Shown piece by piece: positions 1 through 64,000 of a DNA stretch of 64,000 nt. The notes beneath the pieces are model-generated. The model ran no database searches. It was given only the letters and a program-made list of their open reading frames with translations, and was not told the origin of the DNA. Source of the stretch: Methylocystis sp. L43 (lineage in GTDB: Bacteria; Pseudomonadota; Alphaproteobacteria; Rhizobiales; Beijerinckiaceae); NCBI RefSeq assembly GCF_015709525.1, contig NZ_JADNRA010000022.1, positions 1 through 64,000 on the forward strand, read 5' to 3'. The position numbers were made by a program, and so were the translations under genes. Position 1 is the stretch's first letter. Each line of letters begins with the position of its first letter.

Positions 1-308
1 ATGACCGCGGCGTCGATCGGATCGGTCTTGGCGCGCCGACCAAGCGCCTGCGCAAAGTGACGCACCTGCGCCGGATTGACGACGACGATGGGCAGAGAGG
101 CGGCGGCAAGCGCCGCAGCGACCACGGTCTCGAAGCCGCCGGTGGCTTCGAGCGCGATCAACGCGGGCGACAGCCCTTTTAGCCGTTCGACGAGCTGCGC
201 AACGCCTTCGCCATTACGCGCCACCATAAAGGCCGCGCCTTGCGGAAGCGCATGCACATCAAGCCGGTCTTTGGAAACATCGATCCCGACATATACAGCG
301 TCCATCAT
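1..308 (-). CDS. IS110-family transposase, N-terminal part (cut by window edge)
   Basis: The minus strand from the ATG at 308 reads MMDAVYVGIDVSKDRLDVHA and stays open to the window edge (about 102 residues). It shows the start of the DEDD RuvC-like catalytic domain of IS110-family recombinases: IDVSK with the first Asp, ALEATGG with the Glu, and AKTDPIDA with the next Asp. The Tnp20 domain with the catalytic serine would lie outside the window. These enzymes insert and excise IS110 elements, guided in the characterised members by a bridge RNA encoded in the non-coding end. No frameshift is visible in this part. The family call is firm; whether the whole element is intact cannot be seen. Confidence 0.88.
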   Translation of the reverse strand, partial: MMDAVYVGIDVSKDRLDVHALPQGAAFMVARNGEGVAQLVERLKGLSPALIALEATGGFETVVAAALAAASLPIVVVNPAQVRHFAQALGRRAKTDPIDAAV

Positions 309-470
309 GTCCCGTCCTTGCCTAAGCGGGCTTCGCTTCGCGCGGCCCAAGCGACTGTTCGGGTTCGATGGAACGGCAGACGGGCGGCCAAGCTGAGGAA
401 CGGGCTCGATCGCCCGAGGATGAGCCGGCGTCCCGTCCGCCACCGCAGCGGCAATGTTAGCCGATCCGGC
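309..470 (-). ncRNA. Putative IS110 left end with structured (bridge-RNA-like) region
   Basis: This is the non-coding stretch directly upstream of the transposase, where IS110-group elements encode their bridge RNA. It can fold: GGCAGACGGG at 375-384 pairs with CCCGTCCGCC at 432-441 with one mismatch, and encloses a second hairpin CGGGC (401-405) / GCCCG (412-416). The element boundary and any target or donor loops cannot be set from one copy. The ncRNA call rests on position plus visible pairing, so confidence is low. Confidence 0.3.
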
Positions 471-587
471 ACGGTTTAAGTTACAAGGATGAGGAAACCC
501 TTCACCCGATCGCCCTGGCGCAATAGTTCTGCTGAATTGACAAGGCGCGGCGCCGGCGGGATGAAACGGCGAGAAGAGGAGACGTCG

Positions 588-1538
588 ATGAACGCCGCGC
601 CAGATCAGCTCGAAGCTCGCAAAGACGCCGCCCGCGCATGGTTCGAGTCGTTGCAGCTGCGCATCATCGCCGCCTTCGAAGCGCTGGAGGATGAAGCGCC
701 GGGGCCATTCGCGCAAGGCGCCGACGCGCCGGGCCGCTTCGTTCTCACGCCATGGAGCCGAACGGACCACAGCGGCGCGACTTTAGGAAGCGCCGCTCAA
801 AACATCGGCGGCGCGCCGGGGGGCGGCGGCCGCATGGGGATGATCCATGGCCGGGTGTTCGAAAAGGCCGGCGTGCATTGCTCGACGGTCTTTGGAAGCT
901 TCGCGCCTGAATTCGCCAAGCAGATCCCGGGCGCGGCGGAAGACCCCCGCTTTTTTGCGACGGGCATCTCGCTGATCGTGCATCCGTGGAACCCCAATGT
1001 TCCCGCCGTGCATATGAACACGCGCTTCGTCGTGACGAGCAAAGCGTGGTTTGGCGGCGGCGCCGACCTCACGCCGGTGCTCGACGCGCGCCGCACGCAG
1101 GACGATCCCGACACGATCGCCTTCCACGCCGCGATGCGCGGCGCCTGCGAGCGCCATTCCGTCGCCGACTATGCGCGCTTCAAACAATGGTGCGATGAAT
1201 ATTTCTTCCTCGCCCATCGCAACGAGCCGCGCGGCATCGGCGGAATTTTCTACGACTATTTCAACAGCGCCGGAGACGCTGCAAACTCCGCCTGGGATGC
1301 AGATTTCGCCTTCACCCGCGATGTCGGCGAAAGTTTTGTCGACATCTACCCGGAACTCGTGCGGCGCAATTTCGCCAAGCCGTGGAGCGAGGCGCAGCGC
1401 GACGAGCAGCTCGTGCGGCGCGGCCGCTATGTCGAATATAATCTGCTCTACGACCGGGGCACGATCTTCGGACTGAAGACTGGCGGCAATGTCGACTCGA
1501 TCCTCTCCTCGATGCCGCCGCTGGTGAAGTGGCCGTGA
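588..1538 (+). CDS. hemF: Oxygen-dependent coproporphyrinogen III oxidase
   Basis: HemF converts coproporphyrinogen III to protoporphyrinogen IX by O2-dependent oxidative decarboxylation in heme (and, if present, bacteriochlorophyll) synthesis; it is a soluble cytosolic homodimer. Family signatures run through the protein: [18 protein letters not shown], the VHMNTRF segment with the conserved His, [17 protein letters not shown], and the C-terminal [20 protein letters not shown]. The ATG at 588 is preferred because it follows a purine-rich GAAGAGGAGA ribosome site and gives a normal-length protein of 316 residues; an in-frame ATG at 561 would add only MKRREEETS. It stands alone; the next gene starts 243 bp downstream after a palindromic repeat. 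Confidence 0.96.
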
Positions 1539-1565
1539 GAGCGGTGGAGGCGCCAACAAGCCGTC

Positions 1566-1588
1566 ATGGCCGGGCTTCTCCCGGCCAT
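1566..1588. repeat. Short palindromic (REP-like) repeat
   Basis: A near-perfect palindrome, ATGGCCGGG then a short loop then CCCGGCCAT. The same unit recurs at 2656-2683, 56867-56888 and 56941-56963, in each case between genes, and each copy is bordered on one side by GGATG or CATCC. It is a dispersed REP-like element of this genome. Confidence 0.75.
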
Positions 1589-1781
1589 CCACGCGATCCG
1601 GCGCGCGCGATCCTTCAGTAGTCACTGCGATGTCTTGGCGTGGATGCCCCGCGACAAGCGTGAGCATGACGCGCCGAAAGCCCGGCCACTTCCGTCCAGA
1701 ACCACCCTATTCGTGCAGGCTTTTTTCTAAACACTTAAGCGCACACTTGACTTTCAGCCAACGCCGCTGATACTCAAGTGT

Positions 1782-2159
1782 ATGGTTGAGTATTCGAAAG
1801 AGCTGGATCGAGCGTTCCACGCGCTTGCTGATGCGACACGGCGCGGAATTCTTGAGCGTCTGTCGCGCGGACCTGCGTCTGTCAGCGAACTGGCGAAGCC
1901 GTACGCGTCATCGCTCGCAGCTATCCAGCAGCATGTCCAAGTACTCGAAGCGAGCGGCTTAGTCGTCACGCAGAAGCGCGGACGCACCCGCGAGTGCCGC
2001 ATTTCCAGCAACGCCATCCTGCGCGTCGAAAATTGGCTCAGCGAACGCCGTCAATTGTGGGAACACCGTTTCGATCAGCTCGAAAGATTGCTCGAAAGCG
2101 AAGAAAAACCCGTCCATCCCAAGCATTCCAAATCCTCAACCCCGAAAGGCGAAAAATGA
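1782..2159 (+). CDS. ArsR/SmtB-family transcriptional regulator
   Basis: A 125-residue winged-helix regulator. The N-terminal half is the ArsR HTH domain (ALADATRRGILERLSRG, then SVSELAKPYASSLAAIQQHVQVLEASGLV, then the wing VTQKRGRTRECR). No metal-binding CxC or His cluster typical of metal-sensing ArsR proteins is seen, which fits the subgroup paired with SRPBCC (AHSA1) proteins. Its stop codon overlaps the start of the next gene (ATGA), so the two are translationally coupled. It probably controls its own two-gene operon; the inducer is unknown. Confidence 0.88.
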   Translation: MVEYSKELDRAFHALADATRRGILERLSRGPASVSELAKPYASSLAAIQQHVQVLEASGLVVTQKRGRTRECRISSNAILRVENWLSERRQLWEHRFDQLERLLESEEKPVHPKHSKSSTPKGEK

Positions 2160-2614
2160 CTGCCCTACCCTTGTTTCAGGGAACATTCACGATAAAGCGT
2201 TCTTGGTCGGCGACGCCGGAACGCATCTTCAGCGCATGGTCTGATCCCGCGGTGAAGGCGCAATGGTTTCGGGGTCCGCCGGAGCAATGGCGTGAATTAC
2301 GCCGTTCGATGGATTTTCGCGTGGGGGGCGTCGAAGTGGCGGAAGGCCGTTTCGATAATGGAGTTACGACTCTTTTTGAAGCTCGCTATCACGTCATCGA
2401 TCCGAACTGCCGTCTCATCTACGTCTATGATCTCCATCTTGCTGGCGCACTCCACTCCGTCACTCTGTCCAGCCTTGACGTTCAATCGAACGGCGACCGG
2501 ACTGATGTGTCCTATACCGAGCAGATCGTGTTCATGGACGGGAAGGATGGCGTTGAGATGCGTCGCGGCGGCACCGAATGGCATTTCGAAACAATCGAGC
2601 GGCTGATCCAGTAG
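2156..2614 (+). CDS. SRPBCC / AHSA1-like ligand-binding protein
   Basis: A 152-residue protein of the START/Bet v1-like fold: FTIKRSWSATPERIFSAWSD, then KAQWFRGPP, a central MDFRVGG, and a C-terminal helix HFETIERLIQ. Such AHSA1/CalC-type proteins bind small hydrophobic ligands, and many are partnered with an ArsR regulator, as here. The ATG at 2156 overlaps the ArsR stop. Longer in-frame starts lie inside the ArsR gene and are rejected. The ligand is unknown. Confidence 0.85.
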   Translation: MTALPLFQGTFTIKRSWSATPERIFSAWSDPAVKAQWFRGPPEQWRELRRSMDFRVGGVEVAEGRFDNGVTTLFEARYHVIDPNCRLIYVYDLHLAGALHSVTLSSLDVQSNGDRTDVSYTEQIVFMDGKDGVEMRRGGTEWHFETIERLIQ

Positions 2615-2655
2615 CCGCCCCTCATGCGTCGCAGGCGCCCAAAGCCATAACGTGG

Positions 2656-2683
2656 ATGGCCGAGTCGGGATAAGCCCGGCCAT
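2656..2683. repeat. REP-like palindromic repeat
   Basis: ATGGCCGAG...AAGCCCGGCCAT, a slightly diverged member of the family also seen at 1566 and 56941. It lies between the convergent SRPBCC and GtrA genes. Confidence 0.7.
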
Positions 2684-2700
2684 GACGTCGAGAGAGTTCG

Positions 2701-3075
2701 TCACCCAAATGTCCATCGCCGGTTGAGCGCAAAGGTCACGAACATCGCCAGCACGGTGGTGATCATCTGCGCCGGGAGATAAGGCGCGCTCCAGCGGTCG
2801 ACGAAGAGGCTCATCAATGCATAGGTGACGCAAAAGCCCGCAAAGGCGACGAGCGCAAATCGCCATGTCGCCTCGGCATGCGGCCGATCGCTTGCAAAGG
2901 TGTGGCGCCGGTTCAGGAGATAGGCCACAACGCCGCCGACCACATAGCCGCAGAGCGTCGCCGGCACGGCGCGCCAGCCCGCGCCTTCGACCAATGCGAT
3001 GAGAATGGCGTAATGCGCGAGCGTCGCGCCGACGCCGACCGAGGCATAAGTCGTAAGCTGACGCGACGTCGACAT
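2701..3075 (-). CDS. GtrA-family membrane protein
   Basis: A 124-residue, very hydrophobic protein with about four transmembrane helices. It has the GtrA pattern: YVVGGVVAYLLNRRHTF after the second helix and FVTFALNRRWTFG at the C-terminus. GtrA-type proteins are inner-membrane partners in transfer of polyprenyl-linked sugars to surface polysaccharides; the actual substrate here is not evident. It starts 2 bp after the stop of the small cytochrome gene, so both are probably in one transcript although no functional link is obvious. Confidence 0.88.
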   Translation of the reverse strand: MSTSRQLTTYASVGVGATLAHYAILIALVEGAGWRAVPATLCGYVVGGVVAYLLNRRHTFASDRPHAEATWRFALVAFAGFCVTYALMSLFVDRWSAPYLPAQMITTVLAMFVTFALNRRWTFG

Positions 3076-3077
3076 GC

Positions 3078-3392
3078 TCAGCGCGACGGCATCGTTGCGT
3101 AGTGGCGCGCGATGTCCCGCATCTCGGCTTCCGACATTTGGCGGCTCATGTAGCGCATTTCCTTATGCGCCCGCCTGCCGGTTTTGAACGCCTTGATTTG
3201 ATTGAAGAGATAGAGTTCGTGCTGGCCGGCAAGATGCGGAACGTCGGCGCTTTTGGCGATCCCGTCCGCGCCATGACATGCCGCGCATTGCGCAAAGACG
3301 GCTGAAAGGTCGTCAGCCTGGGCGCGTCCCGCGCCGGCGAGGAAAAGCAACATCGGAAAAAGCAAACAGCTCGTAATCCGCATGGCCGCCAT
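3078..3392 (-). CDS. Small periplasmic class I cytochrome c
   Basis: A 104-residue protein with a signal peptide (hydrophobic core LLFPMLLFLAG, cleavage probably after GRAQA) and one heme-binding CAACH motif at residues 36-40. Candidate axial methionines lie in EMRYMSRQM. It matches short class I cytochromes c (c553/c4 half-type) that carry electrons in the periplasm. The start could be the Met at 3392 or the one at 3383; neither has a strong ribosome site. The partner oxidase or dehydrogenase is not in the window. Confidence 0.88.
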   Translation of the reverse strand: MAAMRITSCLLFPMLLFLAGAGRAQADDLSAVFAQCAACHGADGIAKSADVPHLAGQHELYLFNQIKAFKTGRRAHKEMRYMSRQMSEAEMRDIARHYATMPSR

Positions 3393-3610
3393 TTCGAGTG
3401 GGACAAGGAACGGGAATGATAGCGCGATTCGCCGGCCTGAGGCTCGGTCCTCCCCTTTGAGGTCCCCTCTCCCAACCTCGCCGCCCCTTCACATGACCGT
3501 CATTCTCGTCTAGACAGTCGGCGACTTTCGAGCCGGGCGCGCCCCGCTCGCCGCCCGCATCACCGATTCGCCGACAAAATGACGGGCAAGTTCGGGACGC
3601 GTTCTGGTCC

Positions 3611-3636
3611 AAGGGCCGGAATAGCGGCCCTTTTTT
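3611..3636 (+). terminator. Rho-independent terminator upstream of carB
   Basis: Stem GGGCCG (3613-3618) / CGGCCC (3625-3630) with a 6-base loop, followed by six T (3631-3636). No plus-strand gene ends nearby: the genes to the left are on the minus strand. It therefore either ends a short untranslated RNA starting in 3400-3600 or acts as an attenuator in a long carB leader. Confidence 0.6.
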
Positions 3637-3689
3637 ATGCGCGCTCCCCAGCCGTGCGGGGGTGCGCCAGGGTGAAAGACGAAAGGTGT

Positions 3690-3734
3690 CCTCATCCTGA
3701 GGAGGCGGCGAAGCCGCCGTCTCGAAGGACGAGG
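3690..3734. repeat. Palindromic repeat of the CTCATCCTGAGGAG family
   Basis: CTCATCCTGAGGAGGCGGCG followed by AAGCCGCC and CTCGAAGGACGAG: a long imperfect palindrome. A related copy sits inside the 3' end of tatB at about 57868-57912. This type of repeat is frequent in Hyphomicrobiales genomes. Confidence 0.65.
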
Positions 3735-3838
3735 GAACCGCTGAACATATCTCGCCCTCGTGCTTTCGGGACGCGCCTTACGGTGCGCCTCAGCACGAGG
3801 CCAGATGCTCGCGCGCTGCGGACGGCCAACAGGATCAC

Positions 3839-6800
3839 ATGCCGAAAAGAACCGACATTTCCACCATCATGATCATCGGCGCCGGCCCCATCGTCATCGG
3901 CCAGGCGTGCGAATTCGACTATTCGGGCACCCAGGCCTGCAAGGCGCTCAAGGCGGAAGGCTATCGGATCGTTCTCGTCAACTCCAATCCGGCGACGATC
4001 ATGACCGACCCGGACATGGCCGACCGCACCTATATCGAACCGATCACGCCCGAAATCGTCGCCAAGATCATCGAGAAGGAGCGCTATGCGGCGCCCGGCG
4101 GCTTCGCGCTGCTGCCGACGATGGGCGGACAGACCGCGCTCAATTGCGCGCTCAGCCTCGAAAAAATGGGCGTGCTGAAAGAATTCGACGTCGAGATGAT
4201 CGGCGCGACCGCCCATGCGATCGACAAGGCCGAAGACCGCGAACTGTTTCGCGAGGCGATGACGAAAATCGGCCTCGACACGCCGCGCTCGCATCACGTC
4301 AAGACATTGTCCGCCGCGCTCGAGGCGCTCGACGACATCGGTCTGCCGGCGATCATCCGTCCGTCCTTCACGCTCGGCGGCACCGGCGGCGGCATCGCCT
4401 ACAACAAGGTGGAGTTCATCGAGATCGTCGAGCGCGGCATCGACGCCTCGCCGACGAATGAAGTGCTGGTCGAAGAGAGCGTTCTCGGCTGGAAGGAATA
4501 CGAGATGGAAGTCGTCCGCGACAAGGCGGACAATTGCATCATCGTCTGCTCCATCGAAAACATCGATCCGATGGGCGTGCACACAGGCGACAGCATCACC
4601 GTCGCGCCGGCGTTGACGCTGACCGACAAGGAATATCAGATCATGCGGGACGCCTCGATCGCGGTATTGCGCGAGATCGGCGTCGAAACCGGCGGCTCGA
4701 ACGTGCAATTCGCGGTCGATCCCTCAAACGGCCGCATGATCGTCATCGAGATGAACCCGCGCGTGTCGCGTTCGTCGGCGCTGGCGTCGAAAGCCACCGG
4801 CTTCCCGATCGCCAAAGTCGCCGCGCGGCTGGCGGTCGGCTACACGCTTGACGAGATCGCCAACGACATCACCGGCGGGGCGACGCCCGCCTCGTTCGAG
4901 CCGACGATCGACTATATCGTCACCAAAATTCCGCGCTTCGCCTTCGAAAAATTTCCGGGCGCCGAACCGACATTGACCACGGCCATGAAGTCGGTCGGCG
5001 AAGCGATGGCGATCGGACGCAATTTCGCCGAGTCGCTGCAAAAGGCGTTGCGCTCGCTGGAGACCGGCCTCTGCGGCCTCGACGAGATCGAGATCGAAGG
5101 CTTCGGAAAAGGCGACGATATGAATGTGCTGCGCGGCGCGCTCGGCACGCCGACGCCGGATCGGCTGCTCGTCGTCGGCCAGGCGCTGCGGCTCGGCATG
5201 AGCGCTGAAGCCATTCACGAGGCCAGCAAGATCGACATGTGGTTCATCGAGCGCATCGCGGAAATCGTCGCGCTCGAAAACAAGGTCAAGAACTACGGCC
5301 TGCCAGAGGACGCCGAGAATTTTCGCAAGCTCAAATTCGCCGGCTTCTCCGATTCGCGCCTCGCGACGCTTACGGGCCTGGATGAGGCGGACGTGCGCGA
5401 GATGCGCCACCGTCTCGACGTGCGACCCGTCTACAAGCGTATCGATACGTGCGCGGCCGAATTCGCGTCGCCCACAGCCTATATGTATTCGACCTATGAG
5501 ACGCCGTTCATCGGGAGCCCCGCGAATGAGGCGCGTCCTTCGGCAAAGAACAAGATCGTCATTCTGGGCGGCGGCCCGAACCGTATCGGGCAAGGCATAG
5601 AATTCGACTATTGCTGCTGTCATGCCTGCTTCGCGCTCGCCGAAGCCGGTTTCGAGACGATCATGATCAATTGCAATCCGGAGACGGTTTCGACGGATTA
5701 CGACACTTCAGACCGGCTGTATTTCGAGCCGCTGACGAATGAAGACGTCGCCGAGATTCTCGACGTCGAGAAGTCCAACGGCGAGCTTGTGGGCGTCATC
5801 GTGCAATATGGCGGGCAGACGCCGCTCAAGCTTGCGCACGGCCTCGAGCAGGCGGGCGCGCCTATTCTGGGCACGCCCGTCGATTCGATCGACCTCGCCG
5901 AGGACCGCGATCGCTTCAAACGGCTCCTCGACAAGCTGGGGCTGAAGCAACCCAAAAACGGCATCGCCTATTCGGTGGAGCAGTCGCGCATCGTCGTGCA
6001 GGAGCTTGGGCTGCCGCTCGTCGTCCGCCCAAGTTATGTGCTCGGCGGCCGCGCCATGGCGATCATCCGCGATCAAAGCGATCTCGACGATTATCTCCTC
6101 GGCACGCTGCCAAGCCTCGTGCCGTCCGAGATCAAGGCGCGCTACCCCAACGACAAGACCGGGCAGATCAACACGGTGCTCGGCAAGAATCCGCTGCTCT
6201 TCGATCGCTATCTGACCGACGCCATCGAAATCGACGTGGATTGTCTCGCCGACGGCGACGAGGCCGTCATCGCCGGCGTGATGGAACATATCGAAGAGGC
6301 GGGCATTCATTCAGGCGATTCGGCCTGCTCGCTGCCGCCGCGCTCGCTCGCCCCGGAGACGATCGCCGCGCTCGAGGCGCAGACCAAAAGCCTCGCCATG
6401 TCGCTTGGAGTCGTCGGCTTGATGAATGTGCAATTCGCGCTCAAGGACGGCGAGATCTACGTGCTCGAAGTGAACCCGCGCGCCTCGCGCACCGTGCCTT
6501 TCGTCGCCAAGGTGATCGGCAGCCCCATCGCCAAGATCGCGGCTCGGGTGATGGCCGGCGCGAAGCTCGTCGACTTCGATCCGCTCGATACGAAGCCGGC
6601 GCATGTCGGCGTGAAAGAGGCTGTCTTCCCCTTCGCGCGGTTTCCGGGCGTTGACACCGTCCTTGGCCCCGAAATGCGCTCAACGGGCGAAGTCATGGGT
6701 CTCGACACCTCTTTTGACGCCGCTTTCGTCAAAAGCCAGCTCGGCGGCGGCACCAAGGCCCCGCGCGAGGGCGTCGTTTTCGTTTCGGTCAGGGACGCGG

Positions 6801-7177
6801 ACAAAGGCCGTATCATTCCGGCGGTCCGCCTGCTGAAGGAGGTCGGCTTTTCCATCGTCGCCACGGGCGGCACGGCGCGCTATCTCGTCGAGCGGGGAAT
6901 TCCGGCCCAGAAACTGAACAAGGTGTCGGAGGGACGGCCGCATATCGTCGACGCCATCAAGAACGGCTCGATCGCGCTCGTCTTCAACACCACCGAAGGA
7001 GCGCAGGCGCTTGCGGACTCGCGCTCCTTGCGCCGCGCCGCGCTTCTGCATAAGGTTCCCTATTATACGACCCTGGCGGGGGCGGTCGCGGCGGCCCAGG
7101 GAATACGCGCCTATGTGTCTGGAGACCTTAGGGTCCGGGCGCTGCAGGACTATTTTCCGCCCAACGCGACCAAGTGA
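3839..7177 (+). CDS. carB: Carbamoyl-phosphate synthase large subunit
   Basis: The 1112-residue CarB makes carbamoyl phosphate from bicarbonate, ammonia (tunnelled from CarA) and two ATP, for pyrimidine and arginine synthesis. Two homologous ATP-grasp halves are visible: the first opens with [20 protein letters not shown], the second, near residue 575, with [20 protein letters not shown]. The C-terminal MGS-like allosteric domain begins around [10 protein letters not shown]. Ribosome site AGGA is 5 bases before the ATG. No carA is adjacent, so the subunits are encoded apart, as in many Hyphomicrobiales. A possible attenuator lies 200 bp upstream. Confidence 0.98.
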
Positions 7178-7334
7178 AATTTGGGAGTTCTGCGACGCAA
7201 GCGGCGGTGCGGTGACATTTTGACCACCACTGGCGGCCTATGCCTTAGCGCATGGCCGCAGTTCGGCGGGCGCAACCTCCGCCGATGCGCCGCGTGTTTG
7301 GCGAAACTCAAGAAAAGACTAGAAAGCGAAAGCA

Positions 7335-7811
7335 ATGGTGGACAAGGTACCCATGACCGCCGGCGGCTACGCCGCGCTCACCGAAGAATTGCGCCGCCGA
7401 CAGCAGGAGGACCGTCCGCGCATCATTCAGCAGATCTCTGAAGCGCGCGCGCACGGCGATCTTTCGGAGAACGCCGAATATCACGCGGCGAAAGAGGCGC
7501 AGTCGCTGAATGAAGGCCGCATCGCCGAGCTCGAGGACAAGCTATCGCGCGCCGAGGTCATCGACGTCTCAAAGCTCAAGGGCTCGACGATCAAATTCGG
7601 CGCAACGGTCACGGTCGTCGACGAGGACACCGAAGAGGAGAAGGCCTATCAGATCGTCGGCGAGACCGAGGCCGATGTGAAGAGCGGCCGGGTCTCGATC
7701 ACGAGCCCCATCGCGCGCGCCTTGATCGGCAAAACGGTCGGCGACACCGTGGAGGTGACGACCCCGGGCGGCGGCAAGAGCTACGAGATTTTGAAGGTCG
7801 CGTTTGGGTGA
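7335..7811 (+). CDS. greA: Transcription elongation factor GreA
   Basis: 158 residues, exactly the usual GreA length. The N-terminal coiled coil carries the catalytic acidic tip ([18 protein letters not shown]), followed by the globular C-terminal domain ([25 protein letters not shown]). GreA rescues backtracked RNA polymerase by stimulating transcript cleavage. A purine-rich AGAAAGCGAAAG stretch precedes the ATG. It lies 157 bp after carB on the same strand; this neighbourhood is common in alphaproteobacteria. Confidence 0.97.
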
Positions 7812-7825
7812 GGGACGGCGTCGCC

Positions 7826-7950
7826 CCCTCCCTGTCCCTCCCCCGCTAAAGCGGGAGAGGGAACCCTAACCACGAAGGTTACGCGGTTTGTCGCACCGGC
7901 CCGGATCTGACCCCCTCTCCCGCGAAGCGGGGGAGGGCTGGGGAGGGGGC
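7826..7950. repeat. Pair of inverted CCCTCCC... repeats
   Basis: The left copy (about 7828-7863, CCCTCCCTGTCCCTCCCCCG...) and the right copy (about 7912-7949, CCCTCTCCCGCG...GGGGAGGGCTGGGGAGGG) are reverse complements of each other apart from a few bases. Together they form a long imperfect hairpin between greA and the next gene and run into its presumed 5' end. A similar arrangement occurs between tatB and tatA (58340-58469). Confidence 0.65.
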
Positions 7951-8922
7951 GCTTCGAGCGGCCTGCTTCCGCAGGCCACGACAATCCGCATTCTCTCCGA
8001 CGGCCGCGCCGGGCATGAGGCGCAGACGCTCGGCGTCGCCGAAGCGCTGGGCGCGGCGCCCGACATTCGCTGCGTCGTCGCCCGCCACGTCTACGCCGCG
8101 CTCGCGCCTTTTGCGCCAGCCGATCCGCGGGACGGCTTCGCACACGCCCCGCCCTACCCCGATATCGCGATCGCCGCGGGACGCCGGACGATCCCGGCGC
8201 TCAAGCGACTGAAGCGCGACTCCGGCGGGCGGACATTCACGGTCTATCTGAACAAGCCTGCGAACGGACTGAGCGCCGCCGACCTCATCATCGCGCCGCG
8301 CCATGACGGCCTTCGCGGCGCGAATGTCTTCTCGCCGCTCACCCCGGCAAATCGGATTTCTCCGGAGCGGCTCGCCGCGGCGCGCGCGGCGCCCGATTTC
8401 CGCATCGCCGCCCTGCGCCGCGCACGCATCGCGCTCATTGTCGGCGGCAACAGCCGGCATGGCGCCTATGGCGCGGCGCACATCGCCGAACTGGAGCACA
8501 TCGCCGCTTCGCTCCGCGCAAGCGGTCGCTCGGTCATGGCCACGGCGTCCCGACGCACGCCGACGGCTTTGCGCGAGAGGCTCCGGCGCGCGCTCGTCGT
8601 CCCGAGCGGCCTCTTCTGGGATGGAGAGGGAGAGAACCCCTATCTCTCAATGCTCGCGAACGCCGACGCGATCATCGTGACCGGCGACAGCGTCAATATG
8701 GTGGGAGAGGCGGTCGCGACCGCCGCGCCGGTCTATGTCGTTCCGCCGCCGGGGCGCCGAGGCAAGATCGACGCCTATCTCACGGCGCTCGCCGACGCCG
8801 GCGCCATCCGCATCTGGAGCGGCGCGCTCGAGGACTGGCGCCGCGCGCCGGTCAATGCGACGCCCGACATCGCCCGCGCCGTCGCGCAGGCCTATCTGGC
8901 CTTTGCCGCGCCGCATCGTTAA
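7888..8922 (+). CDS. ELM1/GtrOC1-family protein (mitochondrial-fission ELM1-like)
   Basis: The ORF matches the bacterial family named after plant ELM1: it opens the domain with RILSDGRAGHEAQTLGVAEAL, has a central IVGGNSRHGAYG, and ends with a GT-B-like ANADAIIVTGDSVNMVGEA and the PVYV..PPGRRGK segment. Function in bacteria is not established; the fold resembles nucleotide-sugar glycosyltransferases. The start is uncertain: the only far-upstream start is a TTG at 7888, and the first 30 codons coincide with a repeat sequence, so the true start (possibly non-ATG) may be near 7970. Confidence 0.8.
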   Translation: MSHRPGSDPLSREAGEGWGGGASSGLLPQATTIRILSDGRAGHEAQTLGVAEALGAAPDIRCVVARHVYAALAPFAPADPRDGFAHAPPYPDIAIAAGRRTIPALKRLKRDSGGRTFTVYLNKPANGLSAADLIIAPRHDGLRGANVFSPLTPANRISPERLAAARAAPDFRIAALRRARIALIVGGNSRHGAYGAAHIAELEHIAASLRASGRSVMATASRRTPTALRERLRRALVVPSGLFWDGEGENPYLSMLANADAIIVTGDSVNMVGEAVATAAPVYVVPPPGRRGKIDAYLTALADAGAIRIWSGALEDWRRAPVNATPDIARAVAQAYLAFAAPHR

Positions 8923-9041
8923 TTCTGAGCGCCCTCCCCTTTTTTGAGCGGCCCTGCCCTGGCGAGGCGCGAGGCTGCTTGAAAAACCCGCCGCGCGCCG
9001 ATAAGAGTGACCCGCCGCGCGCCTTTGGGCGTCCGCCAATC

Positions 9042-9117
9042 GCCGCTTTAGCTCAGCTGGTAGAGCACCTCATTCGTAATGAGGGGGTCGGGGGTTCGAA
9101 TCCCTCAAGCGGCACCA
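9042..9117 (+). tRNA. tRNA-Thr (anticodon CGT)
   Basis: Full cloverleaf: acceptor GCCGCTT/AAGCGGC, D arm GCTC...GAGC, anticodon stem CCTCA/TGAGG with loop TTCGTAA (anticodon CGT, reading ACG), T arm GGGGG TTCGAAT CCCTC, discriminator A and an encoded CCA. It is the attachment gene for the integrated element: its 3' 45 bases are repeated at 32661-32705. Confidence 0.97.
9073..9117 (+). other. attL core (45-bp direct repeat, 3' part of tRNA-Thr)
   Basis: From TTCGTAATGAGGGGG to GCGGCACCA, identical to 32661-32705. The repeat begins in the anticodon loop and ends with the CCA, the standard position for tyrosine-integrase attachment in tRNA genes. The complete tRNA is kept on this side. Confidence 0.93.
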
Positions 9118-9210
9118 TATAACTCACTGAAAACAAGAAATATTTTTTCAATAAGGCCCCATGTCTTTGATGGCCGAAAATCGCGCCGGGGCTAATTCGG
9201 GGTAAAACTT
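9118..9210. repeat. Diverged copy of the sequence following attR
   Basis: The roughly 90 bp after attL and the roughly 90 bp after attR (32706-32790) align with about two thirds identity. Shared blocks include AACTC.CT.AAAA, AAGGCCCCAT, GGCCGAAA and GGGGCTA.TT.GGGGTAAAA. One copy is inside the element and one outside, which suggests a previous element of the same integration type next to this one. Confidence 0.6.
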
Positions 9211-9402
9211 CGAAGGTGCTCAGGCCCCATGACGGCCATCTCATCCTTCAGGACATGGACCGGGGAATCGACGCACTATGCTCGCGACGGGGGCAAGCCG
9301 CTCATGAACAATTGGGCGGAGTTTGTGAATTGCACATTGAATGTCCGTAGCGGCAAAGCCATCTGACATAAAAATCGGTGGCATTCAAAAGAGTCTGAAT
9401 AC

Positions 9403-10011
9403 GTGACTAAAGCTCCAGCATATTTAGAAAACTTGCGAAAACTCACTCGGGCCGACCCGACGCCTCAAGACTTAGAAGAAATTGAGAACGAGCTATATCT
9501 CGCAAGCAGCGATCGATCCGCGGCTATAATGTGGTCCACTTACATAGAAATGGGCCTAGAACGCTTGCTTGAATCCAAGTTGCGCGACGATTTGAACGGG
9601 GATGACCGAAGGCGGATATTTGAATCGAATGGCCCGCTAGGATCGTTCTCATCAAAAATTTTGCTTGCTTACGCGATGCGCATTCTTGGGTCGAAAACGA
9701 GATTCGACCTTGATACAATCCGAATCCTCAGAAATGAGTTCGCTCATTCTCGCGCGTCGTTCTCCTTCGAGACGCCGGAAGTTCGTGCCGTTTGCGACCA
9801 GTTAAAAATTCCAGACATGCCACAGAGTCCAATTCCCTTTCCTTACCTAAACAAAGTTCCCGAGAGCCAACTGGAAAGCGCTTCCGATAAGAAGCATCCA
9901 AGGACGCGATTCATAACAACGTGCCACTCGGTCGCCTATAGAATGCAGGTTGCGAAGGATGGCGTTCGGCCAGGCGATTTTGTTTTCCCCGACGATAACC
10001 CGCTGCCCTAG
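9403..10011 (+). CDS. MltR-like (mannitol repressor family) cargo protein
   Basis: A 202-residue soluble protein, the first gene inside attL, in DNA of lower GC than the chromosome. The core GPLGSFSSKILLAYAMRILG followed by FDLDTIRILRNEFAHS matches the MltR/YggD family pattern (PLGSFSAKI...YALG...IRNxFAH). The RNEFAH segment also fits the R-x4-H signature of HEPN RNases, with the usual polar residue after Arg. MltR is a mannitol-operon repressor, but stand-alone phage-borne relatives have no known function. No mannitol genes are nearby. Cargo or defence roles are possible; the family call is by eye. Confidence 0.6.
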   Translation: MTKAPAYLENLRKLTRADPTPQDLEEIENELYLASSDRSAAIMWSTYIEMGLERLLESKLRDDLNGDDRRRIFESNGPLGSFSSKILLAYAMRILGSKTRFDLDTIRILRNEFAHSRASFSFETPEVRAVCDQLKIPDMPQSPIPFPYLNKVPESQLESASDKKHPRTRFITTCHSVAYRMQVAKDGVRPGDFVFPDDNPLP

Positions 10012-10016
10012 CACTT

Positions 10017-10358
10017 CTATTTCCCGTCAGCCGGCATCAATTCATATTTTTCCATCGCTTCCTCGCGTAGACAGCGCGAGAAGAGAGCGGGCAAAACGGT
10101 TGTCGATTCTTGCAGCGACATGCTCATAAGCCTACATCGTGCGACACGAAGGCAATATTGCTCCTGTAGTCTTCGCTGCTCGATTGTTATCTCAACGGTC
10201 ATTAGGGAGTTCGACTTCCCGAGCAAAGCCAGATTCGCCTCGTTATAGTCCTTCATGACAGCGACGCCGCACTCTTCAGCGCGGTTGTCTTTCGCGCTTG
10301 CATTTGCGCTCAGCGCCGCGAAGATAACTACCGAGGCCACCTTTTTCTTGATCGACAT
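10017..10358 (-). CDS. Hypothetical exported Cys-containing protein
   Basis: A 113-residue protein with a clear signal peptide (MSIKKK, hydrophobic core VASVVIFAALSA, cleavage probably after ANASA). The mature part of about 90 residues is helical-looking and contains four cysteines, enough for two disulfides. Convergent with the MltR-like gene, with only 5 bp between the stops. I do not recognise the family. The position suggests a cargo gene expressed from the integrated state. Confidence 0.6.
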   Translation of the reverse strand: MSIKKKVASVVIFAALSANASAKDNRAEECGVAVMKDYNEANLALLGKSNSLMTVEITIEQRRLQEQYCLRVARCRLMSMSLQESTTVLPALFSRCLREEAMEKYELMPADGK

Positions 10359-10560
10359 TCACAATCTCCGCCCCACGGATTTTATCCACAATCCTAAGAA
10401 ACCCAAGGTCGCGCCGCCGTTCGGCTTGGGCATTACAAAAGATACATTCCTGGCAGACGCGGGATTGGCTAGAGTGAACTCGTTCGCTGCGTCGCGTTTC
10501 GCGAACACCCTCGCCTTTGGACCCTTAGCCGGTCCAAAGAAGACGTTGAAAGAAAAATCG

Positions 10561-10878
10561 ATGACTATCCGATATGTAACGCGACGGCAGCATGCACGCC
10601 GGACGCGCTCGGGGCGAATCATAATCGTCCGTGAGCATCTGGCGCTCTATGACCGAGATGGCGAAGCTAGCAAGAAAAGCTATAGACACCCCTGCCCTAA
10701 ATGCGGCGCTGAGGTTGTAAGCACAAAAGTGCGAAATGGTGGTTGGATTCATTGCGAGGGCGGCAAGCGCCTCTCACACGTAAAGCACGCGTGTTTTTAT
10801 ATGGGCGATAGGCTATCGCGCAAGCGCGACGAAGACACTCCCGACCTGTTCGCCGGGCAAACAATGCCTGAACGGTAA
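10561..10878 (+). CDS. Small zinc-ribbon-like hypothetical protein
   Basis: A 105-residue basic protein, start chosen at the ATG at 10561 behind GAAAGAAAAA. The N-terminus is strongly basic (TRRQHARRTRSGR); the middle has CPKCGAEVVSTK and, 18 residues on, a further Cys in HCEGG, compatible with a zinc ribbon of which only three Cys and neighbouring His are clear. An open frame continues upstream to 10255 but overlaps the opposite-strand exported protein and lacks coding character. A nucleic-acid-binding role is a guess. Confidence 0.5.
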   Translation: MTIRYVTRRQHARRTRSGRIIIVREHLALYDRDGEASKKSYRHPCPKCGAEVVSTKVRNGGWIHCEGGKRLSHVKHACFYMGDRLSRKRDEDTPDLFAGQTMPER

Positions 10879-10893
10879 GTTCCTCTTCATAGA

Positions 10894-11050
10894 ATGCGCG
10901 CCCCACCCCGCCCACGATCGCCGACCTGCAAAGCCAAGGCGTCCGCTTGGCGCCCGCGCGTTTTGCCTGAATCGAGCTTGCCAACGTTGCGGGGTTACCC
11001 CATTCGATGCGCTGCCATGCCCTGAAAATCGACAACGCGCCTTGCTTCAA
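10894..11050 (+). pseudogene. Decayed copy of the zinc-ribbon gene at 32929
   Basis: DNA from GCC.ACC.CGCCCA through GCCGACCTGCAAAGCCAAGG and GCGCGTTTTGCCTGAATC to CCCATTCGATGCGCTGC matches 32929-33040. Translated with a frame correction it gives RAFCLNRACQRC, as in the 32929 copy. The reading frame is broken near 10950, and the C-terminal CSACG part is absent. It marks a duplication between the inside of the element and the DNA right of attR. Confidence 0.5.
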
Positions 11051-11152
11051 AAAATCGCCCGATCGCCTACATTTGGGAAACGAAGACACGAAATCCGGGG
11101 CGACGCTATCGCTCCGCGTTAGTGAAGTCCGACGAAATCGGGTGTCCGAATA

Positions 11153-11389
11153 ATGTTTAGCGCTGAGCGCCGTTCAATCGCAGCGCGGTTTGTTCGCCGT
11201 GCTTCCGAAGGCTGTCGTGGCGAGAAGTTGATCGCCGGCGTTCGCGAAGATTGCCGTGATGCGACGATACGAGATTTGGCGGCGGCTGCTTTTCTGGCAG
11301 TCACTCGGCAACATGTCGACCAAGCATCGGTTTCCGCCATTTATGACGTAGCGATTTCGCTTCGTAAGGCGAACAATCTTGGCGCATGA
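11153..11389 (+). CDS. Possible small hypothetical protein
   Basis: 78 codons from ATG with a mixed, protein-like composition and an Ala-rich helical middle (IRDLAAAAFLAVTRQHVDQ). No domain recognised. The opposite strand is also open (11119-11340), so coding status is uncertain. It precedes the NepR-like gene at 11487. Confidence 0.3.
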   Translation: MFSAERRSIAARFVRRASEGCRGEKLIAGVREDCRDATIRDLAAAAFLAVTRQHVDQASVSAIYDVAISLRKANNLGA

Positions 11390-11486
11390 TCCAAGGTGGG
11401 CGAGACCATGTCATCTGGCAAAATACTGGAATATTTCTTTGGAACAATCCCGCCTCAGGGCCGTTTGCTTTGTGGGCGGGTTTATC

Positions 11487-11675
11487 ATGACAGACAGAAA
11501 ACTGGACGATTGGCGGGTTGCCGTCGCTCGCGAGCTTGACGGCGAGTCGGGTGCCGCGCTCGAAAAAATCGGGCATCAACTGAAAATCAAGCTCGCCAAG
11601 ATCGTTGCCGAGCCTCTGCCTGCAGACCTTCAAGAGCTTGTGAGCGCGTTGGAAAACAGAATTGACGAGAAGTAA
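11487..11675 (+). CDS. NepR-like small protein (candidate anti-sigma factor)
   Basis: 62 residues. The second half, IGHQLKIKLAKIVAEPLPAD followed by LQELVSALENRIDEK, follows the NepR pattern IGxxLRxxYDxVVxEPVPDRFxxLLxxLD. NepR is the alphaproteobacterial anti-sigma factor that holds the general-stress sigma factor EcfG until phosphorylated PhyR removes it. The start at 11487 is chosen because the upstream extension to 11379 is Cys/Trp-rich and unlike NepR. The DRF motif is replaced by ADL, so binding partners may differ. No ecfG or phyR is nearby. Confidence 0.55.
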   Translation: MTDRKLDDWRVAVARELDGESGAALEKIGHQLKIKLAKIVAEPLPADLQELVSALENRIDEK

Positions 11676-11742
11676 TCGCGCGCGCCGAGAGGAGCAGCGC
11701 AGAAACGCTTAAGCCTTGGCTTGATTTGCCGCGCCTTCAAGC

Positions 11743-11782
11743 GAAAAAGGCGGCCCTGCTCTCGGTCGAAAGCAAGGCCGCC
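11743..11782 (-). terminator. Rho-independent terminator after the second NepR-like gene
   Basis: Read on the minus strand: GGCGGCCTTGC (11782-11772), a 12-base loop, GCAGGGCCGCC (11759-11749), then TTTTT. One mismatch in an 11-bp stem. It lies 70 bp after the stop at 11852. Confidence 0.75.
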
Positions 11783-11851
11783 AGCGAGGCCGGAAGAAGA
11801 GCGACGTGGGAAGGTCGTCTAACGAATAAATTTGGGTGACTTCGCCCTTCG

Positions 11852-12091
11852 TCAAGCCTCGATTTCCTGCAATCGAACGCGCTGCTCAATCTGCCGCAGG
11901 AGCTTCTCCATTGCCACAGGCAGAGGCTCGGCGACGACGCCTGAATACATGGCTCGCAAGTGGTCGGCGATAGTCGTGACCCTCGTATTATCGAGTAAAC
12001 GTCGCTTATAATTTTTGTTATTCGTCAACACTGTCCGGTTCTCCCTTTCAGGACATATAATTCCTGAAGCGCGCTCACGGTTCCGCTTCAA
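11852..12091 (-). CDS. NepR-like small protein (candidate anti-sigma factor)
   Basis: 79 residues. After a basic N-terminus, VTTIADHLRAMYSGVVAEPL followed by PVAMEKLLRQIEQRVRLQ closely follows the NepR core (IGxxLRAMYDxVVxEPVPDRFxxLLxQLE). The two NepR-like genes face each other across a terminator region, and their cores share VAEPLP. The family role is sequestration of the ECF sigma factor EcfG; that a phage element would use it to damp the host stress response is inference. The residues normally occupied by DRF are VAM. Confidence 0.65.
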   Translation of the reverse strand: MKRNRERASGIICPERENRTVLTNNKNYKRRLLDNTRVTTIADHLRAMYSGVVAEPLPVAMEKLLRQIEQRVRLQEIEA

Positions 12092-12182
12092 AGACGGAAC
12101 GGCCCGCGCCTATTCGACGCGGGCTGCCCCCTCCCTCGCGGTATGATTGATCCACCGCCGCGCGATTGAGTTCGGAAGTGCC

Positions 12183-12217
12183 AAAAAAAACCGGCCCCGC
12201 CATTGCTGACAGGGCCG
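12183..12217 (-). terminator. Rho-independent terminator, minus strand
   Basis: Minus strand: CGGCCC (12217-12212), loop, GGGCCG (12197-12192), then a run of eight T (12190-12183). It would stop transcripts coming from the gene at 12557-12979. The gap 12092-12373 otherwise holds no convincing gene. Confidence 0.75.
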
Positions 12218-12373
12218 AAGGCTCGATAGAGGCCCGCCGTCTGTCCCGACAGCGAGCGTCGAGAGTGTCGCGCGACGAGGGCGGGGGCGTCAAATTCCTT
12301 TAGCCGGTAGACGCACATCTTCTCGTGCTGATAGCGTTGCTATCCTAACGCAGAGCACGGGCGCGGGGGTGTT

Positions 12374-12625
12374 GTGTCAATTATCTTTGAGTTTTTCCGT
12401 GAATCGCCTGACAACGAGCGCATCAGTCTCGCGACCGAAAAGAGAAATATCCGGACAGCTGACACCGCGGTATCCTACGCACGCGGCGCCCTAAACAATG
12501 TTTTGTTTAACGGAGAAATGGCCGATGTCTGCTCAATCAGAACCCAAAAAGGGCTACTAATTTGCGAGGTGAGAAGTGCCGCTCGCCGGCCGCAAAAGGC
12601 GCGGGAAACAATTTCGAGCTTGTGA
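12374..12625 (+). CDS. Small hypothetical protein
   Basis: 83 residues from a GTG start. N-terminus SIIFEFFRESPDNERISLAT, then a helical segment (TADTAVSYARGALNNVLF) and a C-terminal strand-like part (ADVCSIRTQKGLLICEV). Resembles short alpha/beta proteins common in Hyphomicrobiales mobile DNA, but I cannot name the family. Its 3' end overlaps the convergent gene at 12557 by about 70 bp. Confidence 0.4.
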   Translation: MSIIFEFFRESPDNERISLATEKRNIRTADTAVSYARGALNNVLFNGEMADVCSIRTQKGLLICEVRSAARRPQKARETISSL

Positions 12626-12979
12626 TGGGGTGTCGCCCTCATAGCTACCAGAGACAACCACCTTCGTCCTGATTTCATTCGCTGCTTCGCTCACACATTT
12701 ATCAAAGTGTGCGCTCGCAACGCCTTCGTAATTCTTGTTGAGCAAATCCTGCACACACCGCTCGCAGCTAATCAGATACGCGAGTGCCAATGGCGGAACG
12801 GACTCAATACTCGTTAGATCGGCCGCCTCTTGCCATTCTCGTTCGAACAATTGGCGCGCAAAACCGGGTAACGCTTCCGCAACGGATGACCTGAAGCGTT
12901 CCCGGAGCTTTCTCGCCGCGTCTTCAAAATGCTCGACGGCTTCGTGACTCGGCGGAAGCGAAACTGGACGCAAGCTCAT
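12557..12979 (-). CDS. Hypothetical protein, paralogue of the gene at 13307
   Basis: 140 residues. It shares two blocks with the protein at 13307-13660: V.E.LP.FAR..FE near the N-terminus (SSVAEALPGFARQLFE) and FDKCVSEAANEIRTKV in the second half (against FNDCAQAAALEIKAAI). The first block also recalls the VxEPLPxxxxxLL core of the neighbouring NepR-like proteins. Otherwise unrecognised; probably cytoplasmic and helical. It ends in a Pro/Ser-rich tail. Confidence 0.5.
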   Translation of the reverse strand: MSLRPVSLPPSHEAVEHFEDAARKLRERFRSSVAEALPGFARQLFEREWQEAADLTSIESVPPLALAYLISCERCVQDLLNKNYEGVASAHFDKCVSEAANEIRTKVVVSGSYEGDTPSQARNCFPRLLRPASGTSHLAN

Positions 12980-13306
12980 AATACGCTCCCATGTGGGGGC
13001 ACGACGTAATGTCTTGGCCTTGAAACAATTGTCTAATAGATATCTTAGCTTACACGGAACGGGGACGCAAGCTTATGTAAGTTCCCCTAAGCATTGCACG
13101 TTGTTTAGCGCGGGACGTGCCGCCAATCAGGCCGCGAGCGTCAACCGTGAAAAGGCCTCGCCTGTGAGGGCGAGGCCTATGCCAGGGGGAAATTGGTATC
13201 GCTCAACACAGCAATATTGCGCTGTCTGCGCCTGCCCGTCAACGGCATGGCTCTAATTCACGTTATTTTTCCCCAACTTATCCGACATGCGCCTTTGTCG
13301 TTGCGA
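12980..13306. other. 327-bp gap with one strong hairpin
   Basis: No convincing gene. It contains the presumed promoter of the minus-strand gene at 12557-12979 and the perfect 10-bp hairpin at 13153-13178. An open frame at 12993-13256 has no protein-like features. Confidence 0.45.
13149..13178 (-). terminator. Perfect hairpin, probable terminator
   Basis: AGGCCTCGCC (13153-13162), 6-base loop, GGCGAGGCCT (13169-13178): a perfect 10-bp stem. On the minus strand it is followed by TTTTC, so it probably ends transcription of the gene at 13307-13660. Confidence 0.65.
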
Positions 13307-13660
13307 TCAATCCTCTTTCGTGGCGCTGGGTGGCCTAACGCTGTCTTCGTCATCCCCGATCGCGGCCTTGATTTCCAGCGCAGCGGCTTGGGCGCAGTCA
13401 TTGAATGACCGATCGGCGTCGACCTTGAAAGCCGCGTCCATCGCGAGCCATGCGCTGCGACGATGTTTGTGCACGATTTCCGCCAAGGGATGCGCCGCGC
13501 TGTCATCGTCGGCATTCATCGCCGCTTCAAGCGCGCGCCGCGCGAAGGACGGCAGCCGCTCGTAAACCGCGCATTCAAACGCGGCGGCGAACATTCGATT
13601 TGCGACAATCGCTTCGTCAACGGCCGGCTCAATCGTGGGGCGTGTAGGCGTATCCGTCAT
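13307..13660 (-). CDS. Hypothetical protein, paralogue of the gene at 12557
   Basis: 117 residues, helical, with acidic ends. It contains AVYERLPSFARRALEAAMNA and FNDCAQAAALEIKAAI, matching blocks of the 12557-12979 protein, so the two arose by duplication. No known domain recognised. It is transcribed alone, between its own upstream region and the hairpin at 13153. Confidence 0.5.
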   Translation of the reverse strand: MTDTPTRPTIEPAVDEAIVANRMFAAAFECAVYERLPSFARRALEAAMNADDDSAAHPLAEIVHKHRRSAWLAMDAAFKVDADRSFNDCAQAAALEIKAAIGDDEDSVRPPSATKED

Positions 13661-13990
13661 GATTTGGGCTCCTAACGTTTGGAAGAAATTCAGGCGGCTC
13701 GCAATTCCGTGACAGCCTAAAGCTTAGGTAGACGTATTCGTGTGGCGCGGTCAAGCTTATTCCAGCATAAATGTTGTCATGTGATGTATAGCGTCCGTTT
13801 CTACATGTCACAACATTCCCACAACAAAGCATAGAGACGAAAAAAGCGCCGCCAACCTTTCGGCTAGCGGCGCTTCCTACCTCTCAGGAGATTTTGCTTG
13901 ATCCTGTGGGCAGCATGACTGCGCTCGTTTGCAACGCGCCGGGCACTGCCCACAGGTTCGCCGTCAAGCGCGACGTGGAGTCTTGCCCGG
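13661..13990. other. Intergenic region with inverted repeat and operon terminator
   Basis: Contains an imperfect inverted repeat, AATGTTGTCATGT (about 13770-13782) and ACATGTCACAACATT (13803-13817), in AT-rich DNA upstream of the gene at 13307, which may be an operator; and the terminator at 13838-13876. No gene seen. Confidence 0.45.
13838..13876 (-). terminator. Terminator of the structural operon
   Basis: Minus strand: AAGCGCCGC (13875-13867), loop TAGCCGAAAGGTTG, GCGGCGCTT (13852-13844), followed by TTTT. A perfect 9-bp GC-rich stem with a U-tract, 115 bp after the last structural gene. It shows that the structural transcript really ends here. Confidence 0.85.
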
Positions 13991-14179
13991 CTATTCGTGA
14001 AACTTGGAAATTTCTGTAAATCGTTCCGCGCGCAGATGGCGTGGTGTTCGCAAATAGGCAATCACGTCGCGGGCGCCGAGATAGACACCGAAAGCAAAAC
14101 ATGTCGCCGCAAACCACACAAACGCCGTCACGATCGCGACGCCGATCTGCGCCGCAAGAGGCAATTCGGCGACTGTCAT
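13991..14179 (-). CDS. Small single-span membrane protein
   Basis: 62 residues from the ATG at 14179, which overlaps the stop of the upstream gene (ATGA). One long hydrophobic segment (IGVAIVTAFVWFAATCFAFGVYLG, residues about 9-32) is followed by a basic tail. It is the last gene of the structural operon, a position where holins are sometimes found, but there is no endolysin and only one span, so the holin idea is weak. Confidence 0.55.
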   Translation of the reverse strand: MTVAELPLAAQIGVAIVTAFVWFAATCFAFGVYLGARDVIAYLRTPRHLRAERFTEISKFHE

Positions 14180-14571
14180 GGCTGCGGCTTCCCCAAGCAC
14201 TTTATCTCGCACTCAATGCGCGAAAGCCCGTCGTCGCTCACGCTCGCGACTTCATACATCTGCCCGTCACAAAGTCTTTTGATCCGGTCGCCACGATGGA
14301 TTGCCCAAGGCAAATCGAGGCGAGAGAAGCTGGCGCAGAGCGGAGCCGTTTCGACTCGCGCGTGAAGCGCGTTGCCGGCCATCTCAAATCCGAGATGGGA
14401 TTTCTGCGCGATCACGCCCGTTATGGTGACGGCCTTGTCGGCGTAAGGCTCCGCCGCATAGTTCGGCCGCGCGGCACATGGCGTGAGTTCTAAAGTTTCG
14501 CCGAATGCATTATTGATCGATTGCGAGACGCGCGCCATGCCGGCGCGCCAGTTCGAATTGACGAAGCTCAT
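14176..14571 (-). CDS. Putative phage head-tail attachment (FII-like) protein
   Basis: 131 residues from the ATG at 14571, with GGGAGG at a good distance; a GTG at 14580 would sit on the ribosome site. N-terminal helix SQSINNAFGETLELTP, then beta-rich body with ITGVIAQKSHLG and IHRGDRIKRLCDGQMYEVAS, as in small FII-type head-tail joining proteins (a nucleotide or metal is not involved; it plugs the head-tail interface). It follows the tape measure gene directly. Assignment is by size, position and pattern. Confidence 0.5.
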   Translation of the reverse strand: MSFVNSNWRAGMARVSQSINNAFGETLELTPCAARPNYAAEPYADKAVTITGVIAQKSHLGFEMAGNALHARVETAPLCASFSRLDLPWAIHRGDRIKRLCDGQMYEVASVSDDGLSRIECEIKCLGKPQP

Positions 14572-14585
14572 TGGCCCCACCTCCC

Positions 14586-16907
14586 TTACAATTTCAGCGG
14601 CGCGGGCGCCGGAGCCAAGACGCTTCCGCCGGATCGAGCGGGAGCATTACCCCCTCCGGTCATAGTGCGCCCGAGTTTCATGATGCTGCCTTGAACTTGC
14701 GCGACCGCGTGTTGCGCCTCTGACATTTTCGCCATGAACAGCGGCGACGGATCGATGCGCAAAGATTGATGGATATCGACCGCTCCCCGCACGTTGCCTT
14801 CAACGTCCACTTGTTGGGGCTGCGAAGCCGCGCCGCCCGCCGCGAACGAATGCGCGAGCGCGTTATCTTTGCCGGTAAAGAGCGCAGACAGTGAGCCCTC
14901 ACGCGCACCGTCACGCGCCGCGCTCCGCAGCGATTCAAGCCCTGAGAACCGCGACAGTGCGCCTTCGCGAGCCGAGCGCGCGACGCTGAGACGATCGGCG
15001 TCATAGGCGGGCAGATTATTGGAGAGGTCCGACGTGTTCCGGCCGCTCGGCATATAGCGTTTGATTTCATCCCATGCGCGCGCGTTGATATTCGAGTCCC
15101 ACTGCTTGCGCTTCGCATCGGTCCAGCCGAACCACTCGGCGGTCTTCTCCTTGTAGAGTTGCATCCCGCTGTAGATTAACGCCATCTCGCCAAGCGCGCC
15201 CCATGGCGATTTCTTCGCAGCGCCCACAGCGGCAACCGCTCCGGTTGCCTCGCCGGGTAGCTTGGAACCGGACATAACACCCGCCGCCCGCGTGAGCGCC
15301 GCAGCGGCGCCTTCCAATTGGGTCGCTGCGGCAGTGAGGCCGAAGTTCCCTTTCAGGAGGTCGAGCAAGCTCTTGACGCCAAACGCCCCGCCTGCGAGCG
15401 TTGCGCCGCCGCCTGCGGCCGTCCAGGCGCGCTTAGTGCCTTCGTCCGCGTCGCCAAACCATTTCGCGACCGTCTGCGCTGCGCCGGCCCCGAACTTCAG
15501 AGCGCCTTCGTTGGCCTTGACGAAGCTGTTCGAAGTGTCTTCGACGGTCGCCTTCAGGCGATCGAACGCGGATGCAAGCGAGGTCTGTTGCTCGCGCGCG
15601 ATCTTTTGCGTAATCCCGGAGCCACTGGACAGCCCGGATTCATATTCCCGCAACTGCGATAGCTGCGAAAGGATCGAAGCGGCTTTACTGCCCTGCTTCA
15701 CGCCCAAGAACGCCATCGCCTCTTGGGGCGACATTTTCGTTACGATCGCATCCCATAGCGCCGAGCCGTCGACCTTGCCTTGCGAGACTTTCCAGAAATC
15801 GGTTGCCTGTTTCGCCAAGGCGTTCGTGTCTTTCGCGCGCTGATGGCCGTGGTCGCCTTCAAAGTAGCGAATGACCGATTGCGCGAAGCCGCGCGCGTCC
15901 GCGATCTTCCCGCTATCGAGGGCCGATTGCAGCGCCTTGGTCGCTGAGGGCCCGAGCCCTCTGCCTATGTTCTCGCCGAGCGCAATATTCAAAGCGCTCG
16001 CGTCGCGGCGGGTCGGGTCAACGAACTTGCTAAGGTCAATGCCGGAGGCCGCTAAAGCCATTCGGCCTTCGCGCGTCGGCATCATGATCCGCGCGGCAAG
16101 CTGGCGCGTGAACACGCCTGCCTCTTCGCCTGCAAAATTCTCTCGCTTCTGCACCATACCGATTGCGGCGGCTTGCTCGGGCGACAGGCCCGCCGAGCGC
16201 GCTCCGGCTGCGGCGTATTTCCAATACCCTTCAATGTCCTCAATCGACATGGCGCCGCGCTTCGCCATGATAGACGAAATATCCGAGTAGCGCTGGCCTA
16301 GACGTGCGGCGTCGGCGGCATTTTTGACATGCTCCCCATAGCCAAAAATCACGCCTTCTAGCGCGGTCGTGGCGCGCCCCACGTCCGCTCCGAGCGCCTG
16401 CGCCAGCACGGCAGACTTTTCGATGAAGGCTTGAGTTGTGGCCGCCGAAAAATGTCTTTTAACGAGTTCATTCTGCGCGTGCGCAATATGCTCGGGTGAT
16501 TGACCGTAAACCCGCGCAAGGTCCCGTTGCTGTTGCGCCATGCGCGACATTGACGCTTCGTCAAAACCGCCGACCGCTCGCATGGTCGATAGCTCGCGAT
16601 CTAGCGGCAGATAGTGGCGCACGGCGTCCGCAGCGATATGGGGCAATTTGACAGCCGCGAGGCCAGCCGCCAAGCCGGCAAGCTGTTTCATCGTCGCCAA
16701 AGAGGCGCTTAGCGAGCGGCCCCATGTGTTGGTTGCCCGCGTCGCCGCCTCAAAATGCGGAGCCATTCCGCCCGTCAGATGGCTGCCGCCTCCAAGGCGC
16801 TCGTATTTGCGCGCCAGCTTGTCGATATCGCCGGCCATGCGCTGTAGGGTTGCCGTGGCCTTGTCGACGACGCTTACTGTCGCCTCGATTGAGGGACCTT
16901 TAGACAT
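14586..16907 (-). CDS. Phage tail tape measure protein
   Basis: 773 residues. The N-terminus has heptad-rich VSVVDKATATLQRMAGDIDK, then the conserved TMP core (REL.TMRAVGGFDEASM, then LARVYGQSPEHIAHAQNELVK, and KSAVLAQALGADVGRATTAL), followed by a long Ala/Gly-rich helical part with a hydrophobic stretch GGGATLAGGAFGVKSLLDLL. Tape measure proteins set tail length and pass DNA. It lies after the tail chaperone and gpE, the normal order. By the usual rule of about 1.5 angstrom per residue it would specify a tail near 0.1 micrometre. No tail tube gene accompanies it. Confidence 0.9.
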   Translation of the reverse strand: MSKGPSIEATVSVVDKATATLQRMAGDIDKLARKYERLGGGSHLTGGMAPHFEAATRATNTWGRSLSASLATMKQLAGLAAGLAAVKLPHIAADAVRHYLPLDRELSTMRAVGGFDEASMSRMAQQQRDLARVYGQSPEHIAHAQNELVKRHFSAATTQAFIEKSAVLAQALGADVGRATTALEGVIFGYGEHVKNAADAARLGQRYSDISSIMAKRGAMSIEDIEGYWKYAAAGARSAGLSPEQAAAIGMVQKRENFAGEEAGVFTRQLAARIMMPTREGRMALAASGIDLSKFVDPTRRDASALNIALGENIGRGLGPSATKALQSALDSGKIADARGFAQSVIRYFEGDHGHQRAKDTNALAKQATDFWKVSQGKVDGSALWDAIVTKMSPQEAMAFLGVKQGSKAASILSQLSQLREYESGLSSGSGITQKIAREQQTSLASAFDRLKATVEDTSNSFVKANEGALKFGAGAAQTVAKWFGDADEGTKRAWTAAGGGATLAGGAFGVKSLLDLLKGNFGLTAAATQLEGAAAALTRAAGVMSGSKLPGEATGAVAAVGAAKKSPWGALGEMALIYSGMQLYKEKTAEWFGWTDAKRKQWDSNINARAWDEIKRYMPSGRNTSDLSNNLPAYDADRLSVARSAREGALSRFSGLESLRSAARDGAREGSLSALFTGKDNALAHSFAAGGAASQPQQVDVEGNVRGAVDIHQSLRIDPSPLFMAKMSEAQHAVAQVQGSIMKLGRTMTGGGNAPARSGGSVLAPAPAPLKL

Positions 16908-16959
16908 GGAGAAAAACCCTCCGGCCCCATGGGGCGATTATCATGCGTGAAAAATAAAG

Positions 16960-16980
16960 AGCGCGCCTATGCAGCGCGCT
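16960..16980 (-). terminator. Weak hairpin at the end of gpE
   Basis: AGCGCGC (16960-16966) / GCGCGCT (16974-16980), followed on the minus strand by CTTTATTTTTC. A possible partial terminator that would lower tape measure expression relative to the chaperone. Confidence 0.4.
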
Positions 16981-17098
16981 CGCGTTCACGATCCTTAACG
17001 AGTTTGCTCAAATTACTGGCCCACCAAAGCAGTTCGCTCAAAGTGAGGTCGTCGATAGATTGAGGGCTCCAATGCAAATCCAGCGCGAGAGTCGCCAT
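16967..17098 (-). CDS. GpE-family phage tail protein
   Basis: 43 residues, starting MATLALDLHWSPQSIDDLTL and ending in a basic RERERAA. The pattern xxWxPxxIxxLTLxELxxW is that of the tiny P2 gpE / GpE family, encoded just before the tape measure in P2- and Mu-like phages, often as a frameshift partner of the chaperone. Here it is a separate gene 11 bp after the chaperone stop. It acts as a tail assembly factor with the tape measure. Confidence 0.75.
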   Translation of the reverse strand: MATLALDLHWSPQSIDDLTLSELLWWASNLSKLVKDRERERAA

Positions 17099-17109
17099 GA
17101 TGCGCGGGA

Positions 17110-17406
17110 CTAGACCTCCAAAGGGCCGCCGATTTCCTCCACAAGCAATTCCAAGAGCGCGTTTCGAGCTTTGAGGAAGTCGCCGGCGCCAAGGCCGTCA
17201 AGGACAAGCGCATCGTGGCCCGTCATTTCCTGAAGGAATGCGAGCACAATTTCATTGTTCCATTCAATTTCCCCGCCGTTACGGATTTTGAACGGTTCGC
17301 CGCGCCGGAAGGTCCGGGCCTTGGGCTCGTTCAACGTTAGCTCGCGAAGTGGACCATTATGCGTGTCGAGAACGGCGCTAAGGGAAATCGTTTTGGTCTT
17401 AGCCAT
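17110..17406 (-). CDS. Phage tail assembly chaperone (Mu gp41 / P2 E type)
   Basis: 98 residues. It has the typical layout of Mu gp41-type chaperones: LREL.LNEPKARTFRRGEPF in the first half and a helical end DALVLDGLGAGDFLKARNAL. These proteins bind the tape measure during tail assembly and are not in the virion. Together with gpE and the tape measure this indicates a tail module of myovirus type, although no sheath or tube gene is present. Confidence 0.78.
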   Translation of the reverse strand: MAKTKTISLSAVLDTHNGPLRELTLNEPKARTFRRGEPFKIRNGGEIEWNNEIVLAFLQEMTGHDALVLDGLGAGDFLKARNALLELLVEEIGGPLEV

Positions 17407-17440
17407 AAGTCAGAAACTCCAATGTTGGAAATGAGATGGA

Positions 17441-18172
17441 TTAGGCAGCGACGCGGCGCGCCTGCTCAGCGATCGGCGCGACGTTGGCGCCCGCGTTGGT
17501 CAGTTCGGCGACGATGTTCGTGCCGCGCGTGCGAGACATGCGCAGCGCGGTATCGAGACGCAGGGCCTCGGCGCGCGCTTCGGCGTCGCCGCGAGCGGCG
17601 CGCAGTGATAGACCTTGCTGGCGAAGCTCGGTTGCGCGGACAAGGATCGCATGCGCTTTCGCGTCTTCAGCGGGATTGGAATAGGACATGGTAGGAGTCT
17701 CGATAGGTTCACGGGTTTCGAAGGGAAGCGCCGCAAGCAGAGCTTCGGCGTCTGGAAGGGGAAGCGTCGAATCGTCCTGATGCATCCGAAGTAACGTGCG
17801 CGCAGCCGAAGGCCGCACGCGCGCTTCGTCAAGCGATAGGATTGCCGCCGCGTATGGCGACAACGGTTGCTCCGGCTCGGGCGATGGCGACGACGCGGAC
17901 GAATAGGGCATATCGACCGTTGCGGCTTTCGGCTTTCGCACGGGACGCCGTGGTCCAGCATAGGCATAATCGACACAAAATCCGTGGTGCGCAGCTTCGG
18001 ACGCGCGACGACCGCGGCCTTCAACCTCGGCGTCGCGTTCCCGCGCCAGCTCAGTTTTGTGCACGCAATGAAAACCGCTCGCCAAAGCATCTTCGATTGA
18101 AACCAATGCGCCAGTGACTTCGATTAATGCCTTGCCGTCGATCAATGGCCAGAAAAATTGAGTGTGCTCCAT
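17441..18172 (-). CDS. Hypothetical protein with a capsid-protease scaffold-like segment
   Basis: About 243 residues in the slot where protease and capsid genes normally lie, between the connector and the tail chaperone. The N-terminal 80 residues are unrecognised; then comes a Pro/Ser linker, a segment LSPYAAAILSLDEARVRPSA through LPLPDAEALLAALPFE, and a helical end with ELRQQGLSLRAARGDAEARA. The middle segment looks like the C-terminal scaffold part of S49/ClpP-type phage prohead proteases (xxxAILxxPEAxGRxxLAxxL...AxxLLAxAP), but there is no protease domain. A TTG six bases upstream (18178) is an alternative start. Function is not established. Confidence 0.45.
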   Translation of the reverse strand: MEHTQFFWPLIDGKALIEVTGALVSIEDALASGFHCVHKTELARERDAEVEGRGRRASEAAHHGFCVDYAYAGPRRPVRKPKAATVDMPYSSASSPSPEPEQPLSPYAAAILSLDEARVRPSAARTLLRMHQDDSTLPLPDAEALLAALPFETREPIETPTMSYSNPAEDAKAHAILVRATELRQQGLSLRAARGDAEARAEALRLDTALRMSRTRGTNIVAELTNAGANVAPIAEQARRVAA

Positions 18173-18174
18173 AA

Positions 18175-18495
18175 TCAATATCCCGGATGATTGAAGCCGC
18201 GCCCGCCCATTGTCGTGGCGTATCGCCCGCCGGCGCCGCCAAACGATCGGGGGCAGATGGCCGATAAGCGATCGATTTCTTGCTTGAGCAATTTCGCCTC
18301 GCCCTTATGCCAGCGCTGCCACATGTCGCCGTGTCGCACTTCCTGAGACTGCGCGCCTGCCAGGAGCGCGTAATAAGCAGCCCTGAGTTTCGGCAACATC
18401 GCGCAGGGGTCGTGAACCTCAGACGGCGGCGCGTTGGGCGGCGAATGGCAACCTTGATTGAGCGGCGCTCGGTTGAACGGCGGATTTGTGGTCAT
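18175..18495 (-). CDS. gpW-like head-tail connector
   Basis: 106 residues: a Pro-rich N-terminus, then LPKLRAAYYALLAGAQSQEV, then HGDMWQRWHKGEAKLLKQEI, which follows the gpW pattern (LxxARxALxxLxxGxxxVxVxxGDxxVxYxxxxxxxLxxxIxxL). gpW closes the portal after packaging and starts the tail-binding site. Coupled by short overlaps to the portal upstream and to the next gene. In lambda gpW precedes the portal; here it follows it. Confidence 0.6.
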   Translation of the reverse strand: MTTNPPFNRAPLNQGCHSPPNAPPSEVHDPCAMLPKLRAAYYALLAGAQSQEVRHGDMWQRWHKGEAKLLKQEIDRLSAICPRSFGGAGGRYATTMGGRGFNHPGY

Positions 18496-20153
18496 GCTGA
18501 TTTCACCTTTTCGCCCTTGCCCGCGCTAAACGCTGGATGCGACAATCCGAATTGTGCGAGGTATTCCCGCTCGGAAGCGAGCGCGGAAACATGCTGCTCA
18601 AAGTCGCCGCCGCCGTTCTCAGCCAACACGTCGCTGATTGTGATCAAGCCAGCGCTTAGAGCTTCGATCTGCGCCTTGCGGGCCTTGCCGATATCGGGCT
18701 GAATTGGCCCCGAGCCGGTCCATTTCGCTCGCGCAATAGCTTTTGCTTGCGTGTCAAAATCGACATGCGCCGGGAGTTCGATGACGCCACGATGCACGGC
18801 TTCCTGAAGCCAATTGCGGAAAACGGCTGCGTAAAACTCTTCGACGATGAACTTGCGCCGCACTTGCGCGAGACGCCAAGTGGGCTCTAAGGCCATTTTT
18901 GCTGCCGAGTAATTGACTCTAGAGAAGTCCCCATCGATCACGGGCGCAGCTTCGCCGGCCGCTCGCGCTGCGCGTCTCACCAACGCAGCGGAAAAGTCGG
19001 CAAACGTGTTGTCGCCTTGGGACTGCAAAAGATGCAGCTTCTCGTTTGGGAGAAGGTGATAAAGCGACGCCCCGCGCAGCGGGACACGATTGCGGCCCGA
19101 TGCGCCCCAAAATGCTTCCTTGCGATCTAGGAACGCCGTAAGTTCGGCGTCGGAAAGCAGCCCGCCGGCCGGCGCTTCGTTCGCCGACAAAGCGTCGAAA
19201 GCCGTCTTGGTCGGAACGTCCGTTTCAATCGCAAGCGTGGCGCCGGCATGCGTGAGGTGCTTGTCCAGCGTGAGTTCCTGAAGGCTCGCCTCTTCCTTCG
19301 CTGGCGTCAAAGCGCCCACAATGGGGCTCACGGAATGCACGCCGCGCGGGTCTGTGTTTACCTGAAGCCAAACGATCTGGCGACGGCCGATCGAATTATA
19401 TGCCCGCACGATACGAACATTGTTCGATAGATTCGGCTGCCCCATGGGCGCGTCACGCAAGGCGAGCGCAGTAAATCGGCCGCCCTTGTCGAAACCAACG
19501 CCCGCGACGAAAGAAAGTCCGCTTTCGTCGCTGCGATGATAGTCCTTCGCGATTTGATCCGGGTCTAGCAGCGTCACGCGGCTCGCATATTGCGTATCCG
19601 CGCGCGGCTGCCAGTCGAGAATCGCCAATAGAGCGCCGGCCTTCAGGAAGCTGAGATATCCGCCCGCCGCCAACGAATGAAGGTTATAGCGGCCGGTCGA
19701 GTCCACCTCGCGCGGTTCCGAGATATAATCGGCCCACGCCTGTTCAATTTGGGAAGACAATTGGCGTGCTTCCTGGTCGCTAATCCCAAGATCGGCGCCG
19801 CGGATTTTCGAGGACAGGGAAAGCCCCTGCCCCACAACCTGCGTGACGCCAGTCGTCAGGATCGTGGCGACGACGCTGTTAGAGGTCGCCATGTCATTCG
19901 CCACGCGGGAAGCCTGAAGCGACTCCTTCGCATAGCGCCCGCCAAAGGCTTGCGCGGTCCAATAGCCGCCCCCAAAGAACTGCCCCGAGCCTTGCGAAGA
20001 GACTGCCCACGCAAGGCGACGCTCATTGCCGACGTTGGAGTCCTGGAATCCCGCTTGCGTCTTGGCGTCAAAGGAAATGGCAGCGGTCGGCGCGCCGGGC
20101 GGCGCGATGACCTCAGGCAAAAGTTCGATTTTCATTCGCTTACGCCCCAACAT
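18492..20153 (-). CDS. Phage portal protein, lambda GpB family
   Basis: 553 residues with the lambda-type portal features: YAKESLQASRVANDMATSNS near residue 75, GQGLSLSSKI, a dodecamer-domain core with QTNTDPRGVHSVSPI-like sequence (VNTDPRGVHSVSP) and the C-terminal FIVEEFYAAVFRNWLQEAVH. The portal forms the DNA entry ring and docks the terminase. Start at the ATG at 20153 overlaps the preceding gene by 14 bp; an internal ATG at 20135 is possible. A portal normally nucleates prohead assembly on its own capsid protein, which is absent here. Confidence 0.92.
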   Translation of the reverse strand: MLGRKRMKIELLPEVIAPPGAPTAAISFDAKTQAGFQDSNVGNERRLAWAVSSQGSGQFFGGGYWTAQAFGGRYAKESLQASRVANDMATSNSVVATILTTGVTQVVGQGLSLSSKIRGADLGISDQEARQLSSQIEQAWADYISEPREVDSTGRYNLHSLAAGGYLSFLKAGALLAILDWQPRADTQYASRVTLLDPDQIAKDYHRSDESGLSFVAGVGFDKGGRFTALALRDAPMGQPNLSNNVRIVRAYNSIGRRQIVWLQVNTDPRGVHSVSPIVGALTPAKEEASLQELTLDKHLTHAGATLAIETDVPTKTAFDALSANEAPAGGLLSDAELTAFLDRKEAFWGASGRNRVPLRGASLYHLLPNEKLHLLQSQGDNTFADFSAALVRRAARAAGEAAPVIDGDFSRVNYSAAKMALEPTWRLAQVRRKFIVEEFYAAVFRNWLQEAVHRGVIELPAHVDFDTQAKAIARAKWTGSGPIQPDIGKARKAQIEALSAGLITISDVLAENGGGDFEQHVSALASEREYLAQFGLSHPAFSAGKGEKVKSA

Positions 20154-20538
20154 TCACGCTGCGCGCCTTGGCCTGCTCTGCGGAGATGTAACCACGTGCA
20201 AGAGCGTGCTGCGTCCCTGCCCGCTTGCACTCTTCAATTCGCGCGGCCTTCGGATCGTCATTGGTTGCGGCGCCGATCGGCGAGGAAATCCCGATTGAGC
20301 CTTCAACCTGCATCACCTGGAAAAACGCCCTCGCGCCGTCGCGCGGCGTATCGGCGAGCATGTCAACGATTGCGGAAGCGGAAAGCGGCGAGTTCACAAG
20401 CAATTTGACGGCAAGGTTCGTCCGGCCCTTGGCCTCGGGCGACATGAGCACGTCGCGCATGCGGACCCTCTCTTCGCACCTGATGTCTGCCGCCGTTTGC
20501 GAATTATTGGGCGAAGCAATTTTCGGCTTAATGGTCAT
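20140..20538 (-). CDS. Orphan scaffold-like small protein between terminase and portal
   Basis: 132 residues. The central EERVRMRDVLMSPEAKGRTN followed by LAVKLLVNSPLSASAIVDML and ADTPRD has the periodicity of the C-terminal scaffold region of S49/ClpP-type prohead proteases (xRIxAILxxPEAxGRxxLAxxLA...AxxxLAxAP). The start ATG overlaps the terminase stop (TAATG), and the end overlaps the portal start, so it is coupled to both. In ordinary phages this slot holds gpW. A role in guiding capsid assembly is inference. Confidence 0.5.
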   Translation of the reverse strand: MTIKPKIASPNNSQTAADIRCEERVRMRDVLMSPEAKGRTNLAVKLLVNSPLSASAIVDMLADTPRDGARAFFQVMQVEGSIGISSPIGAATNDDPKAARIEECKRAGTQHALARGYISAEQAKARSVNVGA

Positions 20539-22376
20539 TATGCGGCCTTTCGATAATTGGAATTGAGCGCGGCCAAACGGCTCGCAATGTCGATATTGGA
20601 TTGGGGTTTGTTGGCCGGAGCGGCCGTTGTCGCCTTGGTGAGCCGGGCAAGCGCGGTCGCGTAGGTCAGACAGTCGAGAGCTTCAGACCGCGGTCCCTTC
20701 GGCACAAATTCAAGCTTTTCGCGTCCGCGAACAAACCTTGTCTGTAAGGATTCATTTGCCAATTGCTCGAAATAGGTTGGCTCCAAAGTGTCCGCGAGAT
20801 GAATAAAACCCGGCCCCACCTCAGTCATTGCAAGGCGTCGTTTCAGACTCGCTTTGATCGAGTCAACGCCAACGTGATAGATCGTCGTAATACCTTTCAG
20901 CGTATTGCCGCGGCGGATAAGCGGCTTATCGAAACCGCCGACGCCGCGCACGGCGATCATGTTTCGCTGTTTGCGCCTCTGAGACGCGATAAATTGGGCG
21001 ACCTGGAGCGAATGATAATTGCCATCGACGCAGCCGGCGGCGATCGGCAACAGGCGACCATCTTTCGTCCGAAACGACGTTCTGCCCCACAACTCGCTTA
21101 GCGCGGCGTAGGGACCTGCATCGGGCGCGCAGTCTGTGCTACCCATGAGTTTGTGATGACTGATTACCCACGCTTCGTCGTCGGCGCCGAACGCGATGAT
21201 TGATGTTTCTAAACGGTCTAGCTGCGTGTCTGTCGACAGAATGATTTTCTCGACGCTCGCGGGCAACGGCTGCGCAATCGGTTCGGCCCTAAGCTGAAGC
21301 TCGCTGGCGTCCAGCTGATACTCTTCGCCAAAATCGTAGGTTTCTGCCAGAACCGTGTTGTGAAAGACGCGGAGCTTTTCGGGCCGGGCCTTGGACTCGT
21401 CATATTGCGCGGCGACCGACTCCAAGCTGGAAAAGCGCGAAACGAGTTCCGTCGCATGAAAGCTTCGGATGTGCGGCTCGGGATTTTCGGCCGTTGGAAG
21501 CCACGCCCCAAGTTCAATCGCAACAAGCCGCTCGCGCTCGCTTATGGCGTGGCCGCAATGATCGCAGGTCAAATGCGCCGTGTGGGGCTTTCCCTCTTGC
21601 CACTTGAGTTGGTCGAAGCGCGCGTATTCGAGCGCCCCGCACTCGGGACACGGGATGTAGAAGCGTTCCTGCGTTCCGCGAGAGAACCACTCGGCGATAC
21701 GACTCGCGTTTTTCGCGGTCGGCGTGCTCGCCAGGATGATTTTCCGATTTTGAAACGTGCGCGTCCGCTTGATGGCGAGTTGAACCGGGTCGCCTTCAGT
21801 CCCCGCGGAGCGGGCGAAGCGATCAATTTCGTCGAGTAGGAGATAGCGAACCGATCGGGCGGCGAGGTCGTCAGGGTTGTAGCTGCTGCCGATCGAAACC
21901 GATCCGCCGGGGAATATTTTATGTCTTACGGAAGAGCCGCCGCCCGTGCGACCGCCTTTCCCCACAAGCTCGCGGACGGCTGGAGTCGAGGCAATGAGCG
22001 GATCAAGCCGGTTGCGCACATAATCGAGCGCCTTGCCTTCGCTCGGATGCACAATGAGCGCCGGCCCCGGATCGTTAGCGACGGTGTAGAGAAGCGCGGA
22101 GTCAATGGCGGTCGATTTGCCCGACTGAGACGCGAGCATGAATACGAGTGTTTCGGCGTCGGGGTCTGCGAACGCTTCCACAAGTCCGCGCTGATACGCC
22201 GTGAATTTCAGAGGTCCGGGTTCGGCGTTGCTCGCTGGAAGGATGATCCGGCTTTGACACCATTCGACAATTTCTGTTTTGGGAGGGGGCGCGAATTGAG
22301 CCAAAAGTTGCGCGAGCAATTCATTGTCCACGCGCGCCGCCGTTGGCGTCGCCAGCGGATCGATATGCAGGCCCAA
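20538..22376 (-). CDS. Terminase large subunit, GpA family
   Basis: 612 residues. Walker A SQSGKST at about 83-89, Walker B YLLLDEIDRF near 180, a coupling region with STPTAKNASRI, and a Cys4-type insert (CPECGALEY...CDHCGH) around residues 243-285, as in lambda gpA. The C-terminal nuclease part contains LSTDTQLDRLETSI and FVPKGPRSEALDCLTYA. It cuts and pumps DNA into a prohead. TTG start, supported by GAGGAA seven bases upstream and the terminase small stop just before it. Confidence 0.95.
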   Translation of the reverse strand: MGLHIDPLATPTAARVDNELLAQLLAQFAPPPKTEIVEWCQSRIILPASNAEPGPLKFTAYQRGLVEAFADPDAETLVFMLASQSGKSTAIDSALLYTVANDPGPALIVHPSEGKALDYVRNRLDPLIASTPAVRELVGKGGRTGGGSSVRHKIFPGGSVSIGSSYNPDDLAARSVRYLLLDEIDRFARSAGTEGDPVQLAIKRTRTFQNRKIILASTPTAKNASRIAEWFSRGTQERFYIPCPECGALEYARFDQLKWQEGKPHTAHLTCDHCGHAISERERLVAIELGAWLPTAENPEPHIRSFHATELVSRFSSLESVAAQYDESKARPEKLRVFHNTVLAETYDFGEEYQLDASELQLRAEPIAQPLPASVEKIILSTDTQLDRLETSIIAFGADDEAWVISHHKLMGSTDCAPDAGPYAALSELWGRTSFRTKDGRLLPIAAGCVDGNYHSLQVAQFIASQRRKQRNMIAVRGVGGFDKPLIRRGNTLKGITTIYHVGVDSIKASLKRRLAMTEVGPGFIHLADTLEPTYFEQLANESLQTRFVRGREKLEFVPKGPRSEALDCLTYATALARLTKATTAAPANKPQSNIDIASRLAALNSNYRKAA

Positions 22377-22379
22377 CTT

Positions 22380-22892
22380 TCATTCCTCCATAGCGAATGC
22401 GTCGAGGTCGGCGAGCGCGGCGAGCGCGGCTCGGCATTCGTCTTCGATCGCAGCCGCGACTTTCTTGGCGTCGGATTCGCCCGCTAGGCGCGGCGCCACC
22501 TTCGGCCCCACGGCCATGAATGCGACCTTGGCGCGTGCAATCAGGTCGGCGACGGTCGCGGCGACGGTTTCACGATCAAGCAAGGAATTTTCGAGCTTCT
22601 GATTTTGCAGGCGGAGCTTTCGAGCATGCTCTTCGGCGATTTCTCTCTTCGCTTGGATAAGCGCGCGCCGGGCGTCGTCGTCGGCTTGCTTTGCCGACGT
22701 TGAGTCGTATCGATCGCGCAGCGTGGACTCTTCGTCTATTCGAAGTTTGATCGCTGCGCGCGCTTCGTCGCCGGGAAAGCTCTTGTCGTGCGCCCTCGGG
22801 ATTTGAGCTTCGTCTAGCCAACCTTTGATGGTTGTGTGCGGCTGATGAAATTCGTTCATCAGCGCCGTTATGCCGATCCGGGTTGGCTCCAT
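22380..22892 (-). CDS. Terminase small subunit (Nu1-like)
   Basis: 170 residues with an N-terminal winged-HTH-like part (IGITALMNEFHQPHTTIKGW, residues 7-26), a charged coiled coil (RREIAEEHARKLRLQNQKLE-like, residues 85-110) and a helical C-terminus, as in lambda Nu1 (DUF1441-type). It recognises the packaging start site; a cos site would be expected close by, probably in 22893-23423. It directly precedes the large subunit. Confidence 0.8.
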   Translation of the reverse strand: MEPTRIGITALMNEFHQPHTTIKGWLDEAQIPRAHDKSFPGDEARAAIKLRIDEESTLRDRYDSTSAKQADDDARRALIQAKREIAEEHARKLRLQNQKLENSLLDRETVAATVADLIARAKVAFMAVGPKVAPRLAGESDAKKVAAAIEDECRAALAALADLDAFAMEE

Positions 22893-23423
22893 TTATCGAA
22901 AATCCTGATAGATTTCTGAGGTGAAGTATCGCTAAATCGTTGAGAGAGTAGCGAAAAAATGCGGGCGGGGGCGCGCAGCGCGTTCTTGAGCCTTTGCCAA
23001 GGACCCGTAAGCGGCTGAATATCAATGCGTTATGTCGAGGTTAGAAGGTGTGGCCCCAAAAACCCTGGTTTTCCGGGCCTTTCACGGCGTATCGAGGTCT
23101 CGCGGGATCGATAGATAACGTCTATAATTGCTCCGCCCTGGAGGCTGGCGGAATGCCGCTATGAAACGTTATATTGTTATGCACTCGCTCGGGATTGCCG
23201 CCCGGCCGATTGATCTATCAGCCAAACTGTCGGCGCTGTGAGCCAGCAGATGCAACACGTGAGCGGCGCCACCCATTCGCACGCCAGGATCACCAAAAAC
23301 GTTCGGACGTGCGCCAGGATGCACTAGCCCCCGCCGCTGCTACGCGCCATGCCGCGCGAGTGCGCGCCACGATGCACGAAAAACATATCCCTTCAGCGCG
23401 TTCGATTAGGAGGTATCAGGCGA
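22893..23423. other. 531-bp gene-poor region upstream of the terminase genes
   Basis: No convincing gene on either strand; the plus frame at 23174-23494 has no recognisable features. As the gap directly upstream of the small terminase, it is the natural place for a cos/pac site and a structural-operon promoter. An imperfect hairpin GGCCCCAAAAACCCTGGTTT...GGGCC lies near 23052-23080. Confidence 0.4.
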
Positions 23424-24014
23424 TCAATCGCCGCCCGACGCTCCGGCGCTTCCGCCGGCAAAGACCTTCGCAAGCTCCTTATTCAACTCGTTAGGCAAGG
23501 TCTGATTGATATCCTGCTTCCACATCTCTGCCGGCTTGCCGCCCTTGGCTTCTTTGAACGTCGTCGCGGGGTGCGTTGCATACACCGCCTTAATGGCGTT
23601 CTTGCCCGAGCCGACGCGGACCATCACAACGTCGGTGTTGTTACGGATAACAAACGCCTTGCTGATATTGAGGTTCTTGGATCGGCCCGGCGAGATGTTG
23701 CTTGTATGCCCTGAGAACGAGCCGCGATTCCAGCTTGTGCCAGGGGTAAACTTGCCGATCTTTCGAGCCGTGATCCTTTGCGGATAGAGACTGAATCGCG
23801 CGCTTAGATCGTAAGCCGATGGTCGCATTAACGTCGAAATGCCGGCCTTGGCGTCGGCGCTTCCGACGTCGGCGACGACATTTCGCTTCGCTTCGTTATA
23901 CGCTTTGCGCGCCGTCCTATCGAGCGCATTGCGCAGGCCGCCGGGGGTTTCAGCGGCGACCTTCTTCAGCAAGGGGCTGAAGGTGTCGCTTACGTTCACG
24001 TGAATGTCGCCCAT
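23424..24014 (-). CDS. Putative phage minor tail protein Z (gpZ-like)
   Basis: 196 residues from the ATG at 24014. The N-terminal half (LRNALDRTARKAYNEAKRNV, then the YPQRITARKIGKF segment with basic residues) and the mid part MVRVGSGKNAIKAVYATHPA fit the lambda gpZ / prophage minor tail Z pattern (ALNRTARxARTxVxREVxxxxxxxxxRI...). gpZ is a tail completion protein. It overlaps or abuts two small unknown genes upstream. Its place upstream of the terminase genes rather than in the tail cluster is unusual. Confidence 0.6.
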   Translation of the reverse strand: MGDIHVNVSDTFSPLLKKVAAETPGGLRNALDRTARKAYNEAKRNVVADVGSADAKAGISTLMRPSAYDLSARFSLYPQRITARKIGKFTPGTSWNRGSFSGHTSNISPGRSKNLNISKAFVIRNNTDVVMVRVGSGKNAIKAVYATHPATTFKEAKGGKPAEMWKQDINQTLPNELNKELAKVFAGGSAGASGGD

Positions 24015-24018
24015 AGCG

Positions 24019-24237
24019 TCACTTTCCCAACTTATCGGGCGCGCGCATGACTCGCCTATCGACAACGGTCCCGCCGGCGCCCGAAACAGTCACGTGCAAC
24101 GAAATTTCATCTTGCGGCCGAACGTCAATCAACTCCAAAATTCGGTGAAGGTGCAAGCCCGCCAAGGATTGAACGCGCGCCTTGTAGAGGTGATCAATCG
24201 GCGGCCTCGGGAACACATAGGAATCGGCTTCAGACAT
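24019..24237 (-). CDS. Small hypothetical protein
   Basis: 72 residues from the ATG at 24237, overlapping the upstream gene by 8 bp and ending 4 bp before the gpZ-like start, so it belongs to the same operon. Second half beta-rich (DEISLHVTVSGAGGTVVDRR). No domain recognised; size and position would suit a small tail-associated protein. Confidence 0.5.
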   Translation of the reverse strand: MSEADSYVFPRPPIDHLYKARVQSLAGLHLHRILELIDVRPQDEISLHVTVSGAGGTVVDRRVMRAPDKLGK

Positions 24238-24529
24238 GACCGCCTCGGGGCGCGCCGGGGGAATCGAGGCGCCGCGCGATCGGCGTCCCGCCGCCATGCC
24301 GAAGTGACGCCTCATAACACTCAATCTCTTCGACGGTCGGAAACTTCGGGAGGATCGGCTGGCCGTTCAATTCGCGTGTGGGAAGGTCGGGAAGATCGAT
24401 GAGCGCGAGCGCTTCGTAAAGGCGCGCCGCGCCGTCGAGCATGCGCGCGCCGGATTCGAGCGCGTGCAGCGTCTCGCGACTGATTTGCTCAGCCGCACAG
24501 TTCGGAAAAACCACGATGAAAAACTCCAA
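24230..24529 (-). CDS. Hypothetical protein
   Basis: 99 residues; helical N-terminal half (ISRETLHALESGARMLDGAA, then RLYEALALIDLPDLP) and an acidic PTVEEIECYEASLRHGG stretch. Unrecognised. Sits 33 bp after the SLATT-like gene and overlaps the next small gene. Confidence 0.5.
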   Translation of the reverse strand: MEFFIVVFPNCAAEQISRETLHALESGARMLDGAARLYEALALIDLPDLPTRELNGQPILPKFPTVEEIECYEASLRHGGGTPIARRLDSPGAPRGGHV

Positions 24530-24562
24530 GAGGAATGATTGAACGAAGGCGCGTGCGCGGTC

Positions 24563-25117
24563 CTACGCCGCTTCGGGGCGCTTCTTATCGCGCCATTCTT
24601 CGAGCCTAGGCATGCCAAAAGTGAAGAAATAGCCTAATCGCCGTTGCGCATTGGTGAGCGGGACTAGCCATTCCTCCGAATAACCTCGGGCACGCAATTC
24701 GTCATTTCGCGCTTCCAAATCGATCAAACGATGCACAGGAGGCTCGTCCTTCTCAATTTTGATGCGCTCGGAAACCGCTTTTTTGTAGTTTTCTTCGTTC
24801 GCGTCCCACAAGGCCATATCGGCCGCAAGCTCTGTGAACCTGCGGCACAGTTCCGAATGCTGTTTCGATTTCTTCGAAAAGCCGACAACGTTGTCGATTG
24901 CAGAACCGATTGCCACGACTGCGATGAGAGCCTTAGCTAGGCCGCCGTCCTTGCCGCCAAGTAACACCATGAAAGCGCCAGCGCCGAGAATTGCGTTCGC
25001 GGCTAGCACCGTATCATTCAAGCTCTGAAAGAACCCGGCCATCTTGCTGTGATATCTGCGCGACTTATGCACACCAATGGAGATGGTGTAATAGGGATCA
25101 TCATCCCATGTGCTCAT
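24563..25117 (-). CDS. SLATT-like two-helix membrane protein
   Basis: 184 residues. Two adjacent transmembrane helices (about 36-54 and 59-80) joined by a tight GGKDGG turn, preceded by a HKSRRYHSK segment and followed by a long soluble helical part with SKKSKQHSELCRRFTELAAD. This is the layout of SLATT domains, membrane effectors found with SMODS cyclases and SLOG proteins in anti-phage systems, where they are thought to form pores. No nucleotide cyclase is encoded in the element, so a phage-exclusion role is only a suggestion. Start chosen at MSTWDDDPYY. Confidence 0.6.
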   Translation of the reverse strand: MSTWDDDPYYTISIGVHKSRRYHSKMAGFFQSLNDTVLAANAILGAGAFMVLLGGKDGGLAKALIAVVAIGSAIDNVVGFSKKSKQHSELCRRFTELAADMALWDANEENYKKAVSERIKIEKDEPPVHRLIDLEARNDELRARGYSEEWLVPLTNAQRRLGYFFTFGMPRLEEWRDKKRPEAA

Positions 25118-25119
25118 AA

Positions 25120-25329
25120 CTATTTGTCCCGCTTTGGTGAGGGTGGCGGCGGCGGCCGGTCCCAATCAGTTGAGCTTCGCTCTTTTCTGATCGTGCCGTG
25201 TTCCCTGTGCGCACCACGATCACGATCAGCCGAACCTTGCCCTGAATCATTGACTCGGCTCGGACGTTCATTGTGTTTCCGTTCAATGTTTTGTGGTGTG
25301 TGTTTTTTGTCGTCCGAAGTCATAGCCAC
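25120..25329 (-). CDS. Small polar, proline-rich protein
   Basis: 69 residues, highly charged and low in complexity, ending RPPPPPSPKRDK. It stops 2 bp before the SLATT-like start, so it would be co-transcribed. No family recognised; coding status is moderately likely because of the tight spacing. Confidence 0.4.
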   Translation of the reverse strand: MAMTSDDKKHTPQNIERKHNERPSRVNDSGQGSADRDRGAHREHGTIRKERSSTDWDRPPPPPSPKRDK

Positions 25330-25400
25330 CCCTTTCCAAATAGGGGTCGGATAATTTCATTGCGAATCCCGATTGTCTATCGCGGATACCGTAATCCGCG

Positions 25401-25670
25401 TCAGGCCAACAAACCCCACTTCGCGACTTGCGCGATATCGCCGCCGTCGAGATAAGTTTCGGCCGGCGCCGGATCGGCCTCGGGCGCCTCGCCGCGAGCG
25501 AACGCCTCGATTTGATCGGCCGTCCATTTCGGCCAGCCGCGGGAGCGGCAAGACACCGGCCGCGGAAAGAGTCCGTCCCGGCGCCAGTTCCGAATCGACT
25601 GAGCGGAGCAGCCTAGAAGGCGCGCGGAAGCGGCGACGCCTAGAAGGCGCCGCGCTTTGTCGGTCGTCAT
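25401..25670 (-). CDS. AlpA / MerR-like HTH DNA-binding protein
   Basis: 89 residues with an N-terminal helix-turn-helix: LGVAASARLLGCSAQSIRNW, then RRDGLFPRPV and WTADQIEAFARG. This is the AlpA/MerR-type fold used by phage and satellite regulators and excisionases. It is the first gene of the minus-strand operon that runs toward the terminase genes, so it may control it. A second protein of the same type is at 30840. Confidence 0.75.
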   Translation of the reverse strand: MTTDKARRLLGVAASARLLGCSAQSIRNWRRDGLFPRPVSCRSRGWPKWTADQIEAFARGEAPEADPAPAETYLDGGDIAQVAKWGLLA

Positions 25671-26331
25671 GTTTTCGAATTCCTATGCGCGAACACCATC
25701 GCGCCGAGGCGATCGGCGCGTTTCGAGTGTGCGATTTTTGGGGGAATGACGGCGAAGTGGCCATAAAGGCACACTTCTAACCGTCTTGAGTTTAGGCAGT
25801 TGACATAGCATAAGTCAACGGTTGCGGCGGATATTTTTGGCGATTTCAGCGGTTTGTCTATATACGACTGATTTGAAAGTGATTTGTCTGTGCGATTCTC
25901 AGTTCGGCGGCGCAACGCCGTTGGAAAGCGCGGCTTTAGAGCCCCTGCCCCGGCGCGCTGGCGAACGCGAGACAGGCCGAACGCTGTGCCGGCGAGCGTA
26001 GCGGCCGGGGCGCGGGCTTGCATAGGCATGACCCGCCGGAAGAGTCGCTCGCGGCCCGCCACGGCGTCTGACGATCCTCGGCGCGGCTTGGGTTGCTCGC
26101 TTCGGGCGTCGCGACACCTCCGGCCGCGATCGGCGCTTCGGGGGGCGGCCGGAACCAATCTGCAAACGTTCAGTCCCCAAATTCGAGCGCGGCTTGTGGC
26201 GCGCCTCGCCCCCTTCTTTTTCGAACATGCGGCGCGGTCGTCATACGCCCCCCGCCTCTCCGCTCTTTCGCGGAGGCGATATCCTCTCCTGGGGGTCTCT
26301 TCGCCAGAAGATAGAGACCCTCTTTAGAGGG
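25671..26331. other. Control region upstream of the AlpA-like gene
   Basis: No convincing gene. It holds AT-rich DNA with a repeated GATTTG/TTTGTCT motif near 25848-25890, likely the promoter-operator of the minus-strand operon, and an 8-bp hairpin GGGTCTCT (26293-26300) / AGAGACCC (26313-26320). The open frames at 25884-26327 (+) and 25667-26158 (-) are Arg-rich and look like chance frames in GC-rich DNA. Confidence 0.4.
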
Positions 26332-26588
26332 GCGAGGTTGGCGAGGTCGCGCGAAATGGGGTTATTATTATGAAATATCAATCATTTATCCCGATCGAAA
26401 ATTCGGGCAAAAAGCCAGGTTTTCATCTTGCTTCGGGCGAGGTTGTGTAAGTCATTGATTTTAAGAAATATAAACCTCGCCAATTTCGCGGGGCGAGGTT
26501 TGGCGAGGTCCAGCCTTTTACCGGCAAACGCCTTATTCTTCTGAGGACAGAACCTCGCCAACGCATTTTCGCGACCGTGGGCGAGGTT
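26332..26588. repeat. Iteron-like GCGAGGTT array, candidate replication origin
   Basis: Eight copies of an 8-bp unit in 257 bp: GCGAGGTT at 26332, 26437, 26493 and 26581; GCGAGGTC at 26341 and 26503; the inverse AACCTCGC at 26473 and 26551. Two pairs form perfect hairpins, AACCTCGCC/GGCGAGGTT at 26473-26500 and GAACCTCGCC/GGCGAGGTTC at 26550-26589. AT-rich stretches (26360-26400, 26455-26472) lie between them. It sits 10 bp beyond the primase-helicase stop, as origins do in P4-like satellites and some phages. Confidence 0.65.
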
Positions 26589-26598
26589 CGTTTTCGAC

Positions 26599-29442
26599 CT
26601 ATCCGGCGTCCGCGGCTGTCTCGTCTTCGTCGTCAACCGGCGTGAAGCTCGCCCCGGTCGCGTCCGGCTTAGGCGTAAAACTTAGGGTCGGCGGCGTCCG
26701 TTGGCCGGGCGCAGCATGATATCGCAGCGTGCCGGCGCCCGTCGTGCGCTCCACTTTGTCCGCCTTTCCGAAAAGCTCCCTTTTGATCCGTCGCGCGCGG
26801 TGTCCGTTCGTATCGTCAAACGCGTCGAGTGGAATTCCGGCCTTTTCCAAAACCGCGTCAATCTCATGCTCGCCCGGCCCCATGACGACGAGCGCGTCAA
26901 CGATCTTCTGCGCCGCGGGCGACAACCCGGCGTCCAAATGAACGATCACTGGCACCGGCACCGTTGACCGCTTGTTCGCGCCGACTTGCACGGTGCGACG
27001 TTCGATGTAGGTCGGGCGCCAGTTTTTCAGCGCGAGATTATTTTTCGCCGCGTCAATGCGCGCGTAGCGCCCGCGATCTTGCGGCGGGATGTTCAGTTGC
27101 TTCGCTTCGTCATCAGTCAAACTAAACATCGTCCGAACTATACGCGCCACGCCGGTTTGAGACGACGCGCCCCGAAGGACGTGCATGTTACCGGCGTGAC
27201 CGGCAGACGATGCGCCGTCCGGCTTCCGCGGATGCGCGATCAAAGCAACAGACGTATTTGCTTCCGCCGCGACAGACCGCGCGCTGGCCCAAACTTTCGC
27301 CATGGCGCTGTTATCGTTCTCGTCAACTTCATGAAGCTCTTGCACAGGGTCCAGCATCACGACGCCGATACCGTATTGCTTCACACAGGCGACGGTTTCC
27401 GCCAGTTCCGCCGGGGGCTCGACTCGTCCCTTGCTGTTTTCCAGCGCCAGCAACAAGGGGTTTCCGACGCCAGAAGTCATGTAGAGCCGAAAGCCGTTTG
27501 TGCCGTCAATCGCCGACCACGGCACATTTAGTTCTTTGAGAACGCCAGCAAGACGCCGGTCGAGCGCATCCTTGTCGTCTTCCTGGCAGTGATACCAAAC
27601 GTTCGTCCGTTTAAAGTCCGTCGCAACATCTTCTGGCGCAATGCCTAAGAGGTCCGGCCGGCCGGCGACAATGGCGACGCATTCGACCAAGCCGCGCGCC
27701 GACTTCGAAACACCGCCGTCGCCCACAAGCGCGCTGACGACGCCGCGGCAATAATCCTGAAAGGCGACCCAAGGCACGTCGGGAAGGTCGTCAAGATCAC
27801 GCCTCGCGACTGGGATAGGCAAAACCGGCGGGCGGGCGCCGTTCACGTATCGAACCGGCTCGGCGTGGGCAGGCAACTCGCCATCTTCGACAAGCGCGCG
27901 CAACTGCGCCAGACGCTCTGCCGCGTCTGCCCCTTGTGGTTGGCGAATGATCGTATTGACCGCGCGATGCGCCGCGAGCATGGCTTCCTTGTCATCCGCA
28001 AAGCGTGCATCGCTTTCCAGGGCAGCAAGCAAGCCCGGACCCGAAACCGCTGGCAGCGCGTCCGGTTCGCCGAAAATATCGTCGTCGCCCGTGAACAGGG
28101 CACCCTGTTCGAAGGTTGCGAAACGTTGGCGCGTCGTGGATTCCGCTTTTTGCTGGCGCTTCCTTTCCTGGCGCTCCGGGAGCGCGCCATCGGGCTCGGC
28201 GATCGAGTCGAACGCCTTGCCGCCCGCGGTCGCGACCTTCGCGCCAAAACCGTTGCGCGCGCTCCGGTATCCTTCTTCCAACTTCACGGCGATTTCCAAA
28301 ACTGTGAAATCGTCCGTCTCGGCAAATGGATTCTCGCCCTCATGTTCCGCAGCCAACTCTTCGCGAATCTCGGCAATCCGCGCGAGCTTCCTTTGTGCAT
28401 CGGCAGCCGTGAAACCGCGATCGGTCAGCATGTCGCGCAACATTTCATCATGATCTTCGTCGGGCATGGCCCAAGCGAGCGTCACGGCCTCGGCGAGTTC
28501 CGGCGAAATGCCATAGTCGCTAAAATCCGCGCCCGCATAGACGATCGAAAGGTGACGGCTGTTGCCCGCGTGCTCCAATCTGCGCGTCGCCAGCTTTTCG
28601 ATTGCATCGCCGAGCGCGTCGGGATCGTCAATCGTGACGCCCTCGGGCGCGGCGAAACCGCGTGCCTTGCCGACCTTGCTGATAGGATCAGGGAGCGCGT
28701 CCGGCACGTTCGCGCAGGGCTTGCCGTCGATAAGCAGCCAACGCTCGGGGCATGGATCGGCGCCGCCCTCTACGATCGGATTGGCGATATAGACCGGCTG
28801 GACGCGACGCCAAATTGAGGGATCGAGCGTCGAGACTTCAATTTCCTTGCCGTCCTTTCGCTTGCGAATCGTTTTCGGCAATGTGTCGGGCGCTATGAGC
28901 CATGCCGACTTCTGATTTTCGGTCACAGGTTTGTCGGCGAAGAAAAAGAGCCTAAACGACTGCTGGCCTTCCTTCGTATTGAACCCGCTGGACGCTTGGG
29001 CGAGGCAACTCGCGTCGTGAAATTCGGCCGGCAAAAGCGCGCGATATTCCTTCGCGGCTTCGTCAAGCGACCGCGCGTTTGTCGTGAACCCGTCGATATC
29101 GAGCACGATCAGCCGCAAGGCTTGATCGGAGAAAAACTCATTGCGCCGCTCGCAATCGATGCGGGGCGTATCCGGTAGCGCGGCGCCGTGAATGAGAATT
29201 TCGTCCCGGCCTTCGTGCAGCAACGCATAGAGGTCGTCGACGCCCGCAACTTCACGCGTGAGGCGTCGAAAGGTTTTAGCGTTCGCGGCCGGCTCCTTAC
29301 GGATTCCGTCCGGCGTATGAATGAGCCGTTTGCCCGTGAAAACCTTGGGCCGCAGGATCGTGATTGTGTCTTTGGCTTCCGGCGAAGACTTATGTGTGTC
29401 GGAAGGCGTCAGGATAGGCTTGACAACAGTGCTGGTATTCAA
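26599..29442 (-). CDS. Primase-helicase (AEP-like primase plus RecA-type helicase domain)
   Basis: 947 residues. The N-terminal third looks like a prim-pol type domain: LIVLDIDGF with an Asp-x-Asp pair (115, 117) and, further on, GQQSFRLFFFA. The C-terminal third is a RepA/RecA-type ATPase: a slightly unusual Walker A VGDGGVSKS near residue 575, Walker B GVVMLDPVQEL near 697, and ALIAHPRKPDG with the sensor His. Such proteins open and prime an element's own origin. The iteron-like array at its 3' side supports autonomous replication after excision. It ends in an acidic tail. Confidence 0.8.
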   Translation of the reverse strand: MNTSTVVKPILTPSDTHKSSPEAKDTITILRPKVFTGKRLIHTPDGIRKEPAANAKTFRRLTREVAGVDDLYALLHEGRDEILIHGAALPDTPRIDCERRNEFFSDQALRLIVLDIDGFTTNARSLDEAAKEYRALLPAEFHDASCLAQASSGFNTKEGQQSFRLFFFADKPVTENQKSAWLIAPDTLPKTIRKRKDGKEIEVSTLDPSIWRRVQPVYIANPIVEGGADPCPERWLLIDGKPCANVPDALPDPISKVGKARGFAAPEGVTIDDPDALGDAIEKLATRRLEHAGNSRHLSIVYAGADFSDYGISPELAEAVTLAWAMPDEDHDEMLRDMLTDRGFTAADAQRKLARIAEIREELAAEHEGENPFAETDDFTVLEIAVKLEEGYRSARNGFGAKVATAGGKAFDSIAEPDGALPERQERKRQQKAESTTRQRFATFEQGALFTGDDDIFGEPDALPAVSGPGLLAALESDARFADDKEAMLAAHRAVNTIIRQPQGADAAERLAQLRALVEDGELPAHAEPVRYVNGARPPVLPIPVARRDLDDLPDVPWVAFQDYCRGVVSALVGDGGVSKSARGLVECVAIVAGRPDLLGIAPEDVATDFKRTNVWYHCQEDDKDALDRRLAGVLKELNVPWSAIDGTNGFRLYMTSGVGNPLLLALENSKGRVEPPAELAETVACVKQYGIGVVMLDPVQELHEVDENDNSAMAKVWASARSVAAEANTSVALIAHPRKPDGASSAGHAGNMHVLRGASSQTGVARIVRTMFSLTDDEAKQLNIPPQDRGRYARIDAAKNNLALKNWRPTYIERRTVQVGANKRSTVPVPVIVHLDAGLSPAAQKIVDALVVMGPGEHEIDAVLEKAGIPLDAFDDTNGHRARRIKRELFGKADKVERTTGAGTLRYHAAPGQRTPPTLSFTPKPDATGASFTPVDDEDETAADAG

Positions 29443-29512
29443 TATATGAAACTCCGGTTATTGCTACGATACTTGCCCGGCCACGCCCACAAGCGTCGCC
29501 GGGCTTTTTATT

Positions 29513-30148
29513 TCACTCGGCCGCAGCCGCTTCCGCCTCTCGGAACCGTGCATGCATCGCCTCTATTTCTGACCGCGCGATATCGGCGAAGTTCGGATCA
29601 TCCGACGTGACAATTTCCTCGGCGAACGCTAGTTCGCGCGACTCGCTTCCCGGCGGCGCGAAGTCGAGTCGCAACACGCCATCGGCGTCGGGCGTCAACG
29701 TTGGCCAGCCGGCCTTGCGAAATTCTGACCGTTGGCGTTTGGCAAGCCATTCGTCGAATTTGAAAGCAGAGTTGCGCCGCCAATTCTGCGCGAAGCCTTC
29801 GGCGTCAATGACGATATCGGCTTGGACTGGCGGCCCGACGTGGATCGGCTCGGGCGCTTCGCCCAGACGGATGCGCCAAGCGAGCACAGGATGATATGTC
29901 GGCGCGAGGAGTCCGCCTTCGGGCTTAATTTCGACGACGGCCCAACCGGGCGCCGCGCCAACGATCGCTTCGGCCGGCGGAGAGTCCAGGTCGGCGAGGT
30001 CGCCAAGAAACCAAGCGTCGCGCGTCGGCTCGCGGAAATAGATCAGATGGCCTTGCGCCTCACGTTCAGTCGCGACGTTCTTGATTGAGGCGCGCGGAAA
30101 CATCCGCGCGTCGCCATGTTCAGAGACAAGGTTTATGAAGTCCGTCAT
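29513..30148 (-). CDS. Hypothetical protein of the replication operon
   Basis: 211 residues from the ATG at 30148 (a Met four residues earlier is possible). Beta-rich first half (HLIYFREPTRDAWFLGDLAD and WAVVEIKPEGGLLAPTYHP) and a helical acidic end (FADIARSEIEAMHARFREAE). I do not recognise it. It lies directly downstream of two overlapping small genes and upstream of the primase-helicase. Confidence 0.6.
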   Translation of the reverse strand: MTDFINLVSEHGDARMFPRASIKNVATEREAQGHLIYFREPTRDAWFLGDLADLDSPPAEAIVGAAPGWAVVEIKPEGGLLAPTYHPVLAWRIRLGEAPEPIHVGPPVQADIVIDAEGFAQNWRRNSAFKFDEWLAKRQRSEFRKAGWPTLTPDADGVLRLDFAPPGSESRELAFAEEIVTSDDPNFADIARSEIEAMHARFREAEAAAAE

Positions 30149-30160
30149 TCGTAAAACCAT

Positions 30161-30364
30161 TCAATGTGCCGTGCTGGCGTCGTTTACCAGTTCAAGCTGG
30201 CGCAGCCGCGCCGCCTCTCGAAACAGGTCGAAATGTTCAAAGGTCGCATCGGCCGCAGCGCCTTCGGCGAGCGCAAGGAATTCGCGCTCGCTGATATCAC
30301 GTAGGAAGGGTTTGAGATGGCGGCGCGGCAGGTGTCGCCAGATTGGGAGTCGCGCGGTTGTCAT
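30161..30364 (-). CDS. Small hypothetical protein
   Basis: 67 residues from the ATG at 30364, which overlaps the stop of the preceding gene (ATGA). Basic N-terminus (MTTARLPIWRHLPRRHLK) and helical remainder. Unrecognised; the tight coupling supports its being real. Confidence 0.5.
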   Translation of the reverse strand: MTTARLPIWRHLPRRHLKPFLRDISEREFLALAEGAAADATFEHFDLFREAARLRQLELVNDASTAH

Positions 30365-30840
30365 GCGGCGACTCCACGATCCCGCGCCAGGATTTCTCGC
30401 GTCGGCGGCTCCGGTCGGTTTTGACGCCACGCGCGCAAGTCACGCAGCGCGGCTGCGAGCGCGTCGGCGGCAGCAACCGGATAAGTATCGGGTAGAAGGC
30501 GGAGCGCCTTGCTCAGCACGCGCGGAACGCCGTGGCGCAGCGACGCGACGAAGGAAATCAACCGGGGGGATTCATACGCGTCGAGAGCGGCCTTGCCGTC
30601 GAGGATAGCGAGAATCCGTTCAACTCGCGCAAGCCGCTCGGCGTGCTGTTCCAACATGTGTTCGCCATAGCTGAAAGCGGATTTTCCATAGTATCCGTCT
30701 GACAGTGCGCGGCCTTCGTCCACGATGTAGGTCGCGGGCGGCCATGTGAGCGCATAGCGCTGCTCTTCGTTGAGCGTTTCGCTCTTGCGAGCGGCGGCGA
30801 GGGCGGACTCGAATTGCGAGCGTGTGGTTCTGATGGTCAT
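30361..30840 (-). CDS. Hypothetical protein
   Basis: 159 residues, mostly helical: an N-terminal FESALAAARKSETLNEEQRY, then YIVDEGRALSDGYYGKSAFS and VERILAILDGKAALDAYE. Start codon overlaps the stop of the AlpA-like gene. No known family recognised. Confidence 0.55.
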   Translation of the reverse strand: MTIRTTRSQFESALAAARKSETLNEEQRYALTWPPATYIVDEGRALSDGYYGKSAFSYGEHMLEQHAERLARVERILAILDGKAALDAYESPRLISFVASLRHGVPRVLSKALRLLPDTYPVAAADALAAALRDLRAWRQNRPEPPTREILARDRGVAA

Positions 30841-31061
30841 TACGCCACCTCGCCAACAAGAAACCGTTCAATCGCCGGACCAGACCAGCGCCTCCGGCCG
30901 GGCAACGGCAGTGGCGGCGGCAGCGCCCCCTTGTTCGCCCAAATATTGATGGCGTCCGGCGTCACGCGGAAATGCTGCGCGAGGTCGTGTGTGTCGTAGA
31001 CGGCCGGCAAGCGCGGCTCTGCCGCCGCCGACTTTTCGTTTAGGTTCTGTTGGGTTCGCAT
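30840..31061 (-). CDS. AlpA/excisionase-like HTH protein
   Basis: 73 residues with a MerR-type HTH: YDTHDLAQHFRVTPDAINIW, then ANKGALPPPLPLPGRRRW and GPAIERFLVGE. It starts 220 bp beyond the integrase stop on the same strand and leads the small-gene operon toward the primase-helicase. The position and size suit an excisionase (directionality factor) or AlpA-type activator. Confidence 0.7.
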   Translation of the reverse strand: MRTQQNLNEKSAAAEPRLPAVYDTHDLAQHFRVTPDAINIWANKGALPPPLPLPGRRRWSGPAIERFLVGEVA

Positions 31062-31280
31062 ATTCTGCGCCTCCTACATGGCGCGCGAACGGAACCACTG
31101 AGACACCCCGCGCGCCGGTAGGATGTAGGTGGTTCGCGTTCGCGCCCGTGAAGGCGCTGACAGGATCGGCCTTGAAACCAATCCAGCGAGCCTGCGATTA
31201 GCTCGCCTTTTCGGCTCGCGGGCTTTGCCGCGTTTGGCCGAACAATGTTCAAATAAATTCGTTGTCGTTGTCGGTCAAGA

Positions 31281-32489
31281 CTATGTGGCGACAATTTTTT
31301 CAATTCGGTCCAGGTCGGCGGCGACGATGCGCAAAATACGCCTCTCGATCCGCTCAACGGCGTCGCGTTTTTCCTCAAGCATCGTGTGCCGATCGTATGT
31401 CGCGGTCACGTCGGCGAAGCTGTGATTCAGAAGCGCCTTCACCGCGTCGCGCGGCGCGCCTTCCGCGCGGGCCAGTGTCGCGGCCGTTCGTCGGAGGTCG
31501 TGTGGCGAGAAGCGCGCCAGGGAATATTGCGCGCAGATGCGCCGTGTCGCTTGCGAGAGTGAATGGCGCGCGATTGGGGCCGTCGACTCGTATCGCGAAA
31601 CGAAAACCGCCTCGCCTGCCCCAATGGCGTCCGTTTCCGCAATGGCTGCATCGATAGCGGCAAGAGCAGCCGCTGAGAGCGGGACAATGTGTGTTCGACC
31701 GTTCTTCGCCTTCTCCCGTGGAATTGTCCAAACGCGATCATTCCGCGCGAGTTCGCTGCGCATCATCGTCGCGACTTCGCCCGGCCGCGCCGCGGTCAGT
31801 AGTATTGTCTTCAGCGCAAGCCGAATAATCTTGATGGCCGGCGCCGCATCATCTTCGAGGGCGCGCCAGAACGCCCGCAATTCGTCGTCCGACAACACTC
31901 GGTCTTTGGGCGTCTCTCTACCGCCAAACTTGCGCGCGCCTGCCAACGGGTTTGCAGCCAATAGGCCATCATCCACTGCGTGCCCGAGCAAGGTCCGAAG
32001 GACGGATTGCATCCGATTGGCGGACGTTGGGGCGGTTTTTGCAATGCCGTTGAGAAGCTCCGCAAAATCGGCGCGCGACAGACGCGCGGCATTGCGCGAG
32101 CCTAATTCCGCGGTGGCGCGCTTGAGATATTCCGCGTCCAATTTCCAGGAACGTTTGCGGCCTTCGATTTGCGCGAGATAGCGATCGGCGAGCGCCTGGA
32201 ATGTCAGCTTGGCGCCCTTGTCTGTTCTATGCCCCTCGCCGTCAGCAAGGTGCGCGCGGATTTCATCGGCGCGCCTTCGTGCGGTTGCGAGTCGCATCGC
32301 AGGCCAGCGACCGAGCTTGACCCGCCGAACCTTTCCATCGACTCCGGCGCCGCCAACGAAATAAAAAGTGCGGTCGTTCGGCGACGCGCGAAGCCGCAGA
32401 CCCTTGCAACCGGCGTCGGCAAGTTCGATCCGCTTCCCCTCCGGCACCACCATCTCTTTGAGCTTCGTTTCGGTCAGCGCCTCGCCCAT
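31281..32489 (-). CDS. int: Tyrosine site-specific integrase
   Basis: 402 residues of the P4/phage type with an N-terminal arm-binding domain (residues 1-90, DUF4102-like: LRLRASPNDRTFYFVGG), a SAM-like core-binding domain and the catalytic domain. Catalytic residues: Arg235 (TAARPGE), Lys about 262, His330 and Arg333 (HDLRRT), His356 (LLNHSF) and the nucleophile Tyr365 (TATYDRH). It integrates the element at tRNA-Thr. Its 5' end faces attR 170 bp away. Confidence 0.95.
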   Translation of the reverse strand: MGEALTETKLKEMVVPEGKRIELADAGCKGLRLRASPNDRTFYFVGGAGVDGKVRRVKLGRWPAMRLATARRRADEIRAHLADGEGHRTDKGAKLTFQALADRYLAQIEGRKRSWKLDAEYLKRATAELGSRNAARLSRADFAELLNGIAKTAPTSANRMQSVLRTLLGHAVDDGLLAANPLAGARKFGGRETPKDRVLSDDELRAFWRALEDDAAPAIKIIRLALKTILLTAARPGEVATMMRSELARNDRVWTIPREKAKNGRTHIVPLSAAALAAIDAAIAETDAIGAGEAVFVSRYESTAPIARHSLSQATRRICAQYSLARFSPHDLRRTAATLARAEGAPRDAVKALLNHSFADVTATYDRHTMLEEKRDAVERIERRILRIVAADLDRIEKIVAT

Positions 32490-32660
32490 CGTCCCCCGGC
32501 CCCTTCATGATTCGACACCATCACACGTTACGGTAAAATTAGCCCGGGGGCTAAAATTTTCTGCCGAATGGGGCTGAAGGTAGGCAATTGCGACTGAATG
32601 CTTCCTTGTTTTTCAGCTAGTTATGGTGGTAGTCGGTTTGCGTCGGCAGCCCGAGCATGG
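32490..32660. promoter_or_regulatory. Integrase promoter / att arm region with palindrome
   Basis: 171 bp between the integrase start and attR. It contains AAAATTAGCCCGGGGGCTAA, a palindrome centred near 32548 whose AGCCCC/GGGGCTA half-sites also appear in the arms at about 9192 and 32771. Such repeated half-sites are what integrase arm-type or excisionase sites look like. No gene. Confidence 0.45.
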
Positions 32661-32705
32661 TTCGTAATGAGGGGGTCGGGGGTTCGAATCCCTCAAGCGG
32701 CACCA
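32661..32705 (+). other. attR core (45-bp repeat of the tRNA-Thr 3' part)
   Basis: Identical to 9073-9117. The bases just before it (GAGCATGG) do not rebuild the tRNA anticodon stem, so only the attL side has a complete tRNA. Confidence 0.93.
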
Positions 32706-32790
32706 GCCAACTCTCTAAAAAATGAAGAAATTGTCGAACAAGGCCCCATCTGGCGGCCGAAACCGCGCTGGGGCTAGTTGGGGGTAAAAA
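32706..32790. repeat. Diverged copy of the sequence following attL
   Basis: Aligns with 9118-9210 as described there. Because this copy is outside the element it probably derives from an earlier insertion at the same tRNA. Confidence 0.55.
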
Positions 32791-32928
32791 GCAGATCCTA
32801 GGCGGCACCCCACGCGATCCGTTTTCCGAATCACAGGTTTTGGTCGCGAAGGGCGCCGCACACTAAGCCAAAGAAGGCGTAAATTCATCGGCATAGACGG
32901 GCTAATCCGTCTATGCCGGTCTAACCCC

Positions 32929-33159
32929 ATGCGCCCTGCCCCGCCCATCGCCGATCTGCAAAGCCAAGGCTTTCAATCCGCCCGCGCGTTTTGCCTGAAT
33001 CAAGCTTGTCAACGTTGCATATCCCATTCGACGCGCTGCGGAACGCGAGAGCTTCCTTTTACCCGCTTGGCGAAGTCCCGGCGCTTCGTCTGTTCGGCGT
33101 GCGGGTCGCGCGACGTGCATCTCATGCCGGATTGGCCGCGGTATCGTGCGCTGGAGTGA
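32929..33159 (+). CDS. Small zinc-ribbon-like hypothetical protein
   Basis: 76 residues with CLNQACQRC (N-terminal half) and SRRFVCSACGSRDVHLMPDW (C-terminal half): two Cys pairs placed as in a zinc ribbon, with the VMPDW-type ending seen in small unknown proteins of Hyphomicrobiales. The middle (ISHSTRCGTRELPF) may carry a local frame change compared with relatives, since the other frame reads IPFDALR as in the decayed copy at 10894. Function unknown. Confidence 0.5.
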   Translation: MRPAPPIADLQSQGFQSARAFCLNQACQRCISHSTRCGTRELPFTRLAKSRRFVCSACGSRDVHLMPDWPRYRALE

Positions 33160-33167
33160 TTGACCTC

Positions 33168-33956
33168 CTACTTCGGCCCGGAAGATTCTGGTCGCGTCGT
33201 CGTGACGACACCAAGGCGTCCAGCACCAGAATAGTATTCACCATTTCGAAGCTTTCTGGGCAATTCTTGTGTTACATTAACGGTCGATTTATTGTTTGTC
33301 ATCAAACCGAGAGTGCTGATTACAAAGAAACGTCCTTGCGGACTCTCACCAGTTTCATTGCAGCGCGCCGACGAATGCTTTTTTTTGCTATCCACTGCGC
33401 GGTATACATCTATCTCGATAAAATGATCCATCCTGTCGAAATGGTCCGTTTTTTCGTCCTCCCAACTGTAATCTGGCGGGCGCGGCAAAGAAAATGGTAT
33501 TACCGGCAACTCCTCGTTCATTACAATTTTCATACGAAAAACGAAATACTTGATCGCGCATGTGGGAACATCGAATTTCGCAGAAGTCGCTTTTCCGCGA
33601 TCATATAGTTCTACTTCTTTGTAGGCACAGTATTTCGTGTTTTCGTCGACGGTTATAAACACAAAATCCTTTGAATTGGACAGATCCTTAACCGCGATGA
33701 CGTTGCCTTCCAAGGTGAACTTGATGTCCGCGTATTTTGTCGAGCGCAGCAACGAAGCGCGCCGAGGTGCGGAAAATCTGTTCAGGATGTTGAAGTCCTC
33801 ACTGCACTCGTAGGAGTCGGGATCATGGCCTCTGTAGTTTTCCGCCGCTCCGGCCGCAGCGGCGCTTCCAACAGGTATGGCAGAAATCAAAAGGCCGAAG
33901 AGGATGAGCCGCGAAACCGCGGCTAGTCGCAACTTGCGCGCATTTAAAAGCCTCAA
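33168..33956 (-). CDS. Hypothetical exported protein in AT-rich DNA
   Basis: 262 residues with a signal peptide (basic start, core LILFGLLISAIPVGS, cleavage after AAAAGA). The mature part is beta-rich (DIKFTLEGNVIAVKDLSN, FVFITVDENTKYCAYKEVEL) with four to five cysteines. The base composition is clearly more AT-rich than the flanking chromosome, pointing to transfer, probably with the older element next to the tRNA. No family recognised. Confidence 0.6.
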   Translation of the reverse strand: MRLLNARKLRLAAVSRLILFGLLISAIPVGSAAAAGAAENYRGHDPDSYECSEDFNILNRFSAPRRASLLRSTKYADIKFTLEGNVIAVKDLSNSKDFVFITVDENTKYCAYKEVELYDRGKATSAKFDVPTCAIKYFVFRMKIVMNEELPVIPFSLPRPPDYSWEDEKTDHFDRMDHFIEIDVYRAVDSKKKHSSARCNETGESPQGRFFVISTLGLMTNNKSTVNVTQELPRKLRNGEYYSGAGRLGVVTTTRPESSGPK

Positions 33957-34078
33957 GACAACGCCTCCGCCGCAATATTCGAGAGTGTTGCTTGGTCAAG
34001 GTCGGAGCGTCAATCACAAATAAAGCCCTGCGTTGGCGCCGCAGCCTGGCCCCAACCCACTCGTTCTGCAAACCAGCA

Positions 34079-34930
34079 CTATTGCGGCACGCGGCCCGAC
34101 AGCTGATAGAAAAGATGTGACGTCACCAGCACCTCGGGATTGGACAGATGCCGCTCGAGCGCGGCGAAGTCGCTCTCAAGGTCCGCCCGCCCAGCAAAGC
34201 CCTGCTCAATCATTTTCTCGCGAACATTGTTGACGAAATCGAGCAGGATCAGTCGGCTAGGATTGGGGGCCGAAGAGACATATGCGACCGCCTCAACATG
34301 GATATCCACGACGCCCGCCGCACGAAAAAGCGAATGCGTGCGTCGGCCGACGCACAGATCGATCCCCTGTGCGTCCGAATAGGACTTGTAGGCGTCAAGC
34401 AGACGGGTCCATTCAGGGCTTGGCGGGTCGCAGTTGAAAGAAAGCAGATCAGCTTCGAAGCTCGCCACCCAGCCCCCCGGCCGGACGAGCGCCACCATCT
34501 CACGCACGACACGCTGAGGTTCCGGCACGTTGACAAGAACGAGTCGCATATGGGCACCGTCGAAGGACGCGCGCGCCATTCCGGTGTCATATGCGTCGCC
34601 CTCGATGACCTCGACCTGCGATAAAGAGCGCTCGGCGACATAGCGGCGCGCCAGGCTGGCGAAATGGGCGTTGCGCTCGACGCCAACCACCGATCCGCTT
34701 GGAGCGACCCGCTTGGCCAACAGACGCAGGACATAACCGGGACCACACCCCAGGTCGATGACGCGTTCGCCGGGCTTCACGCCGAGCCTGTCCAATTGAG
34801 CTTCCGTCGCCGGCGCGAGAACGGCGCTCTGGCTCTCGAGCCTCGCTTGCTCGGCTTCACTGCAGCCGAGAAGGTAAGAGCCGCTGTCAGTCACGCATCC
34901 CCCGGTCTGCGGTCGTGCTGCTCGCAACAT
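34079..34930 (-). CDS. Class I SAM-dependent methyltransferase
   Basis: 283 residues. Motif I VIDLGCGPG at about 58-66, motif II acidic residue in VVGVERNAHF, motif III region IEGDAYDTG, and post-motif LVRPGGWVASFEADL. It belongs to the Methyltransf_11/25 group, small-molecule or quinone-type methyltransferases; the substrate cannot be deduced. A GTG at residue 13 (VTDSGSYLLG) is a credible alternative start. It is followed on the same strand, 45 bp upstream, by the SDR gene. Confidence 0.85.
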   Translation of the reverse strand: MLRAARPQTGGCVTDSGSYLLGCSEAEQARLESQSAVLAPATEAQLDRLGVKPGERVIDLGCGPGYVLRLLAKRVAPSGSVVGVERNAHFASLARRYVAERSLSQVEVIEGDAYDTGMARASFDGAHMRLVLVNVPEPQRVVREMVALVRPGGWVASFEADLLSFNCDPPSPEWTRLLDAYKSYSDAQGIDLCVGRRTHSLFRAAGVVDIHVEAVAYVSSAPNPSRLILLDFVNNVREKMIEQGFAGRADLESDFAALERHLSNPEVLVTSHLFYQLSGRVPQ

Positions 34931-34975
34931 CGCGAACTATGCGCCGGGGCGGCTGGCAAAATCAATTGTCAGGCG

Positions 34976-35761
34976 TCACCGCCCCATCTCCTGCAGCGCT
35001 GTCAGCGACTCAGGCAAGACCTGCCCGCCATCGATCACCAGCGTCTGGCCGGTGATGTAGGCGGCTTCGTCGCTCGCGAAAAACAGCGCGGCGTAGGCGA
35101 TGTCCTCGACGCTCCCGAGCCGGCGTTGTGGGATCGAGGCCGTCATCTGCGCCAAATAGTCTTCGCCGAGTTCGCCCAGTCCTTCGGTGCGCACATTGCC
35201 CGGCAGAACGGCGTTGATGGTGATCCCGAGCGGCGTCAGTTCCAGCGCCGCCGTGCGCATGAAGCCGAGTTGCCCCGCCTTGCTCGCCGCATAATGCGTC
35301 CAGCCGGGATAGCCGGTGATCGGACCCGTGATCGACGAGGTGAGCACGATCCGCCCCCGACCGCTGCGCGCCAGCGCGGGCGTGCAGGCCTGCACGCACA
35401 GAAAGGCGCCGGCAAGGTTGGTGGACAACACCTCGTTCCATTGCGCCAGCGTCATCTCCATGAGCCGTGCGGCCGGAAAGACGCCGGCGTTGGCGCAGAG
35501 AATGTCGACGCCACCGTGACGCTCGAGCGCCGCGGCCGCCATCCGCTCGACATCGTCCGGATTGCCGACATCGGCGGCGAACCCGCTGGCGCGTCCCCCT
35601 TCCGCTCGAATCGCCGCCGCTGTCGCCTCCGCCTGCGCGAGGTCACGGCCAACCACCAGCACCTGCGCGCCCTTGGCTGCAAAAACGCGCGCGACGCCAC
35701 GGCCGATGCCCCGGCTGCCGCCGGTGACGATGACCGACCGACCGGCGATGGAGGTGAGCAT
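34976..35761 (-). CDS. Short-chain dehydrogenase/reductase (FabG-like)
   Basis: 261 residues of classical SDR type: NAD(P)-binding TGGSRGIG (13-20), NAG (91-93), catalytic Ser about 142, Tyr157 and Lys161 (YAASK), and the C-terminal SDEAAYITGQTLVIDGG. Arg at 17 and Arg39 in VVGRD suggest NADP preference. It is most like 3-oxoacyl-ACP-reductase-like enzymes of unknown substrate. It probably forms an operon with the downstream methyltransferase. Confidence 0.88.
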   Translation of the reverse strand: MLTSIAGRSVIVTGGSRGIGRGVARVFAAKGAQVLVVGRDLAQAEATAAAIRAEGGRASGFAADVGNPDDVERMAAAALERHGGVDILCANAGVFPAARLMEMTLAQWNEVLSTNLAGAFLCVQACTPALARSGRGRIVLTSSITGPITGYPGWTHYAASKAGQLGFMRTAALELTPLGITINAVLPGNVRTEGLGELGEDYLAQMTASIPQRRLGSVEDIAYAALFFASDEAAYITGQTLVIDGGQVLPESLTALQEMGR

Positions 35762-35800
35762 TTCGACGCGGCCCCTCTGCTGGCGTCCCCTTCAGGCAAA

Positions 35801-36703
35801 TCAATATTTCGCGACGACCGGAGCAACGCCCCAGTTGAAGTGGTAGTTCAGGCCGACGCGGACGACATGACCGTCGAAGCGCGCGCGCGCTTGAGTGGTG
35901 TTGGCGAACAACAGGTTCGTGAGCTGCCAATCGGTGGTGATCGCGACGGGATAGGCCGCGGCGCCGAGATCGTAAAAGAGATATTCGATCTTGGCGCTCC
36001 ATTGCGGCCAAAACATCCATTCCAGTCCGCCGCCGGCCGTCCAACCGACTCGCGTCTGCGAAAATCGTCCCTGATTGGCGCCGAGCAACAAAAAGCCGGA
36101 GAAATCATTCGGCACATGTTGGAAAAAACTCGTGGTGGACGTCGCCTGGCCGTAAGCAAGTCCGCCCGTCGCATAAGCAAGCAATGTCGGCGTTATGAGA
36201 TAGCCAAGCCGACCGCGCACCGTGCCGAGAAAATCGAGCGACTTGTTGCTGGCGACGCTCGTCAGCAGGTTGAGCCCCGGCGCGGGCGTGGGCGCGAGCG
36301 TCACGACGGCGGCGGCGCCGTTCGAGCCGGCGACGCCTTGGATGTCAGTTTCTATTCCAGCGAGAAACGCGCCGTTGAATTGCAGATCATAGCCGAGTTG
36401 GCCGCCGCCGATGAAACCGGCGCCATTCGTCGAGACGCTGCCCGTTCCTGAGATGGCGGCGGCCGCCGCCCAGGGGACATTGTCGGCGCCATTGATGAGA
36501 AAGGGCGCCGAAGCGAAGTTGGTTGCGTTGCTGGCGTTCCATGCGCCGCCCGCATTCAAACCGGCATGGAAACCGGTCCAAACCGGCGGCGGGGGCGGAA
36601 GATAGGCCGGCGGCGCCTTGACGGAGGGCAAATCCGCGGCGATCGCCGATCCCGTTGCGAACGCCAGCGCCATAACAGCGCCCGTCAAGAATTTATGGGC
36701 CAT
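35801..36703 (-). CDS. Outer-membrane beta-barrel protein (Omp25/opacity porin family)
   Basis: 300 residues from the ATG at 36703 (longer frames to 36871 are Cys/Arg-rich and rejected). Signal peptide MAHKFLTGAVMALAFATGSA then ADLPSVKAPPAYLPPPPPVW, the typical leader and Pro-rich linker of rhizobial Omp25/RopB-like porins, then FHAGLNAGGAWN and alternating beta strands ending with a C-terminal aromatic region (VRVGLNYHFNWG). Eight-stranded outer-membrane barrel; role structural or in the envelope-host interface. Confidence 0.9.
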   Translation of the reverse strand: MAHKFLTGAVMALAFATGSAIAADLPSVKAPPAYLPPPPPVWTGFHAGLNAGGAWNASNATNFASAPFLINGADNVPWAAAAAISGTGSVSTNGAGFIGGGQLGYDLQFNGAFLAGIETDIQGVAGSNGAAAVVTLAPTPAPGLNLLTSVASNKSLDFLGTVRGRLGYLITPTLLAYATGGLAYGQATSTTSFFQHVPNDFSGFLLLGANQGRFSQTRVGWTAGGGLEWMFWPQWSAKIEYLFYDLGAAAYPVAITTDWQLTNLLFANTTQARARFDGHVVRVGLNYHFNWGVAPVVAKY

Positions 36704-36871
36704 GACTTTGTTCTCGCCGTTGCAAACCGACTCCAAAGGTCTGGAGGCAAATGAGCAAGGCGAGAGGCGTTGCGCAATTCGAACCTTTCGCTTCGACCGC
36801 GCTTTACGGCGTTTCACGCCGGATGTGCCTTTTCTGCAACAGCAATTCTTTGACGCCGCGCCTTCCCCCAC

Positions 36872-38050
36872 TCAATTAGGCGTCAGGTCCGCTACTTGCG
36901 AATCGATATATGCCTTGATCTGTCTGGCCCAGATGCGATTGGCGAGGCCTGTGGGATGTCCATCGCCGGGAATGATCAGGCTGTTGGGCGGATAGGCGCT
37001 CGCGTCGATCAAGGCGTTGACGACCAGCAGACCGCCCTCCCGCAATTTGCGCATGATGTCCTCGTTGCCATATCCGGGCCCGAGGCGGTAATGTGCGCTC
37101 GCAAGATTGTCCGGCAGAAACAGGATCAATGTCGGAACGCCATATTTCTGCCGCGCGAGTTCGCCGGCCCTGATGAGAATCGCGATGTAGCGATCGATGT
37201 CGGCTTCTTTCAATGAGCGCTCATGCGACTCAAATATAAATTTGAACGCTTCCGTTGAACGGAAAAGCGAACGTAAAAAACCGGCGACGCCCGGCGCCTG
37301 CGCCGAACATGGCCCACGGTAGACGACCTTGCCGTCTTTCAGATCGTAACTCGGACCTAGCCAGGAATTGCTCGCAACGCATGAGGTCCGCGCCGCATGC
37401 CAGGGCGCCGTGAGCATGATGAACAGACGCGGATCGTTCTTGAGCAGACCGTCGAAGGCGTCGACTTCAAGCGCGCGCAGAAACTGCTGCGGACCATAGG
37501 CGGTGACGGCGAGATTCAGCACGCGATACTTGCGCCCGGTAACGTCGGCGAAGGACTGCGGTAGCGTGTCCTCGTCATTGAGCCCAGCGCCAAACGTCAT
37601 TGAGTCGCCAAAAAAGGCGATCGTCGGTCCGACCTCCGCGGAAACGACCTTGCGCGTGAGATTGACGTCGATCGTATTGGTGACGTCGTAAATGACGTCG
37701 CCATTCGCCGCGACTTTCTTCTCGTGAATGACGCCAGCACGCGCCGGACTCCAGCCCAGTTCGGCCTTCGGCGCCCAGCTGCCTTTTTCCTTGAAGGTCA
37801 TCGGCGCGCCGGCGAGGCGCCAGATCGCCAATTCGAGCGCGCTCAGGCACAGGACCAGCGATGCGCCGGCGAGCGAGAGGTCGCGCGCGCGGCCTCGAAA
37901 GATCGCGACATAATAGAAGAACAGCGCAAAAAGGATGAGATATGTCGTGAGGACAATATAGCGCGACTGTTCGATCGAGACATACGCCGCCGTAAAAGCG
38001 CTTAGCGCAATGACGAAAGCAGCCGCGGCGCGAATCACTGCAGACCCCAT
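36872..38050 (-). CDS. Membrane-anchored SGNH-hydrolase-like protein
   Basis: 392 residues. Three hydrophobic segments in the first 85 residues anchor it, then a periplasmic SGNH/GDSL domain: block I FFGDSMTFGAGL with the nucleophile Ser, a GxxN-type LNLAVTAYGPQQF, and block V IPGDGHPTGLANRIWA with the Asp-x-x-His-like catalytic dyad. Such proteins often de- or transacetylate envelope polysaccharides; the substrate is unknown. Transcribed toward the porin gene. Confidence 0.82.
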   Translation of the reverse strand: MGSAVIRAAAAFVIALSAFTAAYVSIEQSRYIVLTTYLILFALFFYYVAIFRGRARDLSLAGASLVLCLSALELAIWRLAGAPMTFKEKGSWAPKAELGWSPARAGVIHEKKVAANGDVIYDVTNTIDVNLTRKVVSAEVGPTIAFFGDSMTFGAGLNDEDTLPQSFADVTGRKYRVLNLAVTAYGPQQFLRALEVDAFDGLLKNDPRLFIMLTAPWHAARTSCVASNSWLGPSYDLKDGKVVYRGPCSAQAPGVAGFLRSLFRSTEAFKFIFESHERSLKEADIDRYIAILIRAGELARQKYGVPTLILFLPDNLASAHYRLGPGYGNEDIMRKLREGGLLVVNALIDASAYPPNSLIIPGDGHPTGLANRIWARQIKAYIDSQVADLTPN

Positions 38051-38246
38051 TCAGCCCAACCCCCAATTGGACATCCATGATGATCTCATCGCGCGCCGCA
38101 AACGCTTGAGAAACGGCGGATAATTAGACCAACCTCGCTGGCGTGACAATCCGCCGAACCGGCGCTGTGCGCGCCCCGTCTTCGCGCATTGGGGCGACAA
38201 GTCGGCGCAAACGCAGCCGAGGTTTTTCCGGCGTTCGACTTAGGCC

Positions 38247-39020
38247 CTAGCCGGCTGAAATATTCTTGTCGGCTCGCGCCGAGGAGCGACGACGGACAGG
38301 CGCAAATTGCGGGACGAGTGAGATGACCTGGCGTTCATCCAATGATTCGGCGTCGCGATCGTCGTCGGCGCTATTCTCTTGGAGCCGAACCAGCGCCAAA
38401 TCTCTGCGAACGATGAAGACGAATATGACAAAGGCGCAAATCGACAGAGCGGCGACGATGACGTCGAGCGCCGCGAATGAGAGCACGCGCTGCGTCGTGA
38501 GCTCATGTCCCATCAACGCCGCAGAGAACGACCAGCCCAACACGAGCAGCCGAAGCCCCTTCGGTTCGAATCCGCCGCTTGGCTGCGTTCCGCCATGGAT
38601 CACGACAAGCAAATATTTGTATGAGCTCAGCAACAGATAGAGAGAGAGGACGAGCAACGCCGAGGGAATGGTGAAATAAGGCGAGAAGCCAAGCGCCATG
38701 ATGATCAGCGTTTGAGCGACAAGGTCGGCCGAGTTGTCGATGAAATATCCATAAAGCGGACGCGCGGCGCCGCGGCCTTCCGAAAGAGCGCGCACCAGAT
38801 TCTCGCTGAGCCAATTGCAAGCCAGCCCCAGCGCGACCAGCGCGAGAAACCAGTTCGACCACCGACTGGCGATAAAACCGACTGCGACGAGGACGGCGCC
38901 GAAGAGACCGGCGTACGTCAGGTGATCAGCCGATATAGCCTCTGGAATATGCCGCGCGACGAGGGCTGTCAGGCCCCCGCCATCAGACAACGGGCGTTCG
39001 TTATCCCTGAGGTTGGGCAT
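38247..39020 (-). CDS. CDP-alcohol phosphatidyltransferase-like membrane protein, degenerate motif
   Basis: 257 residues from the ATG at 39020 with a GAGG just upstream. About six transmembrane helices. The family motif Dx2DGx2ARx8-9Gx3Dx3D is only half present: the second part LYGYFIDNSAD keeps G, D and D, while the first part reads NWLSENLVR, losing the two Asp and the Gly. The residues bind the metal and the CDP moiety, so normal CDP-alcohol transfer is doubtful. It could use another donor or be non-catalytic. C-terminal tail is charged. Confidence 0.65.
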   Translation of the reverse strand: MPNLRDNERPLSDGGGLTALVARHIPEAISADHLTYAGLFGAVLVAVGFIASRWSNWFLALVALGLACNWLSENLVRALSEGRGAARPLYGYFIDNSADLVAQTLIIMALGFSPYFTIPSALLVLSLYLLLSSYKYLLVVIHGGTQPSGGFEPKGLRLLVLGWSFSAALMGHELTTQRVLSFAALDVIVAALSICAFVIFVFIVRRDLALVRLQENSADDDRDAESLDERQVISLVPQFAPVRRRSSARADKNISAG

Positions 39021-39271
39021 ACGACCTCGGTCAATGCGCCAATCGACGTGACGGCGAATTTGCGACTGATTGATCCCGCGCCGCAGCGGGACAATCACGC
39101 TATGTATCAGCAATAATTATAATATTCTGGCCGGTTGGGCCCGGCGGGTCAATTGCTTTTGTTGGGCAGTCCCCGGCTCGATGGAGGCGACGGCTGTCAG
39201 ATTTGATTGGAGTTTGCTAGGGCGATTCCATTTTGCTCCCGCCGCAACCACCGCCGCGCACTGAGCCGCGA

Positions 39272-40459
39272 TCACCTCGCCGCAACCGTCAGTCCTGTCG
39301 TTTCAATCGTGTGGCGCGCAATCATCGCTTCCTCGTCGGTCGGCGTCACGAACACAGGGATGCGCGACTGGGGCGCCGAAATGAGAAGGTCGTTGCGCGC
39401 ATTGGCCGCCGCGTCGAGCGCCAGCCCCAGCCAGCCGAGGCCCTCGACCACGCCGGCGCGCACGCGCGGCGAATTCTCTCCAATTCCGGCGGTAAATACG
39501 AGCGCGTCGAGTCCGCCGATCGCCGCCGCGAGCGCCGCGATCTCCACTCTTATGCGATGAACGAAATAGGCGATCGCGGCTTGGGCGCGGGGTTCTTGGG
39601 ACGCCTCGAGCGTGCGCATGTCATGCGAGACGCCGGAAAGGCCGAGCAGGCCCGAGCGTTCATAAAGAAGATGCGACAGCTCCTCGGGCGTCATGCCCTC
39701 GCTCTGGAGCAAATAAAGCAGCAGTCCGGGATCGATCTGTCCGCAGCGGGTGCCCATGGGCAGGCCTTCCAGCGCCGAGAAGCCCATGCTGGTGGCGATC
39801 GAACGCCCGCCCTTCATCGCGCAAAGCGACGCGCCATTGCCAAGATGCGCGACGATGACGCCGCCTTCGGCGTGAATTGGATCAATCGCGCGGAGCCGCC
39901 GGGAGATATATTCATACGACAACCCGTGGAAGCCGAAGCGGCGCAGTCCACGCTCGTAATAGGAATAGGGAAGCGCATAGGCGTCGTCGACGAAGGCGTG
40001 TCCGCGATGGAAAGCCGTATCGAAACACGCAACCTGCGGCACATGCGGAAAGGCTTCCTTGGCGCCCTCGATGCCGGCAAGGTTATGCGGCTGGTGCAGC
40101 GGCGCGAGCGGAATGAGTTGGCGTAACTCCGCGAGCACTTCCGCATCGACGATGACCGGCGCGGCGAAGCGCAGCCCGCCATGCACGACTCGGTGTCCGA
40201 TCGCGCTCACCGCCACAACCGGGTAAGCCTCTTCGAGCCATTCGAAGATCGCTGCGATCGCCTGCTTGTGCGTGAGCTTGTCGGCGAGGCGGCTGTCGCT
40301 TGCGTCTCCATTGACAACGGCCGCGCGAAAACGCGGCTTCGCGCCCAGCCCTTCGACCGCGCCAGAGACGATCAGCCGCGGCCAGTCGGCATCCGCCGCG
40401 AAGAGGGCGAATTTCACCGAGGAAGACCCGGCGTTAAGCGTAACGACGCGATCGGCCAT
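39272..40459 (-). CDS. ackA: Acetate kinase
   Basis: 395 residues. AckA interconverts acetyl phosphate plus ADP with acetate plus ATP. Signatures: VTLNAGSSSVKF at the N-terminus, AIGHRVVHGG, ACFDTAFH, RRFGFHGLSYEY, VAHLGNGASL, and the ATP-binding GLDALVFTAGIGENSPRVR. Ribosome site GAGGGG before the ATG, 22 bp after the stop of the giant GH94 gene, so the two are co-transcribed. No phosphotransacetylase or phosphoketolase gene is visible next to it. Confidence 0.96.
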   Translation of the reverse strand: MADRVVTLNAGSSSVKFALFAADADWPRLIVSGAVEGLGAKPRFRAAVVNGDASDSRLADKLTHKQAIAAIFEWLEEAYPVVAVSAIGHRVVHGGLRFAAPVIVDAEVLAELRQLIPLAPLHQPHNLAGIEGAKEAFPHVPQVACFDTAFHRGHAFVDDAYALPYSYYERGLRRFGFHGLSYEYISRRLRAIDPIHAEGGVIVAHLGNGASLCAMKGGRSIATSMGFSALEGLPMGTRCGQIDPGLLLYLLQSEGMTPEELSHLLYERSGLLGLSGVSHDMRTLEASQEPRAQAAIAYFVHRIRVEIAALAAAIGGLDALVFTAGIGENSPRVRAGVVEGLGWLGLALDAAANARNDLLISAPQSRIPVFVTPTDEEAMIARHTIETTGLTVAAR

Positions 40460-40481
40460 ATCCCCTCACGCCTCTAGGCCG

Positions 40482-43400
40482 CTACCAAACGCGGCGACGC
40501 TTCTCCGCTTCGAACGTCTTTCCAAGGTAGACCACGCGCTCCAGCCGCAGGTCGCCCTTGGGATGGAAGGCGTCGGGGCGCGGCTGCAACTCGCCGTTCT
40601 CGAATTCGAGGCCAAGCAGCGCATATGCGGCCGACAACATGCGCGCCGCCGCGCCGGTGTACCAGCTCCACCCGCCGCGCCCTTCGTAGCCCTCGCCATT
40701 GTAGACGTCGGCCGGCTGCTGATGCGGCGGCAACCCATAGATGTCCGCGGCGGCCGGCGACGCGAGCTTGGAGATCGGCGAGATCGCGATCCACGTCTCG
40801 AACGCTCTGCGAAACAGCTCGTCGGCGGCGCGCGAGTCGCCGTCCTGTTGCGCCTGCGCGGCGAGCTTCGCCAGCGCGTCAACGAACCAGGATACGCCAT
40901 GCGAATATTGGCCGCCGTTTTCCCGCACGCCCGGCGGATATTCGGCGCTGCGCCCGGGATAGGGCTGCGAGTGTTCGTCAAAAGGCGGATGGACGAGCAA
41001 TACGCGATCGCCGAGACCGAGAACGGCCAAGGCGTTCTCGATCGCCTCGCGTCCACGCGCGGCGTCGACGGCGCGCGCCAGAGTTGGCCAGGAGGACGTC
41101 ATCGCGCTCATCGGCGCGACTTCCTCGCCATCATCGGCGTAGGCGCGGATGTAGCGGTCGCCGCGCCAGCAGTTCTCAAGCGCGGTCCGAAGCTTTTCGG
41201 CGCGTTCGCGATAGCGCTCGGCGCGGTCGGCGTCGCCCTTCGCCTCGAACAGCGGCGCGATGTCGAGGAGGATGCCGTGCAGGAAGAAGCCAAGCCAAAC
41301 GCTCTCGCCGCGGCCTTCGTCGCCGACGAGATTCATGCCGTCGTCCCAGTCGCCAGATCCCATCAGCGGCAGGCCATGGGCGCCGAAACGCTCGAGCGTC
41401 CAATCGATGCCGCGCGCGCAGTGGCCGAGCAGCGTATCCTTGTCGCGCGACGTCAGCGGCACGGTGGCTTCGCCCTCCTGATCCTTGGGGACGGGACTCG
41501 CCTCCAGGAAGGTCTCGACTTCGTCGAGGATGGCGTAGTCTCCACTCCCGCGGACATAGCGAATCGTCACATACGGCAACCACAAGTGCGGATCCGACGC
41601 ATGCGTGCGGTCCGCGAGGCCCGTGCCGCCATTGGGCGCGCGATGCCACCATTTGCAGGCGTCGCCCTCGATATATTGATGCGCGGCGTGCAGCAGAATT
41701 TGAGCCCGGGCGCGCTCCGGCGCGAGATGGATGAGGGGGATGACGTCCTGCAGCTGGTCGCGATAGCCTGTGGCGCCGGAACGCTGTGAAGGACCCGTGC
41801 GGCCCCACAGGCGCGCCGCGAGCAATTGATAGGGCAGCCAGTCGTTGACGAGGCGGTCGAACTCGGGACGATTGGTCTTGATGCGCAACACGGACAATTG
41901 TTCGTCCCATGCGCGCGCATTCGACTCGAGTTCGGCATAGGCGTGGTCGGGATCGCGCGCATAATCGGCGAGCCGCTTCGCGTCTTCGATCGTCGTCGTC
42001 TGTCCAAGCGCCACGACGACGACCGCTTCTTCTCCCGCTGGCACGTCGATCGCGCCGCTGAACGCGGCGACTTTCCGTTCATGCGCGGGCGCGCCCGCGT
42101 CCGGATGGCCGTGTTCGACCATGTAAGGCAGGTAAGGATCGCGGCTCTCATGCCCCAGGAAGCGGCGACGCGAGGTCTCGGCGAATTCCGCCGGTATCGA
42201 TGTCGTCACGAAGGCCCAGCCCTGCACGAAATTATTGCGAGGATTGCGGAAGTAAATCGAATGCACATTTTCATCGATGATCGATTCCAGGACGCCGAGA
42301 CTTTCGTTCGGCGTTTCCGCCAATACGATTTCCATTGACGGCGTGATCTGCAGCAGACGCTCATGGTCGGTCTTGTTGCGGATCTTTAGGATCTTGAACT
42401 CGATCGGCTGCGCGGGGCTGACGAATACGGTCATCTCGAGCTCAAGATGATCGCGCTCGGCGCGAAAGACCGCGACGCCCGGCGAAAACGTCACCTGATA
42501 TTCCGCGTCGCGACGGCGCAGCGGAACGAAGGTTGGACTATGCGCATCGGTGCGGGCGAGATCATAGACGTAGATCCTCTGCCCGGCCGGCGCCATACGG
42601 CCCTCACCCATGCGAAACGGGGTGAAGCTGTTTAAGCGCGAATTGCCGTGAAAGGAAAAAATCTCGCCGTCATTCGTGAGCACTGCGCCTTGTCCGAAAG
42701 CGTTGGCGATGACGTGGCCGAAAGGACGCGGCGTTCCGGGCGCAAGCGCGACGCTTCGCCCGTCTTGAGAAAAGGCGTAGCGCGGCTTCTTGGGCGGGGG
42801 CGGCAGAATGAGCCCGCGGCGGCGCGACAACGCCTTGTTCAGCGTCTCAGGCGCAACGGGGGCGATCCCCAGATGCCGAGCAATGGAATCCGTCGCACGT
42901 CCCATGTCGCGCGCCCATCCGTCGACGATGATCAGTTCCGTCGCGCCGGCGGCCGCGAGTTCGACTTCGACGCGCAGGCTGGCGCAGGGCTCGAAGCCGT
43001 AGAGCAGACCTTCGTCTTTCGGATCACGGGGCGCCGCCAGTCCAAGCAGGCTGTCGGGCGCATAGGTCGATCCCATTCCATAGAACCGCGACTTCACATC
43101 CTCATAGCCGACGACGGAGATCTTCGCGTCAGCGCCCGCGCCGATGGCGTGAAAGCCGATTTCCGGGGACAGTCGGCGATCGGACTGGCGCCGCGCCCCG
43201 CCCTTGAGCAAACGGTTCTGGGCGAAAATCGCATTCAGCGATCGGACATACCAAGTGCCGATGTGAATTGCGTTATACGCGGCGTCGCGAAGCTCGACGC
43301 CGGTCTCGTTCAGCACCCACTCACGCAGCGACGCCAGCATCAATTTACGATGACGCTGCTCGAGATTGACGATCTTGAGATGCGTGATCTCGACCGCTTC

Positions 43401-45953
43401 GTCGGCGGCGAGCGAAACCCGCGCTTCGATCGCGAATCCGTTGCGCTCCGCCATGAAGAACAGGCAGTTCTCGCCGGCGTCGGTGAGCGACGCCTGAGTG
43501 GCTCTGCAGCGCGTCGGCGCCTCGCCGATCGACCATAGCTCGCCGCCGTCTTCACGCAGAAAAAGGAAACGTCCGCGCGGGTGGGCATGATCGTCCGGAC
43601 GTCGCGTCAAGTCGATCGGAGGTCCGCCGCGCGCCACGCCTTCGATGCGCATGGCGCCCTGCCCGTCCTGAAACCACTCGCTGATCATCAGCCCGTTGGT
43701 CAGTTTCAGCGGCCGCGAGCCCGGCACGCCGCCAGCCCCGGTAATGCCTTCAATCGTCACTTTCTGCGCGCGCGCAAGCCGTCCCAGAAGGAAGAGGACA
43801 AGGCCGAAGGCGACAATGCCGGCGTAGATCAGATATCCGCTGACAAGATAGGCATAGGACGGCGGCCGCGTCTGCGACATTTGCTCGGCGGCGCTCCACG
43901 CCTTGTCCCATTCGGCGCCGCGCGGGATGTAAAAGGGCAACAGTAGCGGCGCCCAGGTGCCAAAGCGCCGGATGCCTTCGGGGATTGCGCGGCTCGTTTG
44001 CGCCTTTCCAAGGAAGCGCGCGGCTTTCTCATCGGCGACGTCGCCGCCGACGAAGGACAGATTGACGAGCGTCGCGACGCGCAGGCCCATGTGGTCGAAC
44101 CAGATCAGCACCCGCAGCGCGTCATAGGCGAGAAGCGCCGTGAAAATATCGAGGCTCCAGGCGCGAAAATCGGAGTCCGGCAGGATGTAGCTCATCCAGC
44201 TCGCGACGCCGGTGCGGATGAGTCCGTCCTGATTGTACCAGGCGGGGTCGGGCGACGCTTTCAAGAAGGAATAGATCACCGGCGCCATCCACAGGCCCCA
44301 GCGCAAAACGCGCACGGCGTTTTCGATGAGCATGTCGAGGCCTTGCCAGCTCGCGAGTTGGCGAAGCGGCTGCAGGCTGCGCTGAACGAGCGCCGTAAGG
44401 AAGAAAAGATTGATCGAAAAGAGCGGCGCGGCGAACACCCATTGGATGACGCCCGAGAGCGACTCGTCGAACAGCAGCCTCACGCCGCCGTCGACCCTGC
44501 CGAGATCCGTCGCGCCCCACTTCGAGAAGAGCGGTCGAATGACATATTCGGTGATCGGGCGTCCGTCCGCGCCATAATCGAGCGACGTATAGGCGAAGAA
44601 TTTCGCCGTGATGTTCTCGACCTGGCCCAGGTCGAGATACCAGGCGACGGCGCCGCCGACGACGCCGCCGAGCGCCGCCCCCAGCAAATAAACGCGCCAG
44701 CTCCGTAAATGCTGGCGGCGTTGTTGGGTGAGCGCATGGAAATCGAAGCCTGCATCGACGCCGGCGTAGGCGAGAGCGCCCGCCAGCGCGCCGAACAGAA
44801 ACCGCTCGCCGCCGCTCAGCGCGGGAAGTCCAATCATCAAGGCGAGTCCAACGGCCGCGCCGGCGACCGCGCCGCGAAAATAGTTGGACGGATGCAGATA
44901 GAGCTCTTTGACGCGCGCAAAGAAGGGCGGAGTCGAATCGGTGCTCTCCACGATCGCGCGCGCGAGCGGAAAAAGCGCGGCGCCAATCAGCGCGCCGCCG
45001 ATCGGGCCGGAGGCCGAAATGACGGCGACGGCGGGCGCAAAAGACACGACCAGTCCAACCGCGAGCAGCAGCGCCATGAACACAAAGCCATAGACGGCAC
45101 CCTTTTCGGCGCCGGTCCGCCAATCATGGAACACCACGACCTGCAGCGACGGCGTCGCGCGCAAAAGGCCAGCCATCGCCTGGGTCACGAGATAGGTTTG
45201 GCCCCATAATCCTGCTTGCGCGAGCGCCGCCGCCACCGTCGCGATCAGCGCCGTCACCGGATAGGGCAAATAAGGCGCGACAAAATACGAGACCGACGTC
45301 GCGATATAGGGCGTCAGCGAAGCGACGAAGGCCGAGGCGAGCAGAATGCTATGCGGACGCCATTGGCGGGGCAAAAAACGACCGAGCGCGAGGGGGATGC
45401 CGACGACAATCGATTCGTTCAGCAGAAACAGGACCAGCGTATGCCCGACGATTTTTCTGAAGGCCTCCGGAACGTCGAGGCCAAGGAGCAGCGCGCCGCC
45501 GATCTGGGCGACAGGCGGCGAGCCGAGAGCGATCAGCAGGCTGAACTGCAGCGGCAAAACGAAAAGGGCCGCGCGGACCGCCATGCGCGAACGCGCCCTC
45601 AGCGTGACGACCCCGGCGAGATAGAGAATGGTGGCGGTCGCCGCGCCCACCGGCGAGAGCCGGAACAGTTCGGCGAGGGTTTCCGGCGATCGCCACAGCA
45701 GGCCTGCCCGGTCGCACAGCAGCGTAAAAGTCGCGACAGCGAGGAAATCCACGGCGAAATCTGCCGCCTGGCGTGCGCTTTCCGAGGAGCGGCGCAGCAC
45801 GAAAATCGTCGCGCCGGCAAAAAACCCGGCCACGATCGCATGCTCGCCGCCGCCAGCCGCCTCCAGCGCCGCGAAGACCGCAAAGCCCATGCCGATTAAA
45901 ATGCGCTCGAACAATGCGCTGTTGACGTCCGATTCGCCGCGATTGACGGCCAT
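40482..45953 (-). CDS. Giant membrane protein with C-terminal GH94 (NdvB-like) phosphorylase module
   Basis: 1823 residues. Residues 1 to about 745 are membrane-spanning with a dozen or more hydrophobic segments; the rest is soluble. The soluble part resembles the C-terminal half of cyclic beta-1,2-glucan synthase NdvB/ChvB: two GT36-associated beta-sandwich repeats (LTNGLMISEWFQDGQGAMRI and FTPFRMGEGRM regions), then the alpha-barrel with GYRDQLQDVI, the acid motif GSGDWDDGMN (about 1530-1540), NGGQYSHGVSW and EGRGGWSWYTG. The GT84 glycosyltransferase part of NdvB is absent. GH94 enzymes phosphorolyse beta-glucosides to glucose 1-phosphate; NdvB uses the domain to control ring size. GGAGGG precedes the ATG. 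Confidence 0.82.
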   Translation of the reverse strand: MAVNRGESDVNSALFERILIGMGFAVFAALEAAGGGEHAIVAGFFAGATIFVLRRSSESARQAADFAVDFLAVATFTLLCDRAGLLWRSPETLAELFRLSPVGAATATILYLAGVVTLRARSRMAVRAALFVLPLQFSLLIALGSPPVAQIGGALLLGLDVPEAFRKIVGHTLVLFLLNESIVVGIPLALGRFLPRQWRPHSILLASAFVASLTPYIATSVSYFVAPYLPYPVTALIATVAAALAQAGLWGQTYLVTQAMAGLLRATPSLQVVVFHDWRTGAEKGAVYGFVFMALLLAVGLVVSFAPAVAVISASGPIGGALIGAALFPLARAIVESTDSTPPFFARVKELYLHPSNYFRGAVAGAAVGLALMIGLPALSGGERFLFGALAGALAYAGVDAGFDFHALTQQRRQHLRSWRVYLLGAALGGVVGGAVAWYLDLGQVENITAKFFAYTSLDYGADGRPITEYVIRPLFSKWGATDLGRVDGGVRLLFDESLSGVIQWVFAAPLFSINLFFLTALVQRSLQPLRQLASWQGLDMLIENAVRVLRWGLWMAPVIYSFLKASPDPAWYNQDGLIRTGVASWMSYILPDSDFRAWSLDIFTALLAYDALRVLIWFDHMGLRVATLVNLSFVGGDVADEKAARFLGKAQTSRAIPEGIRRFGTWAPLLLPFYIPRGAEWDKAWSAAEQMSQTRPPSYAYLVSGYLIYAGIVAFGLVLFLLGRLARAQKVTIEGITGAGGVPGSRPLKLTNGLMISEWFQDGQGAMRIEGVARGGPPIDLTRRPDDHAHPRGRFLFLREDGGELWSIGEAPTRCRATQASLTDAGENCLFFMAERNGFAIEARVSLAADEAVEITHLKIVNLEQRHRKLMLASLREWVLNETGVELRDAAYNAIHIGTWYVRSLNAIFAQNRLLKGGARRQSDRRLSPEIGFHAIGAGADAKISVVGYEDVKSRFYGMGSTYAPDSLLGLAAPRDPKDEGLLYGFEPCASLRVEVELAAAGATELIIVDGWARDMGRATDSIARHLGIAPVAPETLNKALSRRRGLILPPPPKKPRYAFSQDGRSVALAPGTPRPFGHVIANAFGQGAVLTNDGEIFSFHGNSRLNSFTPFRMGEGRMAPAGQRIYVYDLARTDAHSPTFVPLRRRDAEYQVTFSPGVAVFRAERDHLELEMTVFVSPAQPIEFKILKIRNKTDHERLLQITPSMEIVLAETPNESLGVLESIIDENVHSIYFRNPRNNFVQGWAFVTTSIPAEFAETSRRRFLGHESRDPYLPYMVEHGHPDAGAPAHERKVAAFSGAIDVPAGEEAVVVVALGQTTTIEDAKRLADYARDPDHAYAELESNARAWDEQLSVLRIKTNRPEFDRLVNDWLPYQLLAARLWGRTGPSQRSGATGYRDQLQDVIPLIHLAPERARAQILLHAAHQYIEGDACKWWHRAPNGGTGLADRTHASDPHLWLPYVTIRYVRGSGDYAILDEVETFLEASPVPKDQEGEATVPLTSRDKDTLLGHCARGIDWTLERFGAHGLPLMGSGDWDDGMNLVGDEGRGESVWLGFFLHGILLDIAPLFEAKGDADRAERYRERAEKLRTALENCWRGDRYIRAYADDGEEVAPMSAMTSSWPTLARAVDAARGREAIENALAVLGLGDRVLLVHPPFDEHSQPYPGRSAEYPPGVRENGGQYSHGVSWFVDALAKLAAQAQQDGDSRAADELFRRAFETWIAISPISKLASPAAADIYGLPPHQQPADVYNGEGYEGRGGWSWYTGAAARMLSAAYALLGLEFENGELQPRPDAFHPKGDLRLERVVYLGKTFEAEKRRRVW

Positions 45954-46169
45954 GGATTCCCTCCGCGCCTTTGTTGAATCCGGCGTTTTTTAACGTTAAT
46001 GGCCGGAATCAGCGGCGATCGTATGGAATCCCTTGCCGGAGGCGGGGGAAAAAGTCGACTCCCGCCTCTCTTCGTCGCGCTTGCGCTTCGCACCGCCGCC
46101 GAGAGCCGCTATAGTCCACAATGCTTTAATGCCCCGGCCGCGCAGCGAGGGCCACAGCGAGTGGACGAC

Positions 46170-46907
46170 ATGGAAGAGCCCCTGCCCGCGCCGCCAGCCG
46201 ACACTCGCGACGCCGACCCGCCACACGCGTCCGCCGCTACGCCTGCCGAGCGTCTATCGCTTCTTGTCGAGCGCGAGCGAGTCGCCCGCAAAGGCCCGGC
46301 GGGTTCGCTTGACGAGCGTATGGCCAGTCTGTCCGGAGCGCTGCGCCGCGCGCGCCTCGAGAACGCCGAGCGCTCCGCCGCCATTTCCGATTTGCGCGCC
46401 GCCGAAATCGCCCGGCTGGAAATGCTCGGCGAGGCTCTGTCGCCGGTTTTGGCGCAGGTGCCGCGCGATTGCGATATTTTCGACGTTGGCGTTGCGCCGG
46501 CGGAGCGCCCGCGCCTGTTCATTGACCAGATCGGCTTCGTCGAGATGGATCGCGACCGGCGGACCTATCGCTTTCTTCAGGATACGCGCCACGGCCGGGT
46601 GACGCTTCGCGAAAGCGACAGCATCGACGACCTCGTCGAAGCGATCACCAGCTACATCGCGCATCGCCTGATCGAGCGCGAAAAGGCGCTGGCGGTCGAT
46701 TACGCGAGCGGCGGCGCGGCGCAGGCGCTTGGCGTGAAGATCGCCGCAGCGCGCGAGAGGGCGAACGAACGCGAAAACGACAATTCCCTCTCCGGAAAAA
46801 CGACTCGCGCAGCCGCGTTCATCGCCGAGTTTTTTGGCGCGGCGGCGTTCTTCGCCTTTTTGGCCGTCCTGGCGGCATGGATCTATCGCGCCTATCTCGC
46901 CACATGA
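46170..46907 (+). CDS. Hypothetical tail-anchored membrane protein
   Basis: 245 residues from the ATG at 46170 (a GTG at 46161 is possible). Pro/Ala-rich start, a helical coiled-coil-like section (ERLSLLVERERVARKG, RRARLENAERSAAISDLRAA), a central alpha/beta part (RPRLFIDQIGFVEMDRDRRT, RVTLRESDSIDDLVEAITSY) and one C-terminal transmembrane helix (FFGAAAFFAFLAVLAAWIY). Divergent from the GH94 gene. I cannot name the family. Confidence 0.7.
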   Translation: MEEPLPAPPADTRDADPPHASAATPAERLSLLVERERVARKGPAGSLDERMASLSGALRRARLENAERSAAISDLRAAEIARLEMLGEALSPVLAQVPRDCDIFDVGVAPAERPRLFIDQIGFVEMDRDRRTYRFLQDTRHGRVTLRESDSIDDLVEAITSYIAHRLIEREKALAVDYASGGAAQALGVKIAAARERANERENDNSLSGKTTRAAAFIAEFFGAAAFFAFLAVLAAWIYRAYLAT

Positions 46908-46924
46908 ATTGGAACTCATCTAAT

Positions 46925-47693
46925 TCAATGAATGCAGCCAAGATAAACTTTCCCAAAACGCCTTTGGGCGGCTTCTAATAATTTGCGCGGACATAATTCG
47001 CTTAGATGCAAACCAAAGCCTATCATTTCGAAACTCGCTGACTCGATCAGATCGTTTTCTTGATCGTGCTGATCACTTTTGTGTCCCAAAAAGAAAGAAT
47101 GGCGCAAGCGTGCCCATAGCTCGAACCCAATTTCGATCGCTAGCCCGGCGGGGTATCCGCTATCTTCGTCGACGGCGACCGATTTTCTGAACAAGCCCAT
47201 TTCTTCGAGAAGCATTGTGCCCATCAGGTGGGCGCAATAGTCGGCAGCTTGTACGCCAGCACACTCCACTGAGTCTTGCCCAAGGTGACAAACAAAGCGA
47301 TCGGCGTGGATCCTCATCAGCTCCCGATCGACAGTCAATTCATTATCAAAAAAAAACATTGAAACGTCCTGATATTCGGCAAGATTCAACGGTGATTGCT
47401 AATGCTTTAAATATTTCTGAGCCTAAGGAATCTCGTCGGTCTGTTGGGATGACAACGAATCCACACTTACAATGCTCGAATACTACCGCCCCGACTGCGG
47501 CGCGCAATCGAATGTTTTGTTCATTTCCCGCCATCTTTGCGCTGCTCTTATATTCCGTCGCAACCGGGTCGAAACCCTCCCCGCGGATTGCAGCACGAAT
47601 TATCGGGGTGAGATCACACTCCGAATAAACGTATGCCCCTACAATAAAACCGCCGTTTTCCCGAATGCTTTCGTCACAATAGAAGTTGATCAC
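46925..47693 (-). pseudogene. DUF3800 protein interrupted at a T9 homopolymer (frameshifted or slippage-dependent)
   Basis: Two abutting frames encode one DUF3800 protein. The first (GTG at 47693 to a stop at 47346) begins INFYCDESIRENGGFIVGAY, the DUF3800 Asp-Glu-Ser motif; the second (to 46925) continues FFFDNELTVDRELMRIHADR and has the family ending DSVECAGVQAADYCAHL. The switch occurs in a run of nine T on the coding strand (plus-strand A at 47348-47356): one T fewer restores the frame. The fault could be a mutation, a sequencing error, phase variation or transcriptional slippage. DUF3800 proteins are predicted nucleases of RNase H-like fold. The GTG start overlaps the phosphoesterase stop. 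Confidence 0.8.
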
Positions 47694-48640
47694 TTCAAAA
47701 GCTCGCGTGATACTAAGTCGACCACCTCGCCTGTGTCGTCCAGCCCTCGTGTGCGCATAACGATACGGAGTCCGTCAGCTTCGCGCTCGATCTGGTAAAG
47801 ATTATAGGCGGCGCCCGGATAATGCCCGCCGGGACGCGCCGAAGCCGAGGCGACGCCGACGACAGGCGTCCCGGCGCCGGGTCCAGACAGATGATGCAGA
47901 CTCGGCTTGTGATTATGCCCATGCAGAATGAGCTCGGCGCCATGCCGGGCGATGACGCTTTCGAACGCCGCCGCGTCTTCGAGCCCCCGCAGCCGCCTGG
48001 CGCCGCCGACATGCGGCGGGTGATGAAGGCAAACGACGCGCGCAAGTCCCTCCGCCTTGGCGCGTTCCAGCAGATCCGCGAGCGCCGCCAGCTGAGTCGC
48101 TCCGAGCCGCCCGGAAGCGACGAAAGGCGCCGTCGGCACGCCGGTGTCGAGACCGATCAGCGCGACGCCGCCGCGCCGGCGCAAATAGGGAAAGCCCGCG
48201 ACTTCGCCCTCGCTGCTCGTCCAAGGCGCGAAAACCTCCCGAACGAGACCGGTCACGCTCGCCACATAAGCGTCGTGATTTCCGGGCGTGAAGCTCACGT
48301 CGCCTGGGGCGCCGAGAGAGGCGAGCCAGTCTTTGGCGAGCGCGATTTCGCCCGGAAGCCCGATGTTGACGATGTCGCCGGTCATGACGACATGGTCGGG
48401 CGCCTGCGCCTTGATGTCGGCGACGATCTTGGCGAGCACGCCCATATCGTGCTGATCGCCGCGCTTATAAAGCCAATTCACATAGCCCGTGACGCGCTTG
48501 CCAAGGAGCTCCGCGAGATTGGGCCGAGGAATCGGGCCGATATGCGCGTCGGAAAGATGGGCGAGCCGGAAGTTCAAGAATCCTCTCTGACGGCATGTTG
48601 CGCGCGCGGCGCTTTCTTCATCGGAATGGGTCAGCGACAC
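47690..48640 (-). CDS. Calcineurin-like metallophosphoesterase
   Basis: 316 residues with the full metal-ligand series: LAHLSDAHIG (D-x-H), VMTGDIVN (GD), TPGNHDAY (GNHD), VVCLHHPPH and ILHGHNHKP (GHxH). Two-metal phosphodiesterase or phosphatase of the CpdA-like group; substrate unknown. Upstream gene of a probable two-gene operon with the DUF3800 gene, overlapping by GTGA. Confidence 0.92.
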   Translation of the reverse strand: MSLTHSDEESAARATCRQRGFLNFRLAHLSDAHIGPIPRPNLAELLGKRVTGYVNWLYKRGDQHDMGVLAKIVADIKAQAPDHVVMTGDIVNIGLPGEIALAKDWLASLGAPGDVSFTPGNHDAYVASVTGLVREVFAPWTSSEGEVAGFPYLRRRGGVALIGLDTGVPTAPFVASGRLGATQLAALADLLERAKAEGLARVVCLHHPPHVGGARRLRGLEDAAAFESVIARHGAELILHGHNHKPSLHHLSGPGAGTPVVGVASASARPGGHYPGAAYNLYQIEREADGLRIVMRTRGLDDTGEVVDLVSRELLK

Positions 48641-48689
48641 TAGAGCTTTCAGGCGTCATTTGCCATAGTTTCGCTGATCGGAGGCGGTT

Positions 48690-49184
48690 TTGAAGAAGCC
48701 TGAAGAAGCGCGCGCGGCGCCGTCGAGGCGCACGCGCTTTGCGTCGCGGCTCATCGCTTTTAGCGCACGCTTTCAGCGTCCCATGACCCTGGGCGTGCGC
48801 GGCCTCGTCGTTGATGAACGAAACCGCGTGCTGCTTGTCCGGCATACCTATGTGGAGGGCTTTTACTTGCCGGGCGGCGGCGTCGAAAGCGGCGAAACGC
48901 TTGTCGAGGCGCTTGAGCGCGAGCTGAGCGAGGAGGCGAATGTCTTGCTCGATGCGCCGCCAGAACTGTTCGGCATGTATTTCAATCGGCGGTTCTCGAT
49001 GCGGGACCACGTCGCGCTTTACGTCGTGCGCGCGTTCCGCCTCACGCAGCCGCGCGCCCCTGATCGCGAGATCGCAGAAGCGGACTTCTTCGCGCTCGAC
49101 GCTCTGCCGGCGGATACGACCGCAGGGACGCGGGCGCGACTGTCCGAGGCGCTGGAGAACACGCCTGTTTCACCCTATTGGTGA
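48690..49184 (+). CDS. Nudix hydrolase
   Basis: 164 residues. Nudix box GGGVESGETLVEALERELSE followed by EAN, matching Gx5Ex7REUxEExGU with E replaced positions as usual. Beta strand VRGLVVDERNRVLLVRHTYV leads into it. It hydrolyses a nucleoside diphosphate derivative; the exact substrate is unknown. TTG start with GAGG six bases upstream. Divergent from the phosphoesterase, tail to tail with the GNAT gene, overlapping it by 15 bp. Confidence 0.9.
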   Translation: MKKPEEARAAPSRRTRFASRLIAFSARFQRPMTLGVRGLVVDERNRVLLVRHTYVEGFYLPGGGVESGETLVEALERELSEEANVLLDAPPELFGMYFNRRFSMRDHVALYVVRAFRLTQPRAPDREIAEADFFALDALPADTTAGTRARLSEALENTPVSPYW

Positions 49185-49745
49185 ATGCGTGACGGCGCCG
49201 GCTCGAGCGTACAAGGCGTGCAGATCGCGCCAGCCATAAGCGACGTCGGGGAGGACGACGCCTTCAATGTCCCACACGCCCTCGACGCCGACAGGCTCCG
49301 CGCCAAGCGCTTCATAAAAGCCGCGCGCCTTCGGCGAGTCGCGCAAGACCCAAACGGCGGCGCTCGCACAGCCGGCGGAAATCAGATGCTCTGCGAGCCG
49401 CTCCACCAGGCGCCTGCCTAATCCTCGGCGCTGGGCCCGTTGCAGCAGGTAAATCGACGCAATCTCGCCCTCGAAGCCAAGTGGAACGAGCTTTGAATTC
49501 GACAGGCGACTGCAGCGGGCGAACCCCACCGGCGTCACGCCCTCGCAGGCGACGAACACCGCCTGAGCGCCTTCGCTCGAGCCGATCCGCTCCCGCCAGC
49601 GCTGCGTCCAATCGTCGAGATCGATGGACGCCAGCGCCTCGGCGCGCATCACTCCAAGGTAGGTCTCCCGCCAGGCCTTGGCGTGAATTTCGGCGATGGA
49701 TCGGGCGTCCTCAATGCTCGCCCGGCGCACGCGATACTTCGCCAT
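49170..49745 (-). CDS. GNAT-family N-acetyltransferase
   Basis: 191 residues from the ATG at 49745 (MAKYRVRRASIEDARSIAEI); the longer frame to 49958 is Ser/Arg-rich noise. Acetyl-CoA-binding motif A IYLLQRAQRRGLGRRLVERL (Q/RxxGxG/A) and motif B WVLRDSPKARGFYEALGAEP. Acceptor unknown (protein N-terminus or small amine). Confidence 0.88.
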   Translation of the reverse strand: MAKYRVRRASIEDARSIAEIHAKAWRETYLGVMRAEALASIDLDDWTQRWRERIGSSEGAQAVFVACEGVTPVGFARCSRLSNSKLVPLGFEGEIASIYLLQRAQRRGLGRRLVERLAEHLISAGCASAAVWVLRDSPKARGFYEALGAEPVGVEGVWDIEGVVLPDVAYGWRDLHALYARAGAVTHSPIG

Positions 49746-49854
49746 TGGCCTCTCTCCGCCCATAGCGTCGCATGAGTGCTTGTCGCGGCGCAACGAGAGG
49801 TTTTGCCGCGCAGACGGCGCGTGATATGGCCTGCGCCCAGGGTCAAGCCACAAC

Positions 49855-50352
49855 ATGATCGATCTCGCCGTAAAATTTGCGCCGCTGACGGCCGCAGACG
49901 ACGCGCATATCGAAAAGCTCGACGAACGCGCGTTCGGTCCGGGCCGGTATGCGCGCACGGCCTATCGCTTGCGCGAAGGCGTCGAGCCCGACCGTTCGCT
50001 GTCCTTTGTCGCACGGATCGGGACGCTGCTTGTGGGCGCGAACCGCATGACGCCCATCCTCGTCGGGTCATCGCCAGCGCTTTTGCTTGGACCGCTGACG
50101 GTGGAGCCGGCGTTTCGCCAGCAGCGCGTCGGCGAGACGCTCGTTAAATATTCGCTGGACGCCGCGCGCGGCGCCGGACATGGGCTCGTCCTGCTCGTCG
50201 GCGACGAGGACTATTATGCGCGGCTGGGATTCGCGCCTGTGCCGCGGGGCAAAATCACGATGCCCGGTCCCGTGGACCCGGAGCGCCTGCTCTATTGCGA
50301 ACTCCGCCCTGGCGCCCTCGCTGAGGCGTGCGGCAGGATGCGGCGCGCATGA
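49855..50352 (+). CDS. GNAT-family N-acetyltransferase (YhbS-like)
   Basis: 165 residues: LLLGPLTVEPAFRQQRVGET carries the acetyl-CoA loop, and GLVLLVGDEDYYARLGFAPV is the YhbS-type motif B. Its stop overlaps the start of zapE (ATGA), so they are translated together. Substrate unknown. Confidence 0.88.
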   Translation: MIDLAVKFAPLTAADDAHIEKLDERAFGPGRYARTAYRLREGVEPDRSLSFVARIGTLLVGANRMTPILVGSSPALLLGPLTVEPAFRQQRVGETLVKYSLDAARGAGHGLVLLVGDEDYYARLGFAPVPRGKITMPGPVDPERLLYCELRPGALAEACGRMRRA

Positions 50353-51500
50353 TTTCGCGCGCGCAGACCATCATCGACGAATATGACGCGCTCGTCGCGA
50401 AAGGCGCGCTGGAGCGCGACGCGTCGCAGCGCGCAGCGATCGAGAGGCTACAAGCGCTCGCCGACGCTCTCGCAGGCCGCAGGCCGAAAAGCGCCAGTGT
50501 GACGCAAGCGCTCCTCGCGACCTTTCGCCCTCGAGCGCGGCCGGCGCGCGGCCTCTACCTCTGGGGATCGGTCGGGCGCGGCAAAACCTTTTTGATGAAC
50601 CTGTTCTTCGGCGCGCTTCCGATCGAAAAGAAGCGGCGCGCACATTTTCACGCCTTCATGGCGGATGTGCACGATCGGCTGCATCGGCTGCGGCAGAAGC
50701 CCCATAATAGCGACGCCGATCCAGTGAGCTGCGTGGCGCAGCAAATCGCGCAGGAAACCCGTGTGCTCTGCTTCGATGAGTTCGCCGTGCACGATATCGC
50801 CGACGCCTCAATCGTCGCACGGCTGTTTTCGTCGCTGCTCGCGTCGGGGGTCGTTATTGTCGCGACGTCCAACGTCGAGCCTTCGCGGCTTTACGAAGGC
50901 GGCCGCAATCGCGATCTGTTCCTGCCCTTCATCGCCATGCTGCAGGAGAGAATGGACATCCTGCGTCTCGACGCGCCGAATGACTATCGGCAGCGGCGCG
51001 AAGATCTCGGGCAGGTCTATTTCACGCCCGCCGACTCTTACGCGAGATCGGCGATTGACGCGCTCTATGCGACGCTCGCCGGCGGCGCGGCGGAAACGAC
51101 CGCGACAATCGAAATCAAGCGACGCCGCATCGAGATTCCGCAGACCGCGGGCCGCGTCGCACGTCTGAGCTTCGCGGCGCTGTGCGGTCAACCGCTGTCG
51201 GCGGCGGACTATATGGCGATCGCGGAGAGGTTCGACGCAGTGATCGTCGAAGACGTTCCAGCGATGGCGCCTGAACAACGGAATGAAGCGCGCCGCTTCA
51301 TCACGCTGATCGATGTCCTTTACGAGGCGCGCGTCCTCCTGGTCGTTTCCGCTGCGGCGGAGCCTTCCCAACTCTACTGCGTGGGCTTTGGCGCCGAGGC
51401 GCGCGAATTCGAGCGCGCGGCCTCTCGACTGATGGAAATGCGGGGCAAAGATTACATCGACGCCCGCGCAGCGCTCATGGCTTCGACATGCAGTCCTTGA
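50349..51500 (+). CDS. zapE: Cell division ATPase ZapE (AFG1 family)
   Basis: 383 residues from the ATG at 50349. AFG1-type P-loop ATPase: GLYLWGSVGRGKTFLMNLFF (Walker A), HFHAFMADVHDRLHRLR (family signature), LCFDEFAVHDIADA (Walker B), VATSNVEPSRLYEGG (sensor and Arg). ZapE binds FtsZ during constriction in gamma- and alphaproteobacteria. In alphaproteobacteria it often neighbours central carbon genes; here it follows a GNAT gene. Confidence 0.95.
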   Translation: MISRAQTIIDEYDALVAKGALERDASQRAAIERLQALADALAGRRPKSASVTQALLATFRPRARPARGLYLWGSVGRGKTFLMNLFFGALPIEKKRRAHFHAFMADVHDRLHRLRQKPHNSDADPVSCVAQQIAQETRVLCFDEFAVHDIADASIVARLFSSLLASGVVIVATSNVEPSRLYEGGRNRDLFLPFIAMLQERMDILRLDAPNDYRQRREDLGQVYFTPADSYARSAIDALYATLAGGAAETTATIEIKRRRIEIPQTAGRVARLSFAALCGQPLSAADYMAIAERFDAVIVEDVPAMAPEQRNEARRFITLIDVLYEARVLLVVSAAAEPSQLYCVGFGAEAREFERAASRLMEMRGKDYIDARAALMASTCSP

Positions 51501-51768
51501 TGTCGCTGGCCCGCTTCATCAACTCGAACCGATCGGCGCAGTAGCGTTCGAGATCCGGCCGTTTCGCTGGATCGGTCGCCGCGGAGCGAATGCCGACCGC
51601 GCCATCGAGCAGCTCCTTTTGCGCAGCATGGACCTGAGAAGGCGGCAGTTGTCCCGAGCAGGCCTCATAGCGCTTGAGCAGCGCGTCGCACTGCGGGACG
51701 CCGGTTGGATCAACCGCGAAAGCCGGCGTGGCGGCAAGCAGGAAAACGAAAGCGAGACGATGCTTCAC
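51475..51768 (-). CDS. Hypothetical small periplasmic protein
   Basis: 97 residues with a signal peptide (MKHRLAFVFLLAATPAFA) and a helical mature part with four cysteines (QCDALLKRYEACSG, RYCADRFEL, DCMSKP), suggesting two disulfides. Convergent with zapE, overlapping its end by 26 bp. No named family. Confidence 0.7.
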   Translation of the reverse strand: MKHRLAFVFLLAATPAFAVDPTGVPQCDALLKRYEACSGQLPPSQVHAAQKELLDGAVGIRSAATDPAKRPDLERYCADRFELMKRASDIKDCMSKP

Positions 51769-51928
51769 TGGCGCGGGATCCTCCGGTTATGACCCGCGCC
51801 ATATAGCATTTTGGTCGGCCGTGAGGCATCAAAAGACGAGAGCGGCGGGCCTTTCTTTGGACCCGCCGCCCCGAAGTCTCCAGCGCCTTCGTGTCTCGCG
51901 GACGCCGGAGCGTTCCTTGCGTCGACGC

Positions 51929-53296
51929 CTACAAGCCCGCCAGGTAGCGCGTGGGATCGACGGGCGTCGACCCCTTACGCAGTTCGAAGTGAAGCTGCGG
52001 CGAGCCGACATTGCCCGACTGGCCGGATTTGGCGATCGTCTGACCGCGCTTGACCTGATCGCCGCGCTTGACGTCGAGTTCGCCATTGTGGGCGTAGGCC
52101 GAAACGAAGCCGTTGGGATGCCGAATGAGCACGAGATTGCCGTAGCCCTTGAGCTCACTGCCGGCGTAGGCGACGACGCCGCCTTCCGCCGCCTTGACCT
52201 GCGTTCCTTCGGGCACGGAGATGTTGATGCCGTCGTTGCCGCCCGATGCGAAGCCCTGAATGATGCGGCCGCGCGCGGGCCAGCGGAACTCGGGCCGACC
52301 CTCGTCGGAAGCCACCGCTTTCGCGTCAGTCGCTGACGGAATGGAGGCGGTCGCGGTCGTATCGACCTTGCGAGCGCTCGCCGTTTCCGCCGGGGATTCG
52401 GCGACAACGGGCTTGCTGCGCGCGTCGGCGATCTTGGGCTCAGCTTCGGACGACTCGGGAGACGGCCCCCGCGCGATCCGCTCGGTTTTGACGGGGCGCG
52501 CCGGCGTTGCGGCGGCGATGCGCGCCTCCGCTTTTGTCTTCTCCGGCGCGGCCTTGGCGACGGTCTTCGTCTTCTCAGCCGGTTTGGCCTTCGCCGGTTC
52601 TACTTCGGATTTGCGCACCGGCTTCGCCTGCTCGGCCGGCTTCGCGGCGGCCACGGGCTTCCCCAGGGGCGCGGGCTTCGCAGCGATCGACTTGGTCGCG
52701 GCTGGGACAACGGCTGCCGCTTTGGCCGGACCGGCGGGCGGGCGCGCCGCCACGACGGGAGCGCCGCCGGCGCGATAGACGGGGATCACCAGACGAGAGC
52801 CCGGCTGAACCTGGGACGCGACGTTGAAGCCGTTTGCGCGCAGCAGCGCGTCGGTGGGCACGCCGTAGCGGGTGGAGAGCAACGCCGCAGTCTCGCCCTG
52901 GGCGACAACGATCGGCGTGCCGCCTTCCGCGCTCCAGTGGCCGCTGGCGCCGGCGGCCGCAGCGCGAGTCGGCGCCGGCTGCGTCGCTGGCGCAGAGGTC
53001 CGCGCGGTCGAAGCGCTTCCGCTCGGAGCGGACGCGCTGGGCCCGGGGGCTGGCAGCGGCCGAGATTCTACCGCCGACGACGGCGCCCTCTGCGCAGGCG
53101 CGTCAGTGATCGCGCCAACCGGCGCCCGATCGACGCCGAGCGAGGCGGTCTTGGCCGAGCCTGAGAAGGGGTCAGTGAAGGGATCGCCTCCGAAGCGGGA
53201 GGCGTCGGAGCAGCCGGCGACAAGGGCGGCGACGCCAACGGCCGCCAGGAACCGCACTGCGGCGCGGGAATAAGCAATATGATGCTTGGTAACCAT
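51929..53296 (-). CDS. nlpD: LysM/M23 lipoprotein, NlpD-like
   Basis: About 455 residues. Lipoprotein signal with lipobox LVAGCS, a Pro/Ala/Ser-rich region, a LysM domain (PIVVAQGETAALLSTRYGVP, ending RLVIPVY), a long Ala/Lys/Pro linker, and a C-terminal M23 domain (RIIQGFASGGNDGINIS... LHFELRKGSTPVDP). The first zinc ligand His of active M23 enzymes is replaced by Asn (GGNDG), as in non-catalytic amidase activators such as NlpD/EnvC. It probably activates a peptidoglycan amidase during division. Precedes pcm-surE in the usual order. The Met at 53308 is the alternative start. Confidence 0.85.
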   Translation of the reverse strand: MVTKHHIAYSRAAVRFLAAVGVAALVAGCSDASRFGGDPFTDPFSGSAKTASLGVDRAPVGAITDAPAQRAPSSAVESRPLPAPGPSASAPSGSASTARTSAPATQPAPTRAAAAGASGHWSAEGGTPIVVAQGETAALLSTRYGVPTDALLRANGFNVASQVQPGSRLVIPVYRAGGAPVVAARPPAGPAKAAAVVPAATKSIAAKPAPLGKPVAAAKPAEQAKPVRKSEVEPAKAKPAEKTKTVAKAAPEKTKAEARIAAATPARPVKTERIARGPSPESSEAEPKIADARSKPVVAESPAETASARKVDTTATASIPSATDAKAVASDEGRPEFRWPARGRIIQGFASGGNDGINISVPEGTQVKAAEGGVVAYAGSELKGYGNLVLIRHPNGFVSAYAHNGELDVKRGDQVKRGQTIAKSGQSGNVGSPQLHFELRKGSTPVDPTRYLAGL

Positions 53297-53422
53297 GACG
53301 CGACCCACCCGAACGCAACATTGAACGGCTTTATGGGTAACAGCGCGGCGGTTAAGGAGGCGTTTAAGATGAACGCAAAGCGCGCGCGGCCGTGAAAATT
53401 ATCAGCATTCGGTCACGGTGTT

Positions 53423-54112
53423 TTAGAGCGCCTGCGCCAGTCCGGGGATCGCCGGACCCAGGCGACACGGGCCAAGATCGGTCTCCCGCAGTTCGCCGTC
53501 CTCATTGCGATCAAGCTTAATCAATCGTTCCTTCGCCCGCGCGCCAGCCGGCGCGTGCTCCCTGCGGGCGAAGAGCAACGCGCCGCCGGGCGTAAGCATC
53601 TGGATGAGCGCTGCAGGCGCGGCGCCGACCGAGGCCTGGACGATGATTCTATCGAAGCGTCCAAGCTCGCGAGGCGGATCAAGGCCGTCGGCGAAAATCG
53701 CCTTGGCGTTTGCCGCGCCGTGGGCCGTCAAGCGGCGCGAGGCTTCGATCGCGAGCGTCTCGAACCGCTCGAGACTTATGACCTCGTTCGCGAGCTGCCC
53801 TAGCGCCGCCGCGCCATAGCCCGACCCCGCCCCGACCTCCAGCACCCGATGGCCGCGGCCGATCTTGAGCGCCTCGAGTCGTCTGGCAAGTTCGACCGGT
53901 CGCGACATGGTCTGCCCGCAGCCGATCGGCAATGAGAGATTGCGGTTCGCGAGATCGCGAAAGCGGTAGGGCGCGAACGCCTCCCGCGGGGTCGCCTCGA
54001 TCGCGCGCAAGACCGAAAGATCGCGCAGCCCCGCCTGACGCAAGGTCAGCAGCAGCGCCGCGCGCTCCTCGAATTGTTGGCTGGCCTGGCGCGCGCCGGC
54101 CTCCTCGGTCAT
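53423..54112 (-). CDS. pcm: Protein-L-isoaspartate O-methyltransferase
   Basis: 229 residues. PCMT signature: TPREAFAPYRFRDLANRNLS, LPIGCGQTMSRP (with the family's Q-T/S-x-S motif), then motif I VLEVGAGSGYGAAAL, and FDRIIVQASVGAAPAALIQM. It repairs isoaspartyl residues in aged proteins using SAM. Start overlaps the surE stop by 4 bp, so the genes are coupled. Confidence 0.94.
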   Translation of the reverse strand: MTEEAGARQASQQFEERAALLLTLRQAGLRDLSVLRAIEATPREAFAPYRFRDLANRNLSLPIGCGQTMSRPVELARRLEALKIGRGHRVLEVGAGSGYGAAALGQLANEVISLERFETLAIEASRRLTAHGAANAKAIFADGLDPPRELGRFDRIIVQASVGAAPAALIQMLTPGGALLFARREHAPAGARAKERLIKLDRNEDGELRETDLGPCRLGPAIPGLAQAL

Positions 54113-54882
54113 TCCTTGTCCTCAAACGCCGCCGCGAGCCGCGTCACCGTCGGGTGATCGGTGAAATCCAGCTGCAGCGGGGTAATCGAAATTTTCTTTT
54201 CTTCGAGCGCCAGCAGGTCGGTGCCCCGCCCCGGCTTGAAGTCGCCGCGCTGGAAAGTGATCCAGTGATAGGGATTGCCGCGGCCGTCCTTGCGGTCCTC
54301 GATCCGCATGATGTCGCTGCTGCGCCTGCCCTGCATGGTGATCGCGACGCCCGCGACGTCCTGGGGCGCACAATGCGGAAAATTCACGTTCATCAACACA
54401 TTCTTCGGGATGCCCGCCGCGAGCAGGCGGCGCACGACCTCAACGCCATGCTTCGCCGCGCATTCCCAGTGGACCGTCCGGCGGTCTGCAAAAAAATCAT
54501 AGACCTGGGAGAGCGCAATCGACGGAATGCCCAGAATCGTGCCCTCCATCGCCCCGGCGATGGTGCCGGAATAGGAGACGTCCTCGGCGACATTCTGGCC
54601 GCAGTTGACGCCGGAAATGAGAAGATCGGGCGGATGATCGAGCATCAGCTTGCGCAGGCCCATGATGACGCAATCGGTCGGGGTTCCCTTGAGCGCGAAG
54701 TGGCGCGGCGAAATCTCCCGCAATCGCAGCGGATCGTTGAGAGAGAGCGAATGCGAAACGCCCGATTGCTCGAATTCCGGCGCGATGACGAAAATATCGT
54801 CGGTGAATTCGCGCGCGATCGCCTCCGCGATGGCGAGGCCGCGCGCGTGAATGCCGTCGTCATTGGTGATGAGAATGCGCAT
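54109..54882 (-). CDS. surE: 5'/3'-nucleotidase SurE
   Basis: 257 residues from the ATG at 54882, giving the standard start MRILITNDDGIHARGLAIAE with the metal-binding Asp pair. Further family motifs: APEFEQSGVSHSLSL, LKGTPTDCVIMG, LLISGVNCGQNVAEDVSYSG. Divalent-metal nucleotidase acting on nucleoside monophosphates. Forms the conserved serS-surE-pcm-nlpD order with its neighbours. Confidence 0.95.
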   Translation of the reverse strand: MRILITNDDGIHARGLAIAEAIAREFTDDIFVIAPEFEQSGVSHSLSLNDPLRLREISPRHFALKGTPTDCVIMGLRKLMLDHPPDLLISGVNCGQNVAEDVSYSGTIAGAMEGTILGIPSIALSQVYDFFADRRTVHWECAAKHGVEVVRRLLAAGIPKNVLMNVNFPHCAPQDVAGVAITMQGRRSSDIMRIEDRKDGRGNPYHWITFQRGDFKPGRGTDLLALEEKKISITPLQLDFTDHPTVTRLAAAFEDKE

Positions 54883-55004
54883 GCTTACAGCGGTTTCGCC
54901 TCGCCTGGCGGGCGCCTGAGGAGCCCGAGTTTCTTTGGACGATTCGACGCCGAACGTCCACAATGACCCTATATCGGTCCGCCTCATTCTCTGGAGGAAT
55001 TTTG

Positions 55005-56864
<1,860 letters not shown>

Positions 56865-56866
56865 TC

Positions 56867-56963
56867 ATGCCCGGCTTGTGCCGGGCATCCACGCAACGCC
56901 GCTACGACAGCGTTTCATACGAGCCGCAGTCTCGGCGTGGATGGCCGGGGCAAGCCCGGCCAT
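56867..56963. repeat. Two REP-like palindromes between serS and tatC
   Basis: ATGCCCGGC...GCCGGGCAT at 56867-56888 and ATGGCCGGG...CCCGGCCAT at 56941-56963, facing each other in inverted orientation (CATCCACGC before one, GCGTGGATG before the other). Same family as 1566 and 2656; a paired arrangement like this is typical of mobile REP doublets. Confidence 0.7.
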
Positions 56964-57034
56964 AACGGCGGGGGCTTTGTCGAGGGCGCCTTTCTCCCGC
57001 GAGCGGTAAGCAGGGTCAAGCGGCGAGATGTCGC

Positions 57035-57829
57035 TTACGATCCGCCGCTCGCCGCCGCTTGGGCGGCGGCCCGCTTCTTCTCGATCATGCGCACGGCGTA
57101 AATCGACGCCTCGTAGAGCAGCACGCCAGGCACGGCAAGCGCGAGCTGCGAAAAGACGTCCGGCGGCGTCAGAACCGCCGCGACGATGAAGACGAGCACG
57201 ACGGCGTAGCGCCGCTTCTCCTTTAAGAACTCCGACGTCACGATGCCCACCTGCCCGAGCAGCGTCAAAACCACCGGCAGTTGAAACACGATGCCGAAGG
57301 CGAGCACGAGCGTCATGATCAGCGAAAGATATTCGGAGACGCGCGGCAGCAGTTCGATCTGCGCCTTGCCCGGCTCATTCGCTTGCTGCATCCCCATGAA
57401 GAAACGCAGCAGATTGGGCATCACCAGAAAATAGACGACGAGCGCGCCGAAGGCGAAGAAGATCGGCGTCGCGAAAAGATAGGGCCGGAACGCCGTGCGC
57501 TCATGCTTGTAGAGCCCGGGCGCGACGAAGGCGTAAATCTGCGACAGCACGATCGGACAGGACAAAAACGCCGCCATAAACAGCGCGACCTTGATCTGGG
57601 TGAAAAAATATTCCTGCGGCGCCGTGTAGATCAGCCGCGCCTCAGGGCCTGCGACCTGCGTGTAGGGAATGAGAAGCAGATTGTAGATATCCTTGGCGAA
57701 GAAGAAGGAGAGCACGAACATCCCGAGAAACGCGAGCAGCGCCTTGATCAGGCGCTCGCGCAATTCCATCAGATGTTCGATCAACGGCGCCTTGCTGGCC
57801 TCGATTTCGGCTTCGTCGGCGTCGTTCAT
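57035..57829 (-). CDS. tatC: Twin-arginine translocase subunit TatC
   Basis: 264 residues with six transmembrane helices. TatC motifs: [20 protein letters not shown] at the N-terminus, [30 protein letters not shown]-like [22 protein letters not shown], and [15 protein letters not shown]. Receptor for twin-Arg signal peptides. Start overlaps the tatB stop by 4 bp. Confidence 0.96.
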
Positions 57830-58317
57830 GTGGCGGCCTTCTTCGACGACTCTGGAGGAAGACCAGAATCCTCATCCTGAGGAGCGGCCGAAGGCGGCGA
57901 CTCGGAGGATGCGACTGGCGCGTCCTCATCATTCGAGACGTCGGCTCGATCTTGGGCCTGCCCGAGATCGACGCTTGCGGGCGGCGCCTCAGGAGACCGT
58001 TGAGTGTGCGACGGCGATTCGCCTGTGATTGCCCCGGAAATCTGCTTGCGCGCTTCGGCCATCGGATCGAAAGCGCCGTCGAGCTTCACGCTCTCCTTTA
58101 CGGCGTCCCGCATCTCGCCGACCTCCTTACGCAAATCATCGAGCTCCGCCTCGCGCATCGCCTCCATGAACTGTCCCTGAAATTCCGAGGCCATGCGGCG
58201 CATCTTTCCGGTGAACTGCCCAAGCGAACGCAAAACGCGCGGCAAGTCCTTCGAAGGAATCGCAATAAGCGCGACGATGGCGATGACAATGAGCTTGCCG
58301 GGTTCGAGATCGAACAT
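57826..58317 (-). CDS. tatB: Twin-arginine translocase subunit TatB
   Basis: 163 residues from the ATG at 58317. [22 protein letters not shown] forms the short membrane helix and hinge (E5 and P-K/D hinge as in TatB), followed by the amphipathic helix [20 protein letters not shown]. The C-terminal tail is Pro/Ser/Asp-rich; its last 35 codons or so include a copy of the CTCATCCTGAGGAG palindromic repeat (57868-57912), translated as [16 protein letters not shown]. Confidence 0.94.
57868..57912. repeat. Palindromic repeat inside tatB
   Basis: CTCATCCTGAGGAGCGGCCG AAGGCGGC GACTCGGAGGATG, related to 3690-3734. Here it is inside the reading frame of the TatB tail and keeps it open. Confidence 0.6.
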
Positions 58318-58339
58318 GCGTGTTGCTCGGGCGCCTTGC

Positions 58340-58469
58340 ACCCTCCCCTTGACGGGGAGGGTCGAAGCGCGAAGCGCTTCGGGGTGGGGTGACGATAGCG
58401 AGGTTCCAGGGATTCTCTCTCACCCCACCCCGCGCTTCAGCGCGACCCTCCCCCTCAAGGGGAGGGTGT
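58340..58469. repeat. Long inverted repeat between tatB and tatA
   Basis: CACCCTCCCCTTGACGGGG...GGGGTGGGGTGA on the left and TCACCCCACCCC...CCCCTCAAGGGGAGGGTG on the right, each arm about 50 bp with its own small palindromes. It separates tatA from tatB; it may lower or tune readthrough in the tat operon. Confidence 0.75.
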
Positions 58470-58474
58470 CGACG

Positions 58475-58711
58475 CTAGACCTTCTTGCTGTCCGCTTTGT
58501 CGCTCTCCAGAGCGCGGCGCTCGCTGGCCTGGCCTTCGAGCGGCTTCTTAGCATCATCGGCCGCGACGTCGTCTTCGGACATGCCCTTCTTGAACGCCTT
58601 GATGCCCTTGGCCACGTCGCCCATCACGTCGGAAATCTTGAACTTGCCGCCGAAGAGAATGAAGACGACCGCGCCGACAATGATCCAGTGCCAGATCGAC
58701 AGACCGCCCAT
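58475..58711 (-). CDS. tatA: Twin-arginine translocase subunit TatA
   Basis: 78 residues from the ATG at 58711: [20 protein letters not shown] membrane helix, [20 protein letters not shown] amphipathic helix with the FG-like hinge (FGGKFKI), then an acidic tail. TatA oligomers form the translocation path. First gene of tatABC, with the inverted repeat after it. Confidence 0.94.
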
Positions 58712-58876
58712 GGCGCGCATCCTTCCTAAAGAGAAAACCGGGTCGACCGGCGTTTGCCCGGAAACTATGCGCCCCTCGCCTTAAAAACAAGGACGCTGGC
58801 GCGCAGATGCACGCCGCGGACATCCTTAAGGGACGTGGAAATTCGTGTCGCTTGACCGAGCCGCTCGGCGGCGCCG

Positions 58877-59632
58877 TCAAAGCTCCTCGTCGTCAGCGGC
58901 CTCCGGCGTCTCCGGTGCCTCAGGCTCGTCTGGAAACTCCATGTCGAGCAGCTCCGGCGCGTCGTCTTCAAGCGGCTCCTCATCGTCGCGCAACGCGGCG
59001 TCGTCCGAAGGCTGCGGCACGCCGAAGCCCTTCGGCAGGCGGCCGTCGAACAGCCCCGCGCCCTTGAGTTCGTCGAGACCAGGCAGATCGCCGATCTGCT
59101 CAAGCCCGAAATGCATCAGGAAGGCGTCGGTCGTGCCATAGGTGATCGGCCTGCCCGGCGCTTTGCGGCGCCCACGCAGCCTGATCCAGCCGGTGTCGAG
59201 CAGCACGTCGAGCGTGCCCTTGGAAATGGCGACGCCGCGAATCTCTTCGATCTCGGCGCGGGTCGTCGGCTGGTGATAGGCGATGATCGCCAGCGTCTCC
59301 AGCGCCGCGCGGGAGAGCTTTTTCTCCTCGACCTGCTCGCGCGCGAGGATCCAATTGAGGTCGGCGGCGGTGCGGAAAAACCACTTCTTGCCGACGCGGG
59401 TGAGATTGACGCCGCGGCCCGCATAATGGGCGCGCAGCCGCTCAAGGACGCGCTCGAGATCGGCGCCCTCCTCGATGCGGCGCGCCATTTCGGCTTCGTC
59501 AAGCGGCTCGGCGGAGGCGAAAAGCAGCGCCTCGATGATGCGCTCCGCTTCGCGCAGCCGGGCTTCGTGACGCGCAAGCTCGTCGTCGCTGTTCACGTCA
59601 AAAAGTTCGATCTTCTCCGCAGCCTGCGCCAC
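58877..59632 (-). CDS. scpB: Segregation and condensation protein B
   Basis: 251 residues. Two winged-helix domains typical of ScpB: EAERIIEALLFASAEPLDEA, then LAIIAYHQPTTRAEIEEIRG and TYGTTDAFLMHFGLEQIGDL. It forms the SMC-ScpAB condensin. The C-terminal tail is acidic (EEPLEDDAPELLDMEFPDEP), as in other alphaproteobacteria. Follows scpA with 24 bp between them. Confidence 0.94.
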   Translation of the reverse strand: MAQAAEKIELFDVNSDDELARHEARLREAERIIEALLFASAEPLDEAEMARRIEEGADLERVLERLRAHYAGRGVNLTRVGKKWFFRTAADLNWILAREQVEEKKLSRAALETLAIIAYHQPTTRAEIEEIRGVAISKGTLDVLLDTGWIRLRGRRKAPGRPITYGTTDAFLMHFGLEQIGDLPGLDELKGAGLFDGRLPKGFGVPQPSDDAALRDDEEPLEDDAPELLDMEFPDEPEAPETPEAADDEEL

Positions 59633-59656
59633 CGGATGTCTCCTATAGTTCCGGGG

Positions 59657-60463
59657 CTAAGACGCGCCCGCAGTCTCTTCCGCTTCCTCAGGCGCCCGCC
59701 GCCGCACCCAAAGCGGCGCGAAGTGCCGATCCTGACGGATGTCGAATCGCCCCTCCCGCACCATCTCGAGCGAAGCGGTGAACGCCGAGGCGCGCACCGT
59801 GCGCGCCGTCTGCATGTCCACACAGTAATGCAGCAAAAAATCGTCGAGCACGGTCCATTCCGTCGCGACGCCGACGAGCCGTTCAAGGGCTTCGCGCGCC
59901 TCGGCCAAAGACCACACCGCGCGCTGCCGCATCACCACCCGCGACGTCGCCGTCTTCTGCCGTTGCCGGGCGTAAGCCGAGAGAAGATCGTAGAGGCTCG
60001 CCTGAAATTTGGGGTGCGAGATCGTCTCAACGCCTTCAGGGCCGCCGCGCAGAAACATGTCGCGCCCCAGCCGCGCGCGCTCGGTGAGCCTGTCGGCGGC
60101 GCGCCGAATGAGCTCCAGCCTGCGCAGGCGCTCCGCCAGGGCGGCGGCGAGATCGGAGGCGGAGGGTTCGTCTCCCTTTGGCGCCTCAGGCAGCAGCAGC
60201 CGCGACTTCAGGAAGGCGAGCCAGGCCGCCATGACCAGATAGTCGGCGGCGAGTTCGAGGCGCACGCGGCGCGCCGCCTCAATGAAGGCGAGATATTGCT
60301 CGGCGAGCGCGAGAATCGAGATGCGGGCGAGGTCGACCTTCTGCCGGCGCGCAAGCTCGAGCAGCAAATCCAGCGGCCCTTCGAACCCGTCGACATCGAC
60401 AAGAAAGGCCTCTTCGGCGTCGCCGCGAGGCTCGTCCAGCTCGAAGCTCAGTTCCTGGGCCAT
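59657..60463 (-). CDS. scpA: Segregation and condensation protein A (kleisin)
   Basis: 268 residues from the ATG at 60463. FEGPLDLLLELARRQKVDLA with the kleisin N-terminal signature, LAADYLVMAAWLAFLKSRLL, and a C-terminal winged helix (AFTASLEMVREGRFDIRQDR). It bridges SMC heads. Longer frames to 60580 run into the toxin gene's downstream DNA and are rejected. It begins 130 bp after the VapC stop. Confidence 0.94.
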   Translation of the reverse strand: MAQELSFELDEPRGDAEEAFLVDVDGFEGPLDLLLELARRQKVDLARISILALAEQYLAFIEAARRVRLELAADYLVMAAWLAFLKSRLLLPEAPKGDEPSASDLAAALAERLRRLELIRRAADRLTERARLGRDMFLRGGPEGVETISHPKFQASLYDLLSAYARQRQKTATSRVVMRQRAVWSLAEAREALERLVGVATEWTVLDDFLLHYCVDMQTARTVRASAFTASLEMVREGRFDIRQDRHFAPLWVRRRAPEEAEETAGAS

Positions 60464-60592
60464 TCCCGCTTTGCGCCTGTTTCCGTTTGCGAATCGGCGT
60501 GGCCGAACGTTTCGGCGCGAGAGTGGCCCCGATGGCCCGCTATCGCAAGCGCTGCCTGTGCTTTGGCAAGGCTGGTCCACAGGAGAGAACCG

Positions 60593-61003
60593 CTATCGAA
60601 AGGGGTCGATAATCTGCAAATTGTCGATGACCTGCCCGTGAGAGAGGTCTTCGGAATAAAGCCGCGAGCACCCCTGCGCTTGCGCAGCGGCGACGATTGC
60701 GGCGTCCCAATAGGAAAAGCCATAGCGCGATTTGATGTCCAGCGCGGCGTTGACGATCGCCAGCGTGATGTCCTGAACCTGAAACCTCTGCCATGCGCGC
60801 ACGAGACCAGCGGCGATGTCATGCGGTAAGGCGTCCGGCCGCGAGGCTCGCGTCGCCTGCACATAGAACTCCTGCAAAACCTGCGTCGACAGGCTCCAGT
60901 CATCCTGATCCAGCAACGCGATGGACCGCTCGCGTTTTTCCGCCTCAGACGGATCACGGCTGATCGAGTAGAGGAGAATATTGGTGTCCAGAAAGCCGGT
61001 CAC
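60593..61003 (-). CDS. PIN-domain toxin, VapC-like
   Basis: 136 residues with the four PIN acidic residues: D6 (FLDTNILLYS), E45 (QVLQEFYV), D100 (YWDAAIVAAA) and D119 (YSEDLSHG). PIN-domain RNase toxins cleave tRNA or rRNA. Its ATG overlaps the antitoxin stop by 4 bp (ATGA). The pair sits between nagZ and scpA, which are otherwise neighbours in related genomes. Confidence 0.93.
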   Translation of the reverse strand: MTGFLDTNILLYSISRDPSEAEKRERSIALLDQDDWSLSTQVLQEFYVQATRASRPDALPHDIAAGLVRAWQRFQVQDITLAIVNAALDIKSRYGFSYWDAAIVAAAQAQGCSRLYSEDLSHGQVIDNLQIIDPFR

Positions 61004-61251
61004 CTCTTTGGTTGCCCGGTTTGCCTCTCATGAACGCTCTGACGCGAGAGCCGATCTGAAGCACGAAATTCCTGAATTTGCGCGCGGAGTTCCTGCTCCT
61101 GGCGTTTCAGCCGGTCGAACTCCGTGCCTTCCGAAGCGAATTCGGTCAGGAAACGGCGCACCACCGCGGATACCGAAGTATCCTCCTGCGCCGCTCTTAT
61201 CCGCGCTCGGCGATACAGCTCGTCGTCTAGTGAAACTGTGATATTTTTCAT
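61000..61251 (-). CDS. Ribbon-helix-helix antitoxin, VapB-like
   Basis: 83 residues. N-terminal RHH DNA-binding motif KNITVSLDDELYRRARIRAA, then SVSAVVRRFLTEFA, and a C-terminal helical, Gln/Arg-rich toxin-binding tail. It neutralises VapC and represses the operon. AT-rich DNA with ATAATATGAAAAA-like sequence just upstream (61245-61265 region) is likely the operator-promoter. Confidence 0.9.
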   Translation of the reverse strand: MKNITVSLDDELYRRARIRAAQEDTSVSAVVRRFLTEFASEGTEFDRLKRQEQELRAQIQEFRASDRLSRQSVHERQTGQPKR

Positions 61252-61530
61252 ATTATCACAGTATCACTGGAGGCGGACAAAGGGCAAGAACTCCATCGCC
61301 GCGCTAATCAGCTGATCGGGAGCTGATCGGGTTGTAATCGCTGGCTGGGCCGCCACTGCAGGGCAATACCCTGAGGGGAGCAACCGCCTCTGTTCCGGTT
61401 GTCGAAGGAGCTGTTCGACGCTCAGCTCAAGCAGACAACGACGGCCGACGTCCGCGAGTTGCACACTATCCGCAGTGCGCTCGGGCTTCAGCGTCGGCGG
61501 ATACTAGAGGACCAGACCTCGAACTGTTAT

Positions 61531-61833
61531 ATGCAGGGCATGAGACGTAAAGATGCACTGGATCGACTGCTTGATCGCCAGGCAGATTTGCAGAAGCTTG
61601 GCGTCAAGAGTTTGTATATGTTTGGTTCAACTGCGCGCGACGCAGCGGTAGAGCATTCCGACGTCGACCTCTTTTTCGACTACGAAAAAGGCCGTTTCGG
61701 ACTCTTCGAATTGATGGACGTGAAGGAATTTGCGGCGCGAATTCTCGGCGGCCGCGTTGACATCATGACGCGCGACAGCCTGCATAAGCGCCTAAGGCCG
61801 CAGATTGAGGCGACAGCGCTTCGCGTCTTTTGA
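61531..61833 (+). CDS. MntA-type nucleotidyltransferase (antitoxin of MNT-HEPN type)
   Basis: 100 residues from ATG 61531 (or 97 from 61540). The minimal nucleotidyltransferase motif is complete: LYMFGSTARD, then VEHSDVDLFFDYE (GSxxR...SDxDL), and a third Asp in VDIMTRDSLH. MntA proteins neutralise the HEPN toxin HepT by AMPylating it. Longer frames back to 61399 read through an unrelated region. Stop and next start overlap (ATGA). Confidence 0.85.
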   Translation: MQGMRRKDALDRLLDRQADLQKLGVKSLYMFGSTARDAAVEHSDVDLFFDYEKGRFGLFELMDVKEFAARILGGRVDIMTRDSLHKRLRPQIEATALRVF

Positions 61834-62081
61834 TGAACCCGCGCTCGGCTGCTCTCTGTCTGTTGGACATAATCGAAGCGATTGAGCGCGTGCAAATCGT
61901 AATGGCGGACCTATCGCTCGACGCCTACGAGACGGATTGGCAAAGGCAGTGGGTTGTGGAGCGCGGCATTGAGATCGTTTCGGAGGCCAGCCGTCACCTC
62001 TCTGATGAGATCAAAACTCGGCATCCCGAAATTCCTTGGAAAAAGGTGGCCGGCATCGGCAATGTGCTGCGTCACGATTAG
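61830..62081 (+). pseudogene. Truncated HEPN (HepT/DUF86-like) protein
   Basis: 83 residues of a DUF86-type HEPN protein: LLDIIEAIERVQIVMADLSL, ERGIEIVSEASRHLSDEIKT, RHPEIPWKKVAGIGNVLRHD. It stops with TAG right after LRHD, where complete members continue with a Tyr and about 30 residues. The HEPN catalytic R-x4-6-H-x-Y signature is therefore incomplete, and nagZ ends only 31 bp further, so the C-terminus has been lost by a stop mutation or by deletion. Probably a non-toxic remnant. Confidence 0.75.
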
Positions 62082-62112
62082 CGGCCTCGGCGACTGAAGC
62101 CATCGGGCGTCC

Positions 62113-63120
62113 TCACGCCACCGCCTGCATCGCCGCGTCGAACTCGCGCGTCGCCTCCGCGACATCGAAGGGTTCGATAGGCCGCTGCACACATTCGAGC
62201 GCCTTTTCGGCGCGCGCGAGCGCCGCGCCCTCAAGCAGCGGCGCGCCTTCAGCGACCGGCCGCGCTTCCGCAAGGTCGCCGTTGCAGTGGAGCACGATGT
62301 CGCATCCGGCGCCGATCGCGTTCTCGGCGCGCTGGCGAAAGCTCCCCGAAAGCGCCTTCATGGAAAGGTCGTCGGTCATCAAGAGACCGTCAAAGCCGAC
62401 ATGGCTACGTATGATGTCGCCGATCACCGCCTTCGAGAGCGTGCCGGGCGCGGTCGGATCGATCGCGGTGTAAACGACATGCGCGCTCATCGCCATCGGC
62501 AGATCGGCGTTCGCCTTGAACGGCGCAAAATCAATAGACTCCAGATCCTCGCGGCGCGCATTGACCACCGGCAGCTCCAAATGGCTGTCGGCGCGGGCGC
62601 GTCCGTGGCCGGGAATGTGCTTCATCACCGGCGCGACGCCGCCCGCCATCAAGCCTTCGGCGGCGGCGCGGCCGATCGCGGCGACGCGCGCCGGATCGCG
62701 GCTATAGGCGCGATCGCCGATGATGCTGTGGGAATCCTCCGCCGGCGCATCGAGCACCGGCAGGCAGTCGACATCGACCCCGACTGACCGCAGATCATGG
62801 GCGATGAGCCGCGCGCCGAGCCAAGCCAGTCGCTCAGCCTGCGCGGCGTTGGCCGCCGCCAGCTCAAAGCGCGCGGCGGCCGGATAGGCGCGCCAGTGGG
62901 GCGGACCCAGACGCTGCACGCGGCCGCCCTCCTGATCAACCAGAACGGGCGCATGGCGGCCGAGCGCGTCCCGGATTTCGGCGGTCAGGCGCCCGATCTG
63001 CTCGGGCGCGTCGACATTGCGGCGAAAGAGGATCACGCCCCACGGCGCGGCGGCACGCAGGAACGCGCGCTCGTCGGCCTCAAGCCTGAGGCCCTTTAAT
63101 CCACAGATGAAGGCGCGCAT
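62113..63120 (-). CDS. nagZ: Beta-N-acetylhexosaminidase NagZ
   Basis: 335 residues of GH3. VDQEGGRVQRL substrate loop, KHIPGHGR (167-174), D-S-H pair (178-180) as general acid, and MTDDLSMKALSG with the nucleophile Asp. NagZ removes GlcNAc from 1,6-anhydro muropeptides in peptidoglycan recycling. In the conserved order SPOR-nagZ-scpA-scpB-tatABC of Hyphomicrobiales; 9 bp after the SPOR gene. Confidence 0.95.
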   Translation of the reverse strand: MRAFICGLKGLRLEADERAFLRAAAPWGVILFRRNVDAPEQIGRLTAEIRDALGRHAPVLVDQEGGRVQRLGPPHWRAYPAAARFELAAANAAQAERLAWLGARLIAHDLRSVGVDVDCLPVLDAPAEDSHSIIGDRAYSRDPARVAAIGRAAAEGLMAGGVAPVMKHIPGHGRARADSHLELPVVNARREDLESIDFAPFKANADLPMAMSAHVVYTAIDPTAPGTLSKAVIGDIIRSHVGFDGLLMTDDLSMKALSGSFRQRAENAIGAGCDIVLHCNGDLAEARPVAEGAPLLEGAALARAEKALECVQRPIEPFDVAEATREFDAAMQAVA

Positions 63121-63129
63121 ATCGTCCCG

Positions 63130-64000
63130 TCAGTTGCCTGCGACGAAGCAGGAGCCGCCGGACGCCTTCACCTTGCTGCAGATCGCGTTCGCGGACTCCT
63201 TGCTGACCGCCCCGACGCGCACGCGATAGACGGTCTTGTCATTCACGGTCGCCATTTTGAAGGTCGGCTTCAGGCCGCCAAGCTGTGAGCGATATTTGCT
63301 GACGACCGTCTTCAGCAATTCGCGGGCGTCGGCCTCGCTATTCGCGGCGCCGAATTGCACGGCGAAGCCGCCTTTGCTCGGAGGCGTCGCTTGATCGGAA
63401 TCCGCCTCCGGCGCGGCTGCTCCTTCAACCGCAGCCACTTTCGGCGCCACAGGCTTCGGCTTGGCGATTCGCGGGGGCGTCGCCGTTGGCTTCGCCTGCG
63501 TCGGCGGCGTCGCGGTTGCGGCGCCGATGGCGCCGGCCACGGCTGTAGGCGCCGCCGTCTCCGCAGCGGGCCGGCTCGCCATGGCGACGGCGGGCGGCAG
63601 AGCGCCATCTTCCACCCGGCTGCCGTCCGGCCGCACGGTGACGGTTTTGACCTTCTTTGGCGCAGCTGTGGCGGGAGCCGGAGGCTCATGCGGCAGATTG
63701 ACAGGTCCGTCGCCGAGCAGCGCCGCGCTCGGCGTGACCGAAGGATCCACCGCCTGTTCCTGATTGGTGACGACTTTCTGAACCGGCGCCTGCTCCCTGC
63801 GGTCCAGAACGACAGCGGCGCTGGCGTCTGGCGCCGTCGTTTCGGCCTCGGCGCTTGGCTTTACCTTCACGGGTCCTTCCGGCGCGACGATGGTGGCGAT
63901 CTCGCGCGAGGCGCCGGAGCCGCTGCGATGCCAGAAAGCGAAGCCGATGCTCAGAACGGCGACGAGCGAAATCGCGACGACGGCGTGCCAGGGCCGGAAC
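63130..64000 (-). CDS. SPOR-domain protein, N-terminus beyond window
   Basis: At least 290 residues, open to the window edge. A transmembrane segment AVVAISLVAVLSIGFAFW near the visible N-terminus, a long Ala/Pro/Thr-rich periplasmic linker, and a C-terminal SPOR domain (FAVQFGAANSEADARELLKT, VYRVRVGAVSKESANAICSK, ending GGSCFVAGN). SPOR domains bind denuded glycan at the septum. A GTG at 63870 is open but would cut off the membrane anchor, so the true start is outside the window. Confidence 0.9.
   Translation of the reverse strand, partial: FRPWHAVVAISLVAVLSIGFAFWHRSGSGASREIATIVAPEGPVKVKPSAEAETTAPDASAAVVLDRREQAPVQKVVTNQEQAVDPSVTPSAALLGDGPVNLPHEPPAPATAAPKKVKTVTVRPDGSRVEDGALPPAVAMASRPAAETAAPTAVAGAIGAATATPPTQAKPTATPPRIAKPKPVAPKVAAVEGAAAPEADSDQATPPSKGGFAVQFGAANSEADARELLKTVVSKYRSQLGGLKPTFKMATVNDKTVYRVRVGAVSKESANAICSKVKASGGSCFVAGN

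Follow-up and report, generated by a model that had tools for sequence, protein, structure and literature searches.

Within the 64,000 nucleotides of Methylocystis sp. L43 DNA analysed here (the window) lies a 23.6-kb element bracketed by a perfect 45-bp direct repeat, the left copy of which sits within a complete tRNA-Thr gene (Table 1). An earlier note, made from the sequence alone, had described an att-bounded element with an integrase, an AlpA-like regulator and a primase-helicase, and Pfam and PHROG profile matches bear this out for each gene. Two further features of that description did not hold. In place of an iteron-like array, Tandem Repeats Finder gives just two arrays of 2.0-2.4 copies, and at 13838-13876, where a strong terminator had been placed, there are two 5-pair hairpins, in a scan whose overall yield was at chance level (27 hairpins found against 27.9 expected).

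Table 1. Features of the integrated element and its boundaries, with coordinates in the window and the evidence for each assignment
Feature	Coordinates	Strand	Evidence
tRNA-Thr (CGT), integration target	9042..9117	+	ARAGORN; complete gene
attL, 3' part of tRNA-Thr	9073-9117		45-bp perfect repeat
gpFII-like head-tail attachment protein, 134 aa	14176..14580	-	PF05354 0.0012 (below cut-off)
Tail tape measure protein, 773 aa	14586..16907	-	phrog_1533 3e-19; PF10145 9e-15
gpE-like small ORF, 43 aa, downstream of chaperone	16967..17098	-	Reading frame
Tail assembly chaperone, 98 aa	17110..17406	-	phrog_166 3e-4; 45% to chaperone of G267 phage
Second protein, probably scaffold-like, 245 aa	17441..18178	-	Sits where protease-scaffold would; hhalign
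gpW-like head-tail adaptor, 106 aa	18175..18495	-	phrog_17985
Lambda-type portal, 553 aa	18492..20153	-	PF05136 3e-40
Scaffold homologue, 132 aa	20140..20538	-	phrog_17040 9.5e-4; family HMM
Terminase large subunit (TerL), GpA type, lambda-type, 612 aa	20538..22376	-	PF05876 9e-71; PF20454 3e-56
Terminase small subunit (TerS)	22380..22892	-	phrog_57 4e-12; 94% to G261
Tail completion / Neck1 protein, 213 aa	23424..24065	-	phrog_27 3e-9
Primase-helicase-like protein (AAA_25), 947 aa	26599..29442	-	PF13481 8e-22; phrog_906
AlpA/excisionase-type HTH regulator, 73 aa	30840..31061	-	phrog_66 2e-4; MerR_1 1.8e-4
Tyrosine integrase, 402 aa	31281..32489	-	PF00589 5e-22; phrog_1
attR, perfect copy of attL	32661..32705		45-bp perfect repeat

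Between these ends run genes for packaging, head and tail. TerS, TerL, the portal, the tail chaperone and the tape measure, all named in the earlier note, are each matched by profile searches. The proposed gpW-like protein is recovered through its PHROG and through a family HMM that also matches small ORFs adjoining the portal in full phages, and its homologues in G272 and G071 match phrog_75, the head-tail adaptor Ad1 (1e-8 and 4e-4). A gpE-like gene is present as a reading frame, presumably of that family by its motif; a pattern search of four other loci found none. The scaffold homologue, the gpFII-like protein and the tail completion protein are additions to the earlier list: the gpFII-like family HMM matches (5e-17) a gene of a complete contractile-tailed prophage in G267, a genome of the window's genus, and the position of the Neck1 gene upstream of TerS is kept in relatives. 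The unbroken chain of overlaps said to run from the terminase to the gene at 17441 extends from TerL to the 245-aa gene, but TerS ends 3 bases before TerL.

The rest of a virion is missing, as had been claimed. No profile match to a major capsid, tube, sheath, baseplate or lysin was found when ORFs of the element were scanned against PHROGs (all 61 longer than 100 aa, in six frames; 70 of the 136 of at least 60 aa overall), and no scanned unassigned ORF matches a capsid family. There is no complete protease in the element, its sole protease match lying in the 132-aa gene, in the part that resembles a scaffold. A weak match to a tail spike family (E 0.016) in the ORF adjoining the primase, at 29513-30160, we take for chance.

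By profile comparison, the 132-aa protein has two kinds of relative: S49 prohead proteases, in their C-terminal part, and a separate gene behind them. Run against 5,560 ORFs from 48 full-phage loci, its family HMM gave 37 matches below 0.01: 32 are S49 proteases, with the best-scoring part in the last 40% of the protein in 32/32, and the other five are the ORF directly behind an S49 protease, while 11 of the 48 loci, including the G272 remnant, gave no match. The segment at the C-terminus of the satellite scaffolds has a sole match in the same ORFs, to residues 420-444 of the 445 in the protease-scaffold of the G267 phage (E 1.3e-7; next 0.89); row L105 of the scaffold set is out of frame, and L103 in the segment set is cut at the wrong place. 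The 245-aa protein, which has no Pfam or PHROG match, is probably a second scaffold-type protein and forms the weakest link of the set. Compared with the scaffold family by hhalign it scores a probability of 83.5 (E 8e-6); a six-row HMM reached 0.0017 at best among 3,192 full-phage ORFs, and a 14-row HMM found nothing below 0.01 among the 5,560 (best 0.023). An initial suspicion that it is a tail tube was dropped, sequence and profile comparison favouring a scaffold relative.

The same capsid-less gene set, sought in other genomes as the earlier note had suggested, recurs in the same gene order across the order, in Methylocystis, Rhodoblastus, Bradyrhizobium and IMG/VR contigs. In the 22 loci that have both portal and tape measure, the distance between the two is two-peaked. 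All 15 loci with a gap of 1.4-2.3 kb are without capsid, tube or sheath matches (the capsid HMM, built from five lambda-type capsids, would miss other families, which the PHROG scans cover for the window), and all seven with a gap of 7.0-10.1 kb, about five distinct ones given that L039/L040 and L109/L110 are near copies, have capsid, tube and sheath. No capsid block separates the flanking genes in any short-interval relative. One step of the analysis retained 80 of 123 loci; the census input was 118 loci, eight without a portal match, and it omits contig repeats (L099, L034, L076, L149, L181, L058, L060, L176, L180, L182 and L183) as well as the unclassified L062, G341 and G108, and also G687, G677 and G287. 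Counted as satellites were 21 loci, several of them partial contigs, with a capsid match in none and an S49 protease kept in three (L032, L098 and L177). Hand-picked ORFs of relatives (59 scanned, with the best 25 of 59 families; 39, being 38 of those plus one, with all 20 families) gave no capsid-family match among the matches listed.

All 18 satellite portals tested fall into a single clade with support of 100/100, in a tree that omits near copies (L098, L104, L106, L110 and L129), three of the four L123-L162 loci, and contigs classifiable neither as satellite nor as full; the portals of L101-L103 are near-identical, and no tape measure is visible for the satellite rows G272, L059 and L075. 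The G272 relative lacks matches not only to a tape measure but also to the chaperone, FII and Neck1, and the tail part is therefore not essential to the family. Values of dN/dS lie between 0.08 and 0.33 in all seven genes where they could be computed (TerS 0.11, against G261; TerL 0.08; portal 0.08; 245-aa gene 0.33), and the compared genes have no internal stops; judged by these ratios, the packaging genes are under purifying selection. Taken together, the element looks like a member of an old family with a virion core but without head or tail shell. A decaying, defective prophage from which the capsid, tube and lysis genes have gone would likewise be built of prophage genes with essential ones missing, and no helper was found in the element's own genome. 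Set against this are the identical set of absences in 15/15 short-interval loci, the single portal clade and the low ratios in genes free of stops, and neither relaxed selection, scattered losses nor relatives with the lost genes were found. On the dN/dS values, the locus census and the portal tree, decay was rejected, and we consider a defective prophage improbable.

A second link to a particular phage lies in the tape measure. The G267 phage has a lambda-type head with capsid phrog_29, and the last 78 residues of the element's tape measure are identical to its own at 67 positions (dN/dS 0.08). This end is the sole DNA match between the window and the G267 regions compared: ungapped nucleotide identity is 0.72-0.80 over the last 240 bases of the gene, 0.17-0.33 before them and 0.26 after, and the two proteins also share an internal similarity of 27% over 91 residues. 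Because G267 was found through its tape measure, the scaffold match is the only independent one to this phage. A comparable pairing occurs elsewhere in the family, residues 718-833 of the G361 satellite tape measure being 44% identical to 722-837 of that of the full phage L109 (840 and 845 aa long, respectively). No match to the C-terminus was found in 50,697 phage records, nor to the tape measure alone in a single-protein scan of IMG/VR, and no full phage with a C-terminal tape measure match was found among 11 genomes from the genus of G071 or 12 from that of G361; that search gave one weak internal match, in G517.

The search for a helper prophage in the element's own genome, a check the earlier note had proposed, came back empty: Phage_cap_E was not found, and the S49 protease of G267 had no match there at 1e-20. 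That protease occurs in one of 39 genomes of the genus, with relatives of 36-40% in three more (G272, G057 and G287). For the Methylocystis members, the best candidates as helpers would be phages of the G267 kind. Adjoining the G272 satellite is a prophage remnant with capsid and S49 protease but no portal (counted among the 48 full loci), which was rejected as a helper of that satellite, its protease having neither a scaffold nor a C-terminal match.

Interference could also be the reason why a satellite or prophage remnant is kept: portal, scaffold and tape measure would poison the assembly of invading phages, while the element itself goes unpackaged. An interface-matched scaffold and tape measure could indeed serve as assembly poisons; the integrase, the attachment sites, the replication protein and the strong selection on TerS and TerL point instead to mobility and packaging, with which interference would be compatible, and as the sole role we give it little credence. 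That the element uses the capsid of an HK97-type head cluster on contig C9, which is probably a gene transfer agent and which is the one Phage_capsid locus of the genome (G000; phrog_10 major head protein), is very improbable, since this capsid is of a different family, the relatives of the scaffold are S49 protease-scaffolds from lambda-type phages, and the C-terminal matches point to the G267 phage with its phrog_29 capsid.

The reading we favour, and hold to be likely, is that the element is a phage satellite of a new type, which would make the axis of the virion and build helper shells around it. Its att repeat, integrase and gene content are those of a mobile element without a full virion gene set, and the single portal clade, purifying selection, the scaffold homologue and two phage-matched protein ends fit and support the suggestion, made in the earlier note, of a larger satellite with its own motor, portal and ruler in a borrowed shell. 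The element integrates at the tRNA gene, brings its own primase-helicase, and encodes the axial and assembly-starting parts: TerS, TerL, portal, adaptor, attachment and tail completion proteins, chaperone, tape measure, one scaffold-type protein and probably a second. Once a helper phage becomes active, satellite portal and scaffold would start proheads of helper capsid protein, for which the scaffold would compete through a C-terminus resembling the helper's own, and the satellite terminase would fill those heads with satellite DNA through the satellite portal. The tape measure, its C-terminus fitting the helper's baseplate hub and its N-terminal end meeting the element's own tail completion protein, would organise helper tube and sheath into a tail. 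We infer helper dependence, packaging, any change in capsid size and the identity of the helper from sequence. With somewhat less confidence, we lean towards a general scheme, the opposite of bringing a shell, in which a family of single origin encodes axial and nucleating parts (motor, portal, connectors, scaffold and usually tape measure) and helpers supply the polymerising parts. Compatibility would then pass through two short plugs that can be exchanged: the C-terminus of the scaffold would match the helper capsid, and that of the tape measure the helper baseplate.

To our knowledge, satellites either borrow everything, resize the capsid that they borrow, or make a capsid of their own and take only tails, and literature searches found no comparable element described. 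The cf-PICIs carry an integrase and a replication gene. They have their own TerS, TerL, portal and head-tail connectors and need a helper for tails (PMC10690885). The element shares these four components, but cf-PICIs make capsid and protease and take tails only, whereas the element has no capsid or complete protease and, without tube, sheath or baseplate, nonetheless carries a tape measure. An HNH endonuclease is named for cf-PICIs (PMC10690885); the element gave one such match, at 0.009, among 40 ORFs scanned. The integrase, AlpA-like regulator and primase of PICIs (SaPI and Gram-negative types) are present in the element, which has its own TerL; packaging by a helper's large terminase, also a PICI trait, probably does not apply to it. 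SaPI1 relies on its helper's large terminase, portal and tail, whereas the element supplies terminase, portal, neck and tape measure itself. The SaPI1 scaffold CpmB shares the capsid-binding C-terminus of the helper 80alpha scaffold, with its RIIK motif (PMC5644958), much as the element's scaffold shares a segment, putatively capsid-binding, with the G267 protease-scaffold.

P4 with P2 and the Pseudomonas pair AH14b and AH14a offer a further parallel, these satellites having an integrase, an AlpA-like regulator, a primase, no capsid and a borrowed shell (PMC4936722, PMC10690885), and the element shares the same three genes and the absence of a capsid. P4 encodes Sid and is packaged by the P2 terminase (PMC10690885), whereas the element has its own, and psu is named for P4-like satellites (PMC4936722); neither sid nor psu is among the names of PHROG and Pfam matches of the element ORFs scanned. 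In AH14b, which has a homologue of tail assembly protein I of its helper, the authors found no terminase or lysis gene, and no virion proteins of its own were detected (PMC4936722). The Streptomyces satellites Mulch and Flayer have terminase, portal, scaffold, adaptor and major capsid protein (PMC10690885); the element shares the first four, but they encode the capsid, and the main text of that source does not contain the term 'tape measure'.

If correct, a core-building element that takes both shells would add a strategy to those of satellites, reveal the contacts that decide whose genome enters a particle, and provide specificity elements for head and tail assembly that are very short and open to testing, with plug swapping allowing a satellite to change helpers. 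The chimeric tape measure lends itself to a direct test of which end sets compatibility. The family ranges from methanotrophs to Bradyrhizobium. Portal matches occur in three of 385 genomes (the element's own, G908 and G891). Weak matches were seen in G142 and G202.

The element is a member of a family of probable satellites (elements with motor, portal, scaffold and usually tape measure, and without shell genes), not a wreck. A perfect 45-bp repeat, the end of a tRNA-Thr, bounds it, in keeping with the att-bounded element of the earlier note, and its minus strand encodes, in order, an integrase, an AlpA/excisionase-type regulator, a primase-helicase, a tail completion/Neck1 protein, TerS, TerL, a 132-aa protein, the portal, a gpW-like adaptor, a 245-aa protein, a tail chaperone, a gpE-like ORF, the tape measure and a gpFII-like protein. 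The claimed absence of capsid, tube, sheath, baseplate and lysis genes was borne out by a PHROGs scan in which none of the 61 ORFs >100 aa, in six frames, matched a family of any of these kinds (the 60-100 aa class was covered in part, 70 of 136 ORFs overall); one region matched tail spike weakly (0.016). A supposed iteron-like array and strong terminator found no support in a repeat check and a hairpin scan of the window, respectively. From that scan, at chance level as a whole, comes a 9-pair hairpin (7 G-C) followed by T-rich sequence. A 202-aa gene adjoining attL (phrog_22031, weak MtlR match) has a 64% identical counterpart, beside an integrase gene, in the satellite of G272, a relative's genome.

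Features of the element and of related loci
Sequence	Coordinates	Strand	Feature
Window	9073-9117		45-bp repeat
Window	9403-10011	plus	202-aa gene
Window	16959-16981	minus	hairpin between chaperone and tape measure
Window	17441-18178	minus	245-aa protein
Window	20140-20538	minus	132-aa protein (scaffold homologue)
Window	29513-30160		weak tail spike match
Window	32661-32705		45-bp repeat
L034 (G361)	5588-6004		decoration protein
L059 (Methylocystis MAG)	3895-9312		mosaic satellite
L070 (G272:C1 ~1215945-1218327)	945-3327		capsid and S49 protease genes
L092 (NZ_CP102356.1)	5412-22007		island

TerL and portal are 95% identical between the window and G261 (taken as Methylocystis suflitae NLS-7), with dN/dS of 0.08-0.33 across seven genes, the chaperone value not being computable. 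Portal identity falls to 37% in G071 (taken as Rhodoblastus acidophilus MO), where copies of a 47-bp repeat lie 21.6 kb apart at tRNA-Pro, and to 35% in G272, where a 16-bp repeat that is part of an apparent tRNA has its copies 21.3 kb apart. Further members occur in a Methylocystis MAG, Bradyrhizobium neotropicale (L061), IMG/VR contigs and G361, from another family of the order. In an order-wide draw of 397 genomes, six, with the window's own among them, matched the portal at 1e-30; among the other five, all fetched, G361 holds a satellite, G499 and G607 carry capsid and protease, and G341 and G108 were left out of classification. The MAG satellite is a mosaic whose TerL is 35% identical to the window's and whose portal, gpW-like and 245-aa proteins are 94-96% identical; recombination among satellites therefore seems to take place between TerL and portal.

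A census of 118 loci searched every ORF of at least 50 aa with profile HMMs for the head and packaging proteins (portal, TerL, capsid, S49 protease, scaffold, gpW, FII, Neck1), the tail proteins (tube, sheath, chaperone, tape measure, hub) and the 245-aa family. Portal and a downstream tape measure were both present in 22 loci, spaced 7.0-10.1 kb apart in seven, all with capsid, tube and sheath matches, and 1.39-2.31 kb apart in 15, none with any of the three; the capsid block to be expected in relatives were the satellite reading wrong was thus not found in any short-interval locus. Two of these (L032, L177) and the partial locus L098 retain the S49 protease, and the G361 satellite, in which the census HMM found no capsid gene, has a lambda-type (gpD-type) decoration protein (PF02924, 1e-12). 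The 18 satellites form one fully supported clade in a portal tree of 49 rows, its root not inferred, and one old lineage would be its simplest reading. The matches listed from open PubMed Central papers include no satellite that has portal and tape measure and lacks a capsid, which is not proof of novelty, subscription papers being mostly outside the search. Paracoccus sp. SMMA_5_TC plasmid pNSM5TCa (L092) bears an island that encodes an integrase, a toprim protein, a TerL with 35% likeness to the window's, a portal and a protease/capsid fusion, tail genes not being annotated in the stretch; it looks like a cf-PICI related to the window's TerL lineage. Bradyrhizobium japonicum plasmid pS11L-1 (L091) has TerS and TerL (34%) followed by transposases, with no portal annotated, and is probably a phage remnant.

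The 132-aa protein weakly matches a head maturation protease family (PHROGs). Its family HMM, run on 5,560 ORFs of 48 full-phage loci, gave 37 matches below 0.01, one per locus, and none in the other 11 loci. Of these, 32 are S49 proteases, the best-scoring part always lying in the last 40%, and five are ORFs starting -3 to +24 bases from the protease end; in these phages the scaffold part is therefore the protease C-terminal region or a separate gene behind it, where lambda has its Nu3 scaffold. The 245-aa protein occupies the protease-scaffold position and resembles the scaffold family in profile comparison (prob 83.5, E 8e-6), a weaker link, since its own HMM matched nothing below 0.01 in the same ORFs (best 0.023).

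A tape measure search of the genus matched 6 of 39 genomes; one was G267, where the match lay at the C-terminus. Its prophage, whose ends were sought and not found, encodes S49 protease, decoration, capsid, sheath, tube, chaperone (45% like the window's), tape measure and, directly after it, hub. The tape measures (778 aa, and 773 aa in the window) share 67 of the final 78 residues, with ungapped nucleotide identity of 0.72-0.80 in the final 240 bases of the gene, against 0.17-0.33 either side, and an extra internal stretch of 27% over 91 residues; with dS 1.26 and dN 0.10, the C-terminal match looks old and maintained by selection. An HMM built from the C-terminal 35 or so residues of satellite scaffolds, run on the 5,560 full-phage ORFs, had a single match, residues 420-444 of the 445-residue G267 protease-scaffold (E 1.3e-7; next 0.89), independent of G267's discovery because that genome was picked by tape measure. 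For the satellite tape measures of G261, L101, L102, L103 and L105, the match to G267 is confined to the C-terminus (45-49%). A second case pairs the G361 satellite with full phage L109 (840 and 845 residues), at 44% over the C-terminal 124 columns and 26% over 223 columns elsewhere; among the full phages compared, none matched the C-terminus of the satellite tape measures of G071, L061, L032, L097, L099, L100, L178 and L179 in this way.

In phage 80alpha (PMC11661146), the tape measure meets the tail completion protein with its N-terminus and Tal, at the baseplate tip, with its C-terminal helices. The satellite encodes tail completion protein and tape measure, and the phage-matched part of the latter is its C-terminus. 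SaPI1 CpmB binds helper capsid protein via a C-terminus common to helper scaffold (PMC5644958); the satellite scaffold has C-terminal sequence in common with the G267 protein. On the simplest reading, the satellite itself would initiate head and tail, and helper shell proteins would then polymerise around its core.

The helper would probably come from outside the window's genome, in which neither a Phage_cap_E capsid nor, at 1e-20, anything related to the G267 protease was found; in the genus that protease itself was seen in 1 of 39 genomes, with 36-40% relatives in three more. Many satellites are in this situation. One capsid locus, of HK97 type, is present in the window's genome. Upstream of the G272 satellite lie a lambda-type capsid gene and an S49 protease gene (L070), with no portal or TerL match within the 39 kb read, either a remnant or another partial element.
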